A DNA stretch of 54,859 nucleotides from Bacteroidales bacterium (GTDB taxonomy: Bacteria; Bacteroidota; Bacteroidia; Bacteroidales; P3): positions 1 to 54,859 of the forward strand of contig JAFRRK010000074.1 in assembly GCA_017428115.1 (NCBI GenBank). Direction: 5' to 3'. The position numbers were made by a program, and so were the translations under genes. The notes below the pieces were generated by a model. It was given only the letters and a program-made list of their open reading frames with translations, did no database searches and was not told the DNA's origin. Numbering within the stretch: the stretch's first letter is position 1; the number at the start of each line of letters is the position of its first letter. Shown piece by piece: positions 1 to 54,859 of this stretch.

Positions 1-257
1 GGCAACTCTCACTCTGGATCAAACATGCCAGGGAACACAAGCAGAAACCATTCGACGACTTCTGCTCAATGATTGAGAACAACCGCGAGTACATCGTAAA
101 CTATTTCGACGGATACCGCACAAATGCCATCGCGGAAAGCATCAACGCCAAAATCCAACTCGCAACAATAAAGAACCGCGGCTCCCGTGACCTGGATTTC
201 TTCCTCTATCGTATCGCTAATTTTTTATAGCTTTTCACATCAAAATTAGATTAACCC
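1..257 (+). mobile_element. Right end of an insertion sequence (ISL3/ISAon1-like)
   Basis: The right end of an IS enters from the left edge. It holds the C-terminus of a DDE transposase (codons from base 3, stop at 228-230) and about 27 bp of non-coding end. I place the outer end near base 257 because the minus-strand reading frame of the interrupted AAA ATPase stays sensible down to about base 258 and then reaches a stop at 246-248. The outermost bases read GGGTTAATCTAATTTTGATG on the minus strand. The left end and the target duplication are outside the window, so the exact boundary is inferred. Confidence 0.6.
3..230 (+). CDS. DDE transposase, C-terminal part (5' end outside window)
   Basis: The last 75 residues of a transposase, open from the window edge to TAG at 228-230. 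The stretch YFDGYRTNAIAESINAKI is the hallmark end of ISL3/ISAon1-type DDE transposases: the E of AES is the expected catalytic glutamate, followed by the conserved N-x-K-I helix. A Gly-Ser-Arg-Asp segment and an aromatic-rich tail (DFFLYRIANFL) complete the usual C-terminus. It catalyses cut-and-paste movement of its IS. The 5' part lies off the left edge, so whether the element is intact cannot be told. The exact IS family is a best guess from the motif. Confidence 0.75.
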   Translation, partial: QLSLWIKHAREHKQKPFDDFCSMIENNREYIVNYFDGYRTNAIAESINAKIQLATIKNRGSRDLDFFLYRIANFL

Positions 258-371
258 GAATAGTTGTTCTAGTAATGAGGTTTTACCAGTTTGTCGACTT
301 CCCATTAATATTATTGCTTTACCTGTAAAAAGATGATCTTTAATGGTTTATTTTATTATCCGCTCTATCAT
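246..371 (-). pseudogene. 5' stub of an AAA ATPase (DUF4143 type), nonsense mutation and cut by the IS
   Basis: Reading leftwards from ATG at 369-371 gives MIERIIK, a TAA at 348-350 (codon 8), then TIKDHLFTGKAIILMGSRQ and TGKTSLLEQLF. This is the N-terminus of an AAA_14/DUF4143-type ATPase, with its Walker A motif G-S-R-Q-T-G-K-T. The reading frame then runs into the IS end and stops at 246-248. So the gene is dead twice over: a probable CAA-to-TAA change near the start and loss of everything after Walker A. The promoter (391-399) and repeat array (411-489) of the former gene remain. An intact homologue with the same kind of N-terminus lies at 26545-27852. Confidence 0.7.
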
Positions 372-390
372 AGTTGTGAAATTGTATAAT

Positions 391-399
391 GCAAAGATA
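391..399 (-). promoter_or_regulatory. Promoter -7 element (TATCTTTGC) of the dead ATPase gene
   Basis: On the minus strand bases 399 to 391 read TATCTTTGC, a perfect Bacteroidota -7 box, 19 bp before the ATG at 371. No clean TTG lies at the usual -33 distance; the repeat array starts 11 bp upstream. Today it would drive transcription only into the pseudogene and then antisense to the IS. Confidence 0.6.
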
Positions 400-410
400 C
401 AACTTTTTTG

Positions 411-489
411 GAATTTACGGAATGTATTCCTTAAATTTAGTAGAATTTGCGGAATGCATTCCTTAAATTCGGTTGAATTTGTGGAATTG
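411..489. repeat. 32-bp tandem direct repeats containing a palindrome
   Basis: Two full 32-bp units (411-442 and 443-474) and a partial third (475-489). Each full unit contains GGAATGTATTCC or GGAATGCATTCC, a 12-bp palindrome or near-palindrome, flanked by GAATTTRCGG and TTAAATT. The array lies immediately upstream (minus strand) of the promoter at 391-399. It could be an operator with three phased sites. The array at 26434-26506 has the same layout but a different sequence. Confidence 0.75.
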
Positions 490-495
490 ACACTG

Positions 496-2316
496 TTATT
501 GCTGCGTGGCGAAGTAGGCAATGATGGCTTTGGCTTTAGCTGGGCCGACTACCTTGGAGAGGTCGGCTTCGGTCTGTAGGCGAACCTCTTTTACGCTGCC
601 GAATTTCAGGAGTAGGTCGCGGGCGGTCTTGTCGCCTATGCCGGGAATGTCGGTGAGTTGGGTCCTGAAAGTACCCTTGCTGCGTTTGTCCTTGTGGAAG
701 GTGATGGCAAAGCGGTGTACCTCGTTTTGTATCTGTTCCAAGAGGTGGAAGAGAGGGTCGGTGGGTTTGAGCCCTACCACCTGTGGTGGAAAATCGTAGA
801 GGAGTTCTGAGGTGTGGTGGCGGTCGTCTTTGGCTAGGCCTGCAATGGGTATCTCGAGGTGCAACTGGTCTTGGATGACCTGTCGTGCCACTTCCATCTG
901 TCCCGCACCACCATCGACAACCAGCAGTTGGGGTAGGGGTTGCCCTTCGTCAGAGAGACGTTTATATCGTCTATAAATCACCTCAGCCATAGAAGCATAG
1001 TCATCGGGACCTTCTACGGTCTTAATGTTGTATTTCCGATACTCTTTGCGGTTGGGCTTGCCGTTAGTGAAACGTACCATGGCCGCCACGGGGTAGGCTC
1101 CCTGTATATTGGAGTTGTCGAAACACTCGATATTGACAGGCAGCATAGGCAGGTTCAACGCTTTTTGTATGCGTTCCAGCAGGTGCTGGTGCTTGCGGTG
1201 CAGCTCGCCCTCGTCGGGGTTGACCAATGCCCGTTGGTGGCGACATTGTATCTGGTACGCCTTGACATTGCGCATGGATAGCTCTAGCAATTGCAGGCGG
1301 TCGCCACGTGTGGGGACGGTCTGTTTGAGATACTCTTCGGGTAGGTCGTCCACAAGAAATGGCACCACTGCCTCCCGGGCTGTGCTCTCGGTGCGTTGGT
1401 GTAGGTCGGGGATTAGGGTGGCAAGCAGCTCATCGTCCGTCTCGTCAAGCTGTTTGCGAATCTCGTGTGAAAAACTGTAGATGATGCTGCCGTTCTTGAT
1501 GCGCATCATGTTGATGTAGGCATACTTCTCGTCAGAGATGATGCTGAACACATCAACATCTTTCACCGAGGTGTTGACGACTGTCGACTTACTTTGGTAT
1601 TCTTCCAATCTCCGTATGCGCCGTTTCATCATTTCGGCCTCTTCAAAACGCAGCTCCTCAGCAAGCGACATCATCTGTTTCTTCATCTCCTCCACTATGT
1701 CGGTGAAGTCACCTTTCAACACACGGCGTATGTTTTCGATGTCGGCCATATACTCCTCGTGGCTTTGCAGTCCGGCACAAGGAGCCTTGCATAGACCTAT
1801 CTGGTGCTTCATGCAGGGACGGCTCTGCATCTTGTTGCACTTGCGGTAGGAGAAAAGCTGGTCGATAATCTCCTGCAGCTCTCGGAGGATGCGCTGGTTG
1901 GGGTAGGGGCCGAAATACTGTCCTTTCTGTTGGCGGTTGCGGGTGAAGAGCAGTCGCGGGTATTCCTCGTCGGTGATGCAGAGGTAGGGATAGCTCTTGT
2001 CGTCCTTGAGCATACTGTTGTAGCGCGGCTGATAGCGTTTGATTAGGTTGTTCTCCAGCAGCAGGGCATCCACTTCAGTGGCCACCACCGTGACGCGTAT
2101 GTCGTAGATGTGGCGTACCAACATCTTTATTTTGGCGCTCTTGTCGTCATAGTGTGAGAAATAGGAACTGACCCTCCTTTGCAAATTGCGAGCCTTACCC
2201 ACATAAATGACCGTACCCGACTCGTCGAGGTGTTGGTACACACCGGGATTCTCTGGGATAGTCTTCAGCTTGAGGGCTATGCGGTCAATGTTCTTGTTGA
2301 TAGAGGAGTCAATCAA
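496..2316 (-). CDS. uvrC: UvrC, excinuclease ABC subunit C
   Basis: The dual-incision nuclease of nucleotide excision repair, acting with UvrA and UvrB in the cytoplasm. 606 residues, the usual length. In order: GIY-YIG nuclease (NPGVYQHLDESGTVIYVGKA, near residues 22-45), a Cys-rich segment (CMKHQIGLCKAPCAG, near 170), a UVR/UvrB-binding helix (AEELRFEEAEMMKRRIRRLE), the RNase H-like endonuclease domain (ECFDNSNIQG and VVDGG), and C-terminal helix-hairpin-helix motifs (DIPGIGDKTARDLLLKFGS). It is the last gene of a minus-strand group after asd and the GldH-like gene, with a 132-bp gap before it. Nothing looks broken. Confidence 0.97.
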   Translation of the reverse strand: MIDSSINKNIDRIALKLKTIPENPGVYQHLDESGTVIYVGKARNLQRRVSSYFSHYDDKSAKIKMLVRHIYDIRVTVVATEVDALLLENNLIKRYQPRYNSMLKDDKSYPYLCITDEEYPRLLFTRNRQQKGQYFGPYPNQRILRELQEIIDQLFSYRKCNKMQSRPCMKHQIGLCKAPCAGLQSHEEYMADIENIRRVLKGDFTDIVEEMKKQMMSLAEELRFEEAEMMKRRIRRLEEYQSKSTVVNTSVKDVDVFSIISDEKYAYINMMRIKNGSIIYSFSHEIRKQLDETDDELLATLIPDLHQRTESTAREAVVPFLVDDLPEEYLKQTVPTRGDRLQLLELSMRNVKAYQIQCRHQRALVNPDEGELHRKHQHLLERIQKALNLPMLPVNIECFDNSNIQGAYPVAAMVRFTNGKPNRKEYRKYNIKTVEGPDDYASMAEVIYRRYKRLSDEGQPLPQLLVVDGGAGQMEVARQVIQDQLHLEIPIAGLAKDDRHHTSELLYDFPPQVVGLKPTDPLFHLLEQIQNEVHRFAITFHKDKRSKGTFRTQLTDIPGIGDKTARDLLLKFGSVKEVRLQTEADLSKVVGPAKAKAIIAYFATQQ

Positions 2317-2448
2317 AGGAGATTCGAGTGGCTTTTAAAAGGTTAATTAAAATGGGTCGGTAAATAGCTACTGGGGTGGGCAGTCGAAAGAAGGGTGTGG
2401 CTCAGTTTTGGGACTGTCAAGGTGGCGAATGGCGAGGGGTGGACCTCC

Positions 2449-2937
2449 TCATTCAGGGTATACTACTTTTGCCTTCTCCACCTTAAAGTTGATGCTGCGA
2501 ATGCCGTGAATCTCATATTTGCTGGTTCGTTGCCCAAGTTTGATGGTGTGTGGGGTGGTGGAGCTGAAAAAGAAAAACTGTCTCACCATCTGTGTCACCA
2601 CCAGGTTGCCATTCTCGTCCACCGTGCCCATCCAATTGCCATTGTGGTTGCGTAGCAATAGGGTGGCAAATAAGGTGCGGTTCTCGTGATTGCTGTTGTC
2701 AATCTCTAACATGATGGGCAGTCCCGCCTCACGAAAACGGCTGGTGTCGATAGTGGCGGTGATAATGAAATTATAGCAGTCGTCGGTACTTTGTGGCGTC
2801 AATTCATACTGTTCGGGTTGAAAGCGTAGCCATGTTTCGCGGTCGAAAGTGCGTGTTTCGTCAAGCAAAACCTTGTCTCCACATGAACAGAAGGCTATAG
2901 CACCTATCAAGAGGAGGGTGAATGTCAGTTTCTTCAT
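2449..2937 (-). CDS. Putative lipoprotein, GldH-like
   Basis: 162 residues with a lipoprotein signal peptide (MKKLTFTLLLIGAIAF, Cys at 17 or 19). The C-terminal half has a pattern that recalls the gliding/T9SS lipoprotein GldH: a G-N-W-M-G turn, then F-F-F-S-S-T-T-P, and an ending helix and strand with GIRSINFKVEKA. GldH proteins are about this length and share this ending. In Bacteroidota GldH supports type IX secretion and gliding. The T9SS substrate gene at 4165-6558 shows that this cell has such a system. The start overlaps the asd stop (TAATG), so the two genes are probably translationally coupled. The family call is made from pattern only and may be wrong. Confidence 0.5.
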   Translation of the reverse strand: MKKLTFTLLLIGAIAFCSCGDKVLLDETRTFDRETWLRFQPEQYELTPQSTDDCYNFIITATIDTSRFREAGLPIMLEIDNSNHENRTLFATLLLRNHNGNWMGTVDENGNLVVTQMVRQFFFFSSTTPHTIKLGQRTSKYEIHGIRSINFKVEKAKVVYPE

Positions 2938-3980
2938 TATTGTTTCATTGTTAGTTGTTCAAGTATCTGTATTGCATTGGTGGCTGCTCCCTTGCGCAGG
3001 TTGTCTGCCACCACCCACAGGTTGAGGCTGCATGGCTGTGTATTGTCGCGCCTGATGCGGCCAACAAACACCTCGTCTCTGTGGTGTGCCATAATTGGGG
3101 TGGGATAGTGGTTACGTCCAGGGTCGTCATATACTATCACTCCTGGGGTGTCGGCAATCAGCTGCCTTGCCTCGGCCAGCTCATACTCGTTGTAGAATTC
3201 GAGGTTCACAGCCTCGCTATGTCCACCTACTACAGGCACACGCACCACTGTGGCGCTCACACCTATCGTCGGGTCGGCAAGTATCTTGCGGGTCTCGTCT
3301 ACAAGCTTCTGCTCTTCGGTGGTATAGCCGTCAGGCAGGAAGTCGCCCCCATGGGGGAACAGATTGCGATATATCTGGTTGGGGTAGGCCGGTTGGTAGG
3401 CCTCGCCCATAGATTGTTCCATGCTTTGTCGCAGCTGGGCGCTAGCCACCTGGTGGCTACTTGCATAGGCCTCCTCTGCTTCCAGCTGGCGCACAGCCTT
3501 GATGCCCGTGCCGGTGATGCTCTGATAGGTAGCCACCACTATGCGCCTAATGCGGTACTGCCAGTGCAGTCGGGATATGGCCAAGACCATCTGTATCGTA
3601 GAACAGTTAGGGTTGGCAATAATGCGATGTTCGGGGCGGACTGCCGACATATTAATCTCCGGCACCACTAGCGGCACATCGTCGTGCATCCGCCAGCATG
3701 ATGAGTTGTCCACCACCGTGCATCCCGTAGCCGCAAACTGGGGGGCATATTGTCGTGATGTGCCTGCACCAGCCGAGAATATGGCATACTGTGGCTTCTG
3801 GGCAATAGCATCCTCCACGCTCATCACGGTCAGCTTACGTCCGGCAAAGTCTATCTGCTTACCAACCGAACGAGGCGAGGCAGCTGCCAAAATCTCATGA
3901 TTGGCAAAGCCTCGCTCTTCCAGCACCTGCAACATCACGCCTCCTACTAGTCCGGTAGCTCCAACTACAGCAATCTTCAT
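2937..3980 (-). CDS. asd: Aspartate-semialdehyde dehydrogenase
   Basis: Reduces aspartyl phosphate to aspartate semialdehyde with NADPH, the branch step to lysine/diaminopimelate, threonine and methionine. 347 residues, normal length. The N-terminal Rossmann motif is VGATGLVGGVMLQVLEERGF (residues 6-25). The catalytic cysteine lies in NPNCSTIQM, and the acid/base histidine in GGHSEAVNLEF. Its stop codon overlaps the start of the downstream lipoprotein gene. The 184-bp gap upstream holds a short A-rich microrepeat (see 3994-4036). Confidence 0.96.
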   Translation of the reverse strand: MKIAVVGATGLVGGVMLQVLEERGFANHEILAAASPRSVGKQIDFAGRKLTVMSVEDAIAQKPQYAIFSAGAGTSRQYAPQFAATGCTVVDNSSCWRMHDDVPLVVPEINMSAVRPEHRIIANPNCSTIQMVLAISRLHWQYRIRRIVVATYQSITGTGIKAVRQLEAEEAYASSHQVASAQLRQSMEQSMGEAYQPAYPNQIYRNLFPHGGDFLPDGYTTEEQKLVDETRKILADPTIGVSATVVRVPVVGGHSEAVNLEFYNEYELAEARQLIADTPGVIVYDDPGRNHYPTPIMAHHRDEVFVGRIRRDNTQPCSLNLWVVADNLRKGAATNAIQILEQLTMKQ

Positions 3981-3993
3981 TTGTTTTAAATGT

Positions 3994-4036
3994 GTTTAGT
4001 TTGAAATATGAAATAAGAGCTATGAACTAAGAAGTG
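3994..4036 (+). repeat. Microrepeat, family 'AAGAGCTAAGAAGTAAG', copy 1
   Basis: The stretch containing AAATAAGAGCTATGAACTAAGAAG, between asd and the T9SS gene, matches a short A/G-rich repeat seen again near 34190, 49174 and 50674, and inside the RlmI-like gene near 30548. It is followed by CAATTCATAACCCTTAATTC, which is close to the 'aattctcaattc' partner motif. Confidence 0.55.
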
Positions 4037-4164
4037 CGGCTGTGGCCTTGACAATTCATAACCCTTAATTCTTATTACCTTAATTCAAAAGGTTCTTGGC
4101 TCATTATATTCAGGCGCTTCGAAGCTATTGAAAAACAATCATTATAGCTCAAGAGCGATTATTA

Positions 4165-6558
4165 TTATCTCAGCAATGTGACGGTTCCCTTCACCTCTTG
4201 GGTTATTTCGGGATTGAGGGTGTTGCGATACCGGATAATATAAACGTAGGTACCCTGCTCGCAACGGTGTCCCTCCAAATCGGTGCCGTCCCAGAAGCCT
4301 TCCGAACCTTGGAAATAGCACACTTGTGCGCCACGGCGGTTATACACCCACACCTGTATCTCGTTGGCGTTACCTTGAATCTTAGGCGCCCAGCGATTGT
4401 TGTCGTTACGGTCGGGGGTAAAGACATTGGGAACGTAGTGCGTCACCTTGTGTAGCGGGATGACTGTCGTGGCGGTGTCGTCGCAACCATAGTCGTTGTG
4501 CACTGCCAGCTGCACCGTCATCGTATCCTCGCCATCCAGGGGGAATATGATGCTGGTTTCTGCCTGTCGGCTGGTCTGCCCATTGGGAAGCAGCCATTGA
4601 CGGGAGTCGTGGCCGTAGCTTCGGTCGCGCAACTCTATAGTGAGCTCGTCAATAGTGGCCACTTCGGGCGAGTGCTCTATGATGGCCTTCATAGGAATGA
4701 TGGTAAAGTCGAGCGTAACAATGCTGTCGCAGCCCCAGTCATTCAGCAAATGCACAGTATCAGTGGCACGGGTGGCCTCGTTGTTGGCCGAATAGGTCCG
4801 ACCGTTCTGCCAGGTGTAGGGCTTGCAGTCCAGCACGGTATCAGTGTGGTAGCTCAAGTCGGACACCACCAAGTGCAGGTGTCGGGTGCTGTCGCTCTCA
4901 TGCACAGAGTAATAGTGCTTCGACGTGTCGAAAGTGTGTTGTGGCGCTGCAAAATGCATGCCGCACCAATCGGCGCTCTGTCCGCGACAGATGCCTATCG
5001 TGTCGTAGAAATCATAGTTGGGGAAGGTCTGTATCAATATGCTGTCAGAATTGCTGCAACCATTCCTAAACGAGGCAGTGCAATAAACATAGCTGGTGTC
5101 GGTATGGTTTTGCACTAGCATACTGGTATCATTGTTAAACGTCACATAGGTGAAATAGTTTGTCAACGACGTTGGAGGCATCGCCGTAGAATGTCGGTTA
5201 AAAACTTTTCGTGCGCTCCATCCGCAAGAGTCGAGCACCTGAGTGCTGGGATAGGAAAGCCGCACCGTGGTGCGCTCGCCCTCGGCCAGAATCGTGTCGT
5301 CGGCCTGCAGGCTCATCTCTCTCGAAATATCCATGCCCACGGTGATAGTGTCGCGCATACTCAAATTGTCCACGCCGTACCAATGACCGTTGGCTCCCTT
5401 GTAGCGACACTGCACCACATACTTGGTCGTGCGGGTGGGGGTGACATGCACCTGCGTGTGCTCATCGTTCATATAATAGCCATTGGTGTCACCCACGTTG
5501 TCGGTCAGCATCACCGAGTCGATAATGTTCCCTTCCGAGTCCTCAAACAGTCGCCACCAAAAGATATTCTTCAATGTTGTGCCCTGCGGGGTGAAACGCC
5601 AGGCCTCATAGCTGGTGGTGGTGCTCCAGCCACCGCTCTGATTGCCGCGGTCTGTTGGAACAAAGGCCCCGGGCGAGTTAGGCTCGATATAGTATGTCGG
5701 GTCGCCAACATAGTTGAAATCGTGGTAGTGCGACACTTGGTCTGTGCCAGTGGCATTCTGTATACCCACCAGACCCTTGCCGCTATTGGTCGAACTGCAG
5801 CAGCTGCGCTGCTTGATGTGCACCTCGATAATGTTGGTGCCCTCGTAGCACACTATCTGATAAGTGCAGCGATTGTTGCTGTTGCTGCTATAGGGGTATA
5901 ATGGCACCTCGTTCACACTAGCACACAGGTGGCGGCAGGGGTAGGTGCCGCCTACGTATCGATACATGCCCTGCCCTGTGGTGAGACCTCGTGGGTCGAT
6001 GTCTTCATACACCCCGTATATGGCGTTCAGTGACGGGAACGAGGGGGAGGGTATGGGCACTGAATAGCTATAGGCGCAGTATTGTCCAATGTATGAAGTG
6101 TTGAACGACACAATGCCATTAGAGCCCACCACTGCTTGGGTGTAGGGATAGCCGAAAAACATGAATGTGAACGGGAACTGTATGGCCGAACCTTCCCACA
6201 CATCGTCGCTGCTGATGTTGAGAAGGCTGCCCGCATGGAACGTGGTGTCCACAGGGTTATAGGGTATCTCCTCCACAAGGTATGTGCCGTTGAATTTCTC
6301 GGCGGTGACGAAATAGGTGGCATTCAGCACCAAGCTGGCATTGCGGCAGTTCACCACCGTGTCCCAGCCGTTGGCAACGCAAATCGCCGAACGCACATGG
6401 TCGTATTTCTCATTGATTGTGATTTCCGGACACTGCGCCCGCACTCCCACACCGCTCATCGCCATGATTGCCACAGCCAGAGTAAGCATCCTCTTAATAG
6501 GATGTGATAGGATTAATTTATTGATGTGTAAATGTGTAGTTGTAGTTCTATTCTTCAT
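4165..6558 (-). CDS. Secreted protein with T9SS type B (gliding motility-associated) C-terminal domain
   Basis: 797 residues. The final ~90 residues (YVPNVFTPDRNDNNRWAP, then VWVYNRRGAQVCYFQG, FWDGTDLEGHRCEQGTYVYI) are a typical CHU_C/type B sorting domain, which directs export through the type IX system to the outer surface. The body is rich in Thr, Ser, Tyr and Asp with repeated beta-sandwich-like segments and several Cys, as in large adhesin-like Bacteroidales surface proteins; a specific function cannot be given. The first ATG gives a 23-residue polar extension. A start at Met24 (base 6489) would give a more normal signal peptide (MLTLAVAIMAMSGVGVRAQ), so the true start may be there. Flanked by long non-coding gaps, so probably monocistronic. 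Confidence 0.85.
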   Translation of the reverse strand: MKNRTTTTHLHINKLILSHPIKRMLTLAVAIMAMSGVGVRAQCPEITINEKYDHVRSAICVANGWDTVVNCRNASLVLNATYFVTAEKFNGTYLVEEIPYNPVDTTFHAGSLLNISSDDVWEGSAIQFPFTFMFFGYPYTQAVVGSNGIVSFNTSYIGQYCAYSYSVPIPSPSFPSLNAIYGVYEDIDPRGLTTGQGMYRYVGGTYPCRHLCASVNEVPLYPYSSNSNNRCTYQIVCYEGTNIIEVHIKQRSCCSSTNSGKGLVGIQNATGTDQVSHYHDFNYVGDPTYYIEPNSPGAFVPTDRGNQSGGWSTTTSYEAWRFTPQGTTLKNIFWWRLFEDSEGNIIDSVMLTDNVGDTNGYYMNDEHTQVHVTPTRTTKYVVQCRYKGANGHWYGVDNLSMRDTITVGMDISREMSLQADDTILAEGERTTVRLSYPSTQVLDSCGWSARKVFNRHSTAMPPTSLTNYFTYVTFNNDTSMLVQNHTDTSYVYCTASFRNGCSNSDSILIQTFPNYDFYDTIGICRGQSADWCGMHFAAPQHTFDTSKHYYSVHESDSTRHLHLVVSDLSYHTDTVLDCKPYTWQNGRTYSANNEATRATDTVHLLNDWGCDSIVTLDFTIIPMKAIIEHSPEVATIDELTIELRDRSYGHDSRQWLLPNGQTSRQAETSIIFPLDGEDTMTVQLAVHNDYGCDDTATTVIPLHKVTHYVPNVFTPDRNDNNRWAPKIQGNANEIQVWVYNRRGAQVCYFQGSEGFWDGTDLEGHRCEQGTYVYIIRYRNTLNPEITQEVKGTVTLLR

Positions 6559-6987
6559 AGAATTAATTTTTAAATAACAGAAACGTTGTTTGCTCTAAAT
6601 TATTATATCAATTATTTGCTGTTTTATTGACGGTATACTTACTTTTTATTATAAATCAGATAAATGTATTTTATTTTTACGCTTGAATTATTAGATTTTA
6701 ATGTTTTTTAACACTGATTAAGCATGTTTGAATACAATATGCCTTCGTCATTTCTCCGCCTGTTGTCCGCTTTTTTGCCGTTCCTCTGCCGTTCTGATAG
6801 TGGCTGATGAGTGGCAGACGGTAGGAAACGGTATGAGTCAGTATCGAATGGTAAGATGCGGTAGGCTGAAGGATGATGGGGCGCGGATGGGTTTGTGTGG
6901 GGGACGAAGGTGGGTATAAGACGAATGAGGGCTGCCAGTAGATTAGTGGCAGCCCTCATAAGGAAGGGGTTGGTTGTTAAGCGCAGA
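6559..6987. other. Intergenic region (429 bp)
   Basis: Lies between the T9SS gene and hppA, both on the minus strand. The part next to the T9SS start is very A/T-rich and probably holds its promoter, but I see no clean TAnnTTTGC. Bases 6740-6900 are G/C-richer, with short motifs that recur loosely elsewhere (CCTTCGTCATT near 6744, GGTAGGAAACGGTA near 6825, compare 25020 reversed and 47690 reversed). No credible gene is visible. The hppA terminator hairpin is at 6925-6959. Confidence 0.5.
6925..6959 (-). terminator. Perfect 13-bp hairpin downstream of hppA
   Basis: ATGAGGGCTGCCA and TGGCAGCCCTCAT form a perfect 13-bp stem with a 9-base loop, 29 bp after the hppA stop. No clear U-run follows, but the stem is strong and G/C-rich, so it is probably the hppA transcript end or a 3' stability element. 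Confidence 0.7.
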
Positions 6988-9402
6988 TTACTGCTTGATG
7001 CGCATGCGGTAGAACGAGCGATAGACGAACACGAGGGCTACAATGAGGAAGATGATGCCCACGTATGGGGCGATGGAGCGGAATCCCGGGCTGATGGCAA
7101 TCTCCATAGCGAGGACCCCGAAGAGTGTGGTGAATTTGATGATGGGGTTGAGGGCGACAGAGCTGGTGTCTTTGAAGGGGTCGCCCACGGTGTCGCCGAC
7201 CACGCTCGCGTCGTGGAGGGGGGTGCCTTTGGCAGCCATGTCTACTTCAACCACTTTCTTGGCATTGTCCCATGCGCCGCCGGCGTTGGCCATGTAGACG
7301 GCTTGGAACAGGCCGAAGACGGCTATGCTGACCAAGTAGCTGACAAAGAGGCATACGGCACTTTCGCCACCAATGCTTTCGGGCGAGGAGAAGCAGGCAA
7401 ATGCTAGGGCGAAACAGAAGATGGCGATGAAGATGTTGATCATGCCGTGCTGGGCATAGGTGGTGCATATCTTGACCACTTCTTGGCTTTTCTCGGTGTC
7501 GGCTTTTTTAGGCGCATTGGCATCGAGTTTGATGTTTGCTTCGATGTATTCTACAGCGCGGTTGGCACCAGTGGTGACCGCCTGCATTGAGGCCCCGGTG
7601 AACCAGAAGATGACGCATCCGCCGAGGATGAAGCCTACGATGCTGTAGGGGTTGAGCAGGTTGAGTATGGCGGAGGGCTCTATGCCGAGGGTCTTCTGGA
7701 TGAGGAGGATTAGGGAGAATATCATGGTGGTGGCACCCACTACGGCTGTGCCTATGAGTACGGGCTTGGCTGTGGCCTTGAAGGTGTTGCCGGCACCGTC
7801 GTTGGCCTCGAGGTAGTGCTTGGCTTTCTCGAAGTCGGGGGTGAAGCCGAATTCTGATTTCACCTCTTTGGTGACACGCTCTTTGTCGTCCTCGATGAGT
7901 GATAGTTCGTATACGCTCTGGGCGTTGTCAGTGACGGGGCCGTAGCTGTCGACGGCGATGGTGACGGGTCCCATGCCCAGCATGCCGAAGGCGACTAGGC
8001 CGAAGGCGAATATGGAGTAGTAGCTGCCGAAGAGCGGTTCGATGCCGAAGATGCTGGAGGCGGCATAGGCGATGACCATGAGCAGTACGAATACCATGCC
8101 TGTCCAGAACCCGCCAAAATTGCCGGCCACTATGCCGCTGAGTATGTTGAGTGAGGCGCCGCCTTGCTGGGAGGCTTTGACCACCTCGCGCACATGCTTG
8201 GAGTTGGGGGAGGTGAAGAGCTTGGTGAGTTCGGGGATGAGGGCAGCGCCGAGGGTGCCGCAGCTGATGATTATGGAGAGTGCAAGCCAAAGATTGGGAA
8301 CCGCTGCATTGAGTTCGGGCTTGTTGAGTATGAGGTGGCTGGCAAGGAAGGTGCCTAGGATGCTAAGGATGGAGGTTGTCCACACGAGGCTGGAGAGGGG
8401 CTTCTCGAAGTCGAGGTCGTCGGCACGGCCATATTTTGCCTTGGCGATGGCTCCATTGATGTAGTAGGCCAGCACAGAGGCAATGATGCCGAGTATGCGC
8501 ATGACGAAGATCCATACAAGCAGGGGCACTTGGAACTCCTGCGGTACAGCAAGGAGGATGAAGCTGACCAGTGCCACGCCGGTGACGCCGTAGGTTTCGA
8601 AGCCATCGGCGGTGGGGCCGATGCTGTCGCCGGCGTTGTCGCCTGTGCAGTCGGCAATGACACCGGGATTGCGCGGGTCGTCTTCGCCAATCTTGAATAT
8701 CACTTTCATAAGGTCGCTGCCGATGTCGGCAATCTTGGTGAAGATGCCGCCGGCAATGCGCAGCGCGCTAGCTCCAAGGCTTTCGCCAATGGCAAAGCCG
8801 ATGAAGCAGCTGCCAGCCAAGTGTTCGGGCATGAAGAGTAGGATGATGAGCATGAGCACAAGCTCGATGCAGATGAGTACGATGCCGATGCTCATGCCGG
8901 CGCGGAGAGGGATGTTGAGCAGGTCGAGCGGGCGGCGGCGCAGGGAGGCAAAAGCCATGCGCGAGTTGGCATAGGTGTTCATCCTCACTCCAAACCAGGC
9001 CACACCGTAGGAGCCGAGAATGCCGATGACAGTCCAGGCAAGCACAAGGCATACGGAGCCTATGTCCATGTGCGACAGCACGCCAAAGTAGAGAGCGATA
9101 GTGAGGCCTATGAAGATGAAGAGCACCACTAGGAACTTGCCCTGCTGGCGCAGGTAGGTGGCGCAGGTTTTAAAGATGACATTGCCTATCTCCAGCATGG
9201 AGGAATGGGCTTTGAGTTTGCGGACTTTGAAAAACTGGTAGAATCCGAACAGCAGTCCGAGGATGACTATGAGGAACCCCCAGTAGAGAATTTTTGTTTG
9301 AGGATTGGCAGCAAAGCCTGTGGGCATTTGCAAATCAGCTTCGCTTGCAAAGGTAAAAAAGGGTAGGGCAAGCGCGGATAGTAAAGAAAGCAATTTCTTC
9401 AT
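6988..9402 (-). CDS. hppA: Membrane-bound proton/sodium-translocating pyrophosphatase
   Basis: Integral membrane pump that couples pyrophosphate hydrolysis to H+ and/or Na+ export. 804 residues with about 16 hydrophobic segments. The pyrophosphate site motif is EDDPRNPGVIADCTGDNAGD, and a C-terminal set of Asp/Lys residues (VGDTVGDPFKDTSSVALNP) completes it. The segment GNTFKATAKP has a Lys where K+-dependent enzymes usually carry Ala, which suggests a K+-independent type. The core motif also differs from the usual plant and Rhodospirillum form (DSIGPTADGFETYG rather than the common DCAGMAADLFETYA), so it may belong to a divergent branch; the transported ion cannot be decided here. It has a signal-like N-terminus. 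It shares an interlocked promoter region with argS. Confidence 0.93.
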   Translation of the reverse strand: MKKLLSLLSALALPFFTFASEADLQMPTGFAANPQTKILYWGFLIVILGLLFGFYQFFKVRKLKAHSSMLEIGNVIFKTCATYLRQQGKFLVVLFIFIGLTIALYFGVLSHMDIGSVCLVLAWTVIGILGSYGVAWFGVRMNTYANSRMAFASLRRRPLDLLNIPLRAGMSIGIVLICIELVLMLIILLFMPEHLAGSCFIGFAIGESLGASALRIAGGIFTKIADIGSDLMKVIFKIGEDDPRNPGVIADCTGDNAGDSIGPTADGFETYGVTGVALVSFILLAVPQEFQVPLLVWIFVMRILGIIASVLAYYINGAIAKAKYGRADDLDFEKPLSSLVWTTSILSILGTFLASHLILNKPELNAAVPNLWLALSIIISCGTLGAALIPELTKLFTSPNSKHVREVVKASQQGGASLNILSGIVAGNFGGFWTGMVFVLLMVIAYAASSIFGIEPLFGSYYSIFAFGLVAFGMLGMGPVTIAVDSYGPVTDNAQSVYELSLIEDDKERVTKEVKSEFGFTPDFEKAKHYLEANDGAGNTFKATAKPVLIGTAVVGATTMIFSLILLIQKTLGIEPSAILNLLNPYSIVGFILGGCVIFWFTGASMQAVTTGANRAVEYIEANIKLDANAPKKADTEKSQEVVKICTTYAQHGMINIFIAIFCFALAFACFSSPESIGGESAVCLFVSYLVSIAVFGLFQAVYMANAGGAWDNAKKVVEVDMAAKGTPLHDASVVGDTVGDPFKDTSSVALNPIIKFTTLFGVLAMEIAISPGFRSIAPYVGIIFLIVALVFVYRSFYRMRIKQ

Positions 9403-9460
9403 ATAATGAGAGTTTTGGTTAATATGCTGTAGCCATTAGACAATACAAATATAGTATTTT

Positions 9461-9493
9461 TTGTAAAGATACAAAAAAAAATCGTATTTTTGC
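9461..9493 (+). promoter_or_regulatory. argS promoter
   Basis: Plus strand: TTG (9461-9463), 21-bp spacer, TATTTTTGC (9485-9493), about 54 bp before the argS ATG. It is interlocked base for base with the divergent hppA promoter. Confidence 0.7.
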
Positions 9494-9495
9494 AA
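9463..9495 (-). promoter_or_regulatory. hppA promoter
   Basis: Minus strand: TTG (9495-9493), 21-bp spacer, TATCTTTAC (9471-9463), about 60 bp before the hppA ATG. The last -7 base is shared with the argS -33 TTG. Confidence 0.6.
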
Positions 9496-9546
9496 TCTCA
9501 TTTTTGATTTTGGAATAATGTTTTAAGATAAGTCAATAACGTTGTT

Positions 9547-11346
9547 ATGAATATAGAATTGACCCTTCAGGAGGCGGTGGCATCCGCATTAAAGAAATTA
9601 TACAGTATAGAGATTGCGCATGAAACAGTGGTGCTGCAGAGCACCAAGAAAGAGTTTCAAGGCGATTACACGATAGTGGTATTCCCCTATGTGAAGCAGG
9701 CTCGTCGCAGCCCGGAACAGCTGGCCAACGAGCTGGGCACAGAAGTGAAGGAGAGTGTGCCCGAGGTGAAAGATTATAATGTGGTGAAAGGTTTTTTGAA
9801 CTTGTTGGTAGACGATGACTACTGGGTGCGCTTTGTGGGGCAGACCGTGGGCATGGCTAATTATGGCATTAAGGCTGCCGACGCGGCTGCCGCGCCTGTG
9901 GTGGTGGAATACTCATCGCCCAACACGAACAAGCCCTTGCACCTGGGGCATATACGCAACAACCTGTTAGGATGGTCGGTGAGCGAGTTGCTGGCTGCCA
10001 ATGGTGCGAATGTGAAGAAGGTGAATTTGGTGAACGACCGCGGCATACATATTTGTAAGTCGATGCTGGCCTGGCTGCGCTACGGCAATGGCGAGACACC
10101 AGAGAGCAGCGGTATGAAGGGCGACCATCTGGTGGGAAAATATTATGTGGAGTTTGACAAGCATTATAAAGAAGAAATAGCCACGCTGGTGGCTGGTGGC
10201 ATGGATGAGGAAGAGGCTAAAAAACAAGCTCCGCTGATGCAAGAGGCGCAGGCCATGCTGAAACGTTGGGAAGAGGGTGACAAGGAGGTGCGCGACCTGT
10301 GGACAAGAATGAACGGATGGGTGTATGCCGGCTTTGACGAGACCTATAGCCGCTTGGGCGTAGGCTTTGACAAGATTTATTATGAGTCTAATACCTATCT
10401 GTTGGGTAAGGAGTTGGTGCAGAAGGGGCTGGATATGGGTGTGCTGTTTCGCAAGGAGGATGGCTCGGTGTGGTGTGACCTTACTGGTGACGGCCTCGAC
10501 CAGAAACTGTTGCTGCGGCGCGACGGCACTTCGGTATATATGACCCAAGATTTGGGCACCGCATTGCTACGCCACAATGAATTTGGTGCCGAAAGACTAA
10601 TATATGTGGTTGGCAATGAGCAGGACTACCATTTCAAGGTGTTGAAGCTAATACTCGGCAAGCTGGGATTTGATTGGGCGGAGAAGGTGTATCACCTTTC
10701 ATACGGTATGGTGGAACTGCCAAATGGCAAAATGAAGAGCCGCGAGGGTACGGTGGTTGATGCCGACGACCTGATAGATGAGATGGAGGCAACGGCCGAG
10801 GAGATGTGTCGTGACCATGGCAAGAACGACGACATGACGGAGCAACAACGAAGGGAGTTATACCACATGCTGGCATTGGGAGCACTGAAGTATTTTATCT
10901 TAAAGGTGGACCCTGCCAAGAATATGCTGTTCAATCCTGCAGAGAGTATCGACTTTAATGGTAATACGGGTCCGTTTATTCAATATACTCATGCCCGCAT
11001 ACGCAGCATCGTCCGCAAAGCCGAGGAGCAGGGAATAGATGAGACTGTACCGATGCCGGCAGATGTGGCAATCGGCCTTACCGACAAGGAGAAGGCTGTG
11101 GTGCGCTGTCTGCACGATATGCCGGGGGTGATAGCTTCGGCTGCAGATAATTATAGTCCTGCCATGGTGGCAAACTATGCTTATGATTTGGCCAAGAGTT
11201 TTAACAGTTTCTATCAGGACACCCCCATTCTACGCGAGACAGATGAATCGGTGAAGCGTTTCCGTGTGCAGTTGTGTGCCGTGGTTGCGCTGGTGTTGAA
11301 GAACGCCATGCATATACTTGGTATCGATGTGCCCGAAAGGATGTAG
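9547..11346 (+). CDS. argS: Arginyl-tRNA synthetase
   Basis: Charges tRNA-Arg with arginine. 599 residues, class I. The N-terminal tRNA-recognition (Add-1) domain covers about residues 1-100. The HIGH signature is seen as HLGH (residues 132-135) in SSPNTNKPLHLGHIRNN, and the KMSKS-like loop as KMKSREGTVVDADDLIDE. A C-terminal anticodon-binding helical domain (DALRB) ends in AMHILGIDVPERM. The start at 9547 follows the promoter by the expected distance. The gene is complete and normal. Confidence 0.97.
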   Translation: MNIELTLQEAVASALKKLYSIEIAHETVVLQSTKKEFQGDYTIVVFPYVKQARRSPEQLANELGTEVKESVPEVKDYNVVKGFLNLLVDDDYWVRFVGQTVGMANYGIKAADAAAAPVVVEYSSPNTNKPLHLGHIRNNLLGWSVSELLAANGANVKKVNLVNDRGIHICKSMLAWLRYGNGETPESSGMKGDHLVGKYYVEFDKHYKEEIATLVAGGMDEEEAKKQAPLMQEAQAMLKRWEEGDKEVRDLWTRMNGWVYAGFDETYSRLGVGFDKIYYESNTYLLGKELVQKGLDMGVLFRKEDGSVWCDLTGDGLDQKLLLRRDGTSVYMTQDLGTALLRHNEFGAERLIYVVGNEQDYHFKVLKLILGKLGFDWAEKVYHLSYGMVELPNGKMKSREGTVVDADDLIDEMEATAEEMCRDHGKNDDMTEQQRRELYHMLALGALKYFILKVDPAKNMLFNPAESIDFNGNTGPFIQYTHARIRSIVRKAEEQGIDETVPMPADVAIGLTDKEKAVVRCLHDMPGVIASAADNYSPAMVANYAYDLAKSFNSFYQDTPILRETDESVKRFRVQLCAVVALVLKNAMHILGIDVPERM

Positions 11347-11409
11347 GCTGAGGAGGTTTGTTGCAATTGAGGATAATGGTACAAGAATGAATTAATTGGT
11401 TGATTGTTT

Positions 11410-12129
11410 ATGTTTTATACGCATTCTCTCATCACCCCCAACTATCTTTGTGACCAGTACGACAATTTGTCGCCGTGGGCGGTGGTAAGGTTGTTTCAAG
11501 AGATAGCCTGCCACCATTCCGAGACCCACAGCATCGGTTTCTCGGAGTTGATAAGGCAGGGTAGGGCCTGGGTGGTATGTAGGGCTTATTATCGTTTTGA
11601 CCGTCTGCCACATGAGGCAGAGCCTATTACGTTGAAGACATGGTCGCGGGGGACGGATGGGCTGTTCGCTTTTCGCGATTCGCAGATATTGGATGGCGAA
11701 GGCAATGCCGTTGTTGCCTCATCGACCTACTGGGCTATTATGGAGCTGGGCAGTCGTCATGTGATGCGTATGCACGACTTTATGGATTCGTTTAAGTACT
11801 ACGATGGCTATGCTACAGACAAGCAGCGGCTTGACCGGCTGAGAATGCCTAAGGACGTAGGTGAGCCGCAGCAGGTGGCGCAGTTTAAGGTGGTGCCATC
11901 GATGTTGGACCACACAAATCATGTCAATAATGCCGAGTATGTACGTTGGATTTTTGACACCTTGCCGCAGGGTAGCAACATTGCCACGCCCTACCATCTG
12001 TGCATTGAATACTTACAGGAAACGCAGCCGGGCGAGATGGTGACGATACACAGCCTGCCCACTGCCCAGGGTACATATTTCAGCATTGCCAATCCTCGTG
12101 CCACAGCAGTTATAGCAATACTCTATTAA
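11410..12129 (+). CDS. Acyl-ACP thioesterase (FatA/FatB-like)
   Basis: 239 residues from the ATG at 11410; an upstream in-frame TTG exists but is less likely. Two hot-dog folds are visible: the first half has YLCDQYDNLSPWAVVRLFQE, the second LDHTNHVNNAEYVRWIFDTL. The NHVNNAEYVRW motif is the conserved active-site region of acyl-ACP thioesterases (Asn/His). Such enzymes release fatty acids from acyl carrier protein and end fatty acid synthesis in the cytosol. The gene lies 63 bp after argS and 17 bp before the S41 protease and could be cotranscribed with both. Confidence 0.88.
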   Translation: MFYTHSLITPNYLCDQYDNLSPWAVVRLFQEIACHHSETHSIGFSELIRQGRAWVVCRAYYRFDRLPHEAEPITLKTWSRGTDGLFAFRDSQILDGEGNAVVASSTYWAIMELGSRHVMRMHDFMDSFKYYDGYATDKQRLDRLRMPKDVGEPQQVAQFKVVPSMLDHTNHVNNAEYVRWIFDTLPQGSNIATPYHLCIEYLQETQPGEMVTIHSLPTAQGTYFSIANPRATAVIAILY

Positions 12130-12146
12130 TTACTTCTTTATCAACG

Positions 12147-13766
12147 ATGAAAAAAGTTCTTTTTACTCTACTGGCAGTAACCATTATAATCGGACCCCTC
12201 GAGGCACAAAACAAAAAACACTCATTATTTAAGAAAAAAGAGAAGGTGGTAGACACCCTTCCCGGTTCGAAGCGGCTGTTGGAGGTGTTGAATCTAATAC
12301 AGGACACGTATGTGGTTACTCCTAATACCGACCAGCTGAGCGAGACGGCTATACGTGCGATGTTTCGCTCGCTCGACCCCCATAGTATCTATATACCAGC
12401 CAAGGATGTGAAGCGCTCGAACGAGGCTCTGCAAGGCAATTTTGAGGGGGTGGGTATTTCTTTTTCGGTGGTGAACGACACCATACGCATTGCCGAAGTG
12501 ATAGCCGGCGGCCCTTCTGAAAAGGTGGGGCTATTGCCAGGCGACAAGTTTCTGCGTATCGACGGCATTGCCGCTACGGGCGACAGTGCCAATAACGCTT
12601 TCGCCTTCCGCCATCTGAGAGGCAAGAAAGGCACTATGGTGGTGGTGGATATGCTGCGTGGTGCCGACACATTGACATTCTATATTGAGCGAGACAAGAT
12701 ACCGATCCACTCGGTAGAGGTGTACTTTATGGAGGATGACACGATAGGATACATAGCCTTGCAGCGTTTTGCACGTACTTCGATTGAGGAGTTTCGGAAG
12801 GCTGTTCATCAGTTGCAGCGGCAGGGGATGAAGGCTTTGATACTTGACCTGCGTGGCAACTCGGGCGGCTATTTGGATATAGCGTGTGGGTTGTCTAACG
12901 AGTTTTTGAGCAATGGCAAGCTGATAGTTTATCAACAAGGCCGCACTCGTCCGCGGCAGGACTTCCGTGCCAATAGGTGGGGGTCGTTCCGCAAGGGGAG
13001 TCTCGTCGTGCTTATTGACGAGCAGTCAGCTTCAGCGTCTGAGATTGTCAGCGGTGCTGTGCAGGATTGGGACCGTGGCACCCTAATAGGCCGTCGTACC
13101 TATGGCAAAGGCTTGGTGCAGACCCTCTATAACCTGTCGGATGGCAGTCAGATACGTCTGACAACAGCACGATACTATACCCCATCAGGGCGTTGCATCC
13201 AGCGGCCTTATGCCAACGGCAGCGATGAGTATGACAACGACCTTCGTAATCGGTATAAGCATGGTGAGTTGTTTAGTGCCGACTCAATCCATTTTCCTGA
13301 CTCGCTTCGCTATACTACGGCAGGCGGACGCACTGTATATGGAGGTGGCGGAGTGATGCCCGACATTTTTATTCCAATGGACACCACCCCCTCAACAAAG
13401 TTTTACCAACAGTGTCGGCGTAAGGGTATCATCAACCAGTTTCCGCAGGTGTGGGCTGACCGTCACCGGACAGACCCCCTTGTGGGTGATTTCGACACTT
13501 ATTTGCAACACTTCGACTCGCTTGGCGTTTATCAAGACTTTATTGATTTTGCTGCCAGCAAAGGTGTGGCAAAAGATAGTGTGCAGGAGAATTGTAGCGA
13601 CAGCGTCAGAATATTCAACGATACCTTTTTGATGTTGCAGATTAAAGGTCTGGTGGCAGATAGGCTCTTCGGTCATGGACACTATTACCGTGTGATGAAG
13701 GTGCGTGACGAGTTCTACAAAGTGGCAGTAGCCACGCTCCGCCACGAAGAGAAGGAGGAGCGTTGA
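12147..13766 (+). CDS. S41 family C-terminal processing protease
   Basis: 539 residues. Signal peptide (MKKVLFTLLAVTIIIGPLEAQ), then a PDZ domain (EGVGISFSVVNDTIRIAEVI through GLLPGDKFLRIDGI, about residues 95-180), then the S41 catalytic core. The core shows LDLRGNSGGYLDIA, the nucleophile Ser in DEQSASASEIVSGA and the general base Lys in RRTYGKGLVQ. Such CtpA-like enzymes trim or degrade exported proteins in the periplasm. A C-terminal extension of about 150 residues after the core is common in Bacteroidota versions. Only 17 bp separate it from the thioesterase gene. Confidence 0.93.
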   Translation: MKKVLFTLLAVTIIIGPLEAQNKKHSLFKKKEKVVDTLPGSKRLLEVLNLIQDTYVVTPNTDQLSETAIRAMFRSLDPHSIYIPAKDVKRSNEALQGNFEGVGISFSVVNDTIRIAEVIAGGPSEKVGLLPGDKFLRIDGIAATGDSANNAFAFRHLRGKKGTMVVVDMLRGADTLTFYIERDKIPIHSVEVYFMEDDTIGYIALQRFARTSIEEFRKAVHQLQRQGMKALILDLRGNSGGYLDIACGLSNEFLSNGKLIVYQQGRTRPRQDFRANRWGSFRKGSLVVLIDEQSASASEIVSGAVQDWDRGTLIGRRTYGKGLVQTLYNLSDGSQIRLTTARYYTPSGRCIQRPYANGSDEYDNDLRNRYKHGELFSADSIHFPDSLRYTTAGGRTVYGGGGVMPDIFIPMDTTPSTKFYQQCRRKGIINQFPQVWADRHRTDPLVGDFDTYLQHFDSLGVYQDFIDFAASKGVAKDSVQENCSDSVRIFNDTFLMLQIKGLVADRLFGHGHYYRVMKVRDEFYKVAVATLRHEEKEER

Positions 13767-13955
13767 TTGGTGTCATTGGTGATGTTGACAGGCGAAATGG
13801 ACATTTGTCCGTGAAGATAATGGCTATTATGAGTGAGGTGATGGAGTGAGGGTGGGAGTTTGTCCGAGATATTATGAAGGGAGGGACTGGCGAAAGTCGG
13901 TCCCCTTCGTTTTGTTTGGTGGCGGTGTGAAAAAAAAGAAAAGATGAGGGATTTT

Positions 13956-13988
13956 TTGGCGTGAATGAAAAAAAAAGCGTATATTTGC
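13956..13988 (+). promoter_or_regulatory. Promoter of arcA
   Basis: TTG (13956-13958), 21-bp spacer, TATATTTGC (13980-13988), 68 bp before the arginine deiminase ATG. The -7 box is a perfect consensus. Confidence 0.75.
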
Positions 13989-14056
13989 ATTCACTGCGAC
14001 ATGTTGTGTCGTGGGGGAATTGTGCTGTAAACTAGCACCCTATATGATTTGAATAT

Positions 14057-15310
14057 ATGACTGAAAATACAAAGATAGACAAAACCACTGTAAACGTAGC
14101 GAGCGAATACGGGCATTTGAATGCCGTGTTGTTGCATAGACCTGGAATTGAAATTGAGAGAATGACTCCCGGTAATGCCGGAGAGGCATTGTTTAGCGAT
14201 ATCTTGAGTAAGCATATTGTGGACAAAGAGTATGCAGCCTTTTCTGGTGTGTTGGAAAAGTGGTGCAAGGTGTATTATGTTGAAGATTTGCTGACCCAAT
14301 TGATGGACAATGACGATGTGCGCCAGTATTTGGTTGCACAGAGCTGTAAGCTAGATGACTGCGAATTTTTGGCAGACCAATTGATGGAGCATGACAGCAG
14401 GCAGCTGGCCAGGGAGCTGATAGAGGGTGTGCCTTATCACGCTGATACTGATCCCCAACGCTTTGAGCTGTCGCGTTTTTCGATGAAGCCTCTGTACAAT
14501 TTGTTTTTTACCCGTGATGCGTCGTCGTCGGTGTATGACGAGGTGTTGATTAATTCGATGTCGTTTGCCGTAAGGCAACGAGAGACACTTATCTATAGGG
14601 TGATTTTTGAGTACTTTTTTAGCACAAAGACTTTTTGCGGGCTTGATGCCGATTCTGGTGCACGAACTGAAGGAGGCGATGTGCAAGTGGCTTCGCCCAA
14701 CCTGTTGTGTATTGGCGAGGGTATTCGCACCAATCGTAAGGGCATTATGTATTTGGCTGAAAAGTTTGCCAAGGAAAGGCCAAAGTTCAATATTCTTGTG
14801 CAGGAGCTGCCTCACAAGCCCGATTCGTTCATACATCTTGATATGGTTCATACCTTTTTGGGGAGCCATCAGCTGATGGTGTACCCTCCGCTGTTGGACA
14901 AGACTGGTCTGTTTGCTGGCAAGTCGACAACACGCATCGTGTGCGACAATGGTAATATAAGCACTGAGGAGTATCCCAATATGCTGGAAGGGCTGAATGC
15001 CTGCGGTATGGAAATGGAACCTGTGTTGTGTGGAGGGTTTGATACTTGGTATCAAGACCGTGAACAGTGGCATAGCGGTGCAAACTTCTTTGCACTTGGC
15101 GATGGAAAGGTGATAGGCTATGAGAGAAACGAGCGCACAATTGATGCTTTGGCACATGCAGGCTTTGCTGTGCTGGATGCTGACGATGTGTGCAGCGGCA
15201 AGGTGGAGATGAAGAATTATGACAAGTTTGTTGTTGCCTTTAAGGCTAGTGAGCTTCCTCGTGCAGGCGGTGGTGCCAGATGCATGACGATGCCGATAAA
15301 TAGAGATTAG
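14057..15310 (+). CDS. arcA: Arginine deiminase
   Basis: Hydrolyses arginine to citrulline and ammonia, the first step of the arginine deiminase pathway, in the cytoplasm. 417 residues. Family marks: HLNAVLLHRPGIEIERMTP near the N-terminus, NLFFTRDAS (near 153), the catalytic His in HLDMVHTFLG (near 264), and the nucleophilic Cys409 in GGGARCMTMPINRD at the C-terminus. No arcB, arcC or arcD is adjacent, so further use of citrulline depends on genes elsewhere. It has its own promoter at 13956-13988 and is followed 27 bp later by the DUF2723 gene. Confidence 0.93.
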   Translation: MTENTKIDKTTVNVASEYGHLNAVLLHRPGIEIERMTPGNAGEALFSDILSKHIVDKEYAAFSGVLEKWCKVYYVEDLLTQLMDNDDVRQYLVAQSCKLDDCEFLADQLMEHDSRQLARELIEGVPYHADTDPQRFELSRFSMKPLYNLFFTRDASSSVYDEVLINSMSFAVRQRETLIYRVIFEYFFSTKTFCGLDADSGARTEGGDVQVASPNLLCIGEGIRTNRKGIMYLAEKFAKERPKFNILVQELPHKPDSFIHLDMVHTFLGSHQLMVYPPLLDKTGLFAGKSTTRIVCDNGNISTEEYPNMLEGLNACGMEMEPVLCGGFDTWYQDREQWHSGANFFALGDGKVIGYERNERTIDALAHAGFAVLDADDVCSGKVEMKNYDKFVVAFKASELPRAGGGARCMTMPINRD

Positions 15311-15337
15311 GATTAATGGTTAAACAAAAACAATAAA

Positions 15338-18300
15338 ATGAAGAAGTATCATCTGATGAACAACATTATAGGCTGGGTGGTCTGCATCGTGGCCTGTACT
15401 GTTTACATCCTTACCGCCGAAGCTACCGCGTCGTGGTGGGACTGCGGCGAGTATATTGCCACGGCAACCAAACTACAGGTGGGTCACCCTCCGGGAGCAC
15501 CATCGTTTCAGTTGATTGGTAGACTTTTTTCGATGTTCTCCTCACCCGAGAATGTGGCTCATGCTGTGAATGTGATGTCGGCAATATGCAGCGGCTTTAC
15601 TATCTTGTTCCTGTTTTGGGGTATTACACTTTTGGGTAAGCACCTCTTGCCCGACCCCAAGAACCCAGATATCAAAGACCCTCGCACTTGGGGCGTGTTT
15701 GCTGCTGGCATAGTAGGGGCACTGGCCTACACGTTCAGCGACACGTTTTGGTTTTCTGCTGTCGAAGGTGAGGTTTATGCCATGTCGTCGTTTTTTACGG
15801 CGGTAGTGTTTTGGGCTATACTTAAATGGGAGGAACAGGCTGACGATCCTCATTCGTTGCGTTGGCTTGTTCTGATATGCCTGCTGGTGGGTATTGCTAT
15901 CGGTGTTCACTTGTTGAACTTGCTGACTGTTCCTGCTATCGTGTATGTGGTATATTTCCGTAAGTGGGAGAAAACTACCGTAAAGGGCTTCATCTGGAGT
16001 GGCGTAATCTCAGTAGTATTGCTTGCATTGATTCTGTGGGGTATCATACCTGGTATCGTGAATGTGGATTCGGCCTTTGATGTATTCTTTGTCAATACAT
16101 TGGGCTTGCCTTTCAATACCGGCACGGTGTTTTTCTTCCTGCTTTTGTTGGCAGCTGTGGTGTGGGGTTTGTGGTACACCTCACCCAAGAAGAAGAATAT
16201 GCCTGTCGTCAACGCCTCTGTGCTAGGCTTTATGATGCTGGTGATTGGCTATTCGACCTTCTTCCTACTGGTGATTAGGTCTAATACCAATACACCTTTG
16301 AATGAGAATGCCCCCAAAGATGCTGTGGCCATGCGAGCCTATCTGGGTCGTGAACAGTATGGTGATACACCCCTCTTCTCAGGCCAGTACTATACTGCAG
16401 GAGACCCTGTGGACGCTAAGATTGGCTACACTAAGTATGTGCGTGGCAAGGATGAGAAAGGCAAGGATAAGTATATTCCCGCCTCCTATCAGCAGAAGTT
16501 TGTCTACCGCCAAAATCATACGGGATTGTTCCCCCGTATGTATAGCAACGACAACGACCGCCGTCACCCGCAGTTCTACGAATACTGGGCTGGAAAGGTC
16601 CGTGGCGACCATAAGCCTTCGTCGGCTCAGAATATCAAGTATTTCAATGGCTATCAGATGGGTTGGATGTACTGGCGTTACTTCATGTGGAACTTTGCAG
16701 GACGACAGAACGACATACAGGGCCATTACTTCAACGACGATGGTACACGCGACTACATGAATGGCAACTGGATAAGCGGCATCAAAGCCATCGACCAGGC
16801 TCGTCTCGGACCTCAGGACAACCTGCCTGATCACATGAAGGACAACAAGGCTCGCAATGTATACTATATGCTTCCGTTGTTGTTGGGTTTGATGGGTTTG
16901 GTATACCATGTGATGAAAAATAAGAAAGATGCCTTTATCGTGTTTATCATGTTTTTCATGACGGGTATCGCTATTGGTATCTATCTGAATATGCCTCCTC
17001 GCCAGCCCCGTGAAAGAGACTATGCCTTTGTGGGTTCGTTCAGTTTCTTTGCAATCTGGATAGGTTTGGGTGTGATGGCGTTGGCCGACTGGCTGACTCA
17101 GCTCTTAAAGAAAGAAAAGCTGTATAAGTTTGTCATGCCCGTGGTGTTTGTGGTGTGTATGTTGTGCGTGCCAGTTCTGATGGCTAACGAGAACTGGGAC
17201 GACCACGACCGCTCGCAGAAATATGCAGCCCGTGACTTTGCCAAGAATTATCTGGCCTCGGTCGACAAGAATGGCATTTTGATTACCTTTGGCGACAACG
17301 ACACATTCCCTCTGTGGTATGTACAGGAGGTAGAAGGGTTCCGCACCGATGTGCGCATTTTGAACTATACACTCTCGGGTATGCATTGGTATGTGGAGCA
17401 GCTGTACAACCGTATCTACGATTCCGACCCAGTGGCGTTTACTCTGCCTAAAGAGTTTTATGGCTTGGGACAGGATATGGTGTATATCCAAGACAAGACG
17501 ACCGAATATTTCGAGGTATCAGATGTGTTGGCCTTGTTGCGCGACCATCCCGAACGTTTCAAGGCTCGCAGTGGCCGTGGCGAAGAGGTGTATGTTCTGC
17601 CTACCAGCCGTTTCAAAATCACTCTTGATATTCCTAAGTTGGTAAAAATGGGTGTGATACCTGCCAATATGGCCGACCAGATTGACCCCGAAATCAAATG
17701 GCAGATTAATAAGGGTAACCTATTCCGCCATGAGTTGATGATTCTTGACATTATCGGAACCAATCGTTTTGAGCGCGACATCAACATCATGAACCCAAGC
17801 TATATACAGCGTGTGTTCACTCCTATCCGCAGTTATTGTGTCCAGGACGGTATGAACTACAAGTTGACTCCATATCAGTCTCGGGTGGTTCAGCCTGTAT
17901 TGTTCGACAAGCGTGAGAATAGATATTCCTTGCAGACCTTCACTGAGGAGACTTACGACTTTTTCCTCAACGGTTACAAAGGCGACGACGGTGAGATGCA
18001 CCCACTTGAGTGGGGCAACCTCAATGCCGACATTTATGTCGACCCTGTCAGCATCAATATGGGCACTGTCCAGCGCCAGACCTTCTGTGTGGCAGCACGC
18101 GAGCTGCTGGAGAAAGGCGACACTGTGCGTGCTCGTAAGATGTTGGAGCTGAACGATGAATACTTCCCTGAGAAGAATTTCGTATACGACAAGTACAGCA
18201 TGATGATGGTCGACCTCTACTGCGATGTGTATGGCAAGGAGCGTGCTACTCAAATATGGGATAGTATCTTCAAGTATTATAGTCAAGACTTGGCTTACTA

Positions 18301-18466
18301 CTCGCAATACACTGGCACAGCCAAGGCCGCAGGTGTAGGCAATCTGCTTCAAGAAACTGCACAACTGCTTTATGGCTTGAACCAATTGGCAGAGCAGGTG
18401 CTGCATGACGAAGGCAGGGCAGCCCAGTGCATGTCGCTTCTGGAACAGCAAGGCTATCGTATGTAA
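15338..18466 (+). CDS. DUF2723 membrane protein (probable GT-C glycosyltransferase)
   Basis: 1042 residues. The N-terminal half has many membrane segments and the family signature TAEATASWWDCGEYIATATK and VGHPPGAPSFQLIGRLFSMF (residues 26-68), typical of DUF2723, a GT-C fold group thought to act in protein O-glycosylation in Bacteroidota. The Asp and Glu of DCGEY sit where GT-C enzymes hold a catalytic acid. The C-terminal half is soluble and ends in a helical, TPR-like region (LEKGDTVRARKMLELNDEYF). The glycosylation role is from family knowledge, not from the sequence. The small gene at 18487 follows after 20 bp. Confidence 0.88.
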   Translation: MKKYHLMNNIIGWVVCIVACTVYILTAEATASWWDCGEYIATATKLQVGHPPGAPSFQLIGRLFSMFSSPENVAHAVNVMSAICSGFTILFLFWGITLLGKHLLPDPKNPDIKDPRTWGVFAAGIVGALAYTFSDTFWFSAVEGEVYAMSSFFTAVVFWAILKWEEQADDPHSLRWLVLICLLVGIAIGVHLLNLLTVPAIVYVVYFRKWEKTTVKGFIWSGVISVVLLALILWGIIPGIVNVDSAFDVFFVNTLGLPFNTGTVFFFLLLLAAVVWGLWYTSPKKKNMPVVNASVLGFMMLVIGYSTFFLLVIRSNTNTPLNENAPKDAVAMRAYLGREQYGDTPLFSGQYYTAGDPVDAKIGYTKYVRGKDEKGKDKYIPASYQQKFVYRQNHTGLFPRMYSNDNDRRHPQFYEYWAGKVRGDHKPSSAQNIKYFNGYQMGWMYWRYFMWNFAGRQNDIQGHYFNDDGTRDYMNGNWISGIKAIDQARLGPQDNLPDHMKDNKARNVYYMLPLLLGLMGLVYHVMKNKKDAFIVFIMFFMTGIAIGIYLNMPPRQPRERDYAFVGSFSFFAIWIGLGVMALADWLTQLLKKEKLYKFVMPVVFVVCMLCVPVLMANENWDDHDRSQKYAARDFAKNYLASVDKNGILITFGDNDTFPLWYVQEVEGFRTDVRILNYTLSGMHWYVEQLYNRIYDSDPVAFTLPKEFYGLGQDMVYIQDKTTEYFEVSDVLALLRDHPERFKARSGRGEEVYVLPTSRFKITLDIPKLVKMGVIPANMADQIDPEIKWQINKGNLFRHELMILDIIGTNRFERDINIMNPSYIQRVFTPIRSYCVQDGMNYKLTPYQSRVVQPVLFDKRENRYSLQTFTEETYDFFLNGYKGDDGEMHPLEWGNLNADIYVDPVSINMGTVQRQTFCVAARELLEKGDTVRARKMLELNDEYFPEKNFVYDKYSMMMVDLYCDVYGKERATQIWDSIFKYYSQDLAYYSQYTGTAKAAGVGNLLQETAQLLYGLNQLAEQVLHDEGRAAQCMSLLEQQGYRM

Positions 18467-18486
18467 TACAACAAAGATTATCGATA

Positions 18487-18747
18487 ATGAAGAGCATCCG
18501 CTCAAAGGCAAAGAAGAAAAAAATCAGCATTACCCTCCCCGAGTGGGAGGGTGAACTGCTGAAAGCTTATGCCAAGGTGCATGCTACTACCTGTCCGGCA
18601 GCGGCTCACAAGATGGTGCGTGCAGCTCTGCGTCAATTTAAGGCAGAACATAGCTCATTGGCTAAGACTGAGCCCAAGAATCAACTCAACATTTTCGATT
18701 CGATACAGGTGGACATTTTTAACAACACCTCAAGAACAAGTGAATAA
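18487..18747 (+). CDS. Small basic protein, ribbon-helix-helix-like
   Basis: 86 residues from ATG at 18487. A very basic start (KSIRSKAKKKK) is followed by a short strand (ISITLPEWE) and two helices (GELLKAYAKVH and AAHKMVRAALRQFKAE), the order seen in ribbon-helix-helix DNA-binding proteins. The tail (NQLNIFDSIQVDIFN) is unlike a toxin-binding tail I know. It sits 20 bp after the DUF2723 gene and 18 bp before atpB, so it is probably expressed with both. No toxin gene is next to it. It could be a small regulator of this operon or a nucleic-acid-binding protein; the function is unknown. Confidence 0.55.
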   Translation: MKSIRSKAKKKKISITLPEWEGELLKAYAKVHATTCPAAAHKMVRAALRQFKAEHSSLAKTEPKNQLNIFDSIQVDIFNNTSRTSE

Positions 18748-18765
18748 TCCCAAACAAATAACACT

Positions 18766-19971
18766 ATGAGACGTATATCCTGTTTATTTTTGACATTGGC
18801 AATGGCATTGGGAATGTCGGCAAACGCCCAAGATTTTATTGAGCTGGCTGCCGACGAATCGCTCGCCCAAGAGTTTGTAGCCTCTGACGACTTCGAGAGT
18901 GAAGACCCCTTTGCCGAGGAACTTGTGGCTGAGGAAGAGGGGGAAGAGGAAGCTTTCAATCCTGGCTCAACCATTATCGGCCATGTCACCGATGCCCATT
19001 CGTGGCATATGTTCGACTATTTCAGCAAGGATGGACAAGAGCATGCTGTAGCCATCCCCTTGCCGGTAATACTTATCAATGATGGACATCTTGATATCTT
19101 CATGTCTTCCAAGTTCCACCATGGCCATGCCGACTACAAGGGTTATCGCCTTGTGGGTGGGGGGTTGGAGAAAGAGGAGATTGTCTGCGTTGATGATGCC
19201 GGCAACCTCTTGACTGACGAATCGGGCAACACGCTGAAACCCATTGACCTCTCTATAACCAAGGTTCCTGCAGCCATCATGATTATTGTGGTTTTGCTCA
19301 TTGTCATTGTGATGATTGCTAAAAAAGGTTATCAGAAGCGCGAAAATCAGGCTCCCAAGGGACTCCAATCTCTGGTAGAGATGCTTGTGGTGTTCGTGCG
19401 AGACGATATTGTGAGGCCCATGATTGGTGAAAAGCATTATGAGAAATACCTTCCCTACATGCTTACCCTGTTTTTCTTCATCTTTTTTAGCAACTGTATG
19501 GGGCTCATCCCCTTCTTCCCCGCAGGTGCCAATGTTACGGGAAATATCGCCATTACTGCCACCCTTGCGTTCATCACCTTCTTTATCACCAATCTTAGTG
19601 GCAACAAACATTATTGGGTCGACATCTTCAATACTCCAGGTGTCCCTGCTTGGTTAAAGATTTTCCCCCTTATGCCTGTTGTCGAATTGGTGGGTGTCTT
19701 CACCAAGCCAATAGTGCTTATGATACGACTTTTTGCTAACATGACGGCTGGTCACATCGTCATTCTTGGCTTCGTGGTGCTTATCTTCATCTTTAGCAAC
19801 ACCATCTCAATGGGTGTGGGTGCCGGCGTATCGGTCATTTCTGTCATCTTTAGTGTGTTTATTAGCGTTTTGGAATGCCTTGTGGCATACATCCAGGCGT
19901 TTGTCTTCACCATGCTGTCATCACTCTATATCGGCATGGCCGTGCAGGAACCCCACCATGCCGAAGCTTAA
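18766..19971 (+). CDS. atpB: F0F1 ATP synthase subunit a
   Basis: Membrane subunit that forms the proton half-channels of the F0 sector. 401 residues, long for the family because of an N-terminal signal peptide (MRRISCLFLTLAMALGMSANA) and an acidic periplasmic stretch (about residues 22-65), as in other Bacteroidota versions. The key Arg that faces the c-ring is in MIRLFANMTAGHIVIL, and the last helices contain LECLVAYIQAFVFTMLSSLY. The usual partners atpE, atpF and atpH do not follow; pgk does, after 35 bp. So subunit a is separated from the rest of the ATP synthase genes here. Confidence 0.95.
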   Translation: MRRISCLFLTLAMALGMSANAQDFIELAADESLAQEFVASDDFESEDPFAEELVAEEEGEEEAFNPGSTIIGHVTDAHSWHMFDYFSKDGQEHAVAIPLPVILINDGHLDIFMSSKFHHGHADYKGYRLVGGGLEKEEIVCVDDAGNLLTDESGNTLKPIDLSITKVPAAIMIIVVLLIVIVMIAKKGYQKRENQAPKGLQSLVEMLVVFVRDDIVRPMIGEKHYEKYLPYMLTLFFFIFFSNCMGLIPFFPAGANVTGNIAITATLAFITFFITNLSGNKHYWVDIFNTPGVPAWLKIFPLMPVVELVGVFTKPIVLMIRLFANMTAGHIVILGFVVLIFIFSNTISMGVGAGVSVISVIFSVFISVLECLVAYIQAFVFTMLSSLYIGMAVQEPHHAEA

Positions 19972-20006
19972 TATAGTGCAATAATAATCCAATAAAACAT
20001 ATCATT

Positions 20007-21203
20007 ATGAAATCCATCAAAGATGTCAATTTCAAAGGTCGCAAAGTCCTTTTGCGTGTCGATTTCAACGTCCCAATGGACGATAACAAACATATCACTG
20101 ACGACACCCGCATGCGCGAGTCGTTACCCACCATCAACAAACTGCTTGCCGATGGTGCCGCCATCATCATCATGGCTCACTTTGGCCGTCCCAAAAAAGG
20201 TGGCTTTGAGCCTGAACTGACTCTTGAGCCTGTTGCCAAGTATCTCGAGACACTTATCAATCGTCCCGTTCTCTTCACCCAGTCGTTGCTGGGTGAGGGC
20301 AAGGTGGAACAGATGGCCAAAGACCTGAAGGATGGCGAAGTGATGTTGCTCGAGAACATCCGCTTCTATCCTGAGGAGACTAAAGGTGGTGTAGAATTGG
20401 CCGAGCAACTGGCCAAGCTGGGCGACTGCTACATCAACGATGCTTTTGGTGCTGCTCACCGCGAGCACAGCTCCACGGCTGTGATAGCCCGTTTCTTCCC
20501 CAACGATAAGTATTTCGGCTTCCTCATGGAAAATGAGGTACGCAACCTCGAAAAACTGATGCAGAATCCTCCTCGTCCCTTCACCGCCATCATCGGTGGC
20601 AGCAAGGTGAGCAGCAAGATTGGCATCCTCGAGAACCTTATCGACAAGGTCGACAATATGATTATCATCGGCGGCATGCGCTACACCTTCACCAAAGCCC
20701 TCGGCGGCAAGATTGGCAACAGCATCTGCGAAGACGATAAGATGGACCTGGCCCTTGAGCTGATGAAGAAAATGGATGCCCACGGCGTGAAGTACTACCT
20801 ACCTGTCGACAGCGTCATTGGCGACAAATTCGGCAACGATGCCAACACTCAGATAGTGCCCAGTGGTGAAGTGCCCGACGGTTGGGAGAGCATGGACTGC
20901 GGTCCCGAGAGCTGCAAGGCCATCCGCGACATCATCATGGCCTCCAAGACCATCCTCTGGAACGGTCCTGCCGGTGTCTTTGAACTAAGCACTTTTGCTA
21001 AGGGTACCAACGAGATTGCTCTAAGTGTTGCCGATGCATGCAAGCATGGTTGCTTTGCGGCCGTTGGCGGTGGCGACAGTGTGGCAGCAGTCAAGCAGAT
21101 GGGACTCGCCGACCAGATGAGCTATGTCTCCACTGGTGGTGGCGCCATGTTGGAATACCTCGAAGGCAAAGTGCTTCCTGGCATTAAGGCCATTCAGGAC
21201 TAA
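20007..21203 (+). CDS. pgk: Phosphoglycerate kinase
   Basis: Glycolytic enzyme that transfers phosphate from 1,3-bisphosphoglycerate to ADP. 398 residues, full length. Signatures: LLRVDFNVPMDD (near residue 15), the substrate-binding MAHFGRPKKG, GAAHREHSSTA, and the nucleotide-binding GGSKVSSKIGIL and GGGDSVAAVKQMG. It follows atpB by 35 bp and is probably cotranscribed. A large hairpin with a T-run follows the stop. Confidence 0.97.
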   Translation: MKSIKDVNFKGRKVLLRVDFNVPMDDNKHITDDTRMRESLPTINKLLADGAAIIIMAHFGRPKKGGFEPELTLEPVAKYLETLINRPVLFTQSLLGEGKVEQMAKDLKDGEVMLLENIRFYPEETKGGVELAEQLAKLGDCYINDAFGAAHREHSSTAVIARFFPNDKYFGFLMENEVRNLEKLMQNPPRPFTAIIGGSKVSSKIGILENLIDKVDNMIIIGGMRYTFTKALGGKIGNSICEDDKMDLALELMKKMDAHGVKYYLPVDSVIGDKFGNDANTQIVPSGEVPDGWESMDCGPESCKAIRDIIMASKTILWNGPAGVFELSTFAKGTNEIALSVADACKHGCFAAVGGGDSVAAVKQMGLADQMSYVSTGGGAMLEYLEGKVLPGIKAIQD

Positions 21204-21225
21204 TTATTCATTTGCTTCAATTACT

Positions 21226-21304
21226 GAATTGAAAAAGGGGGATTGAGGATTAGCAGCCATGCTTTAATAATTCTCAATCCCTTTTTTTCAATTCTTTTTT
21301 TTTT
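21226..21304 (+). terminator. Long imperfect hairpin with T-run after pgk, reaching the ygiQ-type start codon
   Basis: Left arm from GAATTGAAAAAGGGGGATTG (21226-21245) pairs with the right arm CAATCCCTTTTTTTCAATTC (21275-21294), followed by a run of T to 21304. It is a good intrinsic terminator for pgk. The ATG of the next gene lies at 21307, so its translation start region lies within or just after the hairpin. The centre contains TAATAATTCTCAAT, related to the insert in the RlmI-like gene (30584-30597). Confidence 0.7.
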
Positions 21305-21306
21305 AG

Positions 21307-23136
21307 ATGGCTCAATTCTTGCCCATAACACTCGATGAGGTCAAACGTCTCGGCTGGGATGAAGTTGATATTGTCCTTGTAACAGGCGATGCTTATGTCG
21401 ACCACCCCTCTTTTGGCACTGCCGTCATCGGACGGACCCTTGAGGCCGAGGGCTATCGTGTAGCCATTATTCCTCAACCCAATTGGCGCGACGACCTGCG
21501 CGACTTCCGCAAGTTTGGCCGTCCCCGTCTCTTCTTCGGTGTCAATAGCGGTGTCATGGACAGCATGGTCAACCACTACACCGCTGCACGTCGTCTGCGC
21601 CACGACGATGCCTACACCCCTGGTGGTCTGTCGGGCTTCCGTCCCGACCGTGCCACCTATGTCTATACGCGCATCCTCAAACAGCTCTATCCCGATACCC
21701 CCGTCGTCATTGCCGGCATCGAGGCCTCTATGCGCCGTCTGGCACACTACGACTATTGGGACGATAAGCTCTTCCCCAGCATTCTTGCCGACACTCCCGC
21801 CGACTTGCTCAACTACGGCATGGGCGAGCGCACCACCCTCAAGATAGCCCATCTCCTCAACCAGGGCAAAGGCATCGAGGCCTGCCATGCCCTCCCCCAA
21901 GTGGCCTATATCACTAGTAACACTAGTATATCTAGTGATTCTAGTATCTCGAGTATTACTAGTTCTATTAACCCTACTATAGAGCTCCACTCCTACGAAG
22001 AGTGTCTCCGCAGCAAGCGTTTTGAGGCCGAGAACTACCATATCATCGAACAGGAAAGCAATAAGATAGTCTGTGCTACCCTTGTCCAGCGTCATGGTGA
22101 CCGTCTCGTGGTGGTCAATCCTCCCGAACCACCCATGACCACCGAGGAGATTGATGCCTCCTTCGACCTACCCTACACCCGCCTGCCGCATCCCAAATAC
22201 AAGAAGCGCGGCACTGTTCCTGCTTACGAGATGATAAAGAACTCCGTCAACATCCATCGCGGCTGCTTTGGCGGCTGCTCATTCTGCACCATCTCCGCCC
22301 ACCAGGGCAAACAGATTGCCTCCCGTTCCGAAAAATCTATTCTCAAAGAGGTGAAGGTCCTTACCGAGCGCGAAGACTTCAACGGTGTCATCACCGACCT
22401 CGGCGGACCCTCCGCCAATATGTATCGCATGTCGGGCATAAACAAGAAGCTGTGTAAAAAGTGTCCTCGCTACAGCTGCATCCAGCCATCTATCTGTAAA
22501 AACCTTCAGTCCGACCACCGTCCCCTCGTCGACCTCTATAAGAAAGTATCTGCCACCTCCGGCATCAAGCACGTCTATATCGGCAGTGGTATACGCTGCG
22601 ACCTCTTCACACACGATAATCACGGCTGGGATTATTTCCGCCATGTGGTGCTGCACCATGTTAGCGGTCGCCTCAAGGTAGCTCCCGAGCACACCAGCGA
22701 CCATGTGTTGAAACTCATGCGCAAACCCTCCTTCAGCCTTTTCTTACAGACCAAGGCGCAGTTCGACACCATCTGCCGTCAGGCAGGGCTCCGCTACCAG
22801 CTCATCCCTTATTTCATTAGTTCCCATCCCGGATGCCAGCTCCGCGACATGGCCGACCTCGCTGTCGAGATGAAACGCCTCGGCTACCGCCTTGAGCAGA
22901 TACAGGACTTCACCCCCACGCCCATGACCCTCAGCACCGAGATGTACTACACCGGCATCAACCCCGACACAATGCAGCCCGTCTATGTCGCTCGCCGCCC
23001 CGATGAGAAGAAGGCGCAGAACCTCATGTTCTTCTACTACAAGAAAGAGTGCCAGGCAGCCATCCGCCAAGCACTCCACAATCATCACCTTGATAGTTAT
23101 ATCCCTAAAATGGGGTTAAAGAGCTATAAAGTATAA
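21307..23136 (+). CDS. YgiQ family radical SAM protein, with an internal repeat insert
   Basis: 609 residues. The N-terminus (GWDEVDIVLVTGDAYVDHPS) is the conserved YgiQ start, which fixes the ATG at 21307. The radical SAM Cys triad is in CFGGCSFC (near residues 320-327), binding a 4Fe-4S cluster and S-adenosylmethionine. A second Cys-rich segment follows (KLCKKCPRYSCIQPSIC), then the C-terminal DUF3362-like part (PHPKY and VYVARRPDEKKAQ). The substrate of YgiQ proteins is not known. Odd feature: residues about 202-226 are a Ser/Thr/Asn/Ile-rich tract coded by ACTAGT-type repeats (21912-21984), in a region that is short in typical members. Codons on both sides look normal. Confidence 0.92.
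   Translation: MAQFLPITLDEVKRLGWDEVDIVLVTGDAYVDHPSFGTAVIGRTLEAEGYRVAIIPQPNWRDDLRDFRKFGRPRLFFGVNSGVMDSMVNHYTAARRLRHDDAYTPGGLSGFRPDRATYVYTRILKQLYPDTPVVIAGIEASMRRLAHYDYWDDKLFPSILADTPADLLNYGMGERTTLKIAHLLNQGKGIEACHALPQVAYITSNTSISSDSSISSITSSINPTIELHSYEECLRSKRFEAENYHIIEQESNKIVCATLVQRHGDRLVVVNPPEPPMTTEEIDASFDLPYTRLPHPKYKKRGTVPAYEMIKNSVNIHRGCFGGCSFCTISAHQGKQIASRSEKSILKEVKVLTEREDFNGVITDLGGPSANMYRMSGINKKLCKKCPRYSCIQPSICKNLQSDHRPLVDLYKKVSATSGIKHVYIGSGIRCDLFTHDNHGWDYFRHVVLHHVSGRLKVAPEHTSDHVLKLMRKPSFSLFLQTKAQFDTICRQAGLRYQLIPYFISSHPGCQLRDMADLAVEMKRLGYRLEQIQDFTPTPMTLSTEMYYTGINPDTMQPVYVARRPDEKKAQNLMFFYYKKECQAAIRQALHNHHLDSYIPKMGLKSYKV
21912..21984 (+). repeat. CTAGT-rich repeat tract in frame inside the YgiQ gene
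   Basis: About 73 bp with repeated (A)CTAGT motifs: ACTAGTAACACTAGTATATC, then TAGTGATTCTAGTATC, then TATTACTAGTTC. ACTAGT is its own reverse complement, so the tract can form several small hairpins. It codes only Ser, Thr, Asn, Ile and Asp. It lies between the well-conserved segments ALPQVAYI and SYEECLRSKRF. Confidence 0.75.
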
Positions 23137-23274
23137 ATGTCTGTTCGTCATTCCCCTCTGAACTCATTCTCGTTCAACCCCCATTGCCTAATCAATAATT
23201 CTGAAAATATCGTTATTAGATATTTATTTTCTGAACCTATTCTCGTTCAACCCCCATTGGCTTAGCTCGCCTTA
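23137..23274. repeat. 34-bp direct repeat pair between convergent genes
   Basis: Two near-identical copies, 23158-23191 and 23231-23264, share CTGAAC, then ATTCTCGTTCAACCCCCATT and CTTA/CCTA; they differ at a few bases and are 73 bp apart. They fill most of the gap between the convergent YgiQ and YjgR genes. No gene is seen. They may act as a two-way transcript end or be another dispersed small repeat. Confidence 0.65.
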
Positions 23275-24837
23275 TCATTTGCCTTTAAGCAGTCCTCCCA
23301 ACAGTCCGCGTCCTAGTTTGAAGGCGGTGTTCACCAGCTCGCGTTTGGCTTTCTGCTTGGCCATCTTTGAGATGCTGCCCACCAGGCTGTTGTCCTTTTC
23401 GCGTTGACGTTCGCGTTCCTCGGCCTTGCGTTTGCGCTCCTCGGCAGCCTGCTTGCGCTCCTCGGCAGCCTGACGCTTCTCTTCTTCCTTGCGCTGCTTT
23501 TCTTCCTCTTTCTGTTGGGCTGCCAGTTCTTTGGCCTCCTGCTCTTTCTGCAGTTTCTCGGTCAGTATCTCGTAGGCGGATTCTCGGTCGATGGTCTTGT
23601 CGTATTTGCCATACACCATAGAGGTCTGGATGACCCGCTGACGTTCGTCGGGGGTGATGGCACCCGCCTGTCCTTCAGGAGGAAGCACCTTGGCACGTTC
23701 CACCATCGAGGGCATGCCTTTCGAGTCGAGAAACGACACCAACGCCTCGCCCACTGCCATCTCGGTAATCACCTTCGAGGTGTCGAATTCGGGGTTGGTG
23801 CGGAACGAGTCGGCAGCCACCTTCACAGCCTTCTGTTCGTGCGGAGTGTAGGCACGCAGGGCATGCTGCACGCGGTTACCCAATTGCCCCAACACCGTGT
23901 CTGGGATGTCGGCGGGGTTCTGTGTGCAGAAATACACGCCCACACCTTTCGAGCGGATCAGTCGCACTATCTGCTCAATCTTCTCCAGCAGCGACTTGCT
24001 GATGCCGTTGAACAGCATGTGCGCCTCGTCGAAGAAGAACACCAGCTTCGGCTTGTCCAAGTCGCCCACCTCGGGCAGCTGCTCAAACAGCTCGCTCAGC
24101 AGGTAGAGCAAGAACGAGGTGTACACCTTGGGCGAATTGACTATCTGGTCCGATGCCAATATGTTGATAACGCCGCGCCCCTGGCGGGTCTGCATAAAGT
24201 CGAAGATGTCGATTGCGGGTTCGCCAAAAAACTGGTCGCCCCCCTGGTCCTCAAGGCTCAGCAGGCTGCGCTGTATGGCCCCGATGGTGGCAATGCTGAT
24301 GTTGCCGTAGGCGGTGATATACTGTGAGCGGTTGTTGCCCACCTCCTCAAGCATCTTGCGCAGGTCCTTCAGGTCTATCAGCAGCAGTCCTTGGTCGTCG
24401 GCGATGCGGAACACCATGTTCAGCACATCGCTCTGCGTGTCGTTCAGGTCCAGTATGCGGCTCAGCAGTATGGGCCCCATCTCGCTCACCGTGGTGCGCA
24501 GGGGATGCCCCTCCTTGCCCATCACATCCCACACGCATACGGGATAGGCCTTGTATTCAAAGCCGCACTCACGCAGGTGGTTGTCCTCTATGCTTTTCTC
24601 AAAATGCACATTGCCGCCGCCTGCCTGGCTCACGCCCGTGAGGTCGCCCTTGATGTCGGTGGCAAACACCGGCACGCCCATGGCGCTGAATGTTTCGGCT
24701 AGGTTCTGTAGGGTGCAGGTCTTGCCCGTGCCGGTGGCACCGGCTATCAGACCGTGGCGGTTGGCCATTGAGGGGATGATGCCCAGATGCTTCTCGCCGC
24801 TGATGGCGTTAAAAGGAGTACCAGTGTTGTCTATCAT
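23275..24837 (-). CDS. YjgR/DUF853 family HerA-like ATPase
   Basis: 520 residues. N-terminal P-loop: [20 protein letters not shown] (Walker A near residues 30-45). Walker [14 protein letters not shown]. Further marks are [10 protein letters not shown] and [20 protein letters not shown], all standard for DUF853, a HerA/FtsK-like ATPase group with no settled job. From about residue 430 the protein turns into a charged coiled coil built from EERK/EEKR-type repeats, and ends in a Gly/Leu tail ([12 protein letters not shown]). It is transcribed towards the YgiQ gene and stands alone on this strand. Confidence 0.92.
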
Positions 24838-25481
24838 AATTGTAAGGTAGTGTTTAAATGTTTATTTTGCAAAATAACGGCGACAACGCTTTTTTATTGT
24901 GCCACCTTTACCCAATTTCCATTTTCTCTCAACCCCTTCACCCCACAATGCGGCACATGCCCTTTAACGCATTACCCTCATTCCCGCCGAGTGCTGGCAA
25001 TACCCTTGAAACGCTACTGAAACCTACCGTTTCCTACCTATTGGAGAGCCGTTGCCACTCGAAAAATGGCAATCGAACTCCTACTGGTCGGCAGCAGAGC
25101 GAAGGAAATACAAATGCAAGGCGAATTCAAAACTACAAAAAAGTACACCAAGTTGAAAAAAAGTAGTATATTTGCAAAAGCAGACAGAGAGAAACAATGT
25201 CTGCAAACGTCTGAGAAAGCGCATTTTCACCCATCCCTATTGGTGAAACTGGACACTTCACATATAAAGGTTAAGGATTGTTGGGAAGATGAATGCTTCT
25301 GTTGGATTGTATTATAATTCGTGATACATCCCGCAGTGGAGCAATTCACCCAAACCTTTTTTTTTGTTTTCGGGAGTCCAGCCCCACGTCTTAAGATTAG
25401 GTCACGTTGGATGGCTCCACTTTCTTGTATTGTATAAGGATATGCAGCCGAGCCGCGGCATGAACAAAAAGTATTAGATGT
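24838..25481. other. Intergenic region (644 bp)
   Basis: Holds the divergent start regions of the YjgR gene (left) and the FISUMP lipoprotein gene (right). Bases 24900-25130 look like non-coding sequence with a segment (CTACCGTTTCCTACC near 25021) that is a reverse copy of one near 6825. A Bacteroidota -7 box is at 25167-25175, more than 300 bp before the lipoprotein start. The leader in between has two small hairpins (GCAGACA...TGTCTGC near 25179-25203 and TCACC...GGTGA near 25228-25247). Short open frames here overlap the promoter and show no signal of being real. Confidence 0.5.
25167..25175 (+). promoter_or_regulatory. Promoter -7 element TATATTTGC with long leader
   Basis: Perfect TATATTTGC at 25167-25175. 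No TTG at the usual distance. If used, it gives a leader of about 300 nt ahead of the lipoprotein gene at 25482. Confidence 0.55.
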
Positions 25482-26198
25482 ATGAAGCATTCTACATGTT
25501 TTTTAGCAGCTGCGATGCTGATGTTGACAACTGTTTTCTTCGCTGGATGCGAGAAAAATGACAATGATCTAGGTGGCGGTAACTGGGTGGATCTTGGGCT
25601 GCCTTCGGGACTGCTGTGGGCTACGCGCAACATTGGTGCCGCCTCGCCTGAGGACTATGGTGACTACTTTGCCTGGGGCGAGACAAGCCCGAAGAGTGTC
25701 TATGACTGGAGCACCTATAGGTACTGCAACGGGGATTCCACCAAGCTTACCAAGTACTGCAACAATTCGGAATTAGGCTACAATGGTTTCATCGACAGCC
25801 TGACCGTCCTCCAAGCTGTCGACGATGCCGCCACTGCTAACTACGGTGGGCGCACTCCCACCCGTGAGGATTGGAGTGAACTTATGAGTAATACTACTAT
25901 ATCTTGGACTAAACAGAAAGGTGTGAAGGGATTTCTTTTTACTGGACCTAGCGGCAACAAACTTTTCTTGCCCGCTACAGGCTGGCGTGAGGGCAGTTCA
26001 CTCAAAGGCGAAGGCGGTAGTGGCTATTATTGGTCGAGTTCACTCTATGCACCGCTTTACACTTACTATCCTATCTATGCGTATAATTTCGGCTTCTTCA
26101 TCATTGATTTTGGCTCTAGTCATGATGATGTGTGGTACATCGATAATGCAGTACGCAGTCGTGGATACTCAGTCCGTGCTGTACTCTCTGTGCGATAG
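25482..26198 (+). CDS. FISUMP-like lipoprotein
   Basis: 238 residues. Lipoprotein signal peptide with lipobox FFAGC (Cys23). The mature part has the pattern WVDLGLPSGLLWATRNIGA, DYFAWGE, RTPTREDWSEL, GWREGSSLKGEGGSGYYWSS and RSRGYSVRAVL, which is the Fibrobacter/Bacteroidales 'major paralogous domain' (FISUMP, related to DUF1566). Such proteins are abundant, probably surface-exposed lipoproteins of unknown role; the domain fold is thought to be C-type-lectin-like. It is followed by a terminator hairpin (26369-26381). A second member with a shorter match lies at 49870-50673. Confidence 0.85.
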   Translation: MKHSTCFLAAAMLMLTTVFFAGCEKNDNDLGGGNWVDLGLPSGLLWATRNIGAASPEDYGDYFAWGETSPKSVYDWSTYRYCNGDSTKLTKYCNNSELGYNGFIDSLTVLQAVDDAATANYGGRTPTREDWSELMSNTTISWTKQKGVKGFLFTGPSGNKLFLPATGWREGSSLKGEGGSGYYWSSSLYAPLYTYYPIYAYNFGFFIIDFGSSHDDVWYIDNAVRSRGYSVRAVLSVR

Positions 26199-26368
26199 GC
26201 CATACTTATGCTAAACTACTATATGTGATTATCTGGGTGGCGTTTTTACCGTTATGCCATCTAGGTGTTGTTCATGTCATAGAAACGGGTTTGTTGCAGT
26301 CCTACAGGCTGCATCCGTTATTGGTGTGTGCTTGACCACGGGACGGTGCCCTGGGCTATATCTTTCCC

Positions 26369-26386
26369 AGCCCGCCGGGCTTTCTT
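26369..26386 (+). terminator. Hairpin AGCCC-GCC-GGGCT plus T-rich tail
   Basis: AGCCCGCCGGGCT followed by TTCTTT, 170 bp after the FISUMP lipoprotein gene. An outer CTGGG...CCCAG pair just upstream adds a second stem. Confidence 0.55.
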
Positions 26387-26419
26387 TGGCTGGTACATCT
26401 ACTTTCTTTGGCTGGTACA
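26380..26419 (+). repeat. Two copies of an 18-bp direct repeat, 22-bp period
   Basis: CTTTCTTTGGCTGGTACA at 26380-26397 and again at 26402-26419, exact, with a 4-bp spacer. It starts within the terminator tail. Confidence 0.8.
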
Positions 26420-26433
26420 GCTATATGTCAAAA

Positions 26434-26506
26434 CGTTCATGAAAATGTGGCGAATCTCCGAACTTTCGTTCATAAAAATGTAACGATAGTCATAATATTC
26501 GTTCAT
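26434..26506 (+). repeat. 33-bp phased direct repeats upstream of the AAA ATPase gene
   Basis: CGTTCAT occurs at 26434, 26467 and 26500, exactly 33 bp apart. The first two copies extend to CGTTCATGAAAATGT and CGTTCATAAAAATGT; the third runs into the -7 box at 26514. A spacing of 33 bp is about three DNA helix turns, so the sites face the same side of the DNA. It looks like an operator array. Confidence 0.7.
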
Positions 26507-26513
26507 TTTTTTG

Positions 26514-26522
26514 TATATTTGC
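26514..26522 (+). promoter_or_regulatory. Promoter -7 element TATATTTGC of the AAA ATPase gene
   Basis: Perfect TATATTTGC at 26514-26522, 23 bp before the ATG at 26545. There is no TTG at -33; the 33-bp repeats occupy that place. Confidence 0.7.
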
Positions 26523-26544
26523 ATTTGGAATTAATGTTTTGTGT

Positions 26545-27852
26545 ATGTATAGAAGTGTTGTAAATCAGCTATGTGAATGGAAAAAGTCACCTCGCAGGAA
26601 GCCTTTAATACTACTAGGAGCCCGTCAGGTGGGTAAGACTTATAGTCTATTGGAGTTTGGAAGGGAGAATTATAAGTATGTGGCATACATAAACTGCGAC
26701 GATAATGATGAGGTGAGGAGTCTTTTTGTTCAGGATTACAATATTGACCGTGTAGTCCTCATAATTTCAGCGATAACGGGGGTCCCTATTGTCCCAGGGG
26801 ATACACTCATCATATTGGATGAAATACAGGAGTTGCCGCGTGGTCTGGCTTCGCTCAAATACTTTTGTGAGAGGGCACCGCAGTATCATGTTTGTGTGGC
26901 AGGTTCCTTATTGGGCATAACGCTTAGACATGGAGAATCCTATCCTGTGGGTAAAGTGAATACCATACAGATGTATCCAATGACTTTCACCGAGTTCCTT
27001 ATCGCTAGAGGCAAAGGAATGATGGCGGAGTTGTTGCAAAGGCATGATTGGAACACAATAGCAGGGCTGCATAGTATTCTGGTTCAAATGTTGCGAGAAT
27101 ATTATTTGGTTGGTGGTATGCCAGAGGCTGTGAGCGTTTTTCTTGACACAAATGATGCCAATAGTGTGCGAGAGGTGCAAAGAGAAATACTGACAGCCTA
27201 TAGAAATGACATTGCCAAGCATACAACTGACGAACAGTCGAAACGTATAGGAATGGTATGGAGGTCTATGCCCTCGCAACTGTCGAAAGAAAATAAGAAA
27301 TTCGTATACGGTGTTGTGAGAAAAGGAGGGAGGGCAAAGGAGTTTGAGTTGGCAATACAGTGGCTGGTTGATTCTGGACTTGTAATCAGGGTCGGTCGTG
27401 TCAATGCCCCGTCAATGCCATTAAAGGTATATGAAGATTTGTCGACATTCAAACTATTTCTTCTTGATGTCGGACTACTGGGAGCTATGGCAGAGATAAA
27501 TCCTGCTCAATTGCTGCTGCCCAATAATATGAAGGAGGCCAAAGGCATGTTTACGGAAAACTTTGTCTGCACTCAGTTGACAGCAAGTATTGGGCAATCT
27601 TTGTTCTATTATAGCAAGGAGAACAGCCCCTTGGAGATAGATTTTATGATGCAGCAAGATACACAGATTGTTCCAATTGAGGTAAAGTCGGAAGAGAATC
27701 TTAAATCAAAATCTTTGAGCACTTTGCTTCAAAGTAATACAGAGATGCACGGAGTGCGGTTCTCGATGAGTCCATATAGGGAGCAGGAGAGGATGACCAA
27801 TGTTCCGCTATATGGTGCAGGAGTGTATTTTAGAGAAAAGACGATGGAGTAA
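26545..27852 (+). CDS. AAA ATPase with C-terminal DUF4143 domain
   Basis: 435 residues from ATG at 26545. Walker A is GARQVGKT (residues 25-32), Walker B LIILDEIQ (88-95), and a sensor-like segment VCVAGSLLG follows. The C-terminal DUF4143 domain has FTENFVCTQL, then LFYYSKENSPLEIDFM and IVPIEVKS, an E-...-EID-...-EVK pattern like a PD-(D/E)xK nuclease fold. Members are common in Bacteroidota and archaea; their role is not settled. The gene stands alone behind a promoter with three 33-bp-spaced repeats. The stub at 246-371 is a dead relative with the same promoter layout. Confidence 0.9.
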   Translation: MYRSVVNQLCEWKKSPRRKPLILLGARQVGKTYSLLEFGRENYKYVAYINCDDNDEVRSLFVQDYNIDRVVLIISAITGVPIVPGDTLIILDEIQELPRGLASLKYFCERAPQYHVCVAGSLLGITLRHGESYPVGKVNTIQMYPMTFTEFLIARGKGMMAELLQRHDWNTIAGLHSILVQMLREYYLVGGMPEAVSVFLDTNDANSVREVQREILTAYRNDIAKHTTDEQSKRIGMVWRSMPSQLSKENKKFVYGVVRKGGRAKEFELAIQWLVDSGLVIRVGRVNAPSMPLKVYEDLSTFKLFLLDVGLLGAMAEINPAQLLLPNNMKEAKGMFTENFVCTQLTASIGQSLFYYSKENSPLEIDFMMQQDTQIVPIEVKSEENLKSKSLSTLLQSNTEMHGVRFSMSPYREQERMTNVPLYGAGVYFREKTME

Positions 27853-27902
27853 TAATATTATTATTTATTCTGCGTTATTTATTCTGCGTAATTAGAAATA
27901 TT

Positions 27903-28589
27903 ATGATTAAGGAAAATCTTACTAAGGTGCGTTCTACGCTTGCCGACGGGGTGCGGCTGGTGGCTGTTTCGAAGACGAAGCCTGTGGAGATGCTGCAGGA
28001 GGCCTACGACGCGGGGCAGCGGCTGTTTGGCGAGAATAAGGCATTGGAAATGCGCGACAAGCACGCTGTGCTGCCGCAGGATATTGAGTGGCATTTTATT
28101 GGACATTTGCAGACAAACAAAATCAAGTATATTGCCGAGTATGTGAGCTTGATACATAGTATCGACAGCCTGCACCTGCTGGAGGCGGTGGACAAGGAGG
28201 CTGAGAAGCATGGCAGGGTGATAGACTGTCTGCTGCAGTTTCATATTGCCACTGAGGAGACTAAGTTTGGCCTCGACATGGATGAGGCTACGGCTCTGTT
28301 GGAATCAGCGGAGTATGGAGCTATGAAGCATGTGCGCATAGTGGGGGTGATGGGCATGGCCACAAATACTGACAACTATGACCTGGTGAGGCATGAGTTT
28401 CGCACGTTGCATGGCTATTACGAACAGCTGAAGGCAAAGTATTTCGCCGGTCATGCGGAGTTTAAGGAGGTGTCGATGGGCATGTCGCACGACTATCGGA
28501 TTGCCATGGAGGAGGGGGCTACGTTGGTGAGGATTGGCAGCACAATATTCGGTGCTAGGAACTATGGTGTGCCGGTGAACGACGTTTAG
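27903..28589 (+). CDS. YggS family pyridoxal phosphate-binding protein
   Basis: 228 residues, the usual size. The N-terminus VRLVAVSKTKPVEMLQEAYD holds the Lys that binds pyridoxal 5'-phosphate; GENKALEMRDKH, WHFIGHLQTNKIKYI and SMGMSHDYRIAMEEGATLVR with RIGSTIFGAR are family marks. The protein is a single TIM barrel that helps to keep vitamin B6 and amino/keto acid balance rather than acting as a known enzyme. The typical order at residue 30-40 is N-Y-x-Q-E; here it is G-E-N-K-A, a minor change seen in Bacteroidales. It starts a long plus-strand run. Confidence 0.93.
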   Translation: MIKENLTKVRSTLADGVRLVAVSKTKPVEMLQEAYDAGQRLFGENKALEMRDKHAVLPQDIEWHFIGHLQTNKIKYIAEYVSLIHSIDSLHLLEAVDKEAEKHGRVIDCLLQFHIATEETKFGLDMDEATALLESAEYGAMKHVRIVGVMGMATNTDNYDLVRHEFRTLHGYYEQLKAKYFAGHAEFKEVSMGMSHDYRIAMEEGATLVRIGSTIFGARNYGVPVNDV

Positions 28590-28679
28590 AATGCAGAAAC
28601 GTTGGCCGATGTACTCGGTTTTAGTTCTTTGAATTTTATTTCATTAATATTATAGTTCTAACTTTAATAGTTTATCAAA

Positions 28680-29564
28680 ATGCATATTTTTAAGGACAAG
28701 AAGAAGATAATAGTTTCGTACCTGGTGATTACGCTGGGTATATTGATTTACACGTTTGGATGGGCGGCGGTGATGCTGCCTGCCAAGATTGTGGGCGGAG
28801 GAGTGAGTGGTATCTCATCAGTGTTGTATTATGCTGTGGGGCTGCATATTCCTATTGGTGTGATGAACTTGGTGATTAACGCCATATTGGTGCTGATAGG
28901 GTTCAAGATGTTGGGGTCGAAGTTTGGTGCCAACACCATCTACGGCATTGCCATGTCGTCGGCTTGCTTCATTTTGTGGCAGCAGGTGTTGCATGTCGAG
29001 ACGCTGTTCGACGTGAGCCAATTTGGCGGTTTTATGTGTGCCATCATCGGTGGCGCGCTGTGTGGTGGCGGCATAGGCATGACCTTTGCCATGGGTGGCA
29101 ACAGCGGCGGCACTGATATCATCGCCCTGATAGTGAGCAAGTATTATAATATATCGCCGGGCAAGGTGATTATGTATCTGGATATATTCATTGTGGGTAG
29201 CTCGTTTTTTGTGTCGCACAAGATAGAGAATGTGGTGTTTGGCTATATCGTGATGGTGACTATGACCTATGTGCTGGATATGGTGTTGGACGGCAACAAA
29301 CAGTCGTACCAGATTATGATTTTCTCTCCTAAAAACAAGGAAATAGGCGACTCTATCACCTCTGAAGTGGGGCGTGGCGCTACGCTGTTGGATGCCGAGG
29401 GATGCTACAGCCACCAGCAACAGCAGGTGCTAATAGTGATGGTGCATAAGACCGACAAGCCCCATGTGATGCAGATTATCCACCGTGTGGACCCCGATGC
29501 CTTTATCTCAGTGTCGAAGACACAGGGTGTGTATGGGCGTAACTTTGAGAAACTGAAATTGTAA
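28680..29564 (+). CDS. YitT family membrane protein
   Basis: 294 residues. Five to six membrane helices in the first ~200 residues (for example LVITLGILIYTFGWAAVMLP and GVMNLVINAILVLIGF) with the family motif KIVGGGVSGISSVLYY and a glycine-rich MGGNSGGTDIIALIV. The C-terminal ~85 residues form the soluble DUF2179 domain (GRGATLLDAEGCYSHQQQQV through ISVSKTQGVYGRNF). The transported substrate of this family is not known. The gene lies 90 bp after the YggS gene. Confidence 0.92.
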   Translation: MHIFKDKKKIIVSYLVITLGILIYTFGWAAVMLPAKIVGGGVSGISSVLYYAVGLHIPIGVMNLVINAILVLIGFKMLGSKFGANTIYGIAMSSACFILWQQVLHVETLFDVSQFGGFMCAIIGGALCGGGIGMTFAMGGNSGGTDIIALIVSKYYNISPGKVIMYLDIFIVGSSFFVSHKIENVVFGYIVMVTMTYVLDMVLDGNKQSYQIMIFSPKNKEIGDSITSEVGRGATLLDAEGCYSHQQQQVLIVMVHKTDKPHVMQIIHRVDPDAFISVSKTQGVYGRNFEKLKL

Positions 29565-29618
29565 CTGTAGCGTCGACCGTGACGTTCAGGACTGACGCAA
29601 CATAATTATTCACTCGAT

Positions 29619-30263
29619 ATGAAACTAATCTCCCCTTCACTACTAAGTGCCGACTTTGGCAATTTGCAGCGCGATATAGAGATGCTAAATGAGAGCCAGT
29701 GCGACTGGCTGCATGTGGATGTGATGGACGGCGTGTTTGTGCCTAACATCAGTTTTGGACAGCCTGTCGTGAAGCATATTAAGAAACATGCCCGCAAGCC
29801 GCTGGATGTTCACTTGATGATAGTGGATCCTGGCCGTTATGTGAACGACTTTAAGGAGGCAGGTGCCGACATACTGACGGTGCATTATGAGGCCTGCACG
29901 CATTTAGACCGCACGCTGCATGCCATCAAGGATGCGGGTATGCAGTGCGGTGTGGTGCTGAACCCAGGCACGGCTGTCAGCCTGTTGGAGGACACGGTGC
30001 AATTGTGCGACGTGGTGTTGCTGATGTCGGTAAATCCAGGCTTTGGCGGACAGAAGTTTATAGAGAACACCTACAATAAGGTGCAGCAGTTGCGCTCATT
30101 GTGCGACCGCAAGAATCCCTCCTGCCTCATAGAGGTGGACGGAGGAGTGAATGTGCAAAATGCTCCGCAATTGTTTGAGAAGGGTGCCGATGTGCTGGTG
30201 GCTGGCAACGCCGTCTTTAAGAGTGCCAACCCGCAGGAGACCATTAAACTGATGAAGCAGTGA
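29619..30263 (+). CDS. rpe: Ribulose-phosphate 3-epimerase
   Basis: Interconverts ribulose 5-phosphate and xylulose 5-phosphate in the pentose phosphate pathway. 214 residues, TIM barrel. Marks: SLLSADFGNLQRDIEML at the N-terminus, the metal-binding and catalytic VDVMDGVFVPNISFG, DVHLMI, MSVNPGFGGQKFI, and EVDGGVN. The stop codon overlaps the GTG start of the next gene (GTGA), so the two are translationally coupled. Confidence 0.97.
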   Translation: MKLISPSLLSADFGNLQRDIEMLNESQCDWLHVDVMDGVFVPNISFGQPVVKHIKKHARKPLDVHLMIVDPGRYVNDFKEAGADILTVHYEACTHLDRTLHAIKDAGMQCGVVLNPGTAVSLLEDTVQLCDVVLLMSVNPGFGGQKFIENTYNKVQQLRSLCDRKNPSCLIEVDGGVNVQNAPQLFEKGADVLVAGNAVFKSANPQETIKLMKQ

Positions 30264-31495
30264 GAGCCACACTACACTTAGCCCCAGGCAAGGATAAGGC
30301 CGTCATGCGCCGACATCCGTGGATATTCTCGGGTGCGGTAAGGAAGATAGTGGGCGAGCCACAGGAGGGCGACTTGGTGGATGTGGTATCGGCCGATGGG
30401 CGTTGGCTGGCTGTGGGACACTACCAGAGCGATTCGATAGTATGCAAAGTGTTGTCGTTCGACACGCAGCGGGTGGACGAGGCTTTCTTTCGTGAACGTC
30501 TGCAGAGTGCCATTGCCTATCGTGAACGCCTGGGATTCTTTGGAAGTAAGAAGGAGGAACTAAGAACTAAGAATTGGGCTGATAATTCTCAATTCAGAAA
30601 GGCTTCTCAATTCACTAATGTCTTTCGACTGGTACATGCCGAGGGCGACTTTATGCCCGGACTGGTGTGCGACTGGTACAACGGGGTGCTGGTGATGCAG
30701 GCGCATAGCGTGGGAATGCACAGGCTTTTCCCCATGCTCACTGGGCTGTTTGTCGACCTGCTGGGCAAACATGGCATCAAGTCGGTCTTTGACAAGAGCA
30801 GTGCCACTGTGCCAGGAGGATGCGAGGATGGTTATATTTGGGGTGATGAGCCAGAGGAATGGGTGATTTGTGAGCATGGCAACCGTCTGCTCATCAACTT
30901 CTACGAAGGGCAGAAGACGGGCTTCTTTGTCGACCAGCGCGAAAACCGCAACCTAGTGTCAACGCTTGCCGAAGGGCAGAGGGTGCTGAACTGTTTTGGC
31001 TACACGGGAGGCTTCAGCCTTGCCGCCCTACACGGAGGAGCAAGCTATGTGGAGACCGTGGACATCAGCAAGAAAGCTATCGGGCTGTGCAATCGTAATG
31101 TGGAGTTGAACTATGGCAACGAGGCGCCCCATAAAGGTGTGGTGGCCGATGTGTTGAAGTATCTGGAAGAGGTAGACAACCAGTTCAACCTCATCATCCT
31201 CGACCCGCCTGCCTTTGCCAAGAATCACCGTAGCCTGCAACATGGACTGAAAGGCTACCGCAATATCAACCAGCGGGCTATGGAGAAGATACGCCCCGGA
31301 GGACTGTTGCTGACCTTTAGTTGCAGTCAGGCGGTGAGCAACGACGACTTCAAGACTGTCTGTTTCACTGCTGCCGCCAATGCTCACAAGCAGGTGCGCA
31401 TCGTGCGCCAACTGCCTCATGCCATGGACCACCCCGTCAGCATCTACCACCCCGAAGGGGAATACCTGAAGGGATTGCTACTTGAAATAGAATAG
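30260..31495 (+). CDS. RlmI-like class I rRNA methyltransferase, with an internal repeat insert
   Basis: 411 residues from a GTG start that overlaps the rpe stop. N-terminal PUA-like domain (RHPWIFSGAVRKIVGEPQEG), then the SAM-binding motif VLNCFGYTGGFSLAALHGGA and the catalytic LIILDPPAFAKNHRSL loop, then FSCSQAVSND. This is the RlmI group, which makes 5-methylcytosine in 23S rRNA. Odd: between RERLGFF and NVFRLVHAEGDFMPGLV the protein carries about 24 extra residues rich in Lys, Asn, Ser and Gln, coded by A/G-rich repeat DNA (30542-30614) that resembles intergenic repeats in this window. Related proteins usually have few residues here. The frame is kept. Confidence 0.9.
   Translation: MRATLHLAPGKDKAVMRRHPWIFSGAVRKIVGEPQEGDLVDVVSADGRWLAVGHYQSDSIVCKVLSFDTQRVDEAFFRERLQSAIAYRERLGFFGSKKEELRTKNWADNSQFRKASQFTNVFRLVHAEGDFMPGLVCDWYNGVLVMQAHSVGMHRLFPMLTGLFVDLLGKHGIKSVFDKSSATVPGGCEDGYIWGDEPEEWVICEHGNRLLINFYEGQKTGFFVDQRENRNLVSTLAEGQRVLNCFGYTGGFSLAALHGGASYVETVDISKKAIGLCNRNVELNYGNEAPHKGVVADVLKYLEEVDNQFNLIILDPPAFAKNHRSLQHGLKGYRNINQRAMEKIRPGGLLLTFSCSQAVSNDDFKTVCFTAAANAHKQVRIVRQLPHAMDHPVSIYHPEGEYLKGLLLEIE
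30542..30614 (+). repeat. Composite microrepeat in frame inside the RlmI-like gene
   Basis: Begins GGAAGTAAGAAGGAGG, then AACTAAGAACTAAGAATT (family 'AAGAGCTAAGAAGTAAG'), then GGGCTGATAATTCTCAATTC and AAAGGCTTCTCAATTCAC. AATTCTCAATTC pairs with GAATTG just before it, giving a small hairpin. The tract is close in sequence to the intergenic copies near 3994, 34190, 49174 and 50674 and to the centre of the pgk terminator. Confidence 0.7.
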
Positions 31496-31496
31496 T

Positions 31497-33515
31497 ATGA
31501 AACCCATCGGAGTCCTTCTTGTCTTGACACTCTTCTGCTTCACCTCTATGCAGGCGCAGCAGCACCGTGAGCGATGGAAGGTCACTGACTTTTTTCCAGA
31601 GCACCATTTTGTGCCACCTAATGCCAAAACCCAGTGGGACAGCACCCGTACTCCCGACAAGGCGGGTGAGGTGGCATTCTATATGCGGTTGGCAGGACTT
31701 CAGCCATGGAAAGACACCTCGCATGAGGAAGCCCTCACCCTGATACGTGTCTCCATGCTGCCGCAGTATTCGCACCCCATGTTTATCTCTTTGGCAATTT
31801 TCGACGATAGCGTATACCGCATCAGTCTTCGGCGGGGCAACGCTATCTGCGGCTACGTGGAGCATTCCACCTATATGGAGTTAAGCGATACGGGCTATTA
31901 TGATGCTACTGAGGAACACTATAAGGGCAACCTGTGGATGGAGGGAATGATTGATGACCAAGAGCGAGAACTCACCGCCGAACAGGTGAATTCGCTGAAT
32001 CGGCTTCTTGTCTGGGTCGACCTGCCACACCACCCCCACACCACTCGCTGGGGTGGCAGAGACTTACCATACGTGATTGAGTACAGACATGGCAAGACCT
32101 ACAACGCTATATATGGCAATTGCTGCCATCGTGAGCCGCTTGACACCTTGGTCAACTATCTTGTCTTCCTGTCTGGCGCAAACGTTAGAGACAACGAGAT
32201 TCATTATAAATCTGAGGCAGGTATCACCCCTGCACAGTTCCCCGGTGGTGACTCGGCATACAATGCTTTCCTTGCTGAAAACCTGCGCTACCCCAAGATG
32301 GCTCTTGCCGAACTAGAGGAGGGTGAAGGCACTTTGAAATTTATTGTGGAGACTGACGGCAGTCTGTTCCTCATCGAGAGCAGTAAAGACAAGTATGGTT
32401 TCAGCGACGAGGCCAAACGTCTATTCTATCTCATGCCACGCTGGCAGCCCGCCATGGACATAGACAGACCAGTGCGAAACATAGTCAATCTCCCTATCCG
32501 GTTCACTCTCCCCGACAGCCTGCAACCCGTCTACGGCTCACCAATACTTGAAACCAAGCGCGACACCAACAAGTGGAAAACCATTTATGCAAGTTACCGC
32601 CGCCTGTTGGGCAATCCGCAGAACCAAGAGCACTGCTATTGGTTGGCTCGGCAATACTATGGGGAGTTCCTTTTGCCGATGAAAGCCCGGGTACCTAATA
32701 GTTTCGACTCCGCAAAGGTTGAATGGGGCGAAGAAACTTGGGGATCTATTCTTGACAACACGCCTGTAATTAAAGGAGCTGCCGACAGCGCCTTGCGCTA
32801 TTTTTACCGTGCCCTCACGGCAACCCAAAGTGTCGATGATGAGACACTCATTGATATGTATTTGCCTATCCGTCAGCTGGAACAGTATCTCGGCCTGCCA
32901 TACAATCCCCTGAACAAGCTGCCCTACGACACCGTGCCGGGAATCTACTATCCCTATTCATACTTCATAGACCTGCCTGCCGACGGACACCTTGACTCGA
33001 CTGTGGATGTTTCATTAAGCAGTGCCTATTTCTGGGCGGAAGCTTTCTCTCGTGACCTCACCGCAATGTCCGAGCCTGTGCTGTACGACAGCACCCTTAC
33101 ACTCGGCGACACAGTCTTTCGCTTTGCTTTTTACCCATCTTTCCATCCGCCACTTTGCTTCCGTGTGGAGCGTAGCGATAACAAGTCAATGCTCTATTGG
33201 ACCAAGCTCGACTATACCATTGATGAACATTCTCTGTCTGCCACATATTATCCTATCCAGGGCAGTCGCAATCTGAGCAAGCAAGAATACAGCAAACTGA
33301 TGCAAATTTTCGCTGACTTAGACTTCGACCACAAGGGTCATATCAACTACACGCTAATGATGGATGGTGCCCAATGGGTAATCGAACGTCGCACAGCCGA
33401 CACCTTCAAAGCATACTTCACCAACTTAGGAGGCATGAAAATTGATGCGCTTTATTCCTACCTCATCTCCCTGTCCGGCATCGAGGCCGGCTATGCCTCA
33501 GAATACTGCGATTAG
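31497..33515 (+). CDS. Secreted protein with a TonB C-terminal domain
   Basis: 672 residues, start 1 bp after the previous stop. Signal peptide MKPIGVLLVLTLFCFTSMQAQ. Residues ~245-335 look like a TonB C-terminal domain: FPGGDSAYNAFLAENLRYP, then GTLKFIVETDGSLFLIES, DEAKRLFYLMPRWQPA and VNLPIRFTL. Unlike true TonB proteins there is no N-terminal anchor plus Pro-rich arm; the domain sits mid-protein, with long uncharacterised parts before and after it (the latter Tyr/Asp/Ser-rich). Such proteins are found in Bacteroidota but their job is unknown. It may bind a periplasmic or outer membrane partner. It is coupled to the RlmI-like gene by spacing only. Confidence 0.65.
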   Translation: MKPIGVLLVLTLFCFTSMQAQQHRERWKVTDFFPEHHFVPPNAKTQWDSTRTPDKAGEVAFYMRLAGLQPWKDTSHEEALTLIRVSMLPQYSHPMFISLAIFDDSVYRISLRRGNAICGYVEHSTYMELSDTGYYDATEEHYKGNLWMEGMIDDQERELTAEQVNSLNRLLVWVDLPHHPHTTRWGGRDLPYVIEYRHGKTYNAIYGNCCHREPLDTLVNYLVFLSGANVRDNEIHYKSEAGITPAQFPGGDSAYNAFLAENLRYPKMALAELEEGEGTLKFIVETDGSLFLIESSKDKYGFSDEAKRLFYLMPRWQPAMDIDRPVRNIVNLPIRFTLPDSLQPVYGSPILETKRDTNKWKTIYASYRRLLGNPQNQEHCYWLARQYYGEFLLPMKARVPNSFDSAKVEWGEETWGSILDNTPVIKGAADSALRYFYRALTATQSVDDETLIDMYLPIRQLEQYLGLPYNPLNKLPYDTVPGIYYPYSYFIDLPADGHLDSTVDVSLSSAYFWAEAFSRDLTAMSEPVLYDSTLTLGDTVFRFAFYPSFHPPLCFRVERSDNKSMLYWTKLDYTIDEHSLSATYYPIQGSRNLSKQEYSKLMQIFADLDFDHKGHINYTLMMDGAQWVIERRTADTFKAYFTNLGGMKIDALYSYLISLSGIEAGYASEYCD

Positions 33516-33580
33516 TGAAAAAACAATAAACATATATACTTTGAGCAATTTTTTAGCGTTAATTAGTACAAATTTTTATT

Positions 33581-34186
33581 ATGGAACTCGGATACCAGAA
33601 AATAGACAAATACGACGACCAGTGTGTGGCCGAGATGGCCGAACACTACAAAGCCATCCTGCGCCTCTTGGGCGAAGACCCTGAACGTGAGGGTTTGTTG
33701 AAATCACCTGAGCGCATTGCCAAGGCCATGCTCTTCTTCACCAATGGCTACGACCTCGACCCAGAGGAGATACTACGCTCCGCCATGTTCCACGAGGACT
33801 ACAAGCAGATGGTCGTCGTCAAGGACATTGAACTCTACTCCCTATGCGAGCATCACATGGTACCCTTTGTGGGCAAGGCGCATGTTGCATATATTCCTAA
33901 TGGCACCATTGTGGGCTTGAGCAAGATACCGCGCGTGGTAGATGCCTTTGCCCGCCGATTGCAAGTGCAGGAACGCCTCACCAAGCAGATTAAAGACTGC
34001 ATTCAGAAAACCCTCAACCCCCTGGGTGTGGCAGTGGTTATTGAGGCTCAACACATGTGCATGTCCATGCGTGGTGTTCAGAAGCAAAACTCCGTCACCA
34101 CCACTAGCGACTTCACAGGTGCCTTTATGAACGACCCCAAGACCCGCGAGGAGTTCATGCACATCATCGGCGTGCACCTGCACTAG
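33581..34186 (+). CDS. folE: GTP cyclohydrolase I
   Basis: Converts GTP to dihydroneopterin triphosphate, first step of folate (and queuosine-type pterin) synthesis. 201 residues. Zinc site: CEHHMVPF (Cys and His) and the second Cys in HMCMSMRG. The GTP-binding [20 protein letters not shown] and C-terminal [18 protein letters not shown] are complete, so this is the zinc-dependent type IA enzyme. folA (dihydrofolate reductase) is also in this window at 49250, but far away. It is followed by a microrepeat (34187-34216) and the LolA-like gene. Confidence 0.97.
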
Positions 34187-34216
34187 TATTTGAAGTAAGA
34201 GTTACGAACTAAGAAC
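34187..34216 (+). repeat. Microrepeat, family 'AAGAGCTAAGAAGTAAG', copy 2
   Basis: TTTGAAGTAAGAGTTACGAA and CTAAGAACC directly after the folE stop, matching the copies near 3994 and 49174. Confidence 0.55.
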
Positions 34217-34236
34217 CAACATTCTAATAAAGAAAC

Positions 34237-34881
34237 ATGAAGAAACTTGTTTTAATACTCATGGCGTTAGCCTTTTTGCCCAGTTCCTTTGCCCAGCTTA
34301 CGCACACCACCGATGGCAAGACTGTCGACGAGAATGCCAACAAAATACTGAACCGTGTCGCCGACAAGTGGACCAAGGCATCTATCAAATTTGATGTCAC
34401 TGTGGTAAACCTTGATGCCAATAAGAAGAAGACTTTCAGCCAGAAGGCCTCTATCACCTATAAAACTCCCTGCTATATCGTCAAGGCTGGCGATATCGAG
34501 ATATACTGCGACGGCAACACCGTGTGGCAGGTGAACAAAAGTGCCAAGGAGGTTGTGGTGAACAATATGAGCGACTCCGACGACGACCTGACTAATCCCG
34601 CCAAACTGCTTGCCAACTATCAAAAGAACTATCGTGCCAAGTATATCCGCGATGATGACGGCACCGCCATCATCGACCTCCAACCCAAAAACAGCCGCCC
34701 CTACCACAAGCTGCGCCTCTATATCGACACAACCAACTACAGGGTGAAGAAAATTGAGCAGCACAACTACGATTCCTCCCGTGGAGAATACACTTTTTCC
34801 AACTATACCCTTGTGAAAATTTCCCTCTCAGCCTTCGCCTACACGGCTCCTGAAGGTTACGAGGTGGTGGATATGAGATAA
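34237..34881 (+). CDS. LolA-like outer membrane lipoprotein carrier
   Basis: 214 residues. Signal peptide MKKLVLILMALAFLPSSFAQ. The mature protein has the LolA/LolB fold pattern: an early helix (NANKILNRVADKWTKASIKF), a series of beta strands (ITYKTPCYIVKAGDIEIYCD, TVWQVNKSAKEVVVNN), a short helix (LTNPAKLLANYQKNYR), and strands with IDLQPKNSRPYHKLRLYID and KIEQHNYDSSRGEYTFSNY. It probably ferries lipoproteins across the periplasm, though many Bacteroidota members have not been tested. tsaB starts 1 bp after its stop, so the two are likely cotranscribed. Confidence 0.85.
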   Translation: MKKLVLILMALAFLPSSFAQLTHTTDGKTVDENANKILNRVADKWTKASIKFDVTVVNLDANKKKTFSQKASITYKTPCYIVKAGDIEIYCDGNTVWQVNKSAKEVVVNNMSDSDDDLTNPAKLLANYQKNYRAKYIRDDDGTAIIDLQPKNSRPYHKLRLYIDTTNYRVKKIEQHNYDSSRGEYTFSNYTLVKISLSAFAYTAPEGYEVVDMR

Positions 34882-34882
34882 T

Positions 34883-35626
34883 ATGACCATTCTTCTTCTT
34901 GAAACAGCCACGGCAGTCTGTTCTGTAGCCCTTGCCCGCGATGGCAGGGTATTGGCAGAGCTGCATTCCGACCAACCCAACGCCCACTCTTCACGACTCC
35001 CTCTATTTGTGCAGCAGTTGTTTGCCCAGTGTGGCATTACTCCATCGCAGTTGGATGCTGTGTGTGTCTCCTCAGGTCCAGGCAGCTATACTGGCCTCCG
35101 CATCGGTGTCAGCTCTGCCAAGGGTTTCTGCTATGCTCTCTCCATCCCACTGTTGTCGGTGCCTACCCTTCAAGGCATGGCGGCGCAATACTATGCTCAG
35201 CACCCCGACTATCACGGTATGGTTTGCCCTATGATTGATGCCCGGCGCATGGAGTGCTACACCGCCATTTTTGAAATGGAGAATCACTCGAATGCGGCAG
35301 CCAACTCTCAACTTTCAACTCTCAACTTTCAACTCTCAACGCTTAAGCCCACCAGTGCCGACATCATTGCTCCTTGCATCTACGACGATTATCTCAATAG
35401 GGGAGAGGTGGTATTATTGGGCGACGGTGCCGAGAAGACCCGGTCACTGCTGGGCATCCATCCTAACGCCCGCTATGATACCGACTTCCGCATCTCTGCA
35501 ACAGGCATGCTCCCCATTGCCATGCAGCGGTTGCAAGCCGGTCAGCTAGAGGATGTTGCCTATTTCGAACCCTTCTACCTCAAAGACTTCGTGGCTAAGA
35601 AAAGCGTTGTTCGAGGTCTCAAATAA
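34883..35626 (+). CDS. tsaB: TsaB, tRNA threonylcarbamoyladenosine synthesis partner, with a repeat insert
   Basis: 247 residues. N-terminus ILLLETATAVCSVALARDGR and the conserved SSGPGSYTGLRIGVSSAKGF (residues ~65-85) define TsaB, an ASKHA-fold protein that partners TsaD in making t6A37 on tRNAs. The C-terminus (VAYFEPFYLKDFVAKK) is standard. Odd: residues ~138-154 (NSQLSTLNFQLSTL) are coded by 14-bp CAACTCTCAACTTT repeats (35302-35340), an insert in a loop where other TsaB proteins have a short turn. The reading frame is kept. As TsaB is usually essential, this shows that the insert is tolerated. Confidence 0.92.
   Translation: MTILLLETATAVCSVALARDGRVLAELHSDQPNAHSSRLPLFVQQLFAQCGITPSQLDAVCVSSGPGSYTGLRIGVSSAKGFCYALSIPLLSVPTLQGMAAQYYAQHPDYHGMVCPMIDARRMECYTAIFEMENHSNAAANSQLSTLNFQLSTLKPTSADIIAPCIYDDYLNRGEVVLLGDGAEKTRSLLGIHPNARYDTDFRISATGMLPIAMQRLQAGQLEDVAYFEPFYLKDFVAKKSVVRGLK
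35302..35340 (+). repeat. 14-bp tandem repeat (2.8 copies) in frame inside tsaB
   Basis: CAACTCTCAACTTT at 35302-35315 and 35316-35329, then CAACTCTCAAC to 35340. The unit is not a multiple of three, but the sequence as a whole stays in frame. It codes a repeated S-Q-L-S-T-L-N-F-type peptide. Confidence 0.8.
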
Positions 35627-35656
35627 CCCATATCCCCATTCACCCCACCAACCCTC

Positions 35657-36733
35657 ATGCTCAAGTACACCGTCAAACGACTCCTCTATGGTCTCCTGGT
35701 CCTGCTGGGGGTGGTGACGTTGGTGTTCTTCCTCTTCAACATTTTGCCGGGCGACCCTGCCCGTATGATGTTGGGCCAAAGGGCCGATGCCGAAAGTATC
35801 GAGATTATCAATCGCGACCTGGGTCGCGACAAGCCCGTTGCCACACAATATTTCAACTACCTCAACGACCTATTGCCTCTCTCTCTTCACAACAACTCCG
35901 ACCCCGACCACTTCTTCTACCTCAATCCCGACAAGTATGCCCCCTATACCACTTTAATAAAATTGGGCAGCACTTCGTTGGTCTTAAAAGCTCCTTATCT
36001 GCGTCGTAGCTACCAGTCTCAACGCAAGGTCTCCGACATCATCGCCACGGCTTTTCCCCAGACGGCTTTGCTGGCTGTGGTGGCGCTCACCTTTGCCCTC
36101 ATCGTGGGCATTCTGCTCGGGGTGCTTTCTGCCATCTACAAAGATACTTGGATCGACCGCCTCACACTCGTTCTCTCCACTCTTGGCATGTCTCTCCCCT
36201 CCTTTTTCGCTGCTATCCTCATTGCCTGGCTATTTGCTTATGTGCTGGCCGACTGGACTCACCTCAACATGTTCGGCAACCTTTATACCGTCGACGACTA
36301 CGGCACTGGTGAGTATCTCGACCTGAAAAATCTCATTCTTCCTGCCCTCACTCTTGGCATACGCCCTCTTGCTACTCTTACCCAACTGACTAAGAACAGT
36401 ATGTTAGAAGCCCTTTCGCAAGACTATATACGCACTGCGCGTTCTAAAGGCATCTCCGAGCGTCGCGTCATCTTCCACCATGCCCTCCGCAATGCTCTCA
36501 ACCCCGTGGTCACCTCCGCATCCGGTTGGCTGGCAGGTCTGCTGGCAGGTGCCGTCTTTGTCGAGTACGTCTTCGACTGGAAGGGTATGGGCATTGTTAT
36601 TGTCGACGGTCTTGACAAATACGATTTCCCTGTGGTGATGGGTGCTATTCTTTTTGTCTGTGTACTCCTGATTATCATTAATATTCTCACCGACATCCTC
36701 TATGCACTGCTTGACCCACGCGTAAGGATATAA
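35657..36733 (+). CDS. DppB-like ABC transporter permease
   Basis: 358 residues with six predicted membrane helices. N-terminus RLLYGLLVLLGVVTLVFFLF and NILPGDPARMMLG are typical of the DppB/OppB group of oligopeptide importers. The EAA-type cytoplasmic loop is LSQDYIRTARSKGISERRVIFHHALRN. A long periplasmic loop (~residues 60-130) is rich in Asp and Tyr. The partner permease, ATPases and binding protein are not next to it, so it is a lone permease in this window. What it imports is not shown. Confidence 0.9.
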   Translation: MLKYTVKRLLYGLLVLLGVVTLVFFLFNILPGDPARMMLGQRADAESIEIINRDLGRDKPVATQYFNYLNDLLPLSLHNNSDPDHFFYLNPDKYAPYTTLIKLGSTSLVLKAPYLRRSYQSQRKVSDIIATAFPQTALLAVVALTFALIVGILLGVLSAIYKDTWIDRLTLVLSTLGMSLPSFFAAILIAWLFAYVLADWTHLNMFGNLYTVDDYGTGEYLDLKNLILPALTLGIRPLATLTQLTKNSMLEALSQDYIRTARSKGISERRVIFHHALRNALNPVVTSASGWLAGLLAGAVFVEYVFDWKGMGIVIVDGLDKYDFPVVMGAILFVCVLLIIINILTDILYALLDPRVRI

Positions 36734-36742
36734 TAGTAAACC

Positions 36743-37786
36743 ATGAAACACCTCACCCATCTTGCGGCCATAGCCTCCTTTGCTATGCTGTTCGCCCTTT
36801 TTGGATGCAATGCCGGCAGCGGGCCGTCCACCGAGCCCACCTCCACCCAGCGTGCCATCTACCATTGGAAGACTACCTTCAATCCTACGGCTTCAGAGCT
36901 TCAATTCATTGAGGACCATGGCATCTCTCGCCTCTATCTTCATCTTTTCGATGTGGTGCCTAACGAGCAAGAGACCGATGTGATTCCTTCCGCCACTTTG
37001 CGTTTCCTACAGCCTATGCCCTCTGGCATTGAAGTGGTGCCTACTGTCTATGTGTCGCACGAGGCTATGGACCTTATCGATAACCATTGCTCCGAGTCGG
37101 CCATGGCCCAACGCATCTACCAACGCATCAAAGCCATGATGCTCTCCAACGGCATCAGCTACCGCGAGATTCAGCTCGACTGCGATGGTGGTGCCTCCCT
37201 AAGCTATTCCACTAACTTCTTGGCCAGTTGTCTCCTTTCTCTGGCCCACACCGACAGCATTCAGCTCTCCACTACCGTCCGTCTCAGCCAATTGTCAAAC
37301 ATTGACCGTCTGCCTCCCTGCGACCGCTATATGTTGATGCTCTACAACACCGGTTCATTGCAAAAACCCCAAACCCGTAATTCCATACTCGACTACGATG
37401 ATGCGAAACCCTACATACAAAAACTTACCCTACAATGGCTCGACACCTTGGCTGCAAGAGGCATACGGATCGATTGTGCCTATCCGCTCTATGGTTGGGG
37501 CGTGGCCTTTAACAATAATGGCCAGTTCTCGCATTTGGTACCTCCCATGCAGCTACCAGCTCAAACCTGCGATACATTGCGTGTCGAATGGGGCGAGATG
37601 TCTGCCATTCGACAGGTGCAACAGGCCTTGGCCGATAAGATGCATCAATATATGATGGGTGCTGTCGCAATTTATCATCTCGACTCTACCTGCTTGGCTC
37701 ACTATAGTTCCGACGAGGTTGAATCCTTGTGGCAGGCCCCTGTTTTTTCTCGTAAACCTAAAAAGCAGATCCACCCTAATCAATAA
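36743..37786 (+). CDS. Lipoprotein of unknown function, barrel-like
   Basis: 347 residues. Lipoprotein signal peptide with lipobox ALFGC (Cys22). The mature part has a repeated strand-helix pattern (for example ISRLYLHLFDV, SGIEVVPTVYVS, YREIQLDCDGG, DSIQLSTTVRLSQ, RYMLMLYNTG, IRIDCAYPLYGWG) that looks like a TIM-barrel hydrolase; the strand ends ERHIQLDCD-like and DCAYPLYGW carry acidic residues where glycosidases have them. I cannot name a family. It lies 9 bp after the permease gene and 20 bp before the next gene, so the three are probably one operon. Confidence 0.6.
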   Translation: MKHLTHLAAIASFAMLFALFGCNAGSGPSTEPTSTQRAIYHWKTTFNPTASELQFIEDHGISRLYLHLFDVVPNEQETDVIPSATLRFLQPMPSGIEVVPTVYVSHEAMDLIDNHCSESAMAQRIYQRIKAMMLSNGISYREIQLDCDGGASLSYSTNFLASCLLSLAHTDSIQLSTTVRLSQLSNIDRLPPCDRYMLMLYNTGSLQKPQTRNSILDYDDAKPYIQKLTLQWLDTLAARGIRIDCAYPLYGWGVAFNNNGQFSHLVPPMQLPAQTCDTLRVEWGEMSAIRQVQQALADKMHQYMMGAVAIYHLDSTCLAHYSSDEVESLWQAPVFSRKPKKQIHPNQ

Positions 37787-37806
37787 TCCCTAATACCATC
37801 ACCTCC

Positions 37807-40221
37807 ATGATTCATCACCATCCTGCCCCCCGATTATTGGTTGTCGCCTGTCTGCTTATCCTCTCGTTTTCACACCTTCGAGCATGCGGCCCATGGCTTT
37901 TCAATGCCAACGACCACAATATCTACCGTATCATGCCTTACTGGCACGAAATTGACTATACCACTCAGCATAGCGACTTTGTGGCAGCCAATTGCACTCT
38001 TTGGGCCGAACAGGTGGTTGGTGGTGTTACTGCCCAAGATGTTCGTGCTGCACTCTATCATACCCACTATAGCGATTGGAACGAGTTTCTCGCCTATCAT
38101 GCTCACTCTTGGCATCCCGACCCAACCACCCGCTTGTTGCATTCGGTGCGCATACTTTTTGGCATAACCCCCTCGCTACCCGACAATGCTTTTGTCAAAC
38201 GGCTGTTGGCAACCAACGACACCCAGTCGTTACACTATATCCGTCTTTGCAAACTATATGAGGAGAACCGTCACCAGCAGCTCGACCCATGGTATTACAG
38301 CACCATCAACGACCAGCCCCACGCTATCCTCGACTCTATCGCCCACCTATGCCTCGACTACCTGAAGTTGCAACCCACTACTCAGCTTTCTTTCCCTCTG
38401 CTTTCTCAGCGATATATGCTCTTGGCGGTGCGTTCGCTCTCTGCTCTACGCTCCGACGACGATTGTTTACACCTCTGGAACGAATGCGGCAGCCTCCTCC
38501 CTCAAGGTCCTATACGCGATGAGATTGAAGGGTTTGTGGCTGGCTGTTACCTCCGTACTGGCCAACGCAACAAGGCGTTGGACATCTATACCCGTCTTGG
38601 CGACGTTTCATCGCTGCTCTTTATTCTTGGCAATGCCGAGGAGGCGTGCGAACTGCTCTATTCTCACTACCCCTCCAACGGATACTACCGTCCTACATTG
38701 CAAAAATTCCTCTACGCCTTGGAAAACGACGACATCTCCGACCGCTATAGCCAGTATGAGCTGTATCTCGACAGTGCCGGGCGCAACCGCCTCCTCAATC
38801 TCTGCAACAAGGCAATGGCCGACACCCGCATCAACGACAAGGCTATGTGGTGCTACACCGCGGCCGCCATCCACGACCACTATGGCCGCCCCTTGTCGGC
38901 ACTTCGGTCGCTCGAAGGGGCCGAGGTGGGCTGTCAAGACTCTTTCCTTTGCCACAGTATCCGCATCCTGCGCTGCTATCTCCATGTCAAGACCGATACT
39001 GTCAACGACCGTTATGAGCATTTCCTTCTCGGCGAACTCGGCTGGCTCGATAGTCTCATGCAGCAGGAGTATGCCGCTATCGATGCTGCGGATAGATATG
39101 TGCTCCGCCACCTCGACCAACTAGCCAGCACCCGAAGCATGCTCTACACTCACGATGCCCTGCGTCGCATTCTGCTGGGCACCGATGGCGCCTGTTCGCG
39201 TCTGGCAGCCGCAGGCCGTGGCATACGCGCCCTTCAGCTTGCCAACATGGCTGAATACCGTCTGTTTGCTATCAGCAGCAACGAGGTGTTGCCTCTCCTT
39301 CGCACCCAGTTGGGTAAGGTGGCCTATGATTATAAATGGAACAACAGGTTGAGCGACTATGACCTCCCTGGTTATATCGAGTTCAATCCCGACAGCCTTG
39401 CCCATGCCCGATACATCGACACGCTCTCCTACAATGCCCACGACTACAGCAATGCCGCCTTCATGGCTGCCGACACTATGTCGGCCAGCCAGTTGCAACA
39501 GTTCTGGCTGCATCTTGTCCGTCCTCACGACGCTTTCGACACCTTTTTGTCCGACAAGGGCTATTGCGACAGTAACTACTGGTATGAGATGATTGGCACC
39601 CACTGCCTGCGCGAGGGCGACTACTACCACGCTGTGCAATACCTCCGATTGGTCTCGCCCCACTTTGTCCGCAACCAGAATATCAGCTACCATTGGCAGT
39701 GGAACCCCTTCTGCTTCGACCGTCAGCCTATCTCTGCCCTGCCCAATCCCAAGCTGGCCTTTGCCGAGCGTATGCTCTGGCTCGAACGTCAGATACGGCG
39801 CGAGCATGACCCCGACCGCCTAGGGCAGCTCTTGCTCGACTACTCCGTTGGCCTGCGCAACGCCGCCGACCGCTGCTGGCCACTCCTCTCCTATGGCAAG
39901 ACCAACGAAGACTACTCCTGCTGGAACCCCTATTCCTATGGCTACGACCCCGACTGGCAGCAGTGGCCCTTGTTCGACTATATCCTTGAACCCGAGCGTT
40001 GCTGGTTCAACACCTTTCGCTGCCGCATCGATCATCTGCTCCTCGCCGACCAAATTCAGCGCATGGCCTTCCTCTCTTTCCACTCCGACGAGGCTGCCGC
40101 CCATGCCTATCATCAGATTGCTTTCTACAATCGTGTCCGTCAGCACTACCCCCATACCGCCGCCGCCCGCTGGATCGAAAACCACTGCGACACTAAGGCG
40201 CTCTGGTCTTCTAAACAGTAG
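37807..40221 (+). CDS. Large secreted protein of unknown function, helical repeats
   Basis: 804 residues. Signal sequence with an Ala-Cys-Gly-Pro (HLRACGPW) cleavage region. The rest is a long alpha-helical protein with many Tyr, Leu and His and repeated pairs such as YLRTGQRNKALDIYTRLGD and YRHDH-type segments that recall TPR/SEL1 repeats. I recognise the 'ACGP' start as common to a group of Bacteroidales proteins whose function is unknown. It is the last gene of the plus-strand run and follows the lipoprotein gene by 20 bp, so the two may work together. Confidence 0.55.
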   Translation: MIHHHPAPRLLVVACLLILSFSHLRACGPWLFNANDHNIYRIMPYWHEIDYTTQHSDFVAANCTLWAEQVVGGVTAQDVRAALYHTHYSDWNEFLAYHAHSWHPDPTTRLLHSVRILFGITPSLPDNAFVKRLLATNDTQSLHYIRLCKLYEENRHQQLDPWYYSTINDQPHAILDSIAHLCLDYLKLQPTTQLSFPLLSQRYMLLAVRSLSALRSDDDCLHLWNECGSLLPQGPIRDEIEGFVAGCYLRTGQRNKALDIYTRLGDVSSLLFILGNAEEACELLYSHYPSNGYYRPTLQKFLYALENDDISDRYSQYELYLDSAGRNRLLNLCNKAMADTRINDKAMWCYTAAAIHDHYGRPLSALRSLEGAEVGCQDSFLCHSIRILRCYLHVKTDTVNDRYEHFLLGELGWLDSLMQQEYAAIDAADRYVLRHLDQLASTRSMLYTHDALRRILLGTDGACSRLAAAGRGIRALQLANMAEYRLFAISSNEVLPLLRTQLGKVAYDYKWNNRLSDYDLPGYIEFNPDSLAHARYIDTLSYNAHDYSNAAFMAADTMSASQLQQFWLHLVRPHDAFDTFLSDKGYCDSNYWYEMIGTHCLREGDYYHAVQYLRLVSPHFVRNQNISYHWQWNPFCFDRQPISALPNPKLAFAERMLWLERQIRREHDPDRLGQLLLDYSVGLRNAADRCWPLLSYGKTNEDYSCWNPYSYGYDPDWQQWPLFDYILEPERCWFNTFRCRIDHLLLADQIQRMAFLSFHSDEAAAHAYHQIAFYNRVRQHYPHTAAARWIENHCDTKALWSSKQ

Positions 40222-40581
40222 CATTTCTCTCTCGCCCGGCACTGCCTGCCTGCTGCCCCTGTTCCTCTATTGTCCGCCTTTCTATCGTGGATTTCTGTTT
40301 GTTTATCAGCTCTCTATGCGCCATCCTCGCTTCCATTCGTCCCTGCTACACTTCCGACTGCTGCCCACGTCATCTCTGATTATTAATTGGCAAAGAGCCG
40401 CCCTACAGGCTGAGGGCAATAGGGGCCTCTGCTAAGCCTCCCCGTTGTGGCTATCTACGTGTGGCGTGGAGGTAATGTATCAGACAGCCAATTAGTTCTT
40501 CTTCTTTTTTTACGCCTGGGCGTAATGGCATTCAGTACGCTCCCGTGCTGTAACAATCTGTGTGCCATCGTGCCCCCGTGG
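40222..40581. other. Intergenic region (360 bp) between convergent genes
   Basis: Separates the plus-strand run from the minus-strand RM operon. It holds CCTACAGGCTG near 40392 (also near 26303) and a perfect short palindrome TTACGCCTGGGCGTAA near 40510-40525. No terminator with a clear T-run is seen. No gene is seen. Confidence 0.5.
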
Positions 40582-43500
40582 TTACAGTCCCTGATATTTC
40601 TCGTAGTATGCTTTCAGCTTTTGAATCACGGTGTTTTTCTTCTGACTTCTGTTTCCGCCACCAAATCGCGACATTGGCGGCAGTATCTTGTCTATGTCGG
40701 TGCCGGTGGTTCTCAACTGTCCGTCACGGAATGCGTTCTGGATGAATTTCTGGGTCTCTGCCGGTTTCAGTTTTTCTTCTTCGATAATGGTCGCAAGTTC
40801 TTCCTCACGCTTCTGTTTCACATATTCTTCCCATGCGCCGTTGACATCTATGTCGCTGTTGACGGTCTCGATGAAGCTTTCTATGAGTTCCTTCTTGCTG
40901 CGTAGGTTCATGCTGGCGCCTATGGCTTTCGATATGTTCACCAGTATCTCTTTGTCCCTGCAGTTGCTGTCGTGGTATTGCTGCACCAGCATCAGTATGT
41001 AGTCGATGTTTATCTCCACCTGTCGTATGAGTTCGGTTTCGAAGATTAGGTCGTCGTTTATCACCTCCTTGTGTACGTGGTTTTTCTTCCGCCACTTGTC
41101 TCTCAAATCTAGGTAGTGCGATTGGTAGTCCTGCATCTGCCCGTCGGCTAGTAGTTCTTTGCCTTCGAATTGGTCGAATGACTGCAGTACGTTGATTGAC
41201 TTCAGCAGGCTCCCAAATAGGGCGATAAAGCGTCGCTCTTCCTGTTCGCCCATTGCCGTCCATGTCATGCCAGCCGGCAGGCTGGCGGGGTATTCGTCTG
41301 CCAGTTGCTGCACCAGCTCGGCATAGCCATAGCAGTGCTTGCCGTTGGGGGTGTCGTACCCGTTGTAGTACGAGTTGAAGTCTTTCAGCAGGACGATGCT
41401 CGCTGCGTCTTTGTCGCCAAACAGTGCTATTGCGTCGTCGGTCTCTTGTTGCATGTTGCGGAAACAGACTATGTTGCCGAAGGTCTTGATGCTGTTGAGT
41501 ATTCGGTTGGTGCGGCTATAGCTCTGTATCAGTCCGTGCTGCCGCAGGTTCTTGTCGACGAAGAGGGTGTTCAACGTGGTGGCGTCGAAGCCGGTGAGGA
41601 ACATATTGACCACTATCAACAAATCTACCTGTCGGTTCTTCATCCTGAGCGAAAGGTCTTTGTAGTAGTTCTGAAACCGCTCGCTGCTGGTGTCGTAGGT
41701 GGTGTTGAACATTTGGTTGTAGTCCTTGATTGCACCGTCGAGGAAGTCACGGCTCTGCTGGTCGAGGTTGGTGGTGCTTTCGGGGTTCTCTTCGGCCAGT
41801 ATGCCCTCTATCTCCTCCTCGTTGGCTCCGTATGAGTAGATGATGGCTATCTTCAGACGCCTGTCTGCCGACAGGCAGGCCTGCTGCCGTTTGAATTCGT
41901 TGTAGTATGCCTTGGCCATCGGGATGGAGGCCACTGCAAACATGGCGTTGAAGCCTGGCAGTCGCTGCACCCGCTTCTCTTCTTTCACCTCTTTGCCACG
42001 TTTTGCACTGGCCACCTCGCTGATGTTCTGGGTGGTGCGGAAGGTGTAGTAGGATGTTCGCTTGGTCTTTTGGTCGAAGTGTTCGAGTATGTATCTCACC
42101 ACCTCTTCCACCCGCTCTGGTGCCATCATCGCCCGCTCACGGTCTATGGCCGAAATCTGCTTGTCCTTGATGTCGTCCTTTTGTTTCAGTGTGTTCACAT
42201 AGTCGATGCGGAAGGGTAGCACATTCTCGTCGTTGATGGCATCTACTATGGTGTAGGTGTGCAGCTTGTCGCCGAAGGCCTGTTGGGTGGTCTTCAGCTG
42301 TATGTTGCCGGCTGTGCTTGCATTGGCTGCAAATATTGGGGTGCCGGTGAATCCGAACAGGTGGTATCGTTTGAAGTTCTTGACTATTGCCGTGTGCATC
42401 TCGCCGAAGTTGCTGCGATGGCACTCGTCGAAGATGATGACTACGTGTTTCTGGAATATCTCGTGCCCGCGGTTCTTCTGCACAAAGATTGACAGTTTCT
42501 GTATGGTGGTGATGATAATACGGTAGTCGTGGTATGCGCCGTTCTTGTCGCGGTTTTCCAATTGGCGTTGTAGTACTGCCGTAGATGAGTTGCTGTCTGC
42601 CGCACCCTCCTCAAAACGGTTGTATTCCTTCATCGTCTGGTAGTCGAGGTCTTTTCTGTCCACCACAAACAACACCTTGTCGATATAGTCCAGCCGCGAG
42701 GCCAGTTGCGCCGTCTTGAACGAGGTGAGGGTCTTGCCGCTGCCTGTGGTGTGCCAGATGTATCCGCCGCCCTCTGTCTTGCCGTATAGTTTGTAGTTGT
42801 CGGCTATCTTGATGCGTTCTATGATACGTTCCGTGGCCGCTATCTGGTAGGGGCGCATCGCCATCAGCATACGCTCGCTGGTGAAGACGCAATATTTGGT
42901 CAGGACGTTCAGCAGGGTGTGTTTCGAGAAGAATGTCTTGGTGAAGTCGATGAGGTTGAGGATGGGTTTGTTGTTGCTGTCGGTCCAGAACGACGAGAAT
43001 TCAAACGAGTTGCTGGTCTTCTTCGTCTTGTTGCGTCCGCCCTGCTGCTCCTTGATGTGGTTGGCACGGGTGGTGTTGCTGTAGTATTTGGTGTTGGTGC
43101 CGTTGCTGATGACGAATATCTGCACATATTCATACAGCCCGCATCCCGCCCAGAACGAGTCGCGCTGATAACGGTTTATCTGGTTGAACGCCTCTTTCAG
43201 CTGCACGCCGCGCCGCTTCAGTTCGATATGCACCAGGGGGAAGCCATTCACTAAGATGCTCACATCGTAGCGTGCGTCGTGCGTACCGCCGCCCTCTTCG
43301 TATTGGTTGATTACTTGCAGGTGGTTGTTGTGGATGTTCTTGCGGTCTATGAGGTATATGTTCTTGCTCTCGCTCTGCCTGCCTGCCGACAGGTCAGAAT
43401 CGGTCTTCAACACCTGTATGAAGTCTTCCTGTATCTTGGTGGTCTTGGCCTCTATGCCGTCGTTCTTGTTGGCTAGGTTCTCGGTGAAGAATCGCTCCCA

Positions 43501-43737
43501 CTCTCCGTCGGTGAAGGTGTAGTGGTTCAGCCGCTCCAACTGTTTGCGCAGGTTATCCACCAAGTCTTTCTCCGTGTGGATGGGCAGGTATTCGTAGCCC
43601 TGTTCCGTCAGGGTCTTGATGAACTCCTTTTCTAGTGCCGCCTCGCTCTGGTATTGGTCGGGGGCACCGTATTGGGCCTCATACTCGCTGACTACGGTGT
43701 ATTCCTCGTTCTCGGCTATGATGTTGTATTGTGCCAT
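40582..43737 (-). CDS. hsdR: Type I restriction enzyme R subunit (HsdR)
   Basis: The motor and nuclease of a type I restriction system. 1051 residues. N-terminal PD-(D/E)xK nuclease: D158 in ARYDVSILVNG with E172-L-K174 in IELKRRG. Helicase motif I is WHTTGSGKTLTSFKTAQL (near residues 328-345), and motif II is IIFDECHRSNFGEM. Further motifs are seen (FGFTGTPIF; YSRTNRILNSIKTFGN). The C-terminal part binds the HsdM/HsdS core in known enzymes. It is the last gene of the operon, 40 bp after the four-helix-bundle gene. Complete and normal. Confidence 0.96.
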   Translation of the reverse strand: MAQYNIIAENEEYTVVSEYEAQYGAPDQYQSEAALEKEFIKTLTEQGYEYLPIHTEKDLVDNLRKQLERLNHYTFTDGEWERFFTENLANKNDGIEAKTTKIQEDFIQVLKTDSDLSAGRQSESKNIYLIDRKNIHNNHLQVINQYEEGGGTHDARYDVSILVNGFPLVHIELKRRGVQLKEAFNQINRYQRDSFWAGCGLYEYVQIFVISNGTNTKYYSNTTRANHIKEQQGGRNKTKKTSNSFEFSSFWTDSNNKPILNLIDFTKTFFSKHTLLNVLTKYCVFTSERMLMAMRPYQIAATERIIERIKIADNYKLYGKTEGGGYIWHTTGSGKTLTSFKTAQLASRLDYIDKVLFVVDRKDLDYQTMKEYNRFEEGAADSNSSTAVLQRQLENRDKNGAYHDYRIIITTIQKLSIFVQKNRGHEIFQKHVVIIFDECHRSNFGEMHTAIVKNFKRYHLFGFTGTPIFAANASTAGNIQLKTTQQAFGDKLHTYTIVDAINDENVLPFRIDYVNTLKQKDDIKDKQISAIDRERAMMAPERVEEVVRYILEHFDQKTKRTSYYTFRTTQNISEVASAKRGKEVKEEKRVQRLPGFNAMFAVASIPMAKAYYNEFKRQQACLSADRRLKIAIIYSYGANEEEIEGILAEENPESTTNLDQQSRDFLDGAIKDYNQMFNTTYDTSSERFQNYYKDLSLRMKNRQVDLLIVVNMFLTGFDATTLNTLFVDKNLRQHGLIQSYSRTNRILNSIKTFGNIVCFRNMQQETDDAIALFGDKDAASIVLLKDFNSYYNGYDTPNGKHCYGYAELVQQLADEYPASLPAGMTWTAMGEQEERRFIALFGSLLKSINVLQSFDQFEGKELLADGQMQDYQSHYLDLRDKWRKKNHVHKEVINDDLIFETELIRQVEINIDYILMLVQQYHDSNCRDKEILVNISKAIGASMNLRSKKELIESFIETVNSDIDVNGAWEEYVKQKREEELATIIEEEKLKPAETQKFIQNAFRDGQLRTTGTDIDKILPPMSRFGGGNRSQKKNTVIQKLKAYYEKYQGL

Positions 43738-43777
43738 GTAGTGTCAGTTTTTTTTCAGTTCTTCTGGAGGCTCAGGT

Positions 43778-44602
43778 TTATCTGGGCAGTCCATTCTTCT
43801 CTTTTAATGTGGCCAGCTCGTGTTGCAGGCTGGCCACCTGTGCCCGCAGCTGTTCTATCTCAGCCTGTTGGCGCTCTATAATCTCCTTTTGTGTTCCCCG
43901 CTGTTCGAGGCGTGCCGCCGTCATGCGCTCGCGGATGCCGCCCTGCTCCACAAACCGGCTCTGTTGTGTCTTGAGCAGTTGTCCCAGCATATATATTATC
44001 TGGTGGCATAGCGTGATGCAGAGGTTGGCAAGTTCCTCATCGGTCATGCGGGCTGCCTGTAGGGCGTATGTCTGGAGGAAAGACTGGCTACGGGTCCACT
44101 TTCGCAGGCTCTCCAAACGAGGGTGTCCGAGGCCCCACTGTGGCTGCGAGTGGGTACGCAAGTAGTCCTCGTAATCTACAAGCAGCTCCTCAATACTGGC
44201 ACGAGCCACATTGGTCAGTTTTATCTCGGTCTCGCTCGAGGTCATGGCGGCCTGGTTGCCCTCGGCGATGTTCTGTTTGCCACTGCGGGCAGCCTGCACC
44301 ATCTGATCCACCGTGCGGTCGCCATGCTTGGGAAGAAAACGCTGACAGAAGAAATACGTCAAGTCGTACAAGGCTTCTGCCAAATGGTACACCCTCAAGT
44401 GCCTATAATGCCCATTCTGAGGCAGAAACAGATGCCGCCCATACTGTTTACTCTGATTGCTCAGATTACTCTGATCACTCTGATTACTCAGATTATTCTG
44501 ATTATTCTGATTATTCAGATTACTCTGATTACTCAGATTACTCTGATCACTCTGATTATTCAGATCACTCTGATTATTCTGATTATTCTGATTATAATTC
44601 AT
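43778..44602 (-). CDS. Four-helix-bundle 'suffix' domain protein in the RM operon
   Basis: 274 residues, in three parts. Residues 1-51 are a low-complexity Asn/Gln/Ser/Asp stretch coded by sixteen 9-bp repeats. Residues ~55-165 form a four-helix bundle (YHLAEALYDLTYFFCQRFLP, RTVDQMVQAARSGKQNIAEG, EIKLTNVARASIEELLVDYE, CITLCHQIIYMLGQLLK) like the 23S rRNA intervening-sequence/TIGR02436 group; FLPQNGHYRHLRVYHL and the tail match the TIGR04258 'four helix bundle suffix' type. Residues ~215-268 form a coiled coil (ERQQAEIEQLRAQVASLQ). The gene sits 3 bp after hsdS and 40 bp before hsdR, in the same direction, so it is part of the RM operon. Its role is unknown; related bundles bind nucleic acids. 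Confidence 0.8.
   Translation of the reverse strand: MNYNQNNQNNQSDLNNQSDQSNLSNQSNLNNQNNQNNLSNQSDQSNLSNQSKQYGRHLFLPQNGHYRHLRVYHLAEALYDLTYFFCQRFLPKHGDRTVDQMVQAARSGKQNIAEGNQAAMTSSETEIKLTNVARASIEELLVDYEDYLRTHSQPQWGLGHPRLESLRKWTRSQSFLQTYALQAARMTDEELANLCITLCHQIIYMLGQLLKTQQSRFVEQGGIRERMTAARLEQRGTQKEIIERQQAEIEQLRAQVASLQHELATLKEKNGLPR
44452..44595 (-). repeat. Sixteen 9-bp repeats at the start of the four-helix-bundle gene
   Basis: Units of TCTGATTAC/TCTGATTAT/TCAGATTAC type (plus strand), 16 in a row with no gap, just inside the ATG. Each unit adds three residues, so copy number can change without frameshift. The minus strand codes Asn, Gln, Ser, Asp and Leu only. Confidence 0.9.
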
Positions 44603-44605
44603 AGT

Positions 44606-45820
44606 TCATTTCTCCTTTCTCTTGAATGTCAGTAGCTGGTCTCGGTAATACTCGTATTGCTGTTGCCGTGCCTCAATCTCCGCCGGAAGCCCTTGGGAGA
44701 GGTCGTTGACAAGGGTGTCAAACCGGTCAAGGATTTCGACTATTCGTTGTTGCTCGGATTTTGTTGGGATACCAAACTCATATTCCATAACTTTCTGCTT
44801 ATCTCCTCTGGGCATTTTTGCACCTTTTGAATAACTGTTGTCGTATTCAAAGAAAGAATGAGATGATAAAATGCAGTATAGATAACGTGGAATGATTACA
44901 TTCTTTGCATCATCCTTTATTCTGATACATAAGACATCCCCATTTGTTCCGCCAACACAATCTGCATACCATATTTTGTGTAAGTACGGTCGTATATTTC
45001 CAACCAATACATCATTAGGTTCAAACTTGATACAATTACCTTCCTTGGGGACATTGCTTGCTTTCTCCTTTCCACGTTGGTTTGGTAAAAGGTTTTCGAC
45101 GCTTACATAATTGTTTTCATCCACCAAGTCCGCTCCAATCCTTTCCTTTGCATAGATGCACACCTCTCCCAGTTTCTTCCATTGCACATCTGTTCTGCCG
45201 GTGAATGAGAGTAGGGTGTCGCGGTAGTATTGGTATTGTTGTTGTCTCGCTTGCAGCTCCGCTTGCAGCTCCGCTTGCAGCTCCGCTGCATATACCGTGA
45301 AACGGTCGAGAATATTTACTATCGCCTCTTGCACCGGTAGTGGGGGAAGGGGGATTGGATAATCTTTTACAATTTGTGCGTTTATATTGTTTTGACTTCC
45401 TTGTCCCAAAGATTTTATGTTCTCATACTCGTTGCAAACACAATAATAAACATATTTGTAGAGTGCTTTTTGTGAGTTGATTTGGAGATTGCAACAGGCT
45501 TGATTGGTTGTGAGAGGTATCTTGTTTATTCCGACTTTCCCTGCCGTTGCTCCATACATTGCAATTATTACACAATTAGTGGGTATAATTTTTGCTGATG
45601 AGTTATTGACGGCTTCTTCTGTTATTTTTATTTCTGTATCATAAATGTCATTCCAATTTACTTCTTGCGTTCTCAACCAGGGAATATTACCCATAAAATA
45701 ATCGCCATTCCCTCGTGATGGAGTACCCCCAGAACAAACCTTTACACAGAGTTCTCCTAACTTGACATACTCCACCCCCTCCGGACAATATTGCTGTATC
45801 AAATTATCTATCTTCCCCAT
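44606..45820 (-). CDS. hsdS: Type I restriction-modification specificity subunit (HsdS)
   Basis: 404 residues, two target recognition domains as in a complete HsdS. TRD1 (~17-165) starts with the typical GGTPSRGNGDYF and ends PLPPLPVQEAIVNILDRF. The central helix (~172-205) has the tandem L-Q-A-E repeat and then QQQYQYYRDTLLSF. TRD2 (~213-365) ends QQRIVEILDRFDTLVNDL, and the second helix ends QQQYEYYRDQLLTF, a near copy of the first. Each TRD reads one half of a bipartite DNA site; the helices set the gap between the halves. The gene starts 3 bp after hsdM and ends 3 bp before the four-helix-bundle gene. Confidence 0.95.
   Translation of the reverse strand: MGKIDNLIQQYCPEGVEYVKLGELCVKVCSGGTPSRGNGDYFMGNIPWLRTQEVNWNDIYDTEIKITEEAVNNSSAKIIPTNCVIIAMYGATAGKVGINKIPLTTNQACCNLQINSQKALYKYVYYCVCNEYENIKSLGQGSQNNINAQIVKDYPIPLPPLPVQEAIVNILDRFTVYAAELQAELQAELQARQQQYQYYRDTLLSFTGRTDVQWKKLGEVCIYAKERIGADLVDENNYVSVENLLPNQRGKEKASNVPKEGNCIKFEPNDVLVGNIRPYLHKIWYADCVGGTNGDVLCIRIKDDAKNVIIPRYLYCILSSHSFFEYDNSYSKGAKMPRGDKQKVMEYEFGIPTKSEQQRIVEILDRFDTLVNDLSQGLPAEIEARQQQYEYYRDQLLTFKRKEK
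45249..45284 (-). repeat. Three exact 12-bp repeats in the central helix of HsdS
   Basis: GCTTGCAGCTCC (plus strand) three times without gaps, coding L-Q-A-E three times (residues ~179-191). Each unit adds four residues, about one helical turn, to the spacer between the two recognition domains. Confidence 0.95.
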
Positions 45821-45823
45821 ACG

Positions 45824-47380
45824 CTACAACTCCTTAATGATTTCGTCAATCTGTGCACGCAGCTCGTTCTCGTGGGCCACAATTTGGGCTATGCGTGCGT
45901 TCAGCTCGTCGATGTTCACCTTCTCGCGGGTGTCCTCCTGCTCCACGTAGGTGGAGACGGAGAGGTTGTAGTCGCCCTCGGCAATGGTGTCGTTGGGCAC
46001 CAGGCGGCACTGGTATTGCACATCTTTGCGGTCGGAGAAGAGCTGCACGATGTGGGCGATGTTGTCGGGGGTGAGTTTGTTGTTGTTCGTTATCTTCACA
46101 CACTCGCGGCTGGCATCGATGAAGAGTGTGCTGCTGTCCCGCTTCGCTTTCTTGAGCACCATGATGCAGGTTGCTATGCTGGTGCCGAAGAATAGGTTGT
46201 CGGGCAGCTGGATGATGCAGTCGACATAGTTGTTGTCGATAAGGTATTGCCGTATCTTCTTTTCCGCCCCGCCACGGTACATCACGCCGGGGAAACAGAC
46301 GATGGAGGCTGTGCCATTGGTGGCCAGCCACGCCAGCGAGTGCATGATGAACGCAAGGTCGGCCTTGCTCTTGGGTGCAAGGACGCCTGCGGGCGCATAG
46401 CGGGGGTCGTTGATGAGGGTGATGTCGTCGTCGCCCTTCCACTTGATGCTGTAGGGGGGATTGCTGACGATGACCTCGAAGGGCTCGTCGTCCCAATGTT
46501 GCGGTGATATAAGGGTGTCCTCGCAGGCTATGTTGAACTTGTCGTAGCCGATGTCGTGGAGGAACATGTTGATGCGGCATAGGTTGTAGGTGGTGAGGTT
46601 GATCTCCTGGCCGAAGAAGCCTTGACGGACGTTCTCTTTGCCGAGTATCTTTGCAGCCTTCAGCAGCAGGGAGCCGCTGCCACATGCTGGGTCATAGACT
46701 TTGTTGACTTCGCTCTTGCCGAGGGTGGCCAGGCGGGTGAGCAGTTCGGACACCTCCTGTGGGGTGTAGAACTCGCCGCCGCTCTTGCCGGCATTGCTGG
46801 CATACATCGACATCAGATACTCGTAGGCATCGCCGAAGGCATCGATGGTGTTGTCCTGGTAGTTGCCCAGCTGCATCTGCTGTATGCCACGAAGCAGTTT
46901 GACCAGTTTCTCGTTGCGCTTGACGACGGTGGCTCCGAGTTTGTTGCTGTTCACGTCGAAGTCGGCGAACAGCCCCTTGAAGTTCTCTTCGCTCTCCTTG
47001 CCCTTGGCGCTGGCCTCGATGGCGGTGAAAATCTTTTCGAGGGTTTCGTTGAGGTTGTCGTCCTTGTCGCACCGCTTGCACACGTTGCAGAACAGTTGTG
47101 ACGGAAGGATGAAGAAGCCCTTGTCGTCGACCATCTCCTCACGTATCTCTTCGGCCATGCTGTCGTCGATGGCGGCATAGTCGAAGGTGGTGTTGCCTAC
47201 CTCCCATTCGCCACGGTTGATATAGTCGGCGATATTCTCGCTGATGTATCGGTAGAACAGTATGCCGAGGATGTAGGACTTGAAGTCCCAGCCATCTACG
47301 CTGCCACGCATCTCGTCGGCTATGGCCCAGATGGTGCGGTGCAGTTCGGTACGTTCTTGCTCTTTCTTATTGTCTGCCAT
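45824..47380 (-). CDS. hsdM: Type I restriction-modification methyltransferase subunit (HsdM)
   Basis: 518 residues. N-terminal HsdM_N helical domain (LHRTIWAIADEMRGSVDGWD and FKSYILGILFYRYISE). SAM-binding motif VYDPACGSGSLLLKAAKIL and the catalytic NPPYSIKW (N6-adenine methyltransferase type) are intact, followed by YRGGAEKKIRQYLIDNN. It methylates adenine in the half-sites read by HsdS and protects the host DNA. It is the first gene of the operon. No clear TAnnTTTGC promoter is seen in the 604-bp gap upstream. Confidence 0.96.
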   Translation of the reverse strand: MADNKKEQERTELHRTIWAIADEMRGSVDGWDFKSYILGILFYRYISENIADYINRGEWEVGNTTFDYAAIDDSMAEEIREEMVDDKGFFILPSQLFCNVCKRCDKDDNLNETLEKIFTAIEASAKGKESEENFKGLFADFDVNSNKLGATVVKRNEKLVKLLRGIQQMQLGNYQDNTIDAFGDAYEYLMSMYASNAGKSGGEFYTPQEVSELLTRLATLGKSEVNKVYDPACGSGSLLLKAAKILGKENVRQGFFGQEINLTTYNLCRINMFLHDIGYDKFNIACEDTLISPQHWDDEPFEVIVSNPPYSIKWKGDDDITLINDPRYAPAGVLAPKSKADLAFIMHSLAWLATNGTASIVCFPGVMYRGGAEKKIRQYLIDNNYVDCIIQLPDNLFFGTSIATCIMVLKKAKRDSSTLFIDASRECVKITNNNKLTPDNIAHIVQLFSDRKDVQYQCRLVPNDTIAEGDYNLSVSTYVEQEDTREKVNIDELNARIAQIVAHENELRAQIDEIIKEL

Positions 47381-47984
47381 ATAGAGGGTTTTAAATTGAT
47401 TATTGTTTGAGTTGATGATTGGTGTGGGTAGTTGTCACATTATATGAAGATTATAACGTAAAAAAGTGGTTGTTATTGCTCCAATGCTGAAAAAAAAGCG
47501 CTATCAGCGAGAGGAATAGGTGTTTGGGTTTTTGAAGAATGGCATGTGGCCAGGGGCTTGAGTCATAGTTGAAGTTTTCTTTTCTCGGTCTTTCGTTGGG
47601 TTGTTTGGTGGTGGAGGCCGACTGCCTTGTTCTTGACTTCGCCCTGTCTTCGCTTCAGGAATCGAAGGCACGGCGAAGGAATGACGAAGGTATGGAGTGT
47701 GTGCTTTCGGTCGTCTGTTATAATTATACCCCAAAAAGGCAAAAATTAGGGTGCCACTTTTAGAAAAAAAAGTGGGACAAAGTGGGGCCTGATGACAATG
47801 ACAATGACAATGACAATAGGTGGGTCCTGTTAGTTGTCTGCAATTATGGTCTTAAAATCTTACTTAATTCAAGGTGTGAAATTTACAAATTCTCTAATTC
47901 TCAAATTATTGATTAATAGAGCCCTTTAGTAAAAAAAAGAGGTCGCCATTATAATAATAATCACCATTTGTCGTTATAACAGGT
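47381..47984. other. Intergenic region (604 bp) upstream of hsdM and hydF
   Basis: Divergent start region of the RM operon (left) and hydF (right). Contains loosely repeated CGAAGG motifs near 47665-47695, a palindrome CCACTTTT...AAAAGTGG at 47754-47776, and a TGACAA microsatellite (47793-47817). No obvious Bacteroidota -7 box for either gene and no credible ORF. Confidence 0.5.
47793..47817 (+). repeat. TGACAA microsatellite, four copies
   Basis: TGACAA four times, ending in T. It lies between the divergent hsdM and hydF genes, next to the palindrome at 47754-47776. Confidence 0.85.
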
Positions 47985-49184
47985 ATGAAAGGTAATGATT
48001 TGAAACCGCGCATAGGTATCTTTGGCCGCAGGAATTACGGCAAGAGTTCGTTGGTGAACTATCTGACTGGCCAGCAGGTGGCCATAGTGTCGGACACTGC
48101 CGGCACTACTACCGACCCTGTGAAGAAGACGATGGAGATAGGCGGCGTGGGGCCTGTGGTGTGGATTGACACTGCCGGCATCGACGACGAGGGTACGGTG
48201 GGCCGTATGCGAATAGAACGCAGTCTGGAAATGTTGGCACAGGCCGATTTGGCCTTGATACTGTTTACTGACAATCGGTTTGACGCCGAGGAGGTGATGC
48301 TGATTGAAGGGTGCCGTAAGCGTAGCATACCTTTTATTCTTATCTATTCGCAGGCAGATAGGCTGAAACCCGATAACGCCCTGTTGCAGAGATTGAATGA
48401 GGATTATGGCACAGAGGTGTTTGTGCTGACGGTGAAGGACCCCGCACTGCGCGAGCCATTGACAGCCCGTATACGAGAAGCCTTGCCCGAAACGGCCTAT
48501 AGGCATCGCAGCCTGCTGGGCGATGTGGTGAAGGCGGGCGATATGGTGGTGCTGGTCACTCCCATCGACAGTTCTGCCCCCGAGGGTAGGATGATTCTGC
48601 CACAGGTGCAGGTGATTCGCGACTTGCTGGACAACCATGCTTGCCCCGTGGTGTGCCGAGAGACGGAGTTGGAGCAGACGCTGGGCAGGGTAGGAGAGGT
48701 GCGCTTGGTGGTGACTGACAGCCAGGTGTATGACATGGTGGCCAAAATAGTGCCGGAGGGTGTGTATCTGACCAGCTTCAGCGTGGTGCTGGCTAGGGCA
48801 AAAGGATTGTTTGACGACTATGTGAAGGGTACACCTGCTATAGACAATTTGCGCGACGGCGACAGGGTGTTGATGCTTGAGAGCTGCACGCACAATGTGA
48901 CGTGTGAGGATATAGGCCGTGTGAAGCTGCCGCGCCTGTTGGCCAGGTATACCGGTCGGCAGCTAGAGTGCGAGGCGGTGGCAGGATTGTCGGCATTGCA
49001 ACGCCCGGTGACCGATTACGCCATGGTGATTCAATGTGGGGGCTGTGTGTTGACAGCCAAGCAGCTGGCAGCACGGTTGGCACCTGCTATCGAGGCTCAT
49101 GTGCCAGTGAGCAACTATGGTTTGGCTATAGCTTATATGAATGGTATTTTTGAGCGGTGTATGAGAATCTTTAATGAAGTATGA
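47985..49184 (+). CDS. hydF: [FeFe]-hydrogenase H-cluster maturation GTPase HydF
   Basis: 399 residues. GTP-binding P-loop FGRRNYGKSSLVN (residues ~13-25), then SDTAGTTTDPV and WIDTAGIDDEG (switch region). C-terminal iron-sulfur site: Cys301-Thr-His303 then Cys351-Gly-Gly-Cys354. HydF is the scaffold that builds and delivers the H-cluster of [FeFe]-hydrogenases, with HydE and HydG. Neither of those nor a hydrogenase lies in this window. In most HydF proteins the residue before CGGC is His; here it is Gln. Confidence 0.93.
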   Translation: MKGNDLKPRIGIFGRRNYGKSSLVNYLTGQQVAIVSDTAGTTTDPVKKTMEIGGVGPVVWIDTAGIDDEGTVGRMRIERSLEMLAQADLALILFTDNRFDAEEVMLIEGCRKRSIPFILIYSQADRLKPDNALLQRLNEDYGTEVFVLTVKDPALREPLTARIREALPETAYRHRSLLGDVVKAGDMVVLVTPIDSSAPEGRMILPQVQVIRDLLDNHACPVVCRETELEQTLGRVGEVRLVVTDSQVYDMVAKIVPEGVYLTSFSVVLARAKGLFDDYVKGTPAIDNLRDGDRVLMLESCTHNVTCEDIGRVKLPRLLARYTGRQLECEAVAGLSALQRPVTDYAMVIQCGGCVLTAKQLAARLAPAIEAHVPVSNYGLAIAYMNGIFERCMRIFNEV

Positions 49185-49203
49185 AGTAAAAGCTAAGAAG
49201 TAG
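49174..49203 (+). repeat. Microrepeat, family 'AAGAGCTAAGAAGTAAG', copy 3
   Basis: AATGAAGTATGAAGTAAAAG and CTAAGAAGTA across the hydF stop codon (49182-49184). It supplies the last codons and the stop of hydF. Confidence 0.6.
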
Positions 49204-49249
49204 GGTACGACAGCCATTTTTTTAATTTTCATTTTTCACTTTTCGAATT

Positions 49250-49798
49250 ATGTTTGACATCAATCCTTTTCCCAATCTATCTATTATCGTCGCATGTGCG
49301 CAGAACATGGCCATCGGCAAGGACAACGACCTGCTGTGGCATCTGAGCGACGACTTGAAACGCTTTAAGGCTCTCACTAGTGGGCATACGGTGGTGATGG
49401 GCAGGCGGACGTTCGACTCGCTGCCTAAGAAACCGCTGCCTAAACGTCGCAACATTGTGCTGACGCATGACGAGCAGTTCCATTACGAGGTGCCGCCTAC
49501 GGCCACAGGAACACTCGAGGTGGCACACAGCATAGCCCAGGTGTTGAAGATGGTGAAGGACGAGGAGGAGACCTTTATCATGGGCGGAGGAGCGTTGTAT
49601 CGCGATTTCATGCCCTTGGTGAATAGGCTGTATGTGACTTGGGTTGATGAGGATTTTGAGGGGGATGTGTATTTTCCGGTGATTGATAAATCGGTTTGGT
49701 GTGAGGTGTCGCTCACTGAGAGGAAAAGAGATGAGGCATCAGGGCTAAGCTATGCTTATGCCGAGTATGTCAGGAAAGATAAAAAACTTGGGTATTAA
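49250..49798 (+). CDS. folA: Dihydrofolate reductase
   Basis: 182 residues. Reduces dihydrofolate to tetrahydrofolate with NADPH. Marks: IIVACAQNMAIGKDNDLLWH, the substrate-binding Asp in LSDDLKRFKALT, GHTVVMGRRTFDSLP, and the cofactor-binding IMGGGALYRDFMPLV near residue 110. Complete. The -33 element of the next gene lies in its last codons. Confidence 0.97.
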   Translation: MFDINPFPNLSIIVACAQNMAIGKDNDLLWHLSDDLKRFKALTSGHTVVMGRRTFDSLPKKPLPKRRNIVLTHDEQFHYEVPPTATGTLEVAHSIAQVLKMVKDEEETFIMGGGALYRDFMPLVNRLYVTWVDEDFEGDVYFPVIDKSVWCEVSLTERKRDEASGLSYAYAEYVRKDKKLGY

Positions 49799-49817
49799 AA
49801 AAAAAGCGTATATTTGC
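49788..49817 (+). promoter_or_regulatory. Promoter of the lipoprotein gene at 49870
   Basis: TTG (49788-49790, inside folA), 18-bp spacer, TATATTTGC (49809-49817), 53 bp before the ATG. Confidence 0.75.
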
Positions 49818-49869
49818 AAAGTGATAATTGGCTACGATATTAATTAAAAGAGACTGATAATTAGATATT

Positions 49870-50673
49870 ATGAAACATAGATTATTCTTACTCTCGGCAT
49901 TGGCAATGGTGTTTATGACCTCTTGTCAAAAAGAATTGGAAGTATTTCCACGTTGTTTTTCGGTCAGCGAAACGAAACAGGTGTTTTTTTCTCCTGGCAA
50001 CCTGCAGTACAACGGAACAACGAAAAAGTATTCGTTTGCCCCAGCACAGACGGACGTCATCGGTGCATCCAACCAATATATCTCTAATACTTATGCTGGT
50101 TCGATAGACCTCTTCGGCTGGGGTACGGGTGACAACCCGATGAAGAGTTCAACTGTGGGCACAGATTATGCAACTTTTGTGGACTGGGGTTCGAAGATGG
50201 ATGAGCCGGGTTGGCGTACGCTTACGTTTGAAGAGTGGAACTATCTGATACAGAAACGTCCGAACGCCAACAAGCTCTATGGCTCTTGCGCTATAGTGAA
50301 TAGTATGGGGGTTAAAGACTATGGTATGGTGCTCCTGCCTGACCTGTGGGACTGCGACACGATTGAGGTGTCGTTTAGTAGTGATTATTTGAAACACCAG
50401 TATGATTTCGACTTGTGGAAGAAAATGGAAAGGGCAGGGGCAGTGTTCCTACCCACCGCAGGTGACCGCATGGGCAATAGAATGGCCACATCCAGTGTTG
50501 GTAATGAAGGGCGTTATTGGTCTAGTACACCCATAACTGATGGATGTGCACATTACATAGGCTTTGGGGACTTTGTCAACGAAGAGTCTGATGGCACATT
50601 GCGTAGCCATGGCCGTTCGGTGCGCCTGGTGAAGGATATCACTTCGCCGTCGCAGATACCGGCAGCAAAGTAA
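49870..50673 (+). CDS. FISUMP-related lipoprotein
   Basis: 267 residues. Lipoprotein signal peptide with lipobox MTSC (Cys19). The mature part has VSETKQVFFSPGNLQYNGTT, SIDLFGWGTGDNP, WRTLTFEEWNYLIQKRPNAN, VFLPTAGDRMGN and YWSSTP followed by GRSVRLVKD, the Bacteroidales form of the FISUMP/DUF1566-like domain. It is probably exposed on the outer membrane. It has its own promoter and ends before a large hairpin built from microrepeats (50674-50763). Confidence 0.8.
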   Translation: MKHRLFLLSALAMVFMTSCQKELEVFPRCFSVSETKQVFFSPGNLQYNGTTKKYSFAPAQTDVIGASNQYISNTYAGSIDLFGWGTGDNPMKSSTVGTDYATFVDWGSKMDEPGWRTLTFEEWNYLIQKRPNANKLYGSCAIVNSMGVKDYGMVLLPDLWDCDTIEVSFSSDYLKHQYDFDLWKKMERAGAVFLPTAGDRMGNRMATSSVGNEGRYWSSTPITDGCAHYIGFGDFVNEESDGTLRSHGRSVRLVKDITSPSQIPAAK

Positions 50674-50763
50674 AGTAAGAAGTAAGAATAAAGAATTAAG
50701 AGCTAAGAAGTGAACGGCATCAGCCTAGCTTCTTAGCTCTTACTTTTTACTTCTTACTTTTCT
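50674..50763. terminator. Large hairpin between convergent genes, built from microrepeats
   Basis: Left arm AGTAAGAAGTAAGAATAAAG then AATTAAGAGCTAAGAAG; right arm CTTCTTAGCTCTTAC then TTTTTACTTCTTACTTTT, with a GTGAACGGCATCAGCCTAG loop. The arms pair over most of their length, with one arm in each direction, so it can end transcripts from both sides (lipoprotein gene at left, esterase gene at right). Each arm is a copy of the 'AAGAGCTAAGAAGTAAG' microrepeat. Confidence 0.7.
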
Positions 50764-51767
50764 CACTGCACCCTCAGCCTCTTGCCAATGCGAAGGGTGG
50801 TAGTGGAGGAGATGTTGTTGAGCCGGCAGAGGGAGCTAACGGATGTATGATAGTTTTTGGCTATCTTGCCTAAGGTATCGCCCTTGCGAATGGTGTGATA
50901 TTGTGTGTCGCCCGATGAGGTATTATCGTCGTTTGAGGCAAGGCTCTCGCTTTGTGACGATTCTTTTTTGCCATTGCGCACAATTAGATGGTTGGCATGG
51001 CGGTTGATGTCTTTGTAGGCCTTGTGCAGGCGGTCGGTTGTGATGTCGTAATCCTTGTTCACTGGGCGGTCGGGGTCGTCGAGGCGGTGGGAGAAAAGCC
51101 AGTCGTAGGTCTCGGTGATGTAGAAGGCGCGAGCCAACCCGCCGTGGTCGACACCGGGCAGCTTGGTGAAGCGCAGGCGAGGGCTGTCGCCACAGCGCGA
51201 CATGGCGTTGATGACCTTCTCCGACTGTGACAGGGGGACAGCGCGGTCGGCGGTGCCATGCACTATCCATAGAGGCAACTCGTTGAGCCCGCAATAGGAT
51301 TTAGGGTTGCCTCCGCCACATAGAGCCATCGCCGCGGCGATGCGGTGGGGATAGGCGGCAGAATAGTCTATTGTGCCATAGCCTCCTAGGCTCATGCCAT
51401 AGACGTAGAAGCGGTTGGTGTCGCCAGCATAATGGTCGAACACCCAATTCACCACGTTATTAACCCTTTGGGGATTCCATGCTCCTCCAGGATTCTGGGG
51501 GGCGATGATGAGGGCATCTATTTGGCGTCCCATCCTCAGCGCATCAAGAGGTCCATAGCGTCTTACCCGTTCCAAATTTTTTCCGCATAGACTTGCGCCA
51601 TGCAAAAAGAGTATCACGGGGGTGTCGGATTGAAGGGAATCGTACTCTTTAGGCGTACATACCCAGAAGTCATAGCCATTAGGCACTTGGTTTCGATATG
51701 CAGTAAGTGTTTGTGCAATAAGCGATAATGGCAGGATAAAGATGATTACAAGTATAGTGTGTTTCAT
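50763..51767 (-). CDS. Secreted esterase-like alpha/beta hydrolase with C-terminal LysM
   Basis: 334 residues from Met at base 51767 (a start 24 codons upstream would place a long polar stretch before the signal peptide and overlap the promoter). Signal peptide MKHTILVIIFILPLSLIAQ. Alpha/beta hydrolase: HGAS oxyanion region (~56-59), nucleophile Ser126 in YGMSLGGYG, Asp174 in HGTADRAVP, His208 in DHGGL. A linker rich in Ser and Asn (~265-288) leads to one LysM domain (~289-333, YHTIRKGDTLGKIAKNY). LysM binds peptidoglycan, so the enzyme is probably held at the cell wall. The substrate is unknown; the core resembles polyhydroxyalkanoate/feruloyl-type esterases. Confidence 0.88.
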   Translation of the reverse strand: MKHTILVIIFILPLSLIAQTLTAYRNQVPNGYDFWVCTPKEYDSLQSDTPVILFLHGASLCGKNLERVRRYGPLDALRMGRQIDALIIAPQNPGGAWNPQRVNNVVNWVFDHYAGDTNRFYVYGMSLGGYGTIDYSAAYPHRIAAAMALCGGGNPKSYCGLNELPLWIVHGTADRAVPLSQSEKVINAMSRCGDSPRLRFTKLPGVDHGGLARAFYITETYDWLFSHRLDDPDRPVNKDYDITTDRLHKAYKDINRHANHLIVRNGKKESSQSESLASNDDNTSSGDTQYHTIRKGDTLGKIAKNYHTSVSSLCRLNNISSTTTLRIGKRLRVQ

Positions 51768-51794
51768 TCTTATATTTAAAAATGATTTGAGAGT

Positions 51795-51803
51795 GCAAAA
51801 GTA
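51795..51803 (-). promoter_or_regulatory. Promoter -7 element of the esterase gene
   Basis: Minus strand TACTTTTGC (51803-51795), 28 bp before the ATG at 51767. This placement supports the start at 51767. No clear -33 TTG. Confidence 0.6.
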
Positions 51804-51886
51804 CACATTTATTTTTGATTTGTATATTTTTTGCTGCAATATTTATTGAGTATGCACGTTATTAATATAAAAGAACGCTATGAAAT

Positions 51887-52552
51887 ATGAATAGGATAAA
51901 GCGTATTCTATATAACGAATTAGTTGCAGGACAGACAGTAGGGGACTGGCTTTTGATAGCTTGTGGCCTTCTTCTGCAAATCGTTACTTTCCTTATCACA
52001 TCTGATAGTCTGCTTTCTCTCACTACGGGTATGCTGGGGGTGTTTTCGGTCACCCTGTGTAGTCAGCGCAAGGTTTCCTCGTTCCTCTTTGGCGTGTTTC
52101 AGATAGGCTGCTATATGTTGCTTGCCGCCCGCCAGCACCTGTATGGGGAATTGGTCGAAAACGGTTTTTATATGCTCACCACGCTCGTGGGTATTTATAC
52201 ATGGTCGCGCAATTATGATGCGGCTGATTCGGGCAACAGTGTCCAGTCCCGCCAACTTTCAGCCAAAGGATGGATGGTGACATCGCTTGTTTTTATCTTT
52301 GGAGTGATAGGTGGCTACTGGCTGTTGCGCTGTACGTCCGACCCTCATCCGCTGCTGGACACGGTGAGCTCGGTTCCTGCCTTTGTTGCGCAGGTTCTTA
52401 TGATGTTGCGCTATCGCGAGCAATGGATTTTTTGGATTGTGGTTGATGCAATCAAGGTGGCTATGTGGGTGATACAGGGCGATTGGTGCATGGCAGCACA
52501 GTTCTCTTTTTGGATTGTGGTGTGCTTCTATGGCCTAAGAAAGTGGAAGTAA
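51887..52552 (+). CDS. pnuC: PnuC family nicotinamide riboside transporter
   Basis: 221 residues with about six to seven membrane helices. Marks: LLSLTTGMLGVFSVTLCSQ near residue 45, LYGELVENGFYMLTTLVGIY (near 85), and the C-terminal REQWIFWIVVDAIKVAMW, which is the conserved WQ/E-type helix pair of PnuC. Members import nicotinamide riboside or, in some clades, thiamine. No thiamine riboswitch is seen in the 80 bp upstream. Next to a TIGR04076 gene, 13 bp later. Confidence 0.85.
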   Translation: MNRIKRILYNELVAGQTVGDWLLIACGLLLQIVTFLITSDSLLSLTTGMLGVFSVTLCSQRKVSSFLFGVFQIGCYMLLAARQHLYGELVENGFYMLTTLVGIYTWSRNYDAADSGNSVQSRQLSAKGWMVTSLVFIFGVIGGYWLLRCTSDPHPLLDTVSSVPAFVAQVLMMLRYREQWIFWIVVDAIKVAMWVIQGDWCMAAQFSFWIVVCFYGLRKWK

Positions 52553-52565
52553 TAGTGTATGGTAT

Positions 52566-52868
52566 ATGAAAAATGTTAGAATAACAGTTGTACGCAAGGC
52601 AGACTATAAGGATTTGCAAGCAAGGTATGAGAATGCCATTGAGCATGCCTGTGATGTGAAGGAGGGAATGTCGTGGGTGAGCATCGAGGGGAAGAAACCG
52701 GAAGGTTTCTGTGGGGAAGCATGGAAGGTGATGTTGGAATATGTGGAAGAGTTGGCAAGGGGTGGAGGCAATTTTTTCGACGGATGGATGCAGAATCCTC
52801 ATAGTGCTATGATTAGCTGTAACGACGGCTTCCGCCCGGTCAGCTTTTTGCTGGAGACTGTGGAGTAA
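52566..52868 (+). CDS. TIGR04076 family protein
   Basis: 100 residues. The pattern KNVRITVVRKADYKDL, then EGFCGEAWKVMLEYVEELAR, GGNFFDGWM and SCNDGFRPVSFLLETVE matches TIGR04076, a small family found in anaerobes with no known function. The usual first Cys (before the P-E-G-F-C segment) is present only as C29 in ACDVKEG. 13 bp after pnuC, so probably cotranscribed. Confidence 0.75.
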   Translation: MKNVRITVVRKADYKDLQARYENAIEHACDVKEGMSWVSIEGKKPEGFCGEAWKVMLEYVEELARGGGNFFDGWMQNPHSAMISCNDGFRPVSFLLETVE

Positions 52869-52940
52869 TTGCCATGTGTCATAGGCATGCTTAACTGTTG
52901 GGTAATGAAGTTGCTATAATAAATGATGAATATGGTTGAT

Positions 52941-53399
52941 ATGAAGAAGATTTTATGTTTCATGGCGTTAATGTCGATTCTATTTGCCGTTGAGGCACAG
53001 CAGAAGTTGCAACACGATGGGAGGAATTGCTGCCAGCAAGAAGCTGCTTGCAAACAGAGTTGTAGCGGTGGGCAGAAAGGTAGGCTGGAAACAGTGTCGG
53101 TAGAAATGTTTGCCCAGCAGATACGTTCGCGAAAGGTGGTATTGATTGATGTCCGTTCACCTAAAGAGTATGCGTCAGGGCATATTAAAGGTGCGAAGAA
53201 TATTGAATGGGGCAATGATTTCAAAGAGCAAATAGAACGTATTGGTTTGAAGAAGAATGGTAAGGTGGCTGTGTATTGTCGCAGCGGACGAAGAAGCAGG
53301 GCGGCAGCCAATGTTTTGGTAGAAATGGGCTTTGCTGTGGTGGAACTGGAGGGTGGCATTTTGGCATGGGAGAAGGGTGGAAATACTGTTGTAAAATAG
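52941..53399 (+). CDS. Exported rhodanese-like protein
   Basis: 152 residues from ATG at 52941, giving the signal peptide MKKILCFMALMSILFAVEAQ; starts at 52923 or 52926 would add a polar stretch. Residues ~30-43 hold several Cys (NCCQQEAACKQSC). The single rhodanese domain (~55-150) has LIDVRSPKEYASGHIKGAKN and the active-site loop YCRSGRRSRAAA with its Cys. Such domains transfer sulfur or reduce disulfides and persulfides; export suggests a periplasmic redox role. The AlkD-like gene begins 7 bp after the stop. Confidence 0.88.
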   Translation: MKKILCFMALMSILFAVEAQQKLQHDGRNCCQQEAACKQSCSGGQKGRLETVSVEMFAQQIRSRKVVLIDVRSPKEYASGHIKGAKNIEWGNDFKEQIERIGLKKNGKVAVYCRSGRRSRAAANVLVEMGFAVVELEGGILAWEKGGNTVVK

Positions 53400-53406
53400 A
53401 GTGAGG

Positions 53407-54117
53407 ATGTCGCTACTGTATGATTCGATAATAGCACTGCGCGATGACTCTCAGGTGGAGGGGCTATCCTACTTCTTTAAGACAGGCCCTGGCCAATATG
53501 GCGAAGGAGATGTTTTTTTGGGTATCAGGGTGCCCCGTACACGCGAAGTGGTGAAAAGGGTTTGGCGCGATTGTTCGTTCGATGATATTGGAGAGTGTAT
53601 CATATCGCCTTATCATGAGATGCGTCTGGCTGCATTGCTTACGCTGGTGGAGATTTTCCACCATGCTAAGAAAGACATAGAATTGCAGCAGCGGTGTGTG
53701 GATTACTATTTGAATCATACATTATATATTAATAATTGGGATTTGGTCGACCTTTCGTGCTATGAAATCTTGGGCAACTGGCTCCTTGACAAGGATAGGC
53801 AGGTGCTGTATGAACTGGCCAGGCACGGCAAAACTATGTGGGAACAGAGGATAGCAATGGTCAGTTGTATGACTTTTGTGCGTCATAATCAGTTTGACGA
53901 CTGTCTGGCTATCTCCGATATACTGTTGTATCATAAAGAGGATCTTATCCATAAGGCTGTCGGCTGGCTATTGCGTGAAGTGGGCAAGCACCATGAGCCC
54001 ACACTAGTAGATTACCTGTCGTCACGTTATCGTGCCATGCCGCGCACCACCCTTCGCTACGCAATTGAAAAGTTTCCTCCCGACATACGCAAAGCATATC
54101 TCAATGGCACACGCTAG
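53407..54117 (+). CDS. DNA alkylation repair protein (AlkD-like)
   Basis: 236 residues from ATG at 53407 (a GTG at 53401 is also in frame). The all-helical ALK/HEAT-like repeat protein has the family marks FLGIRVPRTREVVKRVWRDC, SPYHEMRLAALLTLVEIF, NNWDLVDLSCYEILGNWL, LARHGKTMWEQRIAMVSCMT and DLIHKAVGWLLREVGKH. AlkD-type glycosylases remove 3- and 7-alkylpurines from DNA. The conserved Trp and Asp of NNWDLVD and the R of WEQRIA, which surround the damaged base, are present. A complete gene, 7 bp after the rhodanese gene. Confidence 0.92.
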   Translation: MSLLYDSIIALRDDSQVEGLSYFFKTGPGQYGEGDVFLGIRVPRTREVVKRVWRDCSFDDIGECIISPYHEMRLAALLTLVEIFHHAKKDIELQQRCVDYYLNHTLYINNWDLVDLSCYEILGNWLLDKDRQVLYELARHGKTMWEQRIAMVSCMTFVRHNQFDDCLAISDILLYHKEDLIHKAVGWLLREVGKHHEPTLVDYLSSRYRAMPRTTLRYAIEKFPPDIRKAYLNGTR

Positions 54118-54644
54118 CCTAATAGGGCTTTATCTCGACCAATGCGTGTGGGCGCTTCAATGAAATATGCTTCTTCCAACCTGTTCTCTGCCTTTTTCAT
54201 TCTAATATCAGACGGTCCAAAACACACACGTCGTGCCTTCGTTCTAAAGTCGCTTCCTAAGGCGAAAGGAAAGGGGAGGCAGGACGTAGGGAAGAAGTAG
54301 GAGCCACGAAGCATCAGAGGGGTCGGTTGCCAACTATTATCGTGGATTATTATCAAAATAAAATGGATAATCTGATATACTCTAATTTTAAATAATGCAT
54401 TGTATATAAGTGTTTTAATTATGTTATACTGAGGAGTGTGTTTTGATTAACTTGTTGAATTATAGTTTTTTATTGCGTTATGAACATTCTGCAGTATCGT
54501 TTCACGCTCAAAAAGGGTAAAAAACATGATTTTTATTGTATTTTTTCGAGGCAATATTGCTGGACAGGATAAAAAAAATGAAAAAAAATATTGTTGATTT
54601 ATAGATATTTAAAAACAAATCTTCGATAAAAAACAAAAAAAAAT

Positions 54645-54675
54645 TTTGTAGTTAAAAAAAAGGTCGTATCTTTGC
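54645..54675 (+). promoter_or_regulatory. Ribosomal RNA operon promoter
   Basis: TTTG (54645-54648), 18-bp spacer, TATCTTTGC (54667-54675), preceded by about 250 bp of A/T-rich DNA. It is about 150 bp ahead of 16S rRNA. Confidence 0.8.
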
Positions 54676-54752
54676 ATTCGCTTTCAAGGAAACAACGAGT
54701 GTTGATAAGAAAGCACGAGAACTTTGAATTATTTTGGAACATGAGATAGCGT

Positions 54753-54794
54753 GTGTCGGAGAGTCCGCCGAGTCAGCTGGCGGGCTTGAGACAC
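54753..54794 (+). ncRNA. Hairpin in the rrn leader
   Basis: Outer stem GTGTC/GACAC and inner stem AGTCCGCC/GGCGGGCT (with one G-U pair) enclose an AGTCAGCT loop. It lies in the transcribed leader, 78 bp after the -7 box. It could help processing or antitermination. Confidence 0.55.
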
Positions 54795-54826
54795 GGAAGA
54801 GTCAAGAAGGTTAAAGAGCAATTCTT

Positions 54827-54859
54827 ACAATGAAGAGTTTGATCCTGGCTCAGGATGAA
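54827..54859 (+). rRNA. rrs: 16S ribosomal RNA, 5' end (continues beyond the window)
   Basis: ACAATGAAGAGTTTGATCCT followed by GGCTCAGGATGAA is the conserved 5' end of bacterial 16S rRNA in the form seen in Bacteroidota. Only about 33 bases are in the window. The exact mature end is uncertain by a few bases. Confidence 0.95.

Follow-up and report, generated by a model that had tools for sequence, protein, structure and literature searches.

Palindromic repeats with arms of tandem heptads in genes and intergenic regions of a gut Bacteroidales genus

Repeat tracts in the window

The window, a stretch of 54,859 nucleotides from the genome of a Bacteroidales bacterium, carries short repeats both inside and between protein genes. 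An earlier note had described five in-gene tracts through which the reading frame is kept; all five are present and in frame, at most a few bases from where they had been placed. Except for the tract of the RlmI-like gene, all are detected by TRF (21922-21963, 35302-35340, 44444-44594 and 45248-45287). In the following list, R1 is a covariance model of the heptad-arm element, built from 12 copies that include the tsaB tract and the copy at 49183.

4000..4089, minus strand: intergenic copy with GAACTAA-type arms and a core with CAGCC; weak R1 match at 4010-4071 (E 0.075); inverted repeat 4005-4026/4055-4076, 82% complementary
21226..21294, minus strand: intergenic copy between 20007-21203 and ygiQ; R1 match at 21231-21287 (E 1.7e-4); 27-nt arms, 89% complementary
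21912..21984, plus strand: in-frame 9-bp array WCTAGWNNN in ygiQ (21307-23136); exact pattern matches from 21913
30542..30614, plus strand: degraded in-frame heptad-arm copy in the RlmI-like methyltransferase gene (30260-31495); weak R1 match at 30557-30600 (E 0.13)
34187..34218, plus strand: coreless half array of heptads between two genes; no R1 match
35267..35340, plus strand: in-frame copy in tsaB (34883-35626) with core ACTCGAATGCGGCAGCCAA and CAACTYT heptads; R1 match at 35267-35323 (54 bits, E 2e-9; copy within the model's alignment)
44444..44594, minus strand: 9-bp array TCNGANNNN in the four-helix-bundle / 23S-IVP-like gene (43778-44602); TRF period 9, 16.8 copies, and pattern matches
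45248..45287, minus strand: 12-bp repeat of 3.3 units (ELQA) in the hsdS spacer, found by TRF; the host matches Methylase_S (PF01420) in two stretches
47637..47700, no strand assigned: intergenic palindrome with 11-bp-period arms of the CGAAGGCA type, a further odd-period palindrome family
49174..49245, plus strand: intergenic copy that has the shared core AGGGTACGACAGCC; R1 match at 49183-49237 (E 3e-9; copy within the model's alignment)
50669..50763, plus strand: intergenic copy with long GAAGTAA/GAGCTAA arms; R1 match at 50693-50748 (E 0.002); arms 50680-50710/50729-50759, 87% complementary

The RlmI-like host gene carries Pfam PF10672 and PUA_3. Motifs of its tract had also been reported at five intergenic places, and all five are present; R1 recovers four of them, that at 4010-4071 weakly, but not the half array at 34187. 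In the gap orthologous to this half array the nearest sibling genome (G006) has a different heptad array and G018 has none. The ORF at 47985-49184 takes its stop codon from the left arm of the 49174..49245 copy. The tract in tsaB belongs to one element with the RlmI-like and intergenic copies, a kinship that had been missed before.

The view of the five tracts as one phenomenon is not supported. The RlmI-like and tsaB tracts represent one element, those of YgiQ and the four-helix-bundle gene two 9-bp families whose units lack the heptad sequence, and the hsdS tract is separate: its 12-mer has no second copy in a 455-kb sample (the window and 20 sampled stretches, all from the genome under study). 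A single family for all five tracts is rejected on these grounds. WCTAGWNNN and TCNGANNNN are distinct from each other and both multi-copy in the genus; the only links are that they occupy the same permissive places and that one array is a hybrid. The WCTAGWNNN family occupies the ygiQ loop also in G006, and other repeats or none recognisable are found there in other species. The TCNGANNNN array forms an N-terminal extension (NNQSD...) of its host, which matches PF05635 with an E of 1e-6 but, at 29.1 bits, below the cut-off of 33.8.

In hsdS, three ELQA units lie where the first Methylase_S domain ends, between the two halves. Type I S subunits carry tetra-amino-acid spacer repeats (TAEL etc.) in their central region, according to the consulted portion of PMC10030836, and the hsdS tract, likewise a tandem tetra-amino-acid (12-bp) repeat in that region, is such a spacer repeat; its unit is ELQA, and it has no link to the other tracts of the window.

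Structure and distribution of the heptad-arm element

The element consists of inverted arms of degenerate heptads, (GARNTRA)n, flanking a core of about 19 bp (16-19 bp; ATCCGGGTGCGGCAGCCAA), which in 12 copies at 10 loci stands in a fixed register between the arms. The same non-repetitive core is found again at unrelated loci, and this suggests that the element spreads by copying. Simple-sequence slippage, by which tandem tracts would arise and lengthen where they stand, in disordered loops and spacers, and never move to another locus, would agree with the variation of unit number and type among orthologues (CAACTYT in tsaB of the window, CAATTCT in G006) and with the tolerance of loops for many repeat types (12 of 20 readable YgiQ loops were judged by eye to bear repeats). 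However, it explains neither a 16-19-bp core common to unrelated loci nor the inversion of the arms, and degeneracy at fixed unit positions (GARNTRA, WCTAGWNNN) is not expected from slippage alone. We regard this explanation as unlikely.

The excess of repeat motifs that the earlier note anticipated is large. Genome-wide, GAAVTAAGAAVTAAGAA (at most two mismatches) has 225 matches compared to 16 for its reversed control, and 26 period-7 arrays occur in the 455-kb sample as opposed to none in one two-base-block shuffle; scans with a heptad consensus were set aside, as their controls overlapped the motif. The core alone is not enriched: TCCGGGTGCGGCAGCC with up to three mismatches gave 36 places compared to 60 for the reversed control, and 6 of 30 fetched matches were flanked by heptad arms. 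R1, which describes a palindromic, multi-copy element present in both intergenic and coding DNA, has matches in 18 of 25 same-genus genomes and in none of 16 from other families. The same-genus genomes that lack an R1 match are G003, G005, G011, G013, G014, G020 and G022.

G021 is richest in R1 matches, and the study genome (G000) and G006 are two of the top three. Core subfamilies are genome-specific (label permutation, 14/1000), with a small effect on within-genome core similarity (0.354 vs 0.336). At the tsaB site the element is present in G006 and heptads only in G002, and 22 of 25 printed genus loops have no heptad tract. A sibling genome allowed comparison at seven gene boundaries, and non-coding content differs at four of these. 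Among the genomes searched, no site was seen cleanly occupied in one and empty in another with a target duplication; these genomes represent each species once, and against G006, the nearest sibling, the best four DNA matches reach 79-84% identity.

Small size, palindromy, multiple intergenic and intragenic copies and a frequent position by gene 3' ends recall classical REP/REPIN elements or MITEs, moved by a Y1 (RAYT/TnpA_REP) or IS transposase. Y1_Tnp was found in 19 of 25 genomes in a search that left out G021, including the R1-rich G002 (3 matches), but not in the study genome or G006 (completeness 80% and 72%), which are both R1-rich. Judged by eye, the ends of the element are ragged and show no fixed terminal repeat. 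Among 80 places, GTAG lies near a foot in 10 and CGTC in 7, below random places (35% and 40%), and GTAG...CTAC at both feet occurs in none. These places come mostly from four genomes chosen as match-rich (the study genome, G006, G021 and G002). They were hand-picked from 155 R1 matches (both strands, E<=0.01) after removal of matches duplicated on the opposite strand and of several that were duplicate or weak (for example L034, L035, L297:445, L303:1392, L337:1065 and second elements in L034, L035 and L261), with three weaker matches added (window 30557, window 4010 and L121:185). An identity with REPs by GTAG/CGTC tags is rejected, the tags being rarer at the feet than at random, and mobilisation by RAYT less firmly, the study genome and G006 both being incomplete. 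Overall, this class of explanation appears improbable.

Copies in coding regions and at gene ends

Heptad-arm copies lie at 17 sites in 16 Pfam-supported host genes, including MnmA, TatD, CoaBC, HPPK and NqrA. All 17 unbroken sites share one arm frame (IENxxLxIEN-core-NSQFSILNSQ), that with the longest stop-free left arm. The rule that coding copies are in frame is in part circular, because ORF-based detection finds open copies only. The frame was read by a loose peptide pattern, which does not recognise the left arm of the RlmI-like copy of the window (GAACTAA arms); this site is counted via the orthologues L033 and L261, of which an opposite-strand row of the latter, an antisense ORF, is uncounted. 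The core is oriented one way at eight coding sites and the other way at nine. In G021, an orthologous copy within the DUF4838 gene is not in frame. Outside long ORFs, 38 of 55 copies have no open frame at all. The 17 coding sites support the earlier proposal of small spreading repeats that are retained within genes if the frame is kept. The accompanying view that they land anywhere finds no such support, as the insert lies between conserved segments in all four hosts compared with PDB sequences (TsaB, RlmI, TatD and HPPK), and the alignment of an MnmA fragment with a PDB sequence stops at the insert.

Orthologues likewise bear out an insertion: most of the RlmI-like and TsaB proteins read lack the inserted residues. 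L033-L035 have a clearer heptad-arm copy at the RlmI-like site, where most other orthologues have a short loop, in a reading that left out L090-L111 (outside Bacteroidales) at the insert site.

In non-coding copies the arms match their own partner better than the arms of other copies (0/2000 permutations), and such matching is absent in copies within ORFs (1996/2000). R1 rewards pairing by design and may inflate arm matching, yet the ORF copies were chosen likewise. A gene 3' end lies within 15 nt of 32 of the 53 copies outside ORFs, so that a function there is conceivable. An RNA hairpin kept for its transcript, acting as a terminator or in mRNA stability, would account for this position and for the continued complementarity of non-coding arms. 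However, G-T (in RNA G-U) and A-C mismatches are equally frequent in 33 co-directional copies (37 vs 38), so there is no signature of RNA wobble; the window contains no Rfam families, and 15 loci gave only two weak miRNA-family matches, far under the cut-offs. Copies also lie within genes and turn over between siblings, and a hairpin maintained for its RNA seems very improbable.

An artefact of metagenome assembly or binning is hardly credible: the named relatives are nearly all MAGs and some contigs begin in heptad arrays (e.g. C23 and C55 of G000), but the separately named MAGs RUG13549, RGIG7974 and RUG264 share an in-frame insert at the same RlmI-like site.

Origin and comparison with known systems

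A single dispersed, non-autonomous palindromic element, spread by copying and mostly neutral in coding loops, is probably the source of the RlmI-like and tsaB tracts and of the related intergenic sequences. The YgiQ and four-helix-bundle tracts belong to two other families, of 9-bp units, that use the same kind of place, and the hsdS tract is unrelated. The element would spread by the copying of a DNA hairpin or palindrome, and new copies would land in coding and non-coding DNA alike. Those in genes would pass selection only where they keep the frame, bring no stop codon and sit in a loop that tolerates them, and the survivors would be mostly neutral passengers.

In the 455-kb sample, an inverted partner accompanies 17 of the 48 arrays with a period of 7, 9 or 11, compared to none of the 14 with a period of 6, 8, 10 or 12, although these counts are partly non-independent, some arrays being two arms of one palindrome. 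It is conceivable, if doubtful, that one process in the genus writes palindromes with arms of tandem odd-period units (7, 9 or 11 bp) in which some positions are free, its products being the heptad-arm element, the WCTAGWNNN and TCNGANNNN arrays and the 11-bp CGAAGGCA and TATACT palindromes. Their copying might pass through folded DNA, with the arms of a palindrome correcting one another and cores flipped or replaced, and protein loops might serve as a standing record.

The hosts (MnmA, TatD, CoaBC, HPPK, TsaB and others) would provide a natural, genus-wide map of sites that tolerate 25-30 foreign residues. For annotation, N-rich or NSQFSILNSQ-type insertions in this group should be read as repeat-derived. 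In a literature search that covered subscription journals thinly, no description of such coding palindromes in Bacteroidales was found among the best 9 to 20 papers for each query.

The best-known protein-coding palindromic repeats are those of Rickettsia and Wolbachia. These appear to be the closest kind to the present element, whose new feature would be arms of tandem odd-period units; if true, a rich case in gut Bacteroidales would make "selfish" coding palindromes independent of obligate intracellular life. The Rickettsia palindromes (RPE) measure 105-146 bp, lie both between and within genes and join conserved protein genes in frame, the element itself being open to translation, as far as the consulted part of PMC2229807 goes; the Wolbachia repeats enter here through a title cited in that source. 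Small palindromes with both intergenic and in-frame coding copies in conserved genes are what they share by description with the present element, whereas the arms here consist of degenerate heptads in tandem, on either side of a short variable core.

GTAG/CGTC REPs are likewise short multi-copy palindromes, some of them intragenic and some supplying stop codons (PMC3733652, in the part consulted), but the feet of the heptad-arm element show no GTAG/CGTC enrichment and its study genome and G006 yielded no Y1 transposase. Seven-base tandem units are shared with the TAACTGA heptamer arrays and long simple sequence repeats of Beggiatoaceae, Cyanobacteria and Bacteroidetes (five), which are mostly intergenic and patchy across phyla in the consulted portion of PMC4679880. 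In those arrays one exact heptamer recurs, mainly in direct orientation and close to start codons (PMC4679880), whereas here degenerate heptads form inverted arms around a core, also in coding loops.

The heptad-arm element and its coding copies

All five in-gene tracts (YgiQ, RlmI-like, tsaB, four-helix-bundle gene and hsdS) and all five intergenic motifs claimed by the earlier note were found in the window sequence. Its treatment of the five tracts as one phenomenon stands for RlmI-like and tsaB, which share one element as judged by its core and by its covariance model (R1). It does not extend to the others: YgiQ and the four-helix-bundle gene carry other 9-bp unit families, and the hsdS tract is the spacer repeat of type I S subunits.

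The shared element is plainly seen in an orthologue of the RlmI-like gene (locus L033), in which GAATTGA heptads, the core ATCCGGGTGCGGCAGCC and TTCTCAA heptads form a palindrome at the site that is also occupied in the window. The core recurs in the same register in tsaB of the window and of the nearest sibling genome, G006 (L213), at 49183, in a DUF4838 gene of the window's own genome, G000 (L115:5762), and at 6 of 30 core matches fetched from G000. The arms occur in the dialects GAATTGA, GAANTAA and AAATTGA, and GARNTRA fits all of these save the first base of AAATTGA. R1, with 12 copies from 10 loci in its alignment, matches the window at tsaB and 49183 (both in that alignment), at 21231 and 50693, and weakly at 4010 and the RlmI-like tract.

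G000, presumably a metagenome assembly, is a draft of 2.78 Mb in 103 contigs, 80% complete, and contains the window as contig C68. Its named relatives are Bacteroidales MAGs, Candidatus Colimorpha among them, many of which come from rumen, other ruminant-gut or horse-faeces samples. At E<=0.001, R1 has matches in 18 of 25 same-genus genomes including G000 (33 in G000, 45 in G006, 51 in G021 and 22 in G002, both strands counted), and the 16 genomes examined from other families have none. Nine places at E<0.005, three of them inside genes (tsaB, L115, L126), were found in a 455-kb sample of G000, which extrapolates to about 55 places per genome, the sample including the window, which was not randomly chosen. 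Across the order, 29 of 149 genomes, G000 included, have the plain GAATTGA heptad array. AGTTAAG heptads, the reversed control word, reach very high numbers in a few other genomes, which indicates that differently spelled heptad arrays exist elsewhere; G168, from another family of the order, has 222+238 matches to this differently spelled heptad. Some contigs start inside heptad arrays (G000:C23:6, G000:C55:2, G107:C175:3), so that such repeats probably break assemblies.

Within stop-to-stop ORFs of at least 150 aa, R1 gave 26 rows representing 25 places. Pfam recognised a family in 15 of 16 element-bearing ORFs, L311 being the one without; this set left out L309, L347 and L112 and held DUF4838 twice (L115 and its G021 orthologue, L312), and RlmI and TsaB were run as window proteins. 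With these two, the coding copies amount to 17 sites in 16 genes, whose names beyond the Pfam family are our own reading.

Host genes of coding copies (R1 and Pfam)
DUF4838, MnmA, TatD, CoaBC, radical-SAM protein, GH106
Metallo-beta-lactamase-fold protein, NqrA, M20 peptidase, GltD-type oxidoreductase, periplasmic binding protein
MiaB/RimO-like protein, alpha-2-macroglobulin (two sites), HPPK, RlmI-like, TsaB

The arms are read in an identical frame at all 17 sites (IENxxLxIEN-like on the left, NSQFSILNSQ-like on the right), a rule that is partly circular because ORF detection can see open copies only. The core lies one way at 8 of these sites and the opposite way at 9. The frame used is the one that leaves the GAATTGA left arm open longest, and several coding copies have AATGGA as their fourth heptad, the position at which an in-frame TGA would fall. 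Outside long ORFs, 38 of 55 copies have no open frame across the element and 12 bases per side. The sole counter-example found is the DUF4838 gene of G021 (L312, G021:C27, 1490-1546), where the frame is lost at the element, through either a pseudogene or an assembly error; its G000 orthologue is open (L115:4572-7052). Core orientation at this site is flipped between the two genomes.

Insertion sites and proposed mode of spread

Among 58 Bacteroidales loci, of which L076 ends before the RlmI-like site, the element or a degraded form occupies this site in L032-L035; L044 and L071 hold other repeats, and all other loci show either a short loop or one with no evident repeat. The TsaB loop contains heptads in 3 of 25 printed loops (26 loci), with the core in the window and G006 and without it in G002. 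Inserts fall between PDB-matched segments in TsaB (matches stop at residue 132 and restart at 205), RlmI (part of it has no match in 3c0k), TatD (query 77-111 opposite chain 76-83) and HPPK (28 residues separating chain 91 from 93, ahead of the RPIDID motif); in an MnmA fragment the PDB match ends at the insert. In the HPPK gene of G006 (L323:1274-1870) the element lies between RKEK and RPIDID, near a catalytic loop.

Nine gene boundaries were tried against G006, G018 and G021, and at seven of them a comparison with one or more siblings was possible. Non-coding content differs at four of the seven (29565, 34187, 34882, 35627) and is alike at three (30259, 31496, 33516). The window lacks a palindrome at 29565-29618, where two different palindromes occur in G018 and G021; at 34187-34236 the heptads differ between the window and G006, and G018 has none. 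At an apparently orthologous site (L295/L331) a different repeat replaces the core in G006.

By eye, the cores form subfamilies, ATCCGGGTGCGGCAGCC (G000, G006, part of G021), CACCCGACAGGTCTC (G021) and ATCGTTTGCGTCAGCCG (G002), with other cores fitting none. Among 72 cores, with similarly flanked pairs left out, similarity at unrelated loci is 0.354 within and 0.336 between genomes (reached by 14 of 1000 label permutations), a small effect, partly because two genomes share one subfamily. The recurrence of cores at unrelated loci suggests that the element spreads by copying.

In 53 non-coding copies the mean arm match is better to the own partner than to other partners of the same genome (0 of 2000 permutations), individually so in 36. 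The pattern is reversed in 24 copies in ORFs, where the own partner is not better (1996 of 2000). Mismatched pairs in 33 co-directional non-coding copies include 37 G-T and 38 A-C, a balance that does not point to selection for G-U wobble. No Rfam family reached gathering level in the window, and 15 element loci gave two weak miRNA-family matches and nothing else. Arm matching, mismatch balance and the Rfam results suggest that arms may be corrected or copied as DNA; as a counterpoint, a gene 3' end lies within 15 nt of 32 of the 53 copies outside ORFs. An origin through RAYT, the Y1 transposase of REP palindromes, is made less likely by the absence of Y1_Tnp (PF01797) from the R1-rich G000 and G006. 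The absence only lowers its likelihood, because both genomes are incomplete, three matches exist in G002, and G021 lay outside that search, in which 19 of 25 genomes had the domain. The palindrome ends show no enrichment of GTAG or CGTC.

Other repeat families

The YgiQ tract consists of WCTAGWNNN units, in which an invariant palindromic 6-mer is followed by three freely varying spacer bases. These units number 26 per strand in G000, 164 in G004, 91 in G001 and 77 in G006, and occur in 14 of 16 same-genus and 0 of 9 other-family genomes searched; controls gave 0-2, except in G002 (24 against 9 true). The four-helix-bundle tract is built of RATCWGARY units (wider form TCNGANNNN), with 43 in G000 (15 being the tract itself), 31 in G002, 0-3 in controls and a single match in one of nine other-family genomes. 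Both families were also seen at places that lie outside any ORF of 100 aa.

Judged by eye, 12 of 20 readable species have repeats in the YgiQ loop, which fall into at least four kinds; one of them, in G012 (L184), is a 92-bp GC-rich palindrome (CCTCACCCCCGACCCC...GGGGGTGAGG) that lies in frame. At the four-helix-bundle N-terminus, TCNGA units occur in both the window and G014, and a G006 homologue has a TCNGACTAG-type hybrid there (3 of 15 printed homologues; most others have no evident repeat). Repeat families thus share landing places.

Among the arrays of the 455-kb sample, periods 7 and 11 are prominent (26 and 17, against 0 in one shuffle). An inverted partner lies close to 17 of the 48 arrays with period 7, 9 or 11 and to 0 of the 14 with period 6, 8, 10 or 12, small numbers from partly non-independent arrays; this contrast prompts the bold reading that one process may write palindromes with odd-period arms.

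Further repeats
GC-rich 11-bp units (CGAAGGCAYGA type), mostly between genes: window 47637-47700 (palindrome), L112:2879, L114:2354, L118:13459, L123:3320, L126:6441
AT-rich 11-bp units (TATACTWTATT type), non-coding DNA, several copies palindromic: L115:745-836, L121:12728-12786, L128:1790-1889, L129:59-101, L131:8733-8816
Window 411-487: 32-bp direct repeat, 2.4 copies, unit containing GGAAT...ATTCC palindromes
Window 23432-23472: perfect 21-bp duplication TTGCGCTCCTCGGCAGCCTGC within ORF 23275-24837
Window 26380-26423: 22-bp duplication, 95% matching, outside listed ORFs

Comparison with known systems

The 9-20 best-ranked papers of each literature search contained no account of the heptad-arm element. 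Heptamer direct repeats are described in one study from several phyla including five Bacteroidetes (PMC4679880), and GTAG/CGTC REPs, some intragenic and the CGTC type also in Bacteroidetes, in another (PMC3733652). Rickettsia palindromic elements, according to PMC2229807, measure 105-146 bp and are fused in frame in 19 reading frames, with guanylate kinase remaining active. The heptad-arm element works like these Rickettsia elements and differs in architecture and host.
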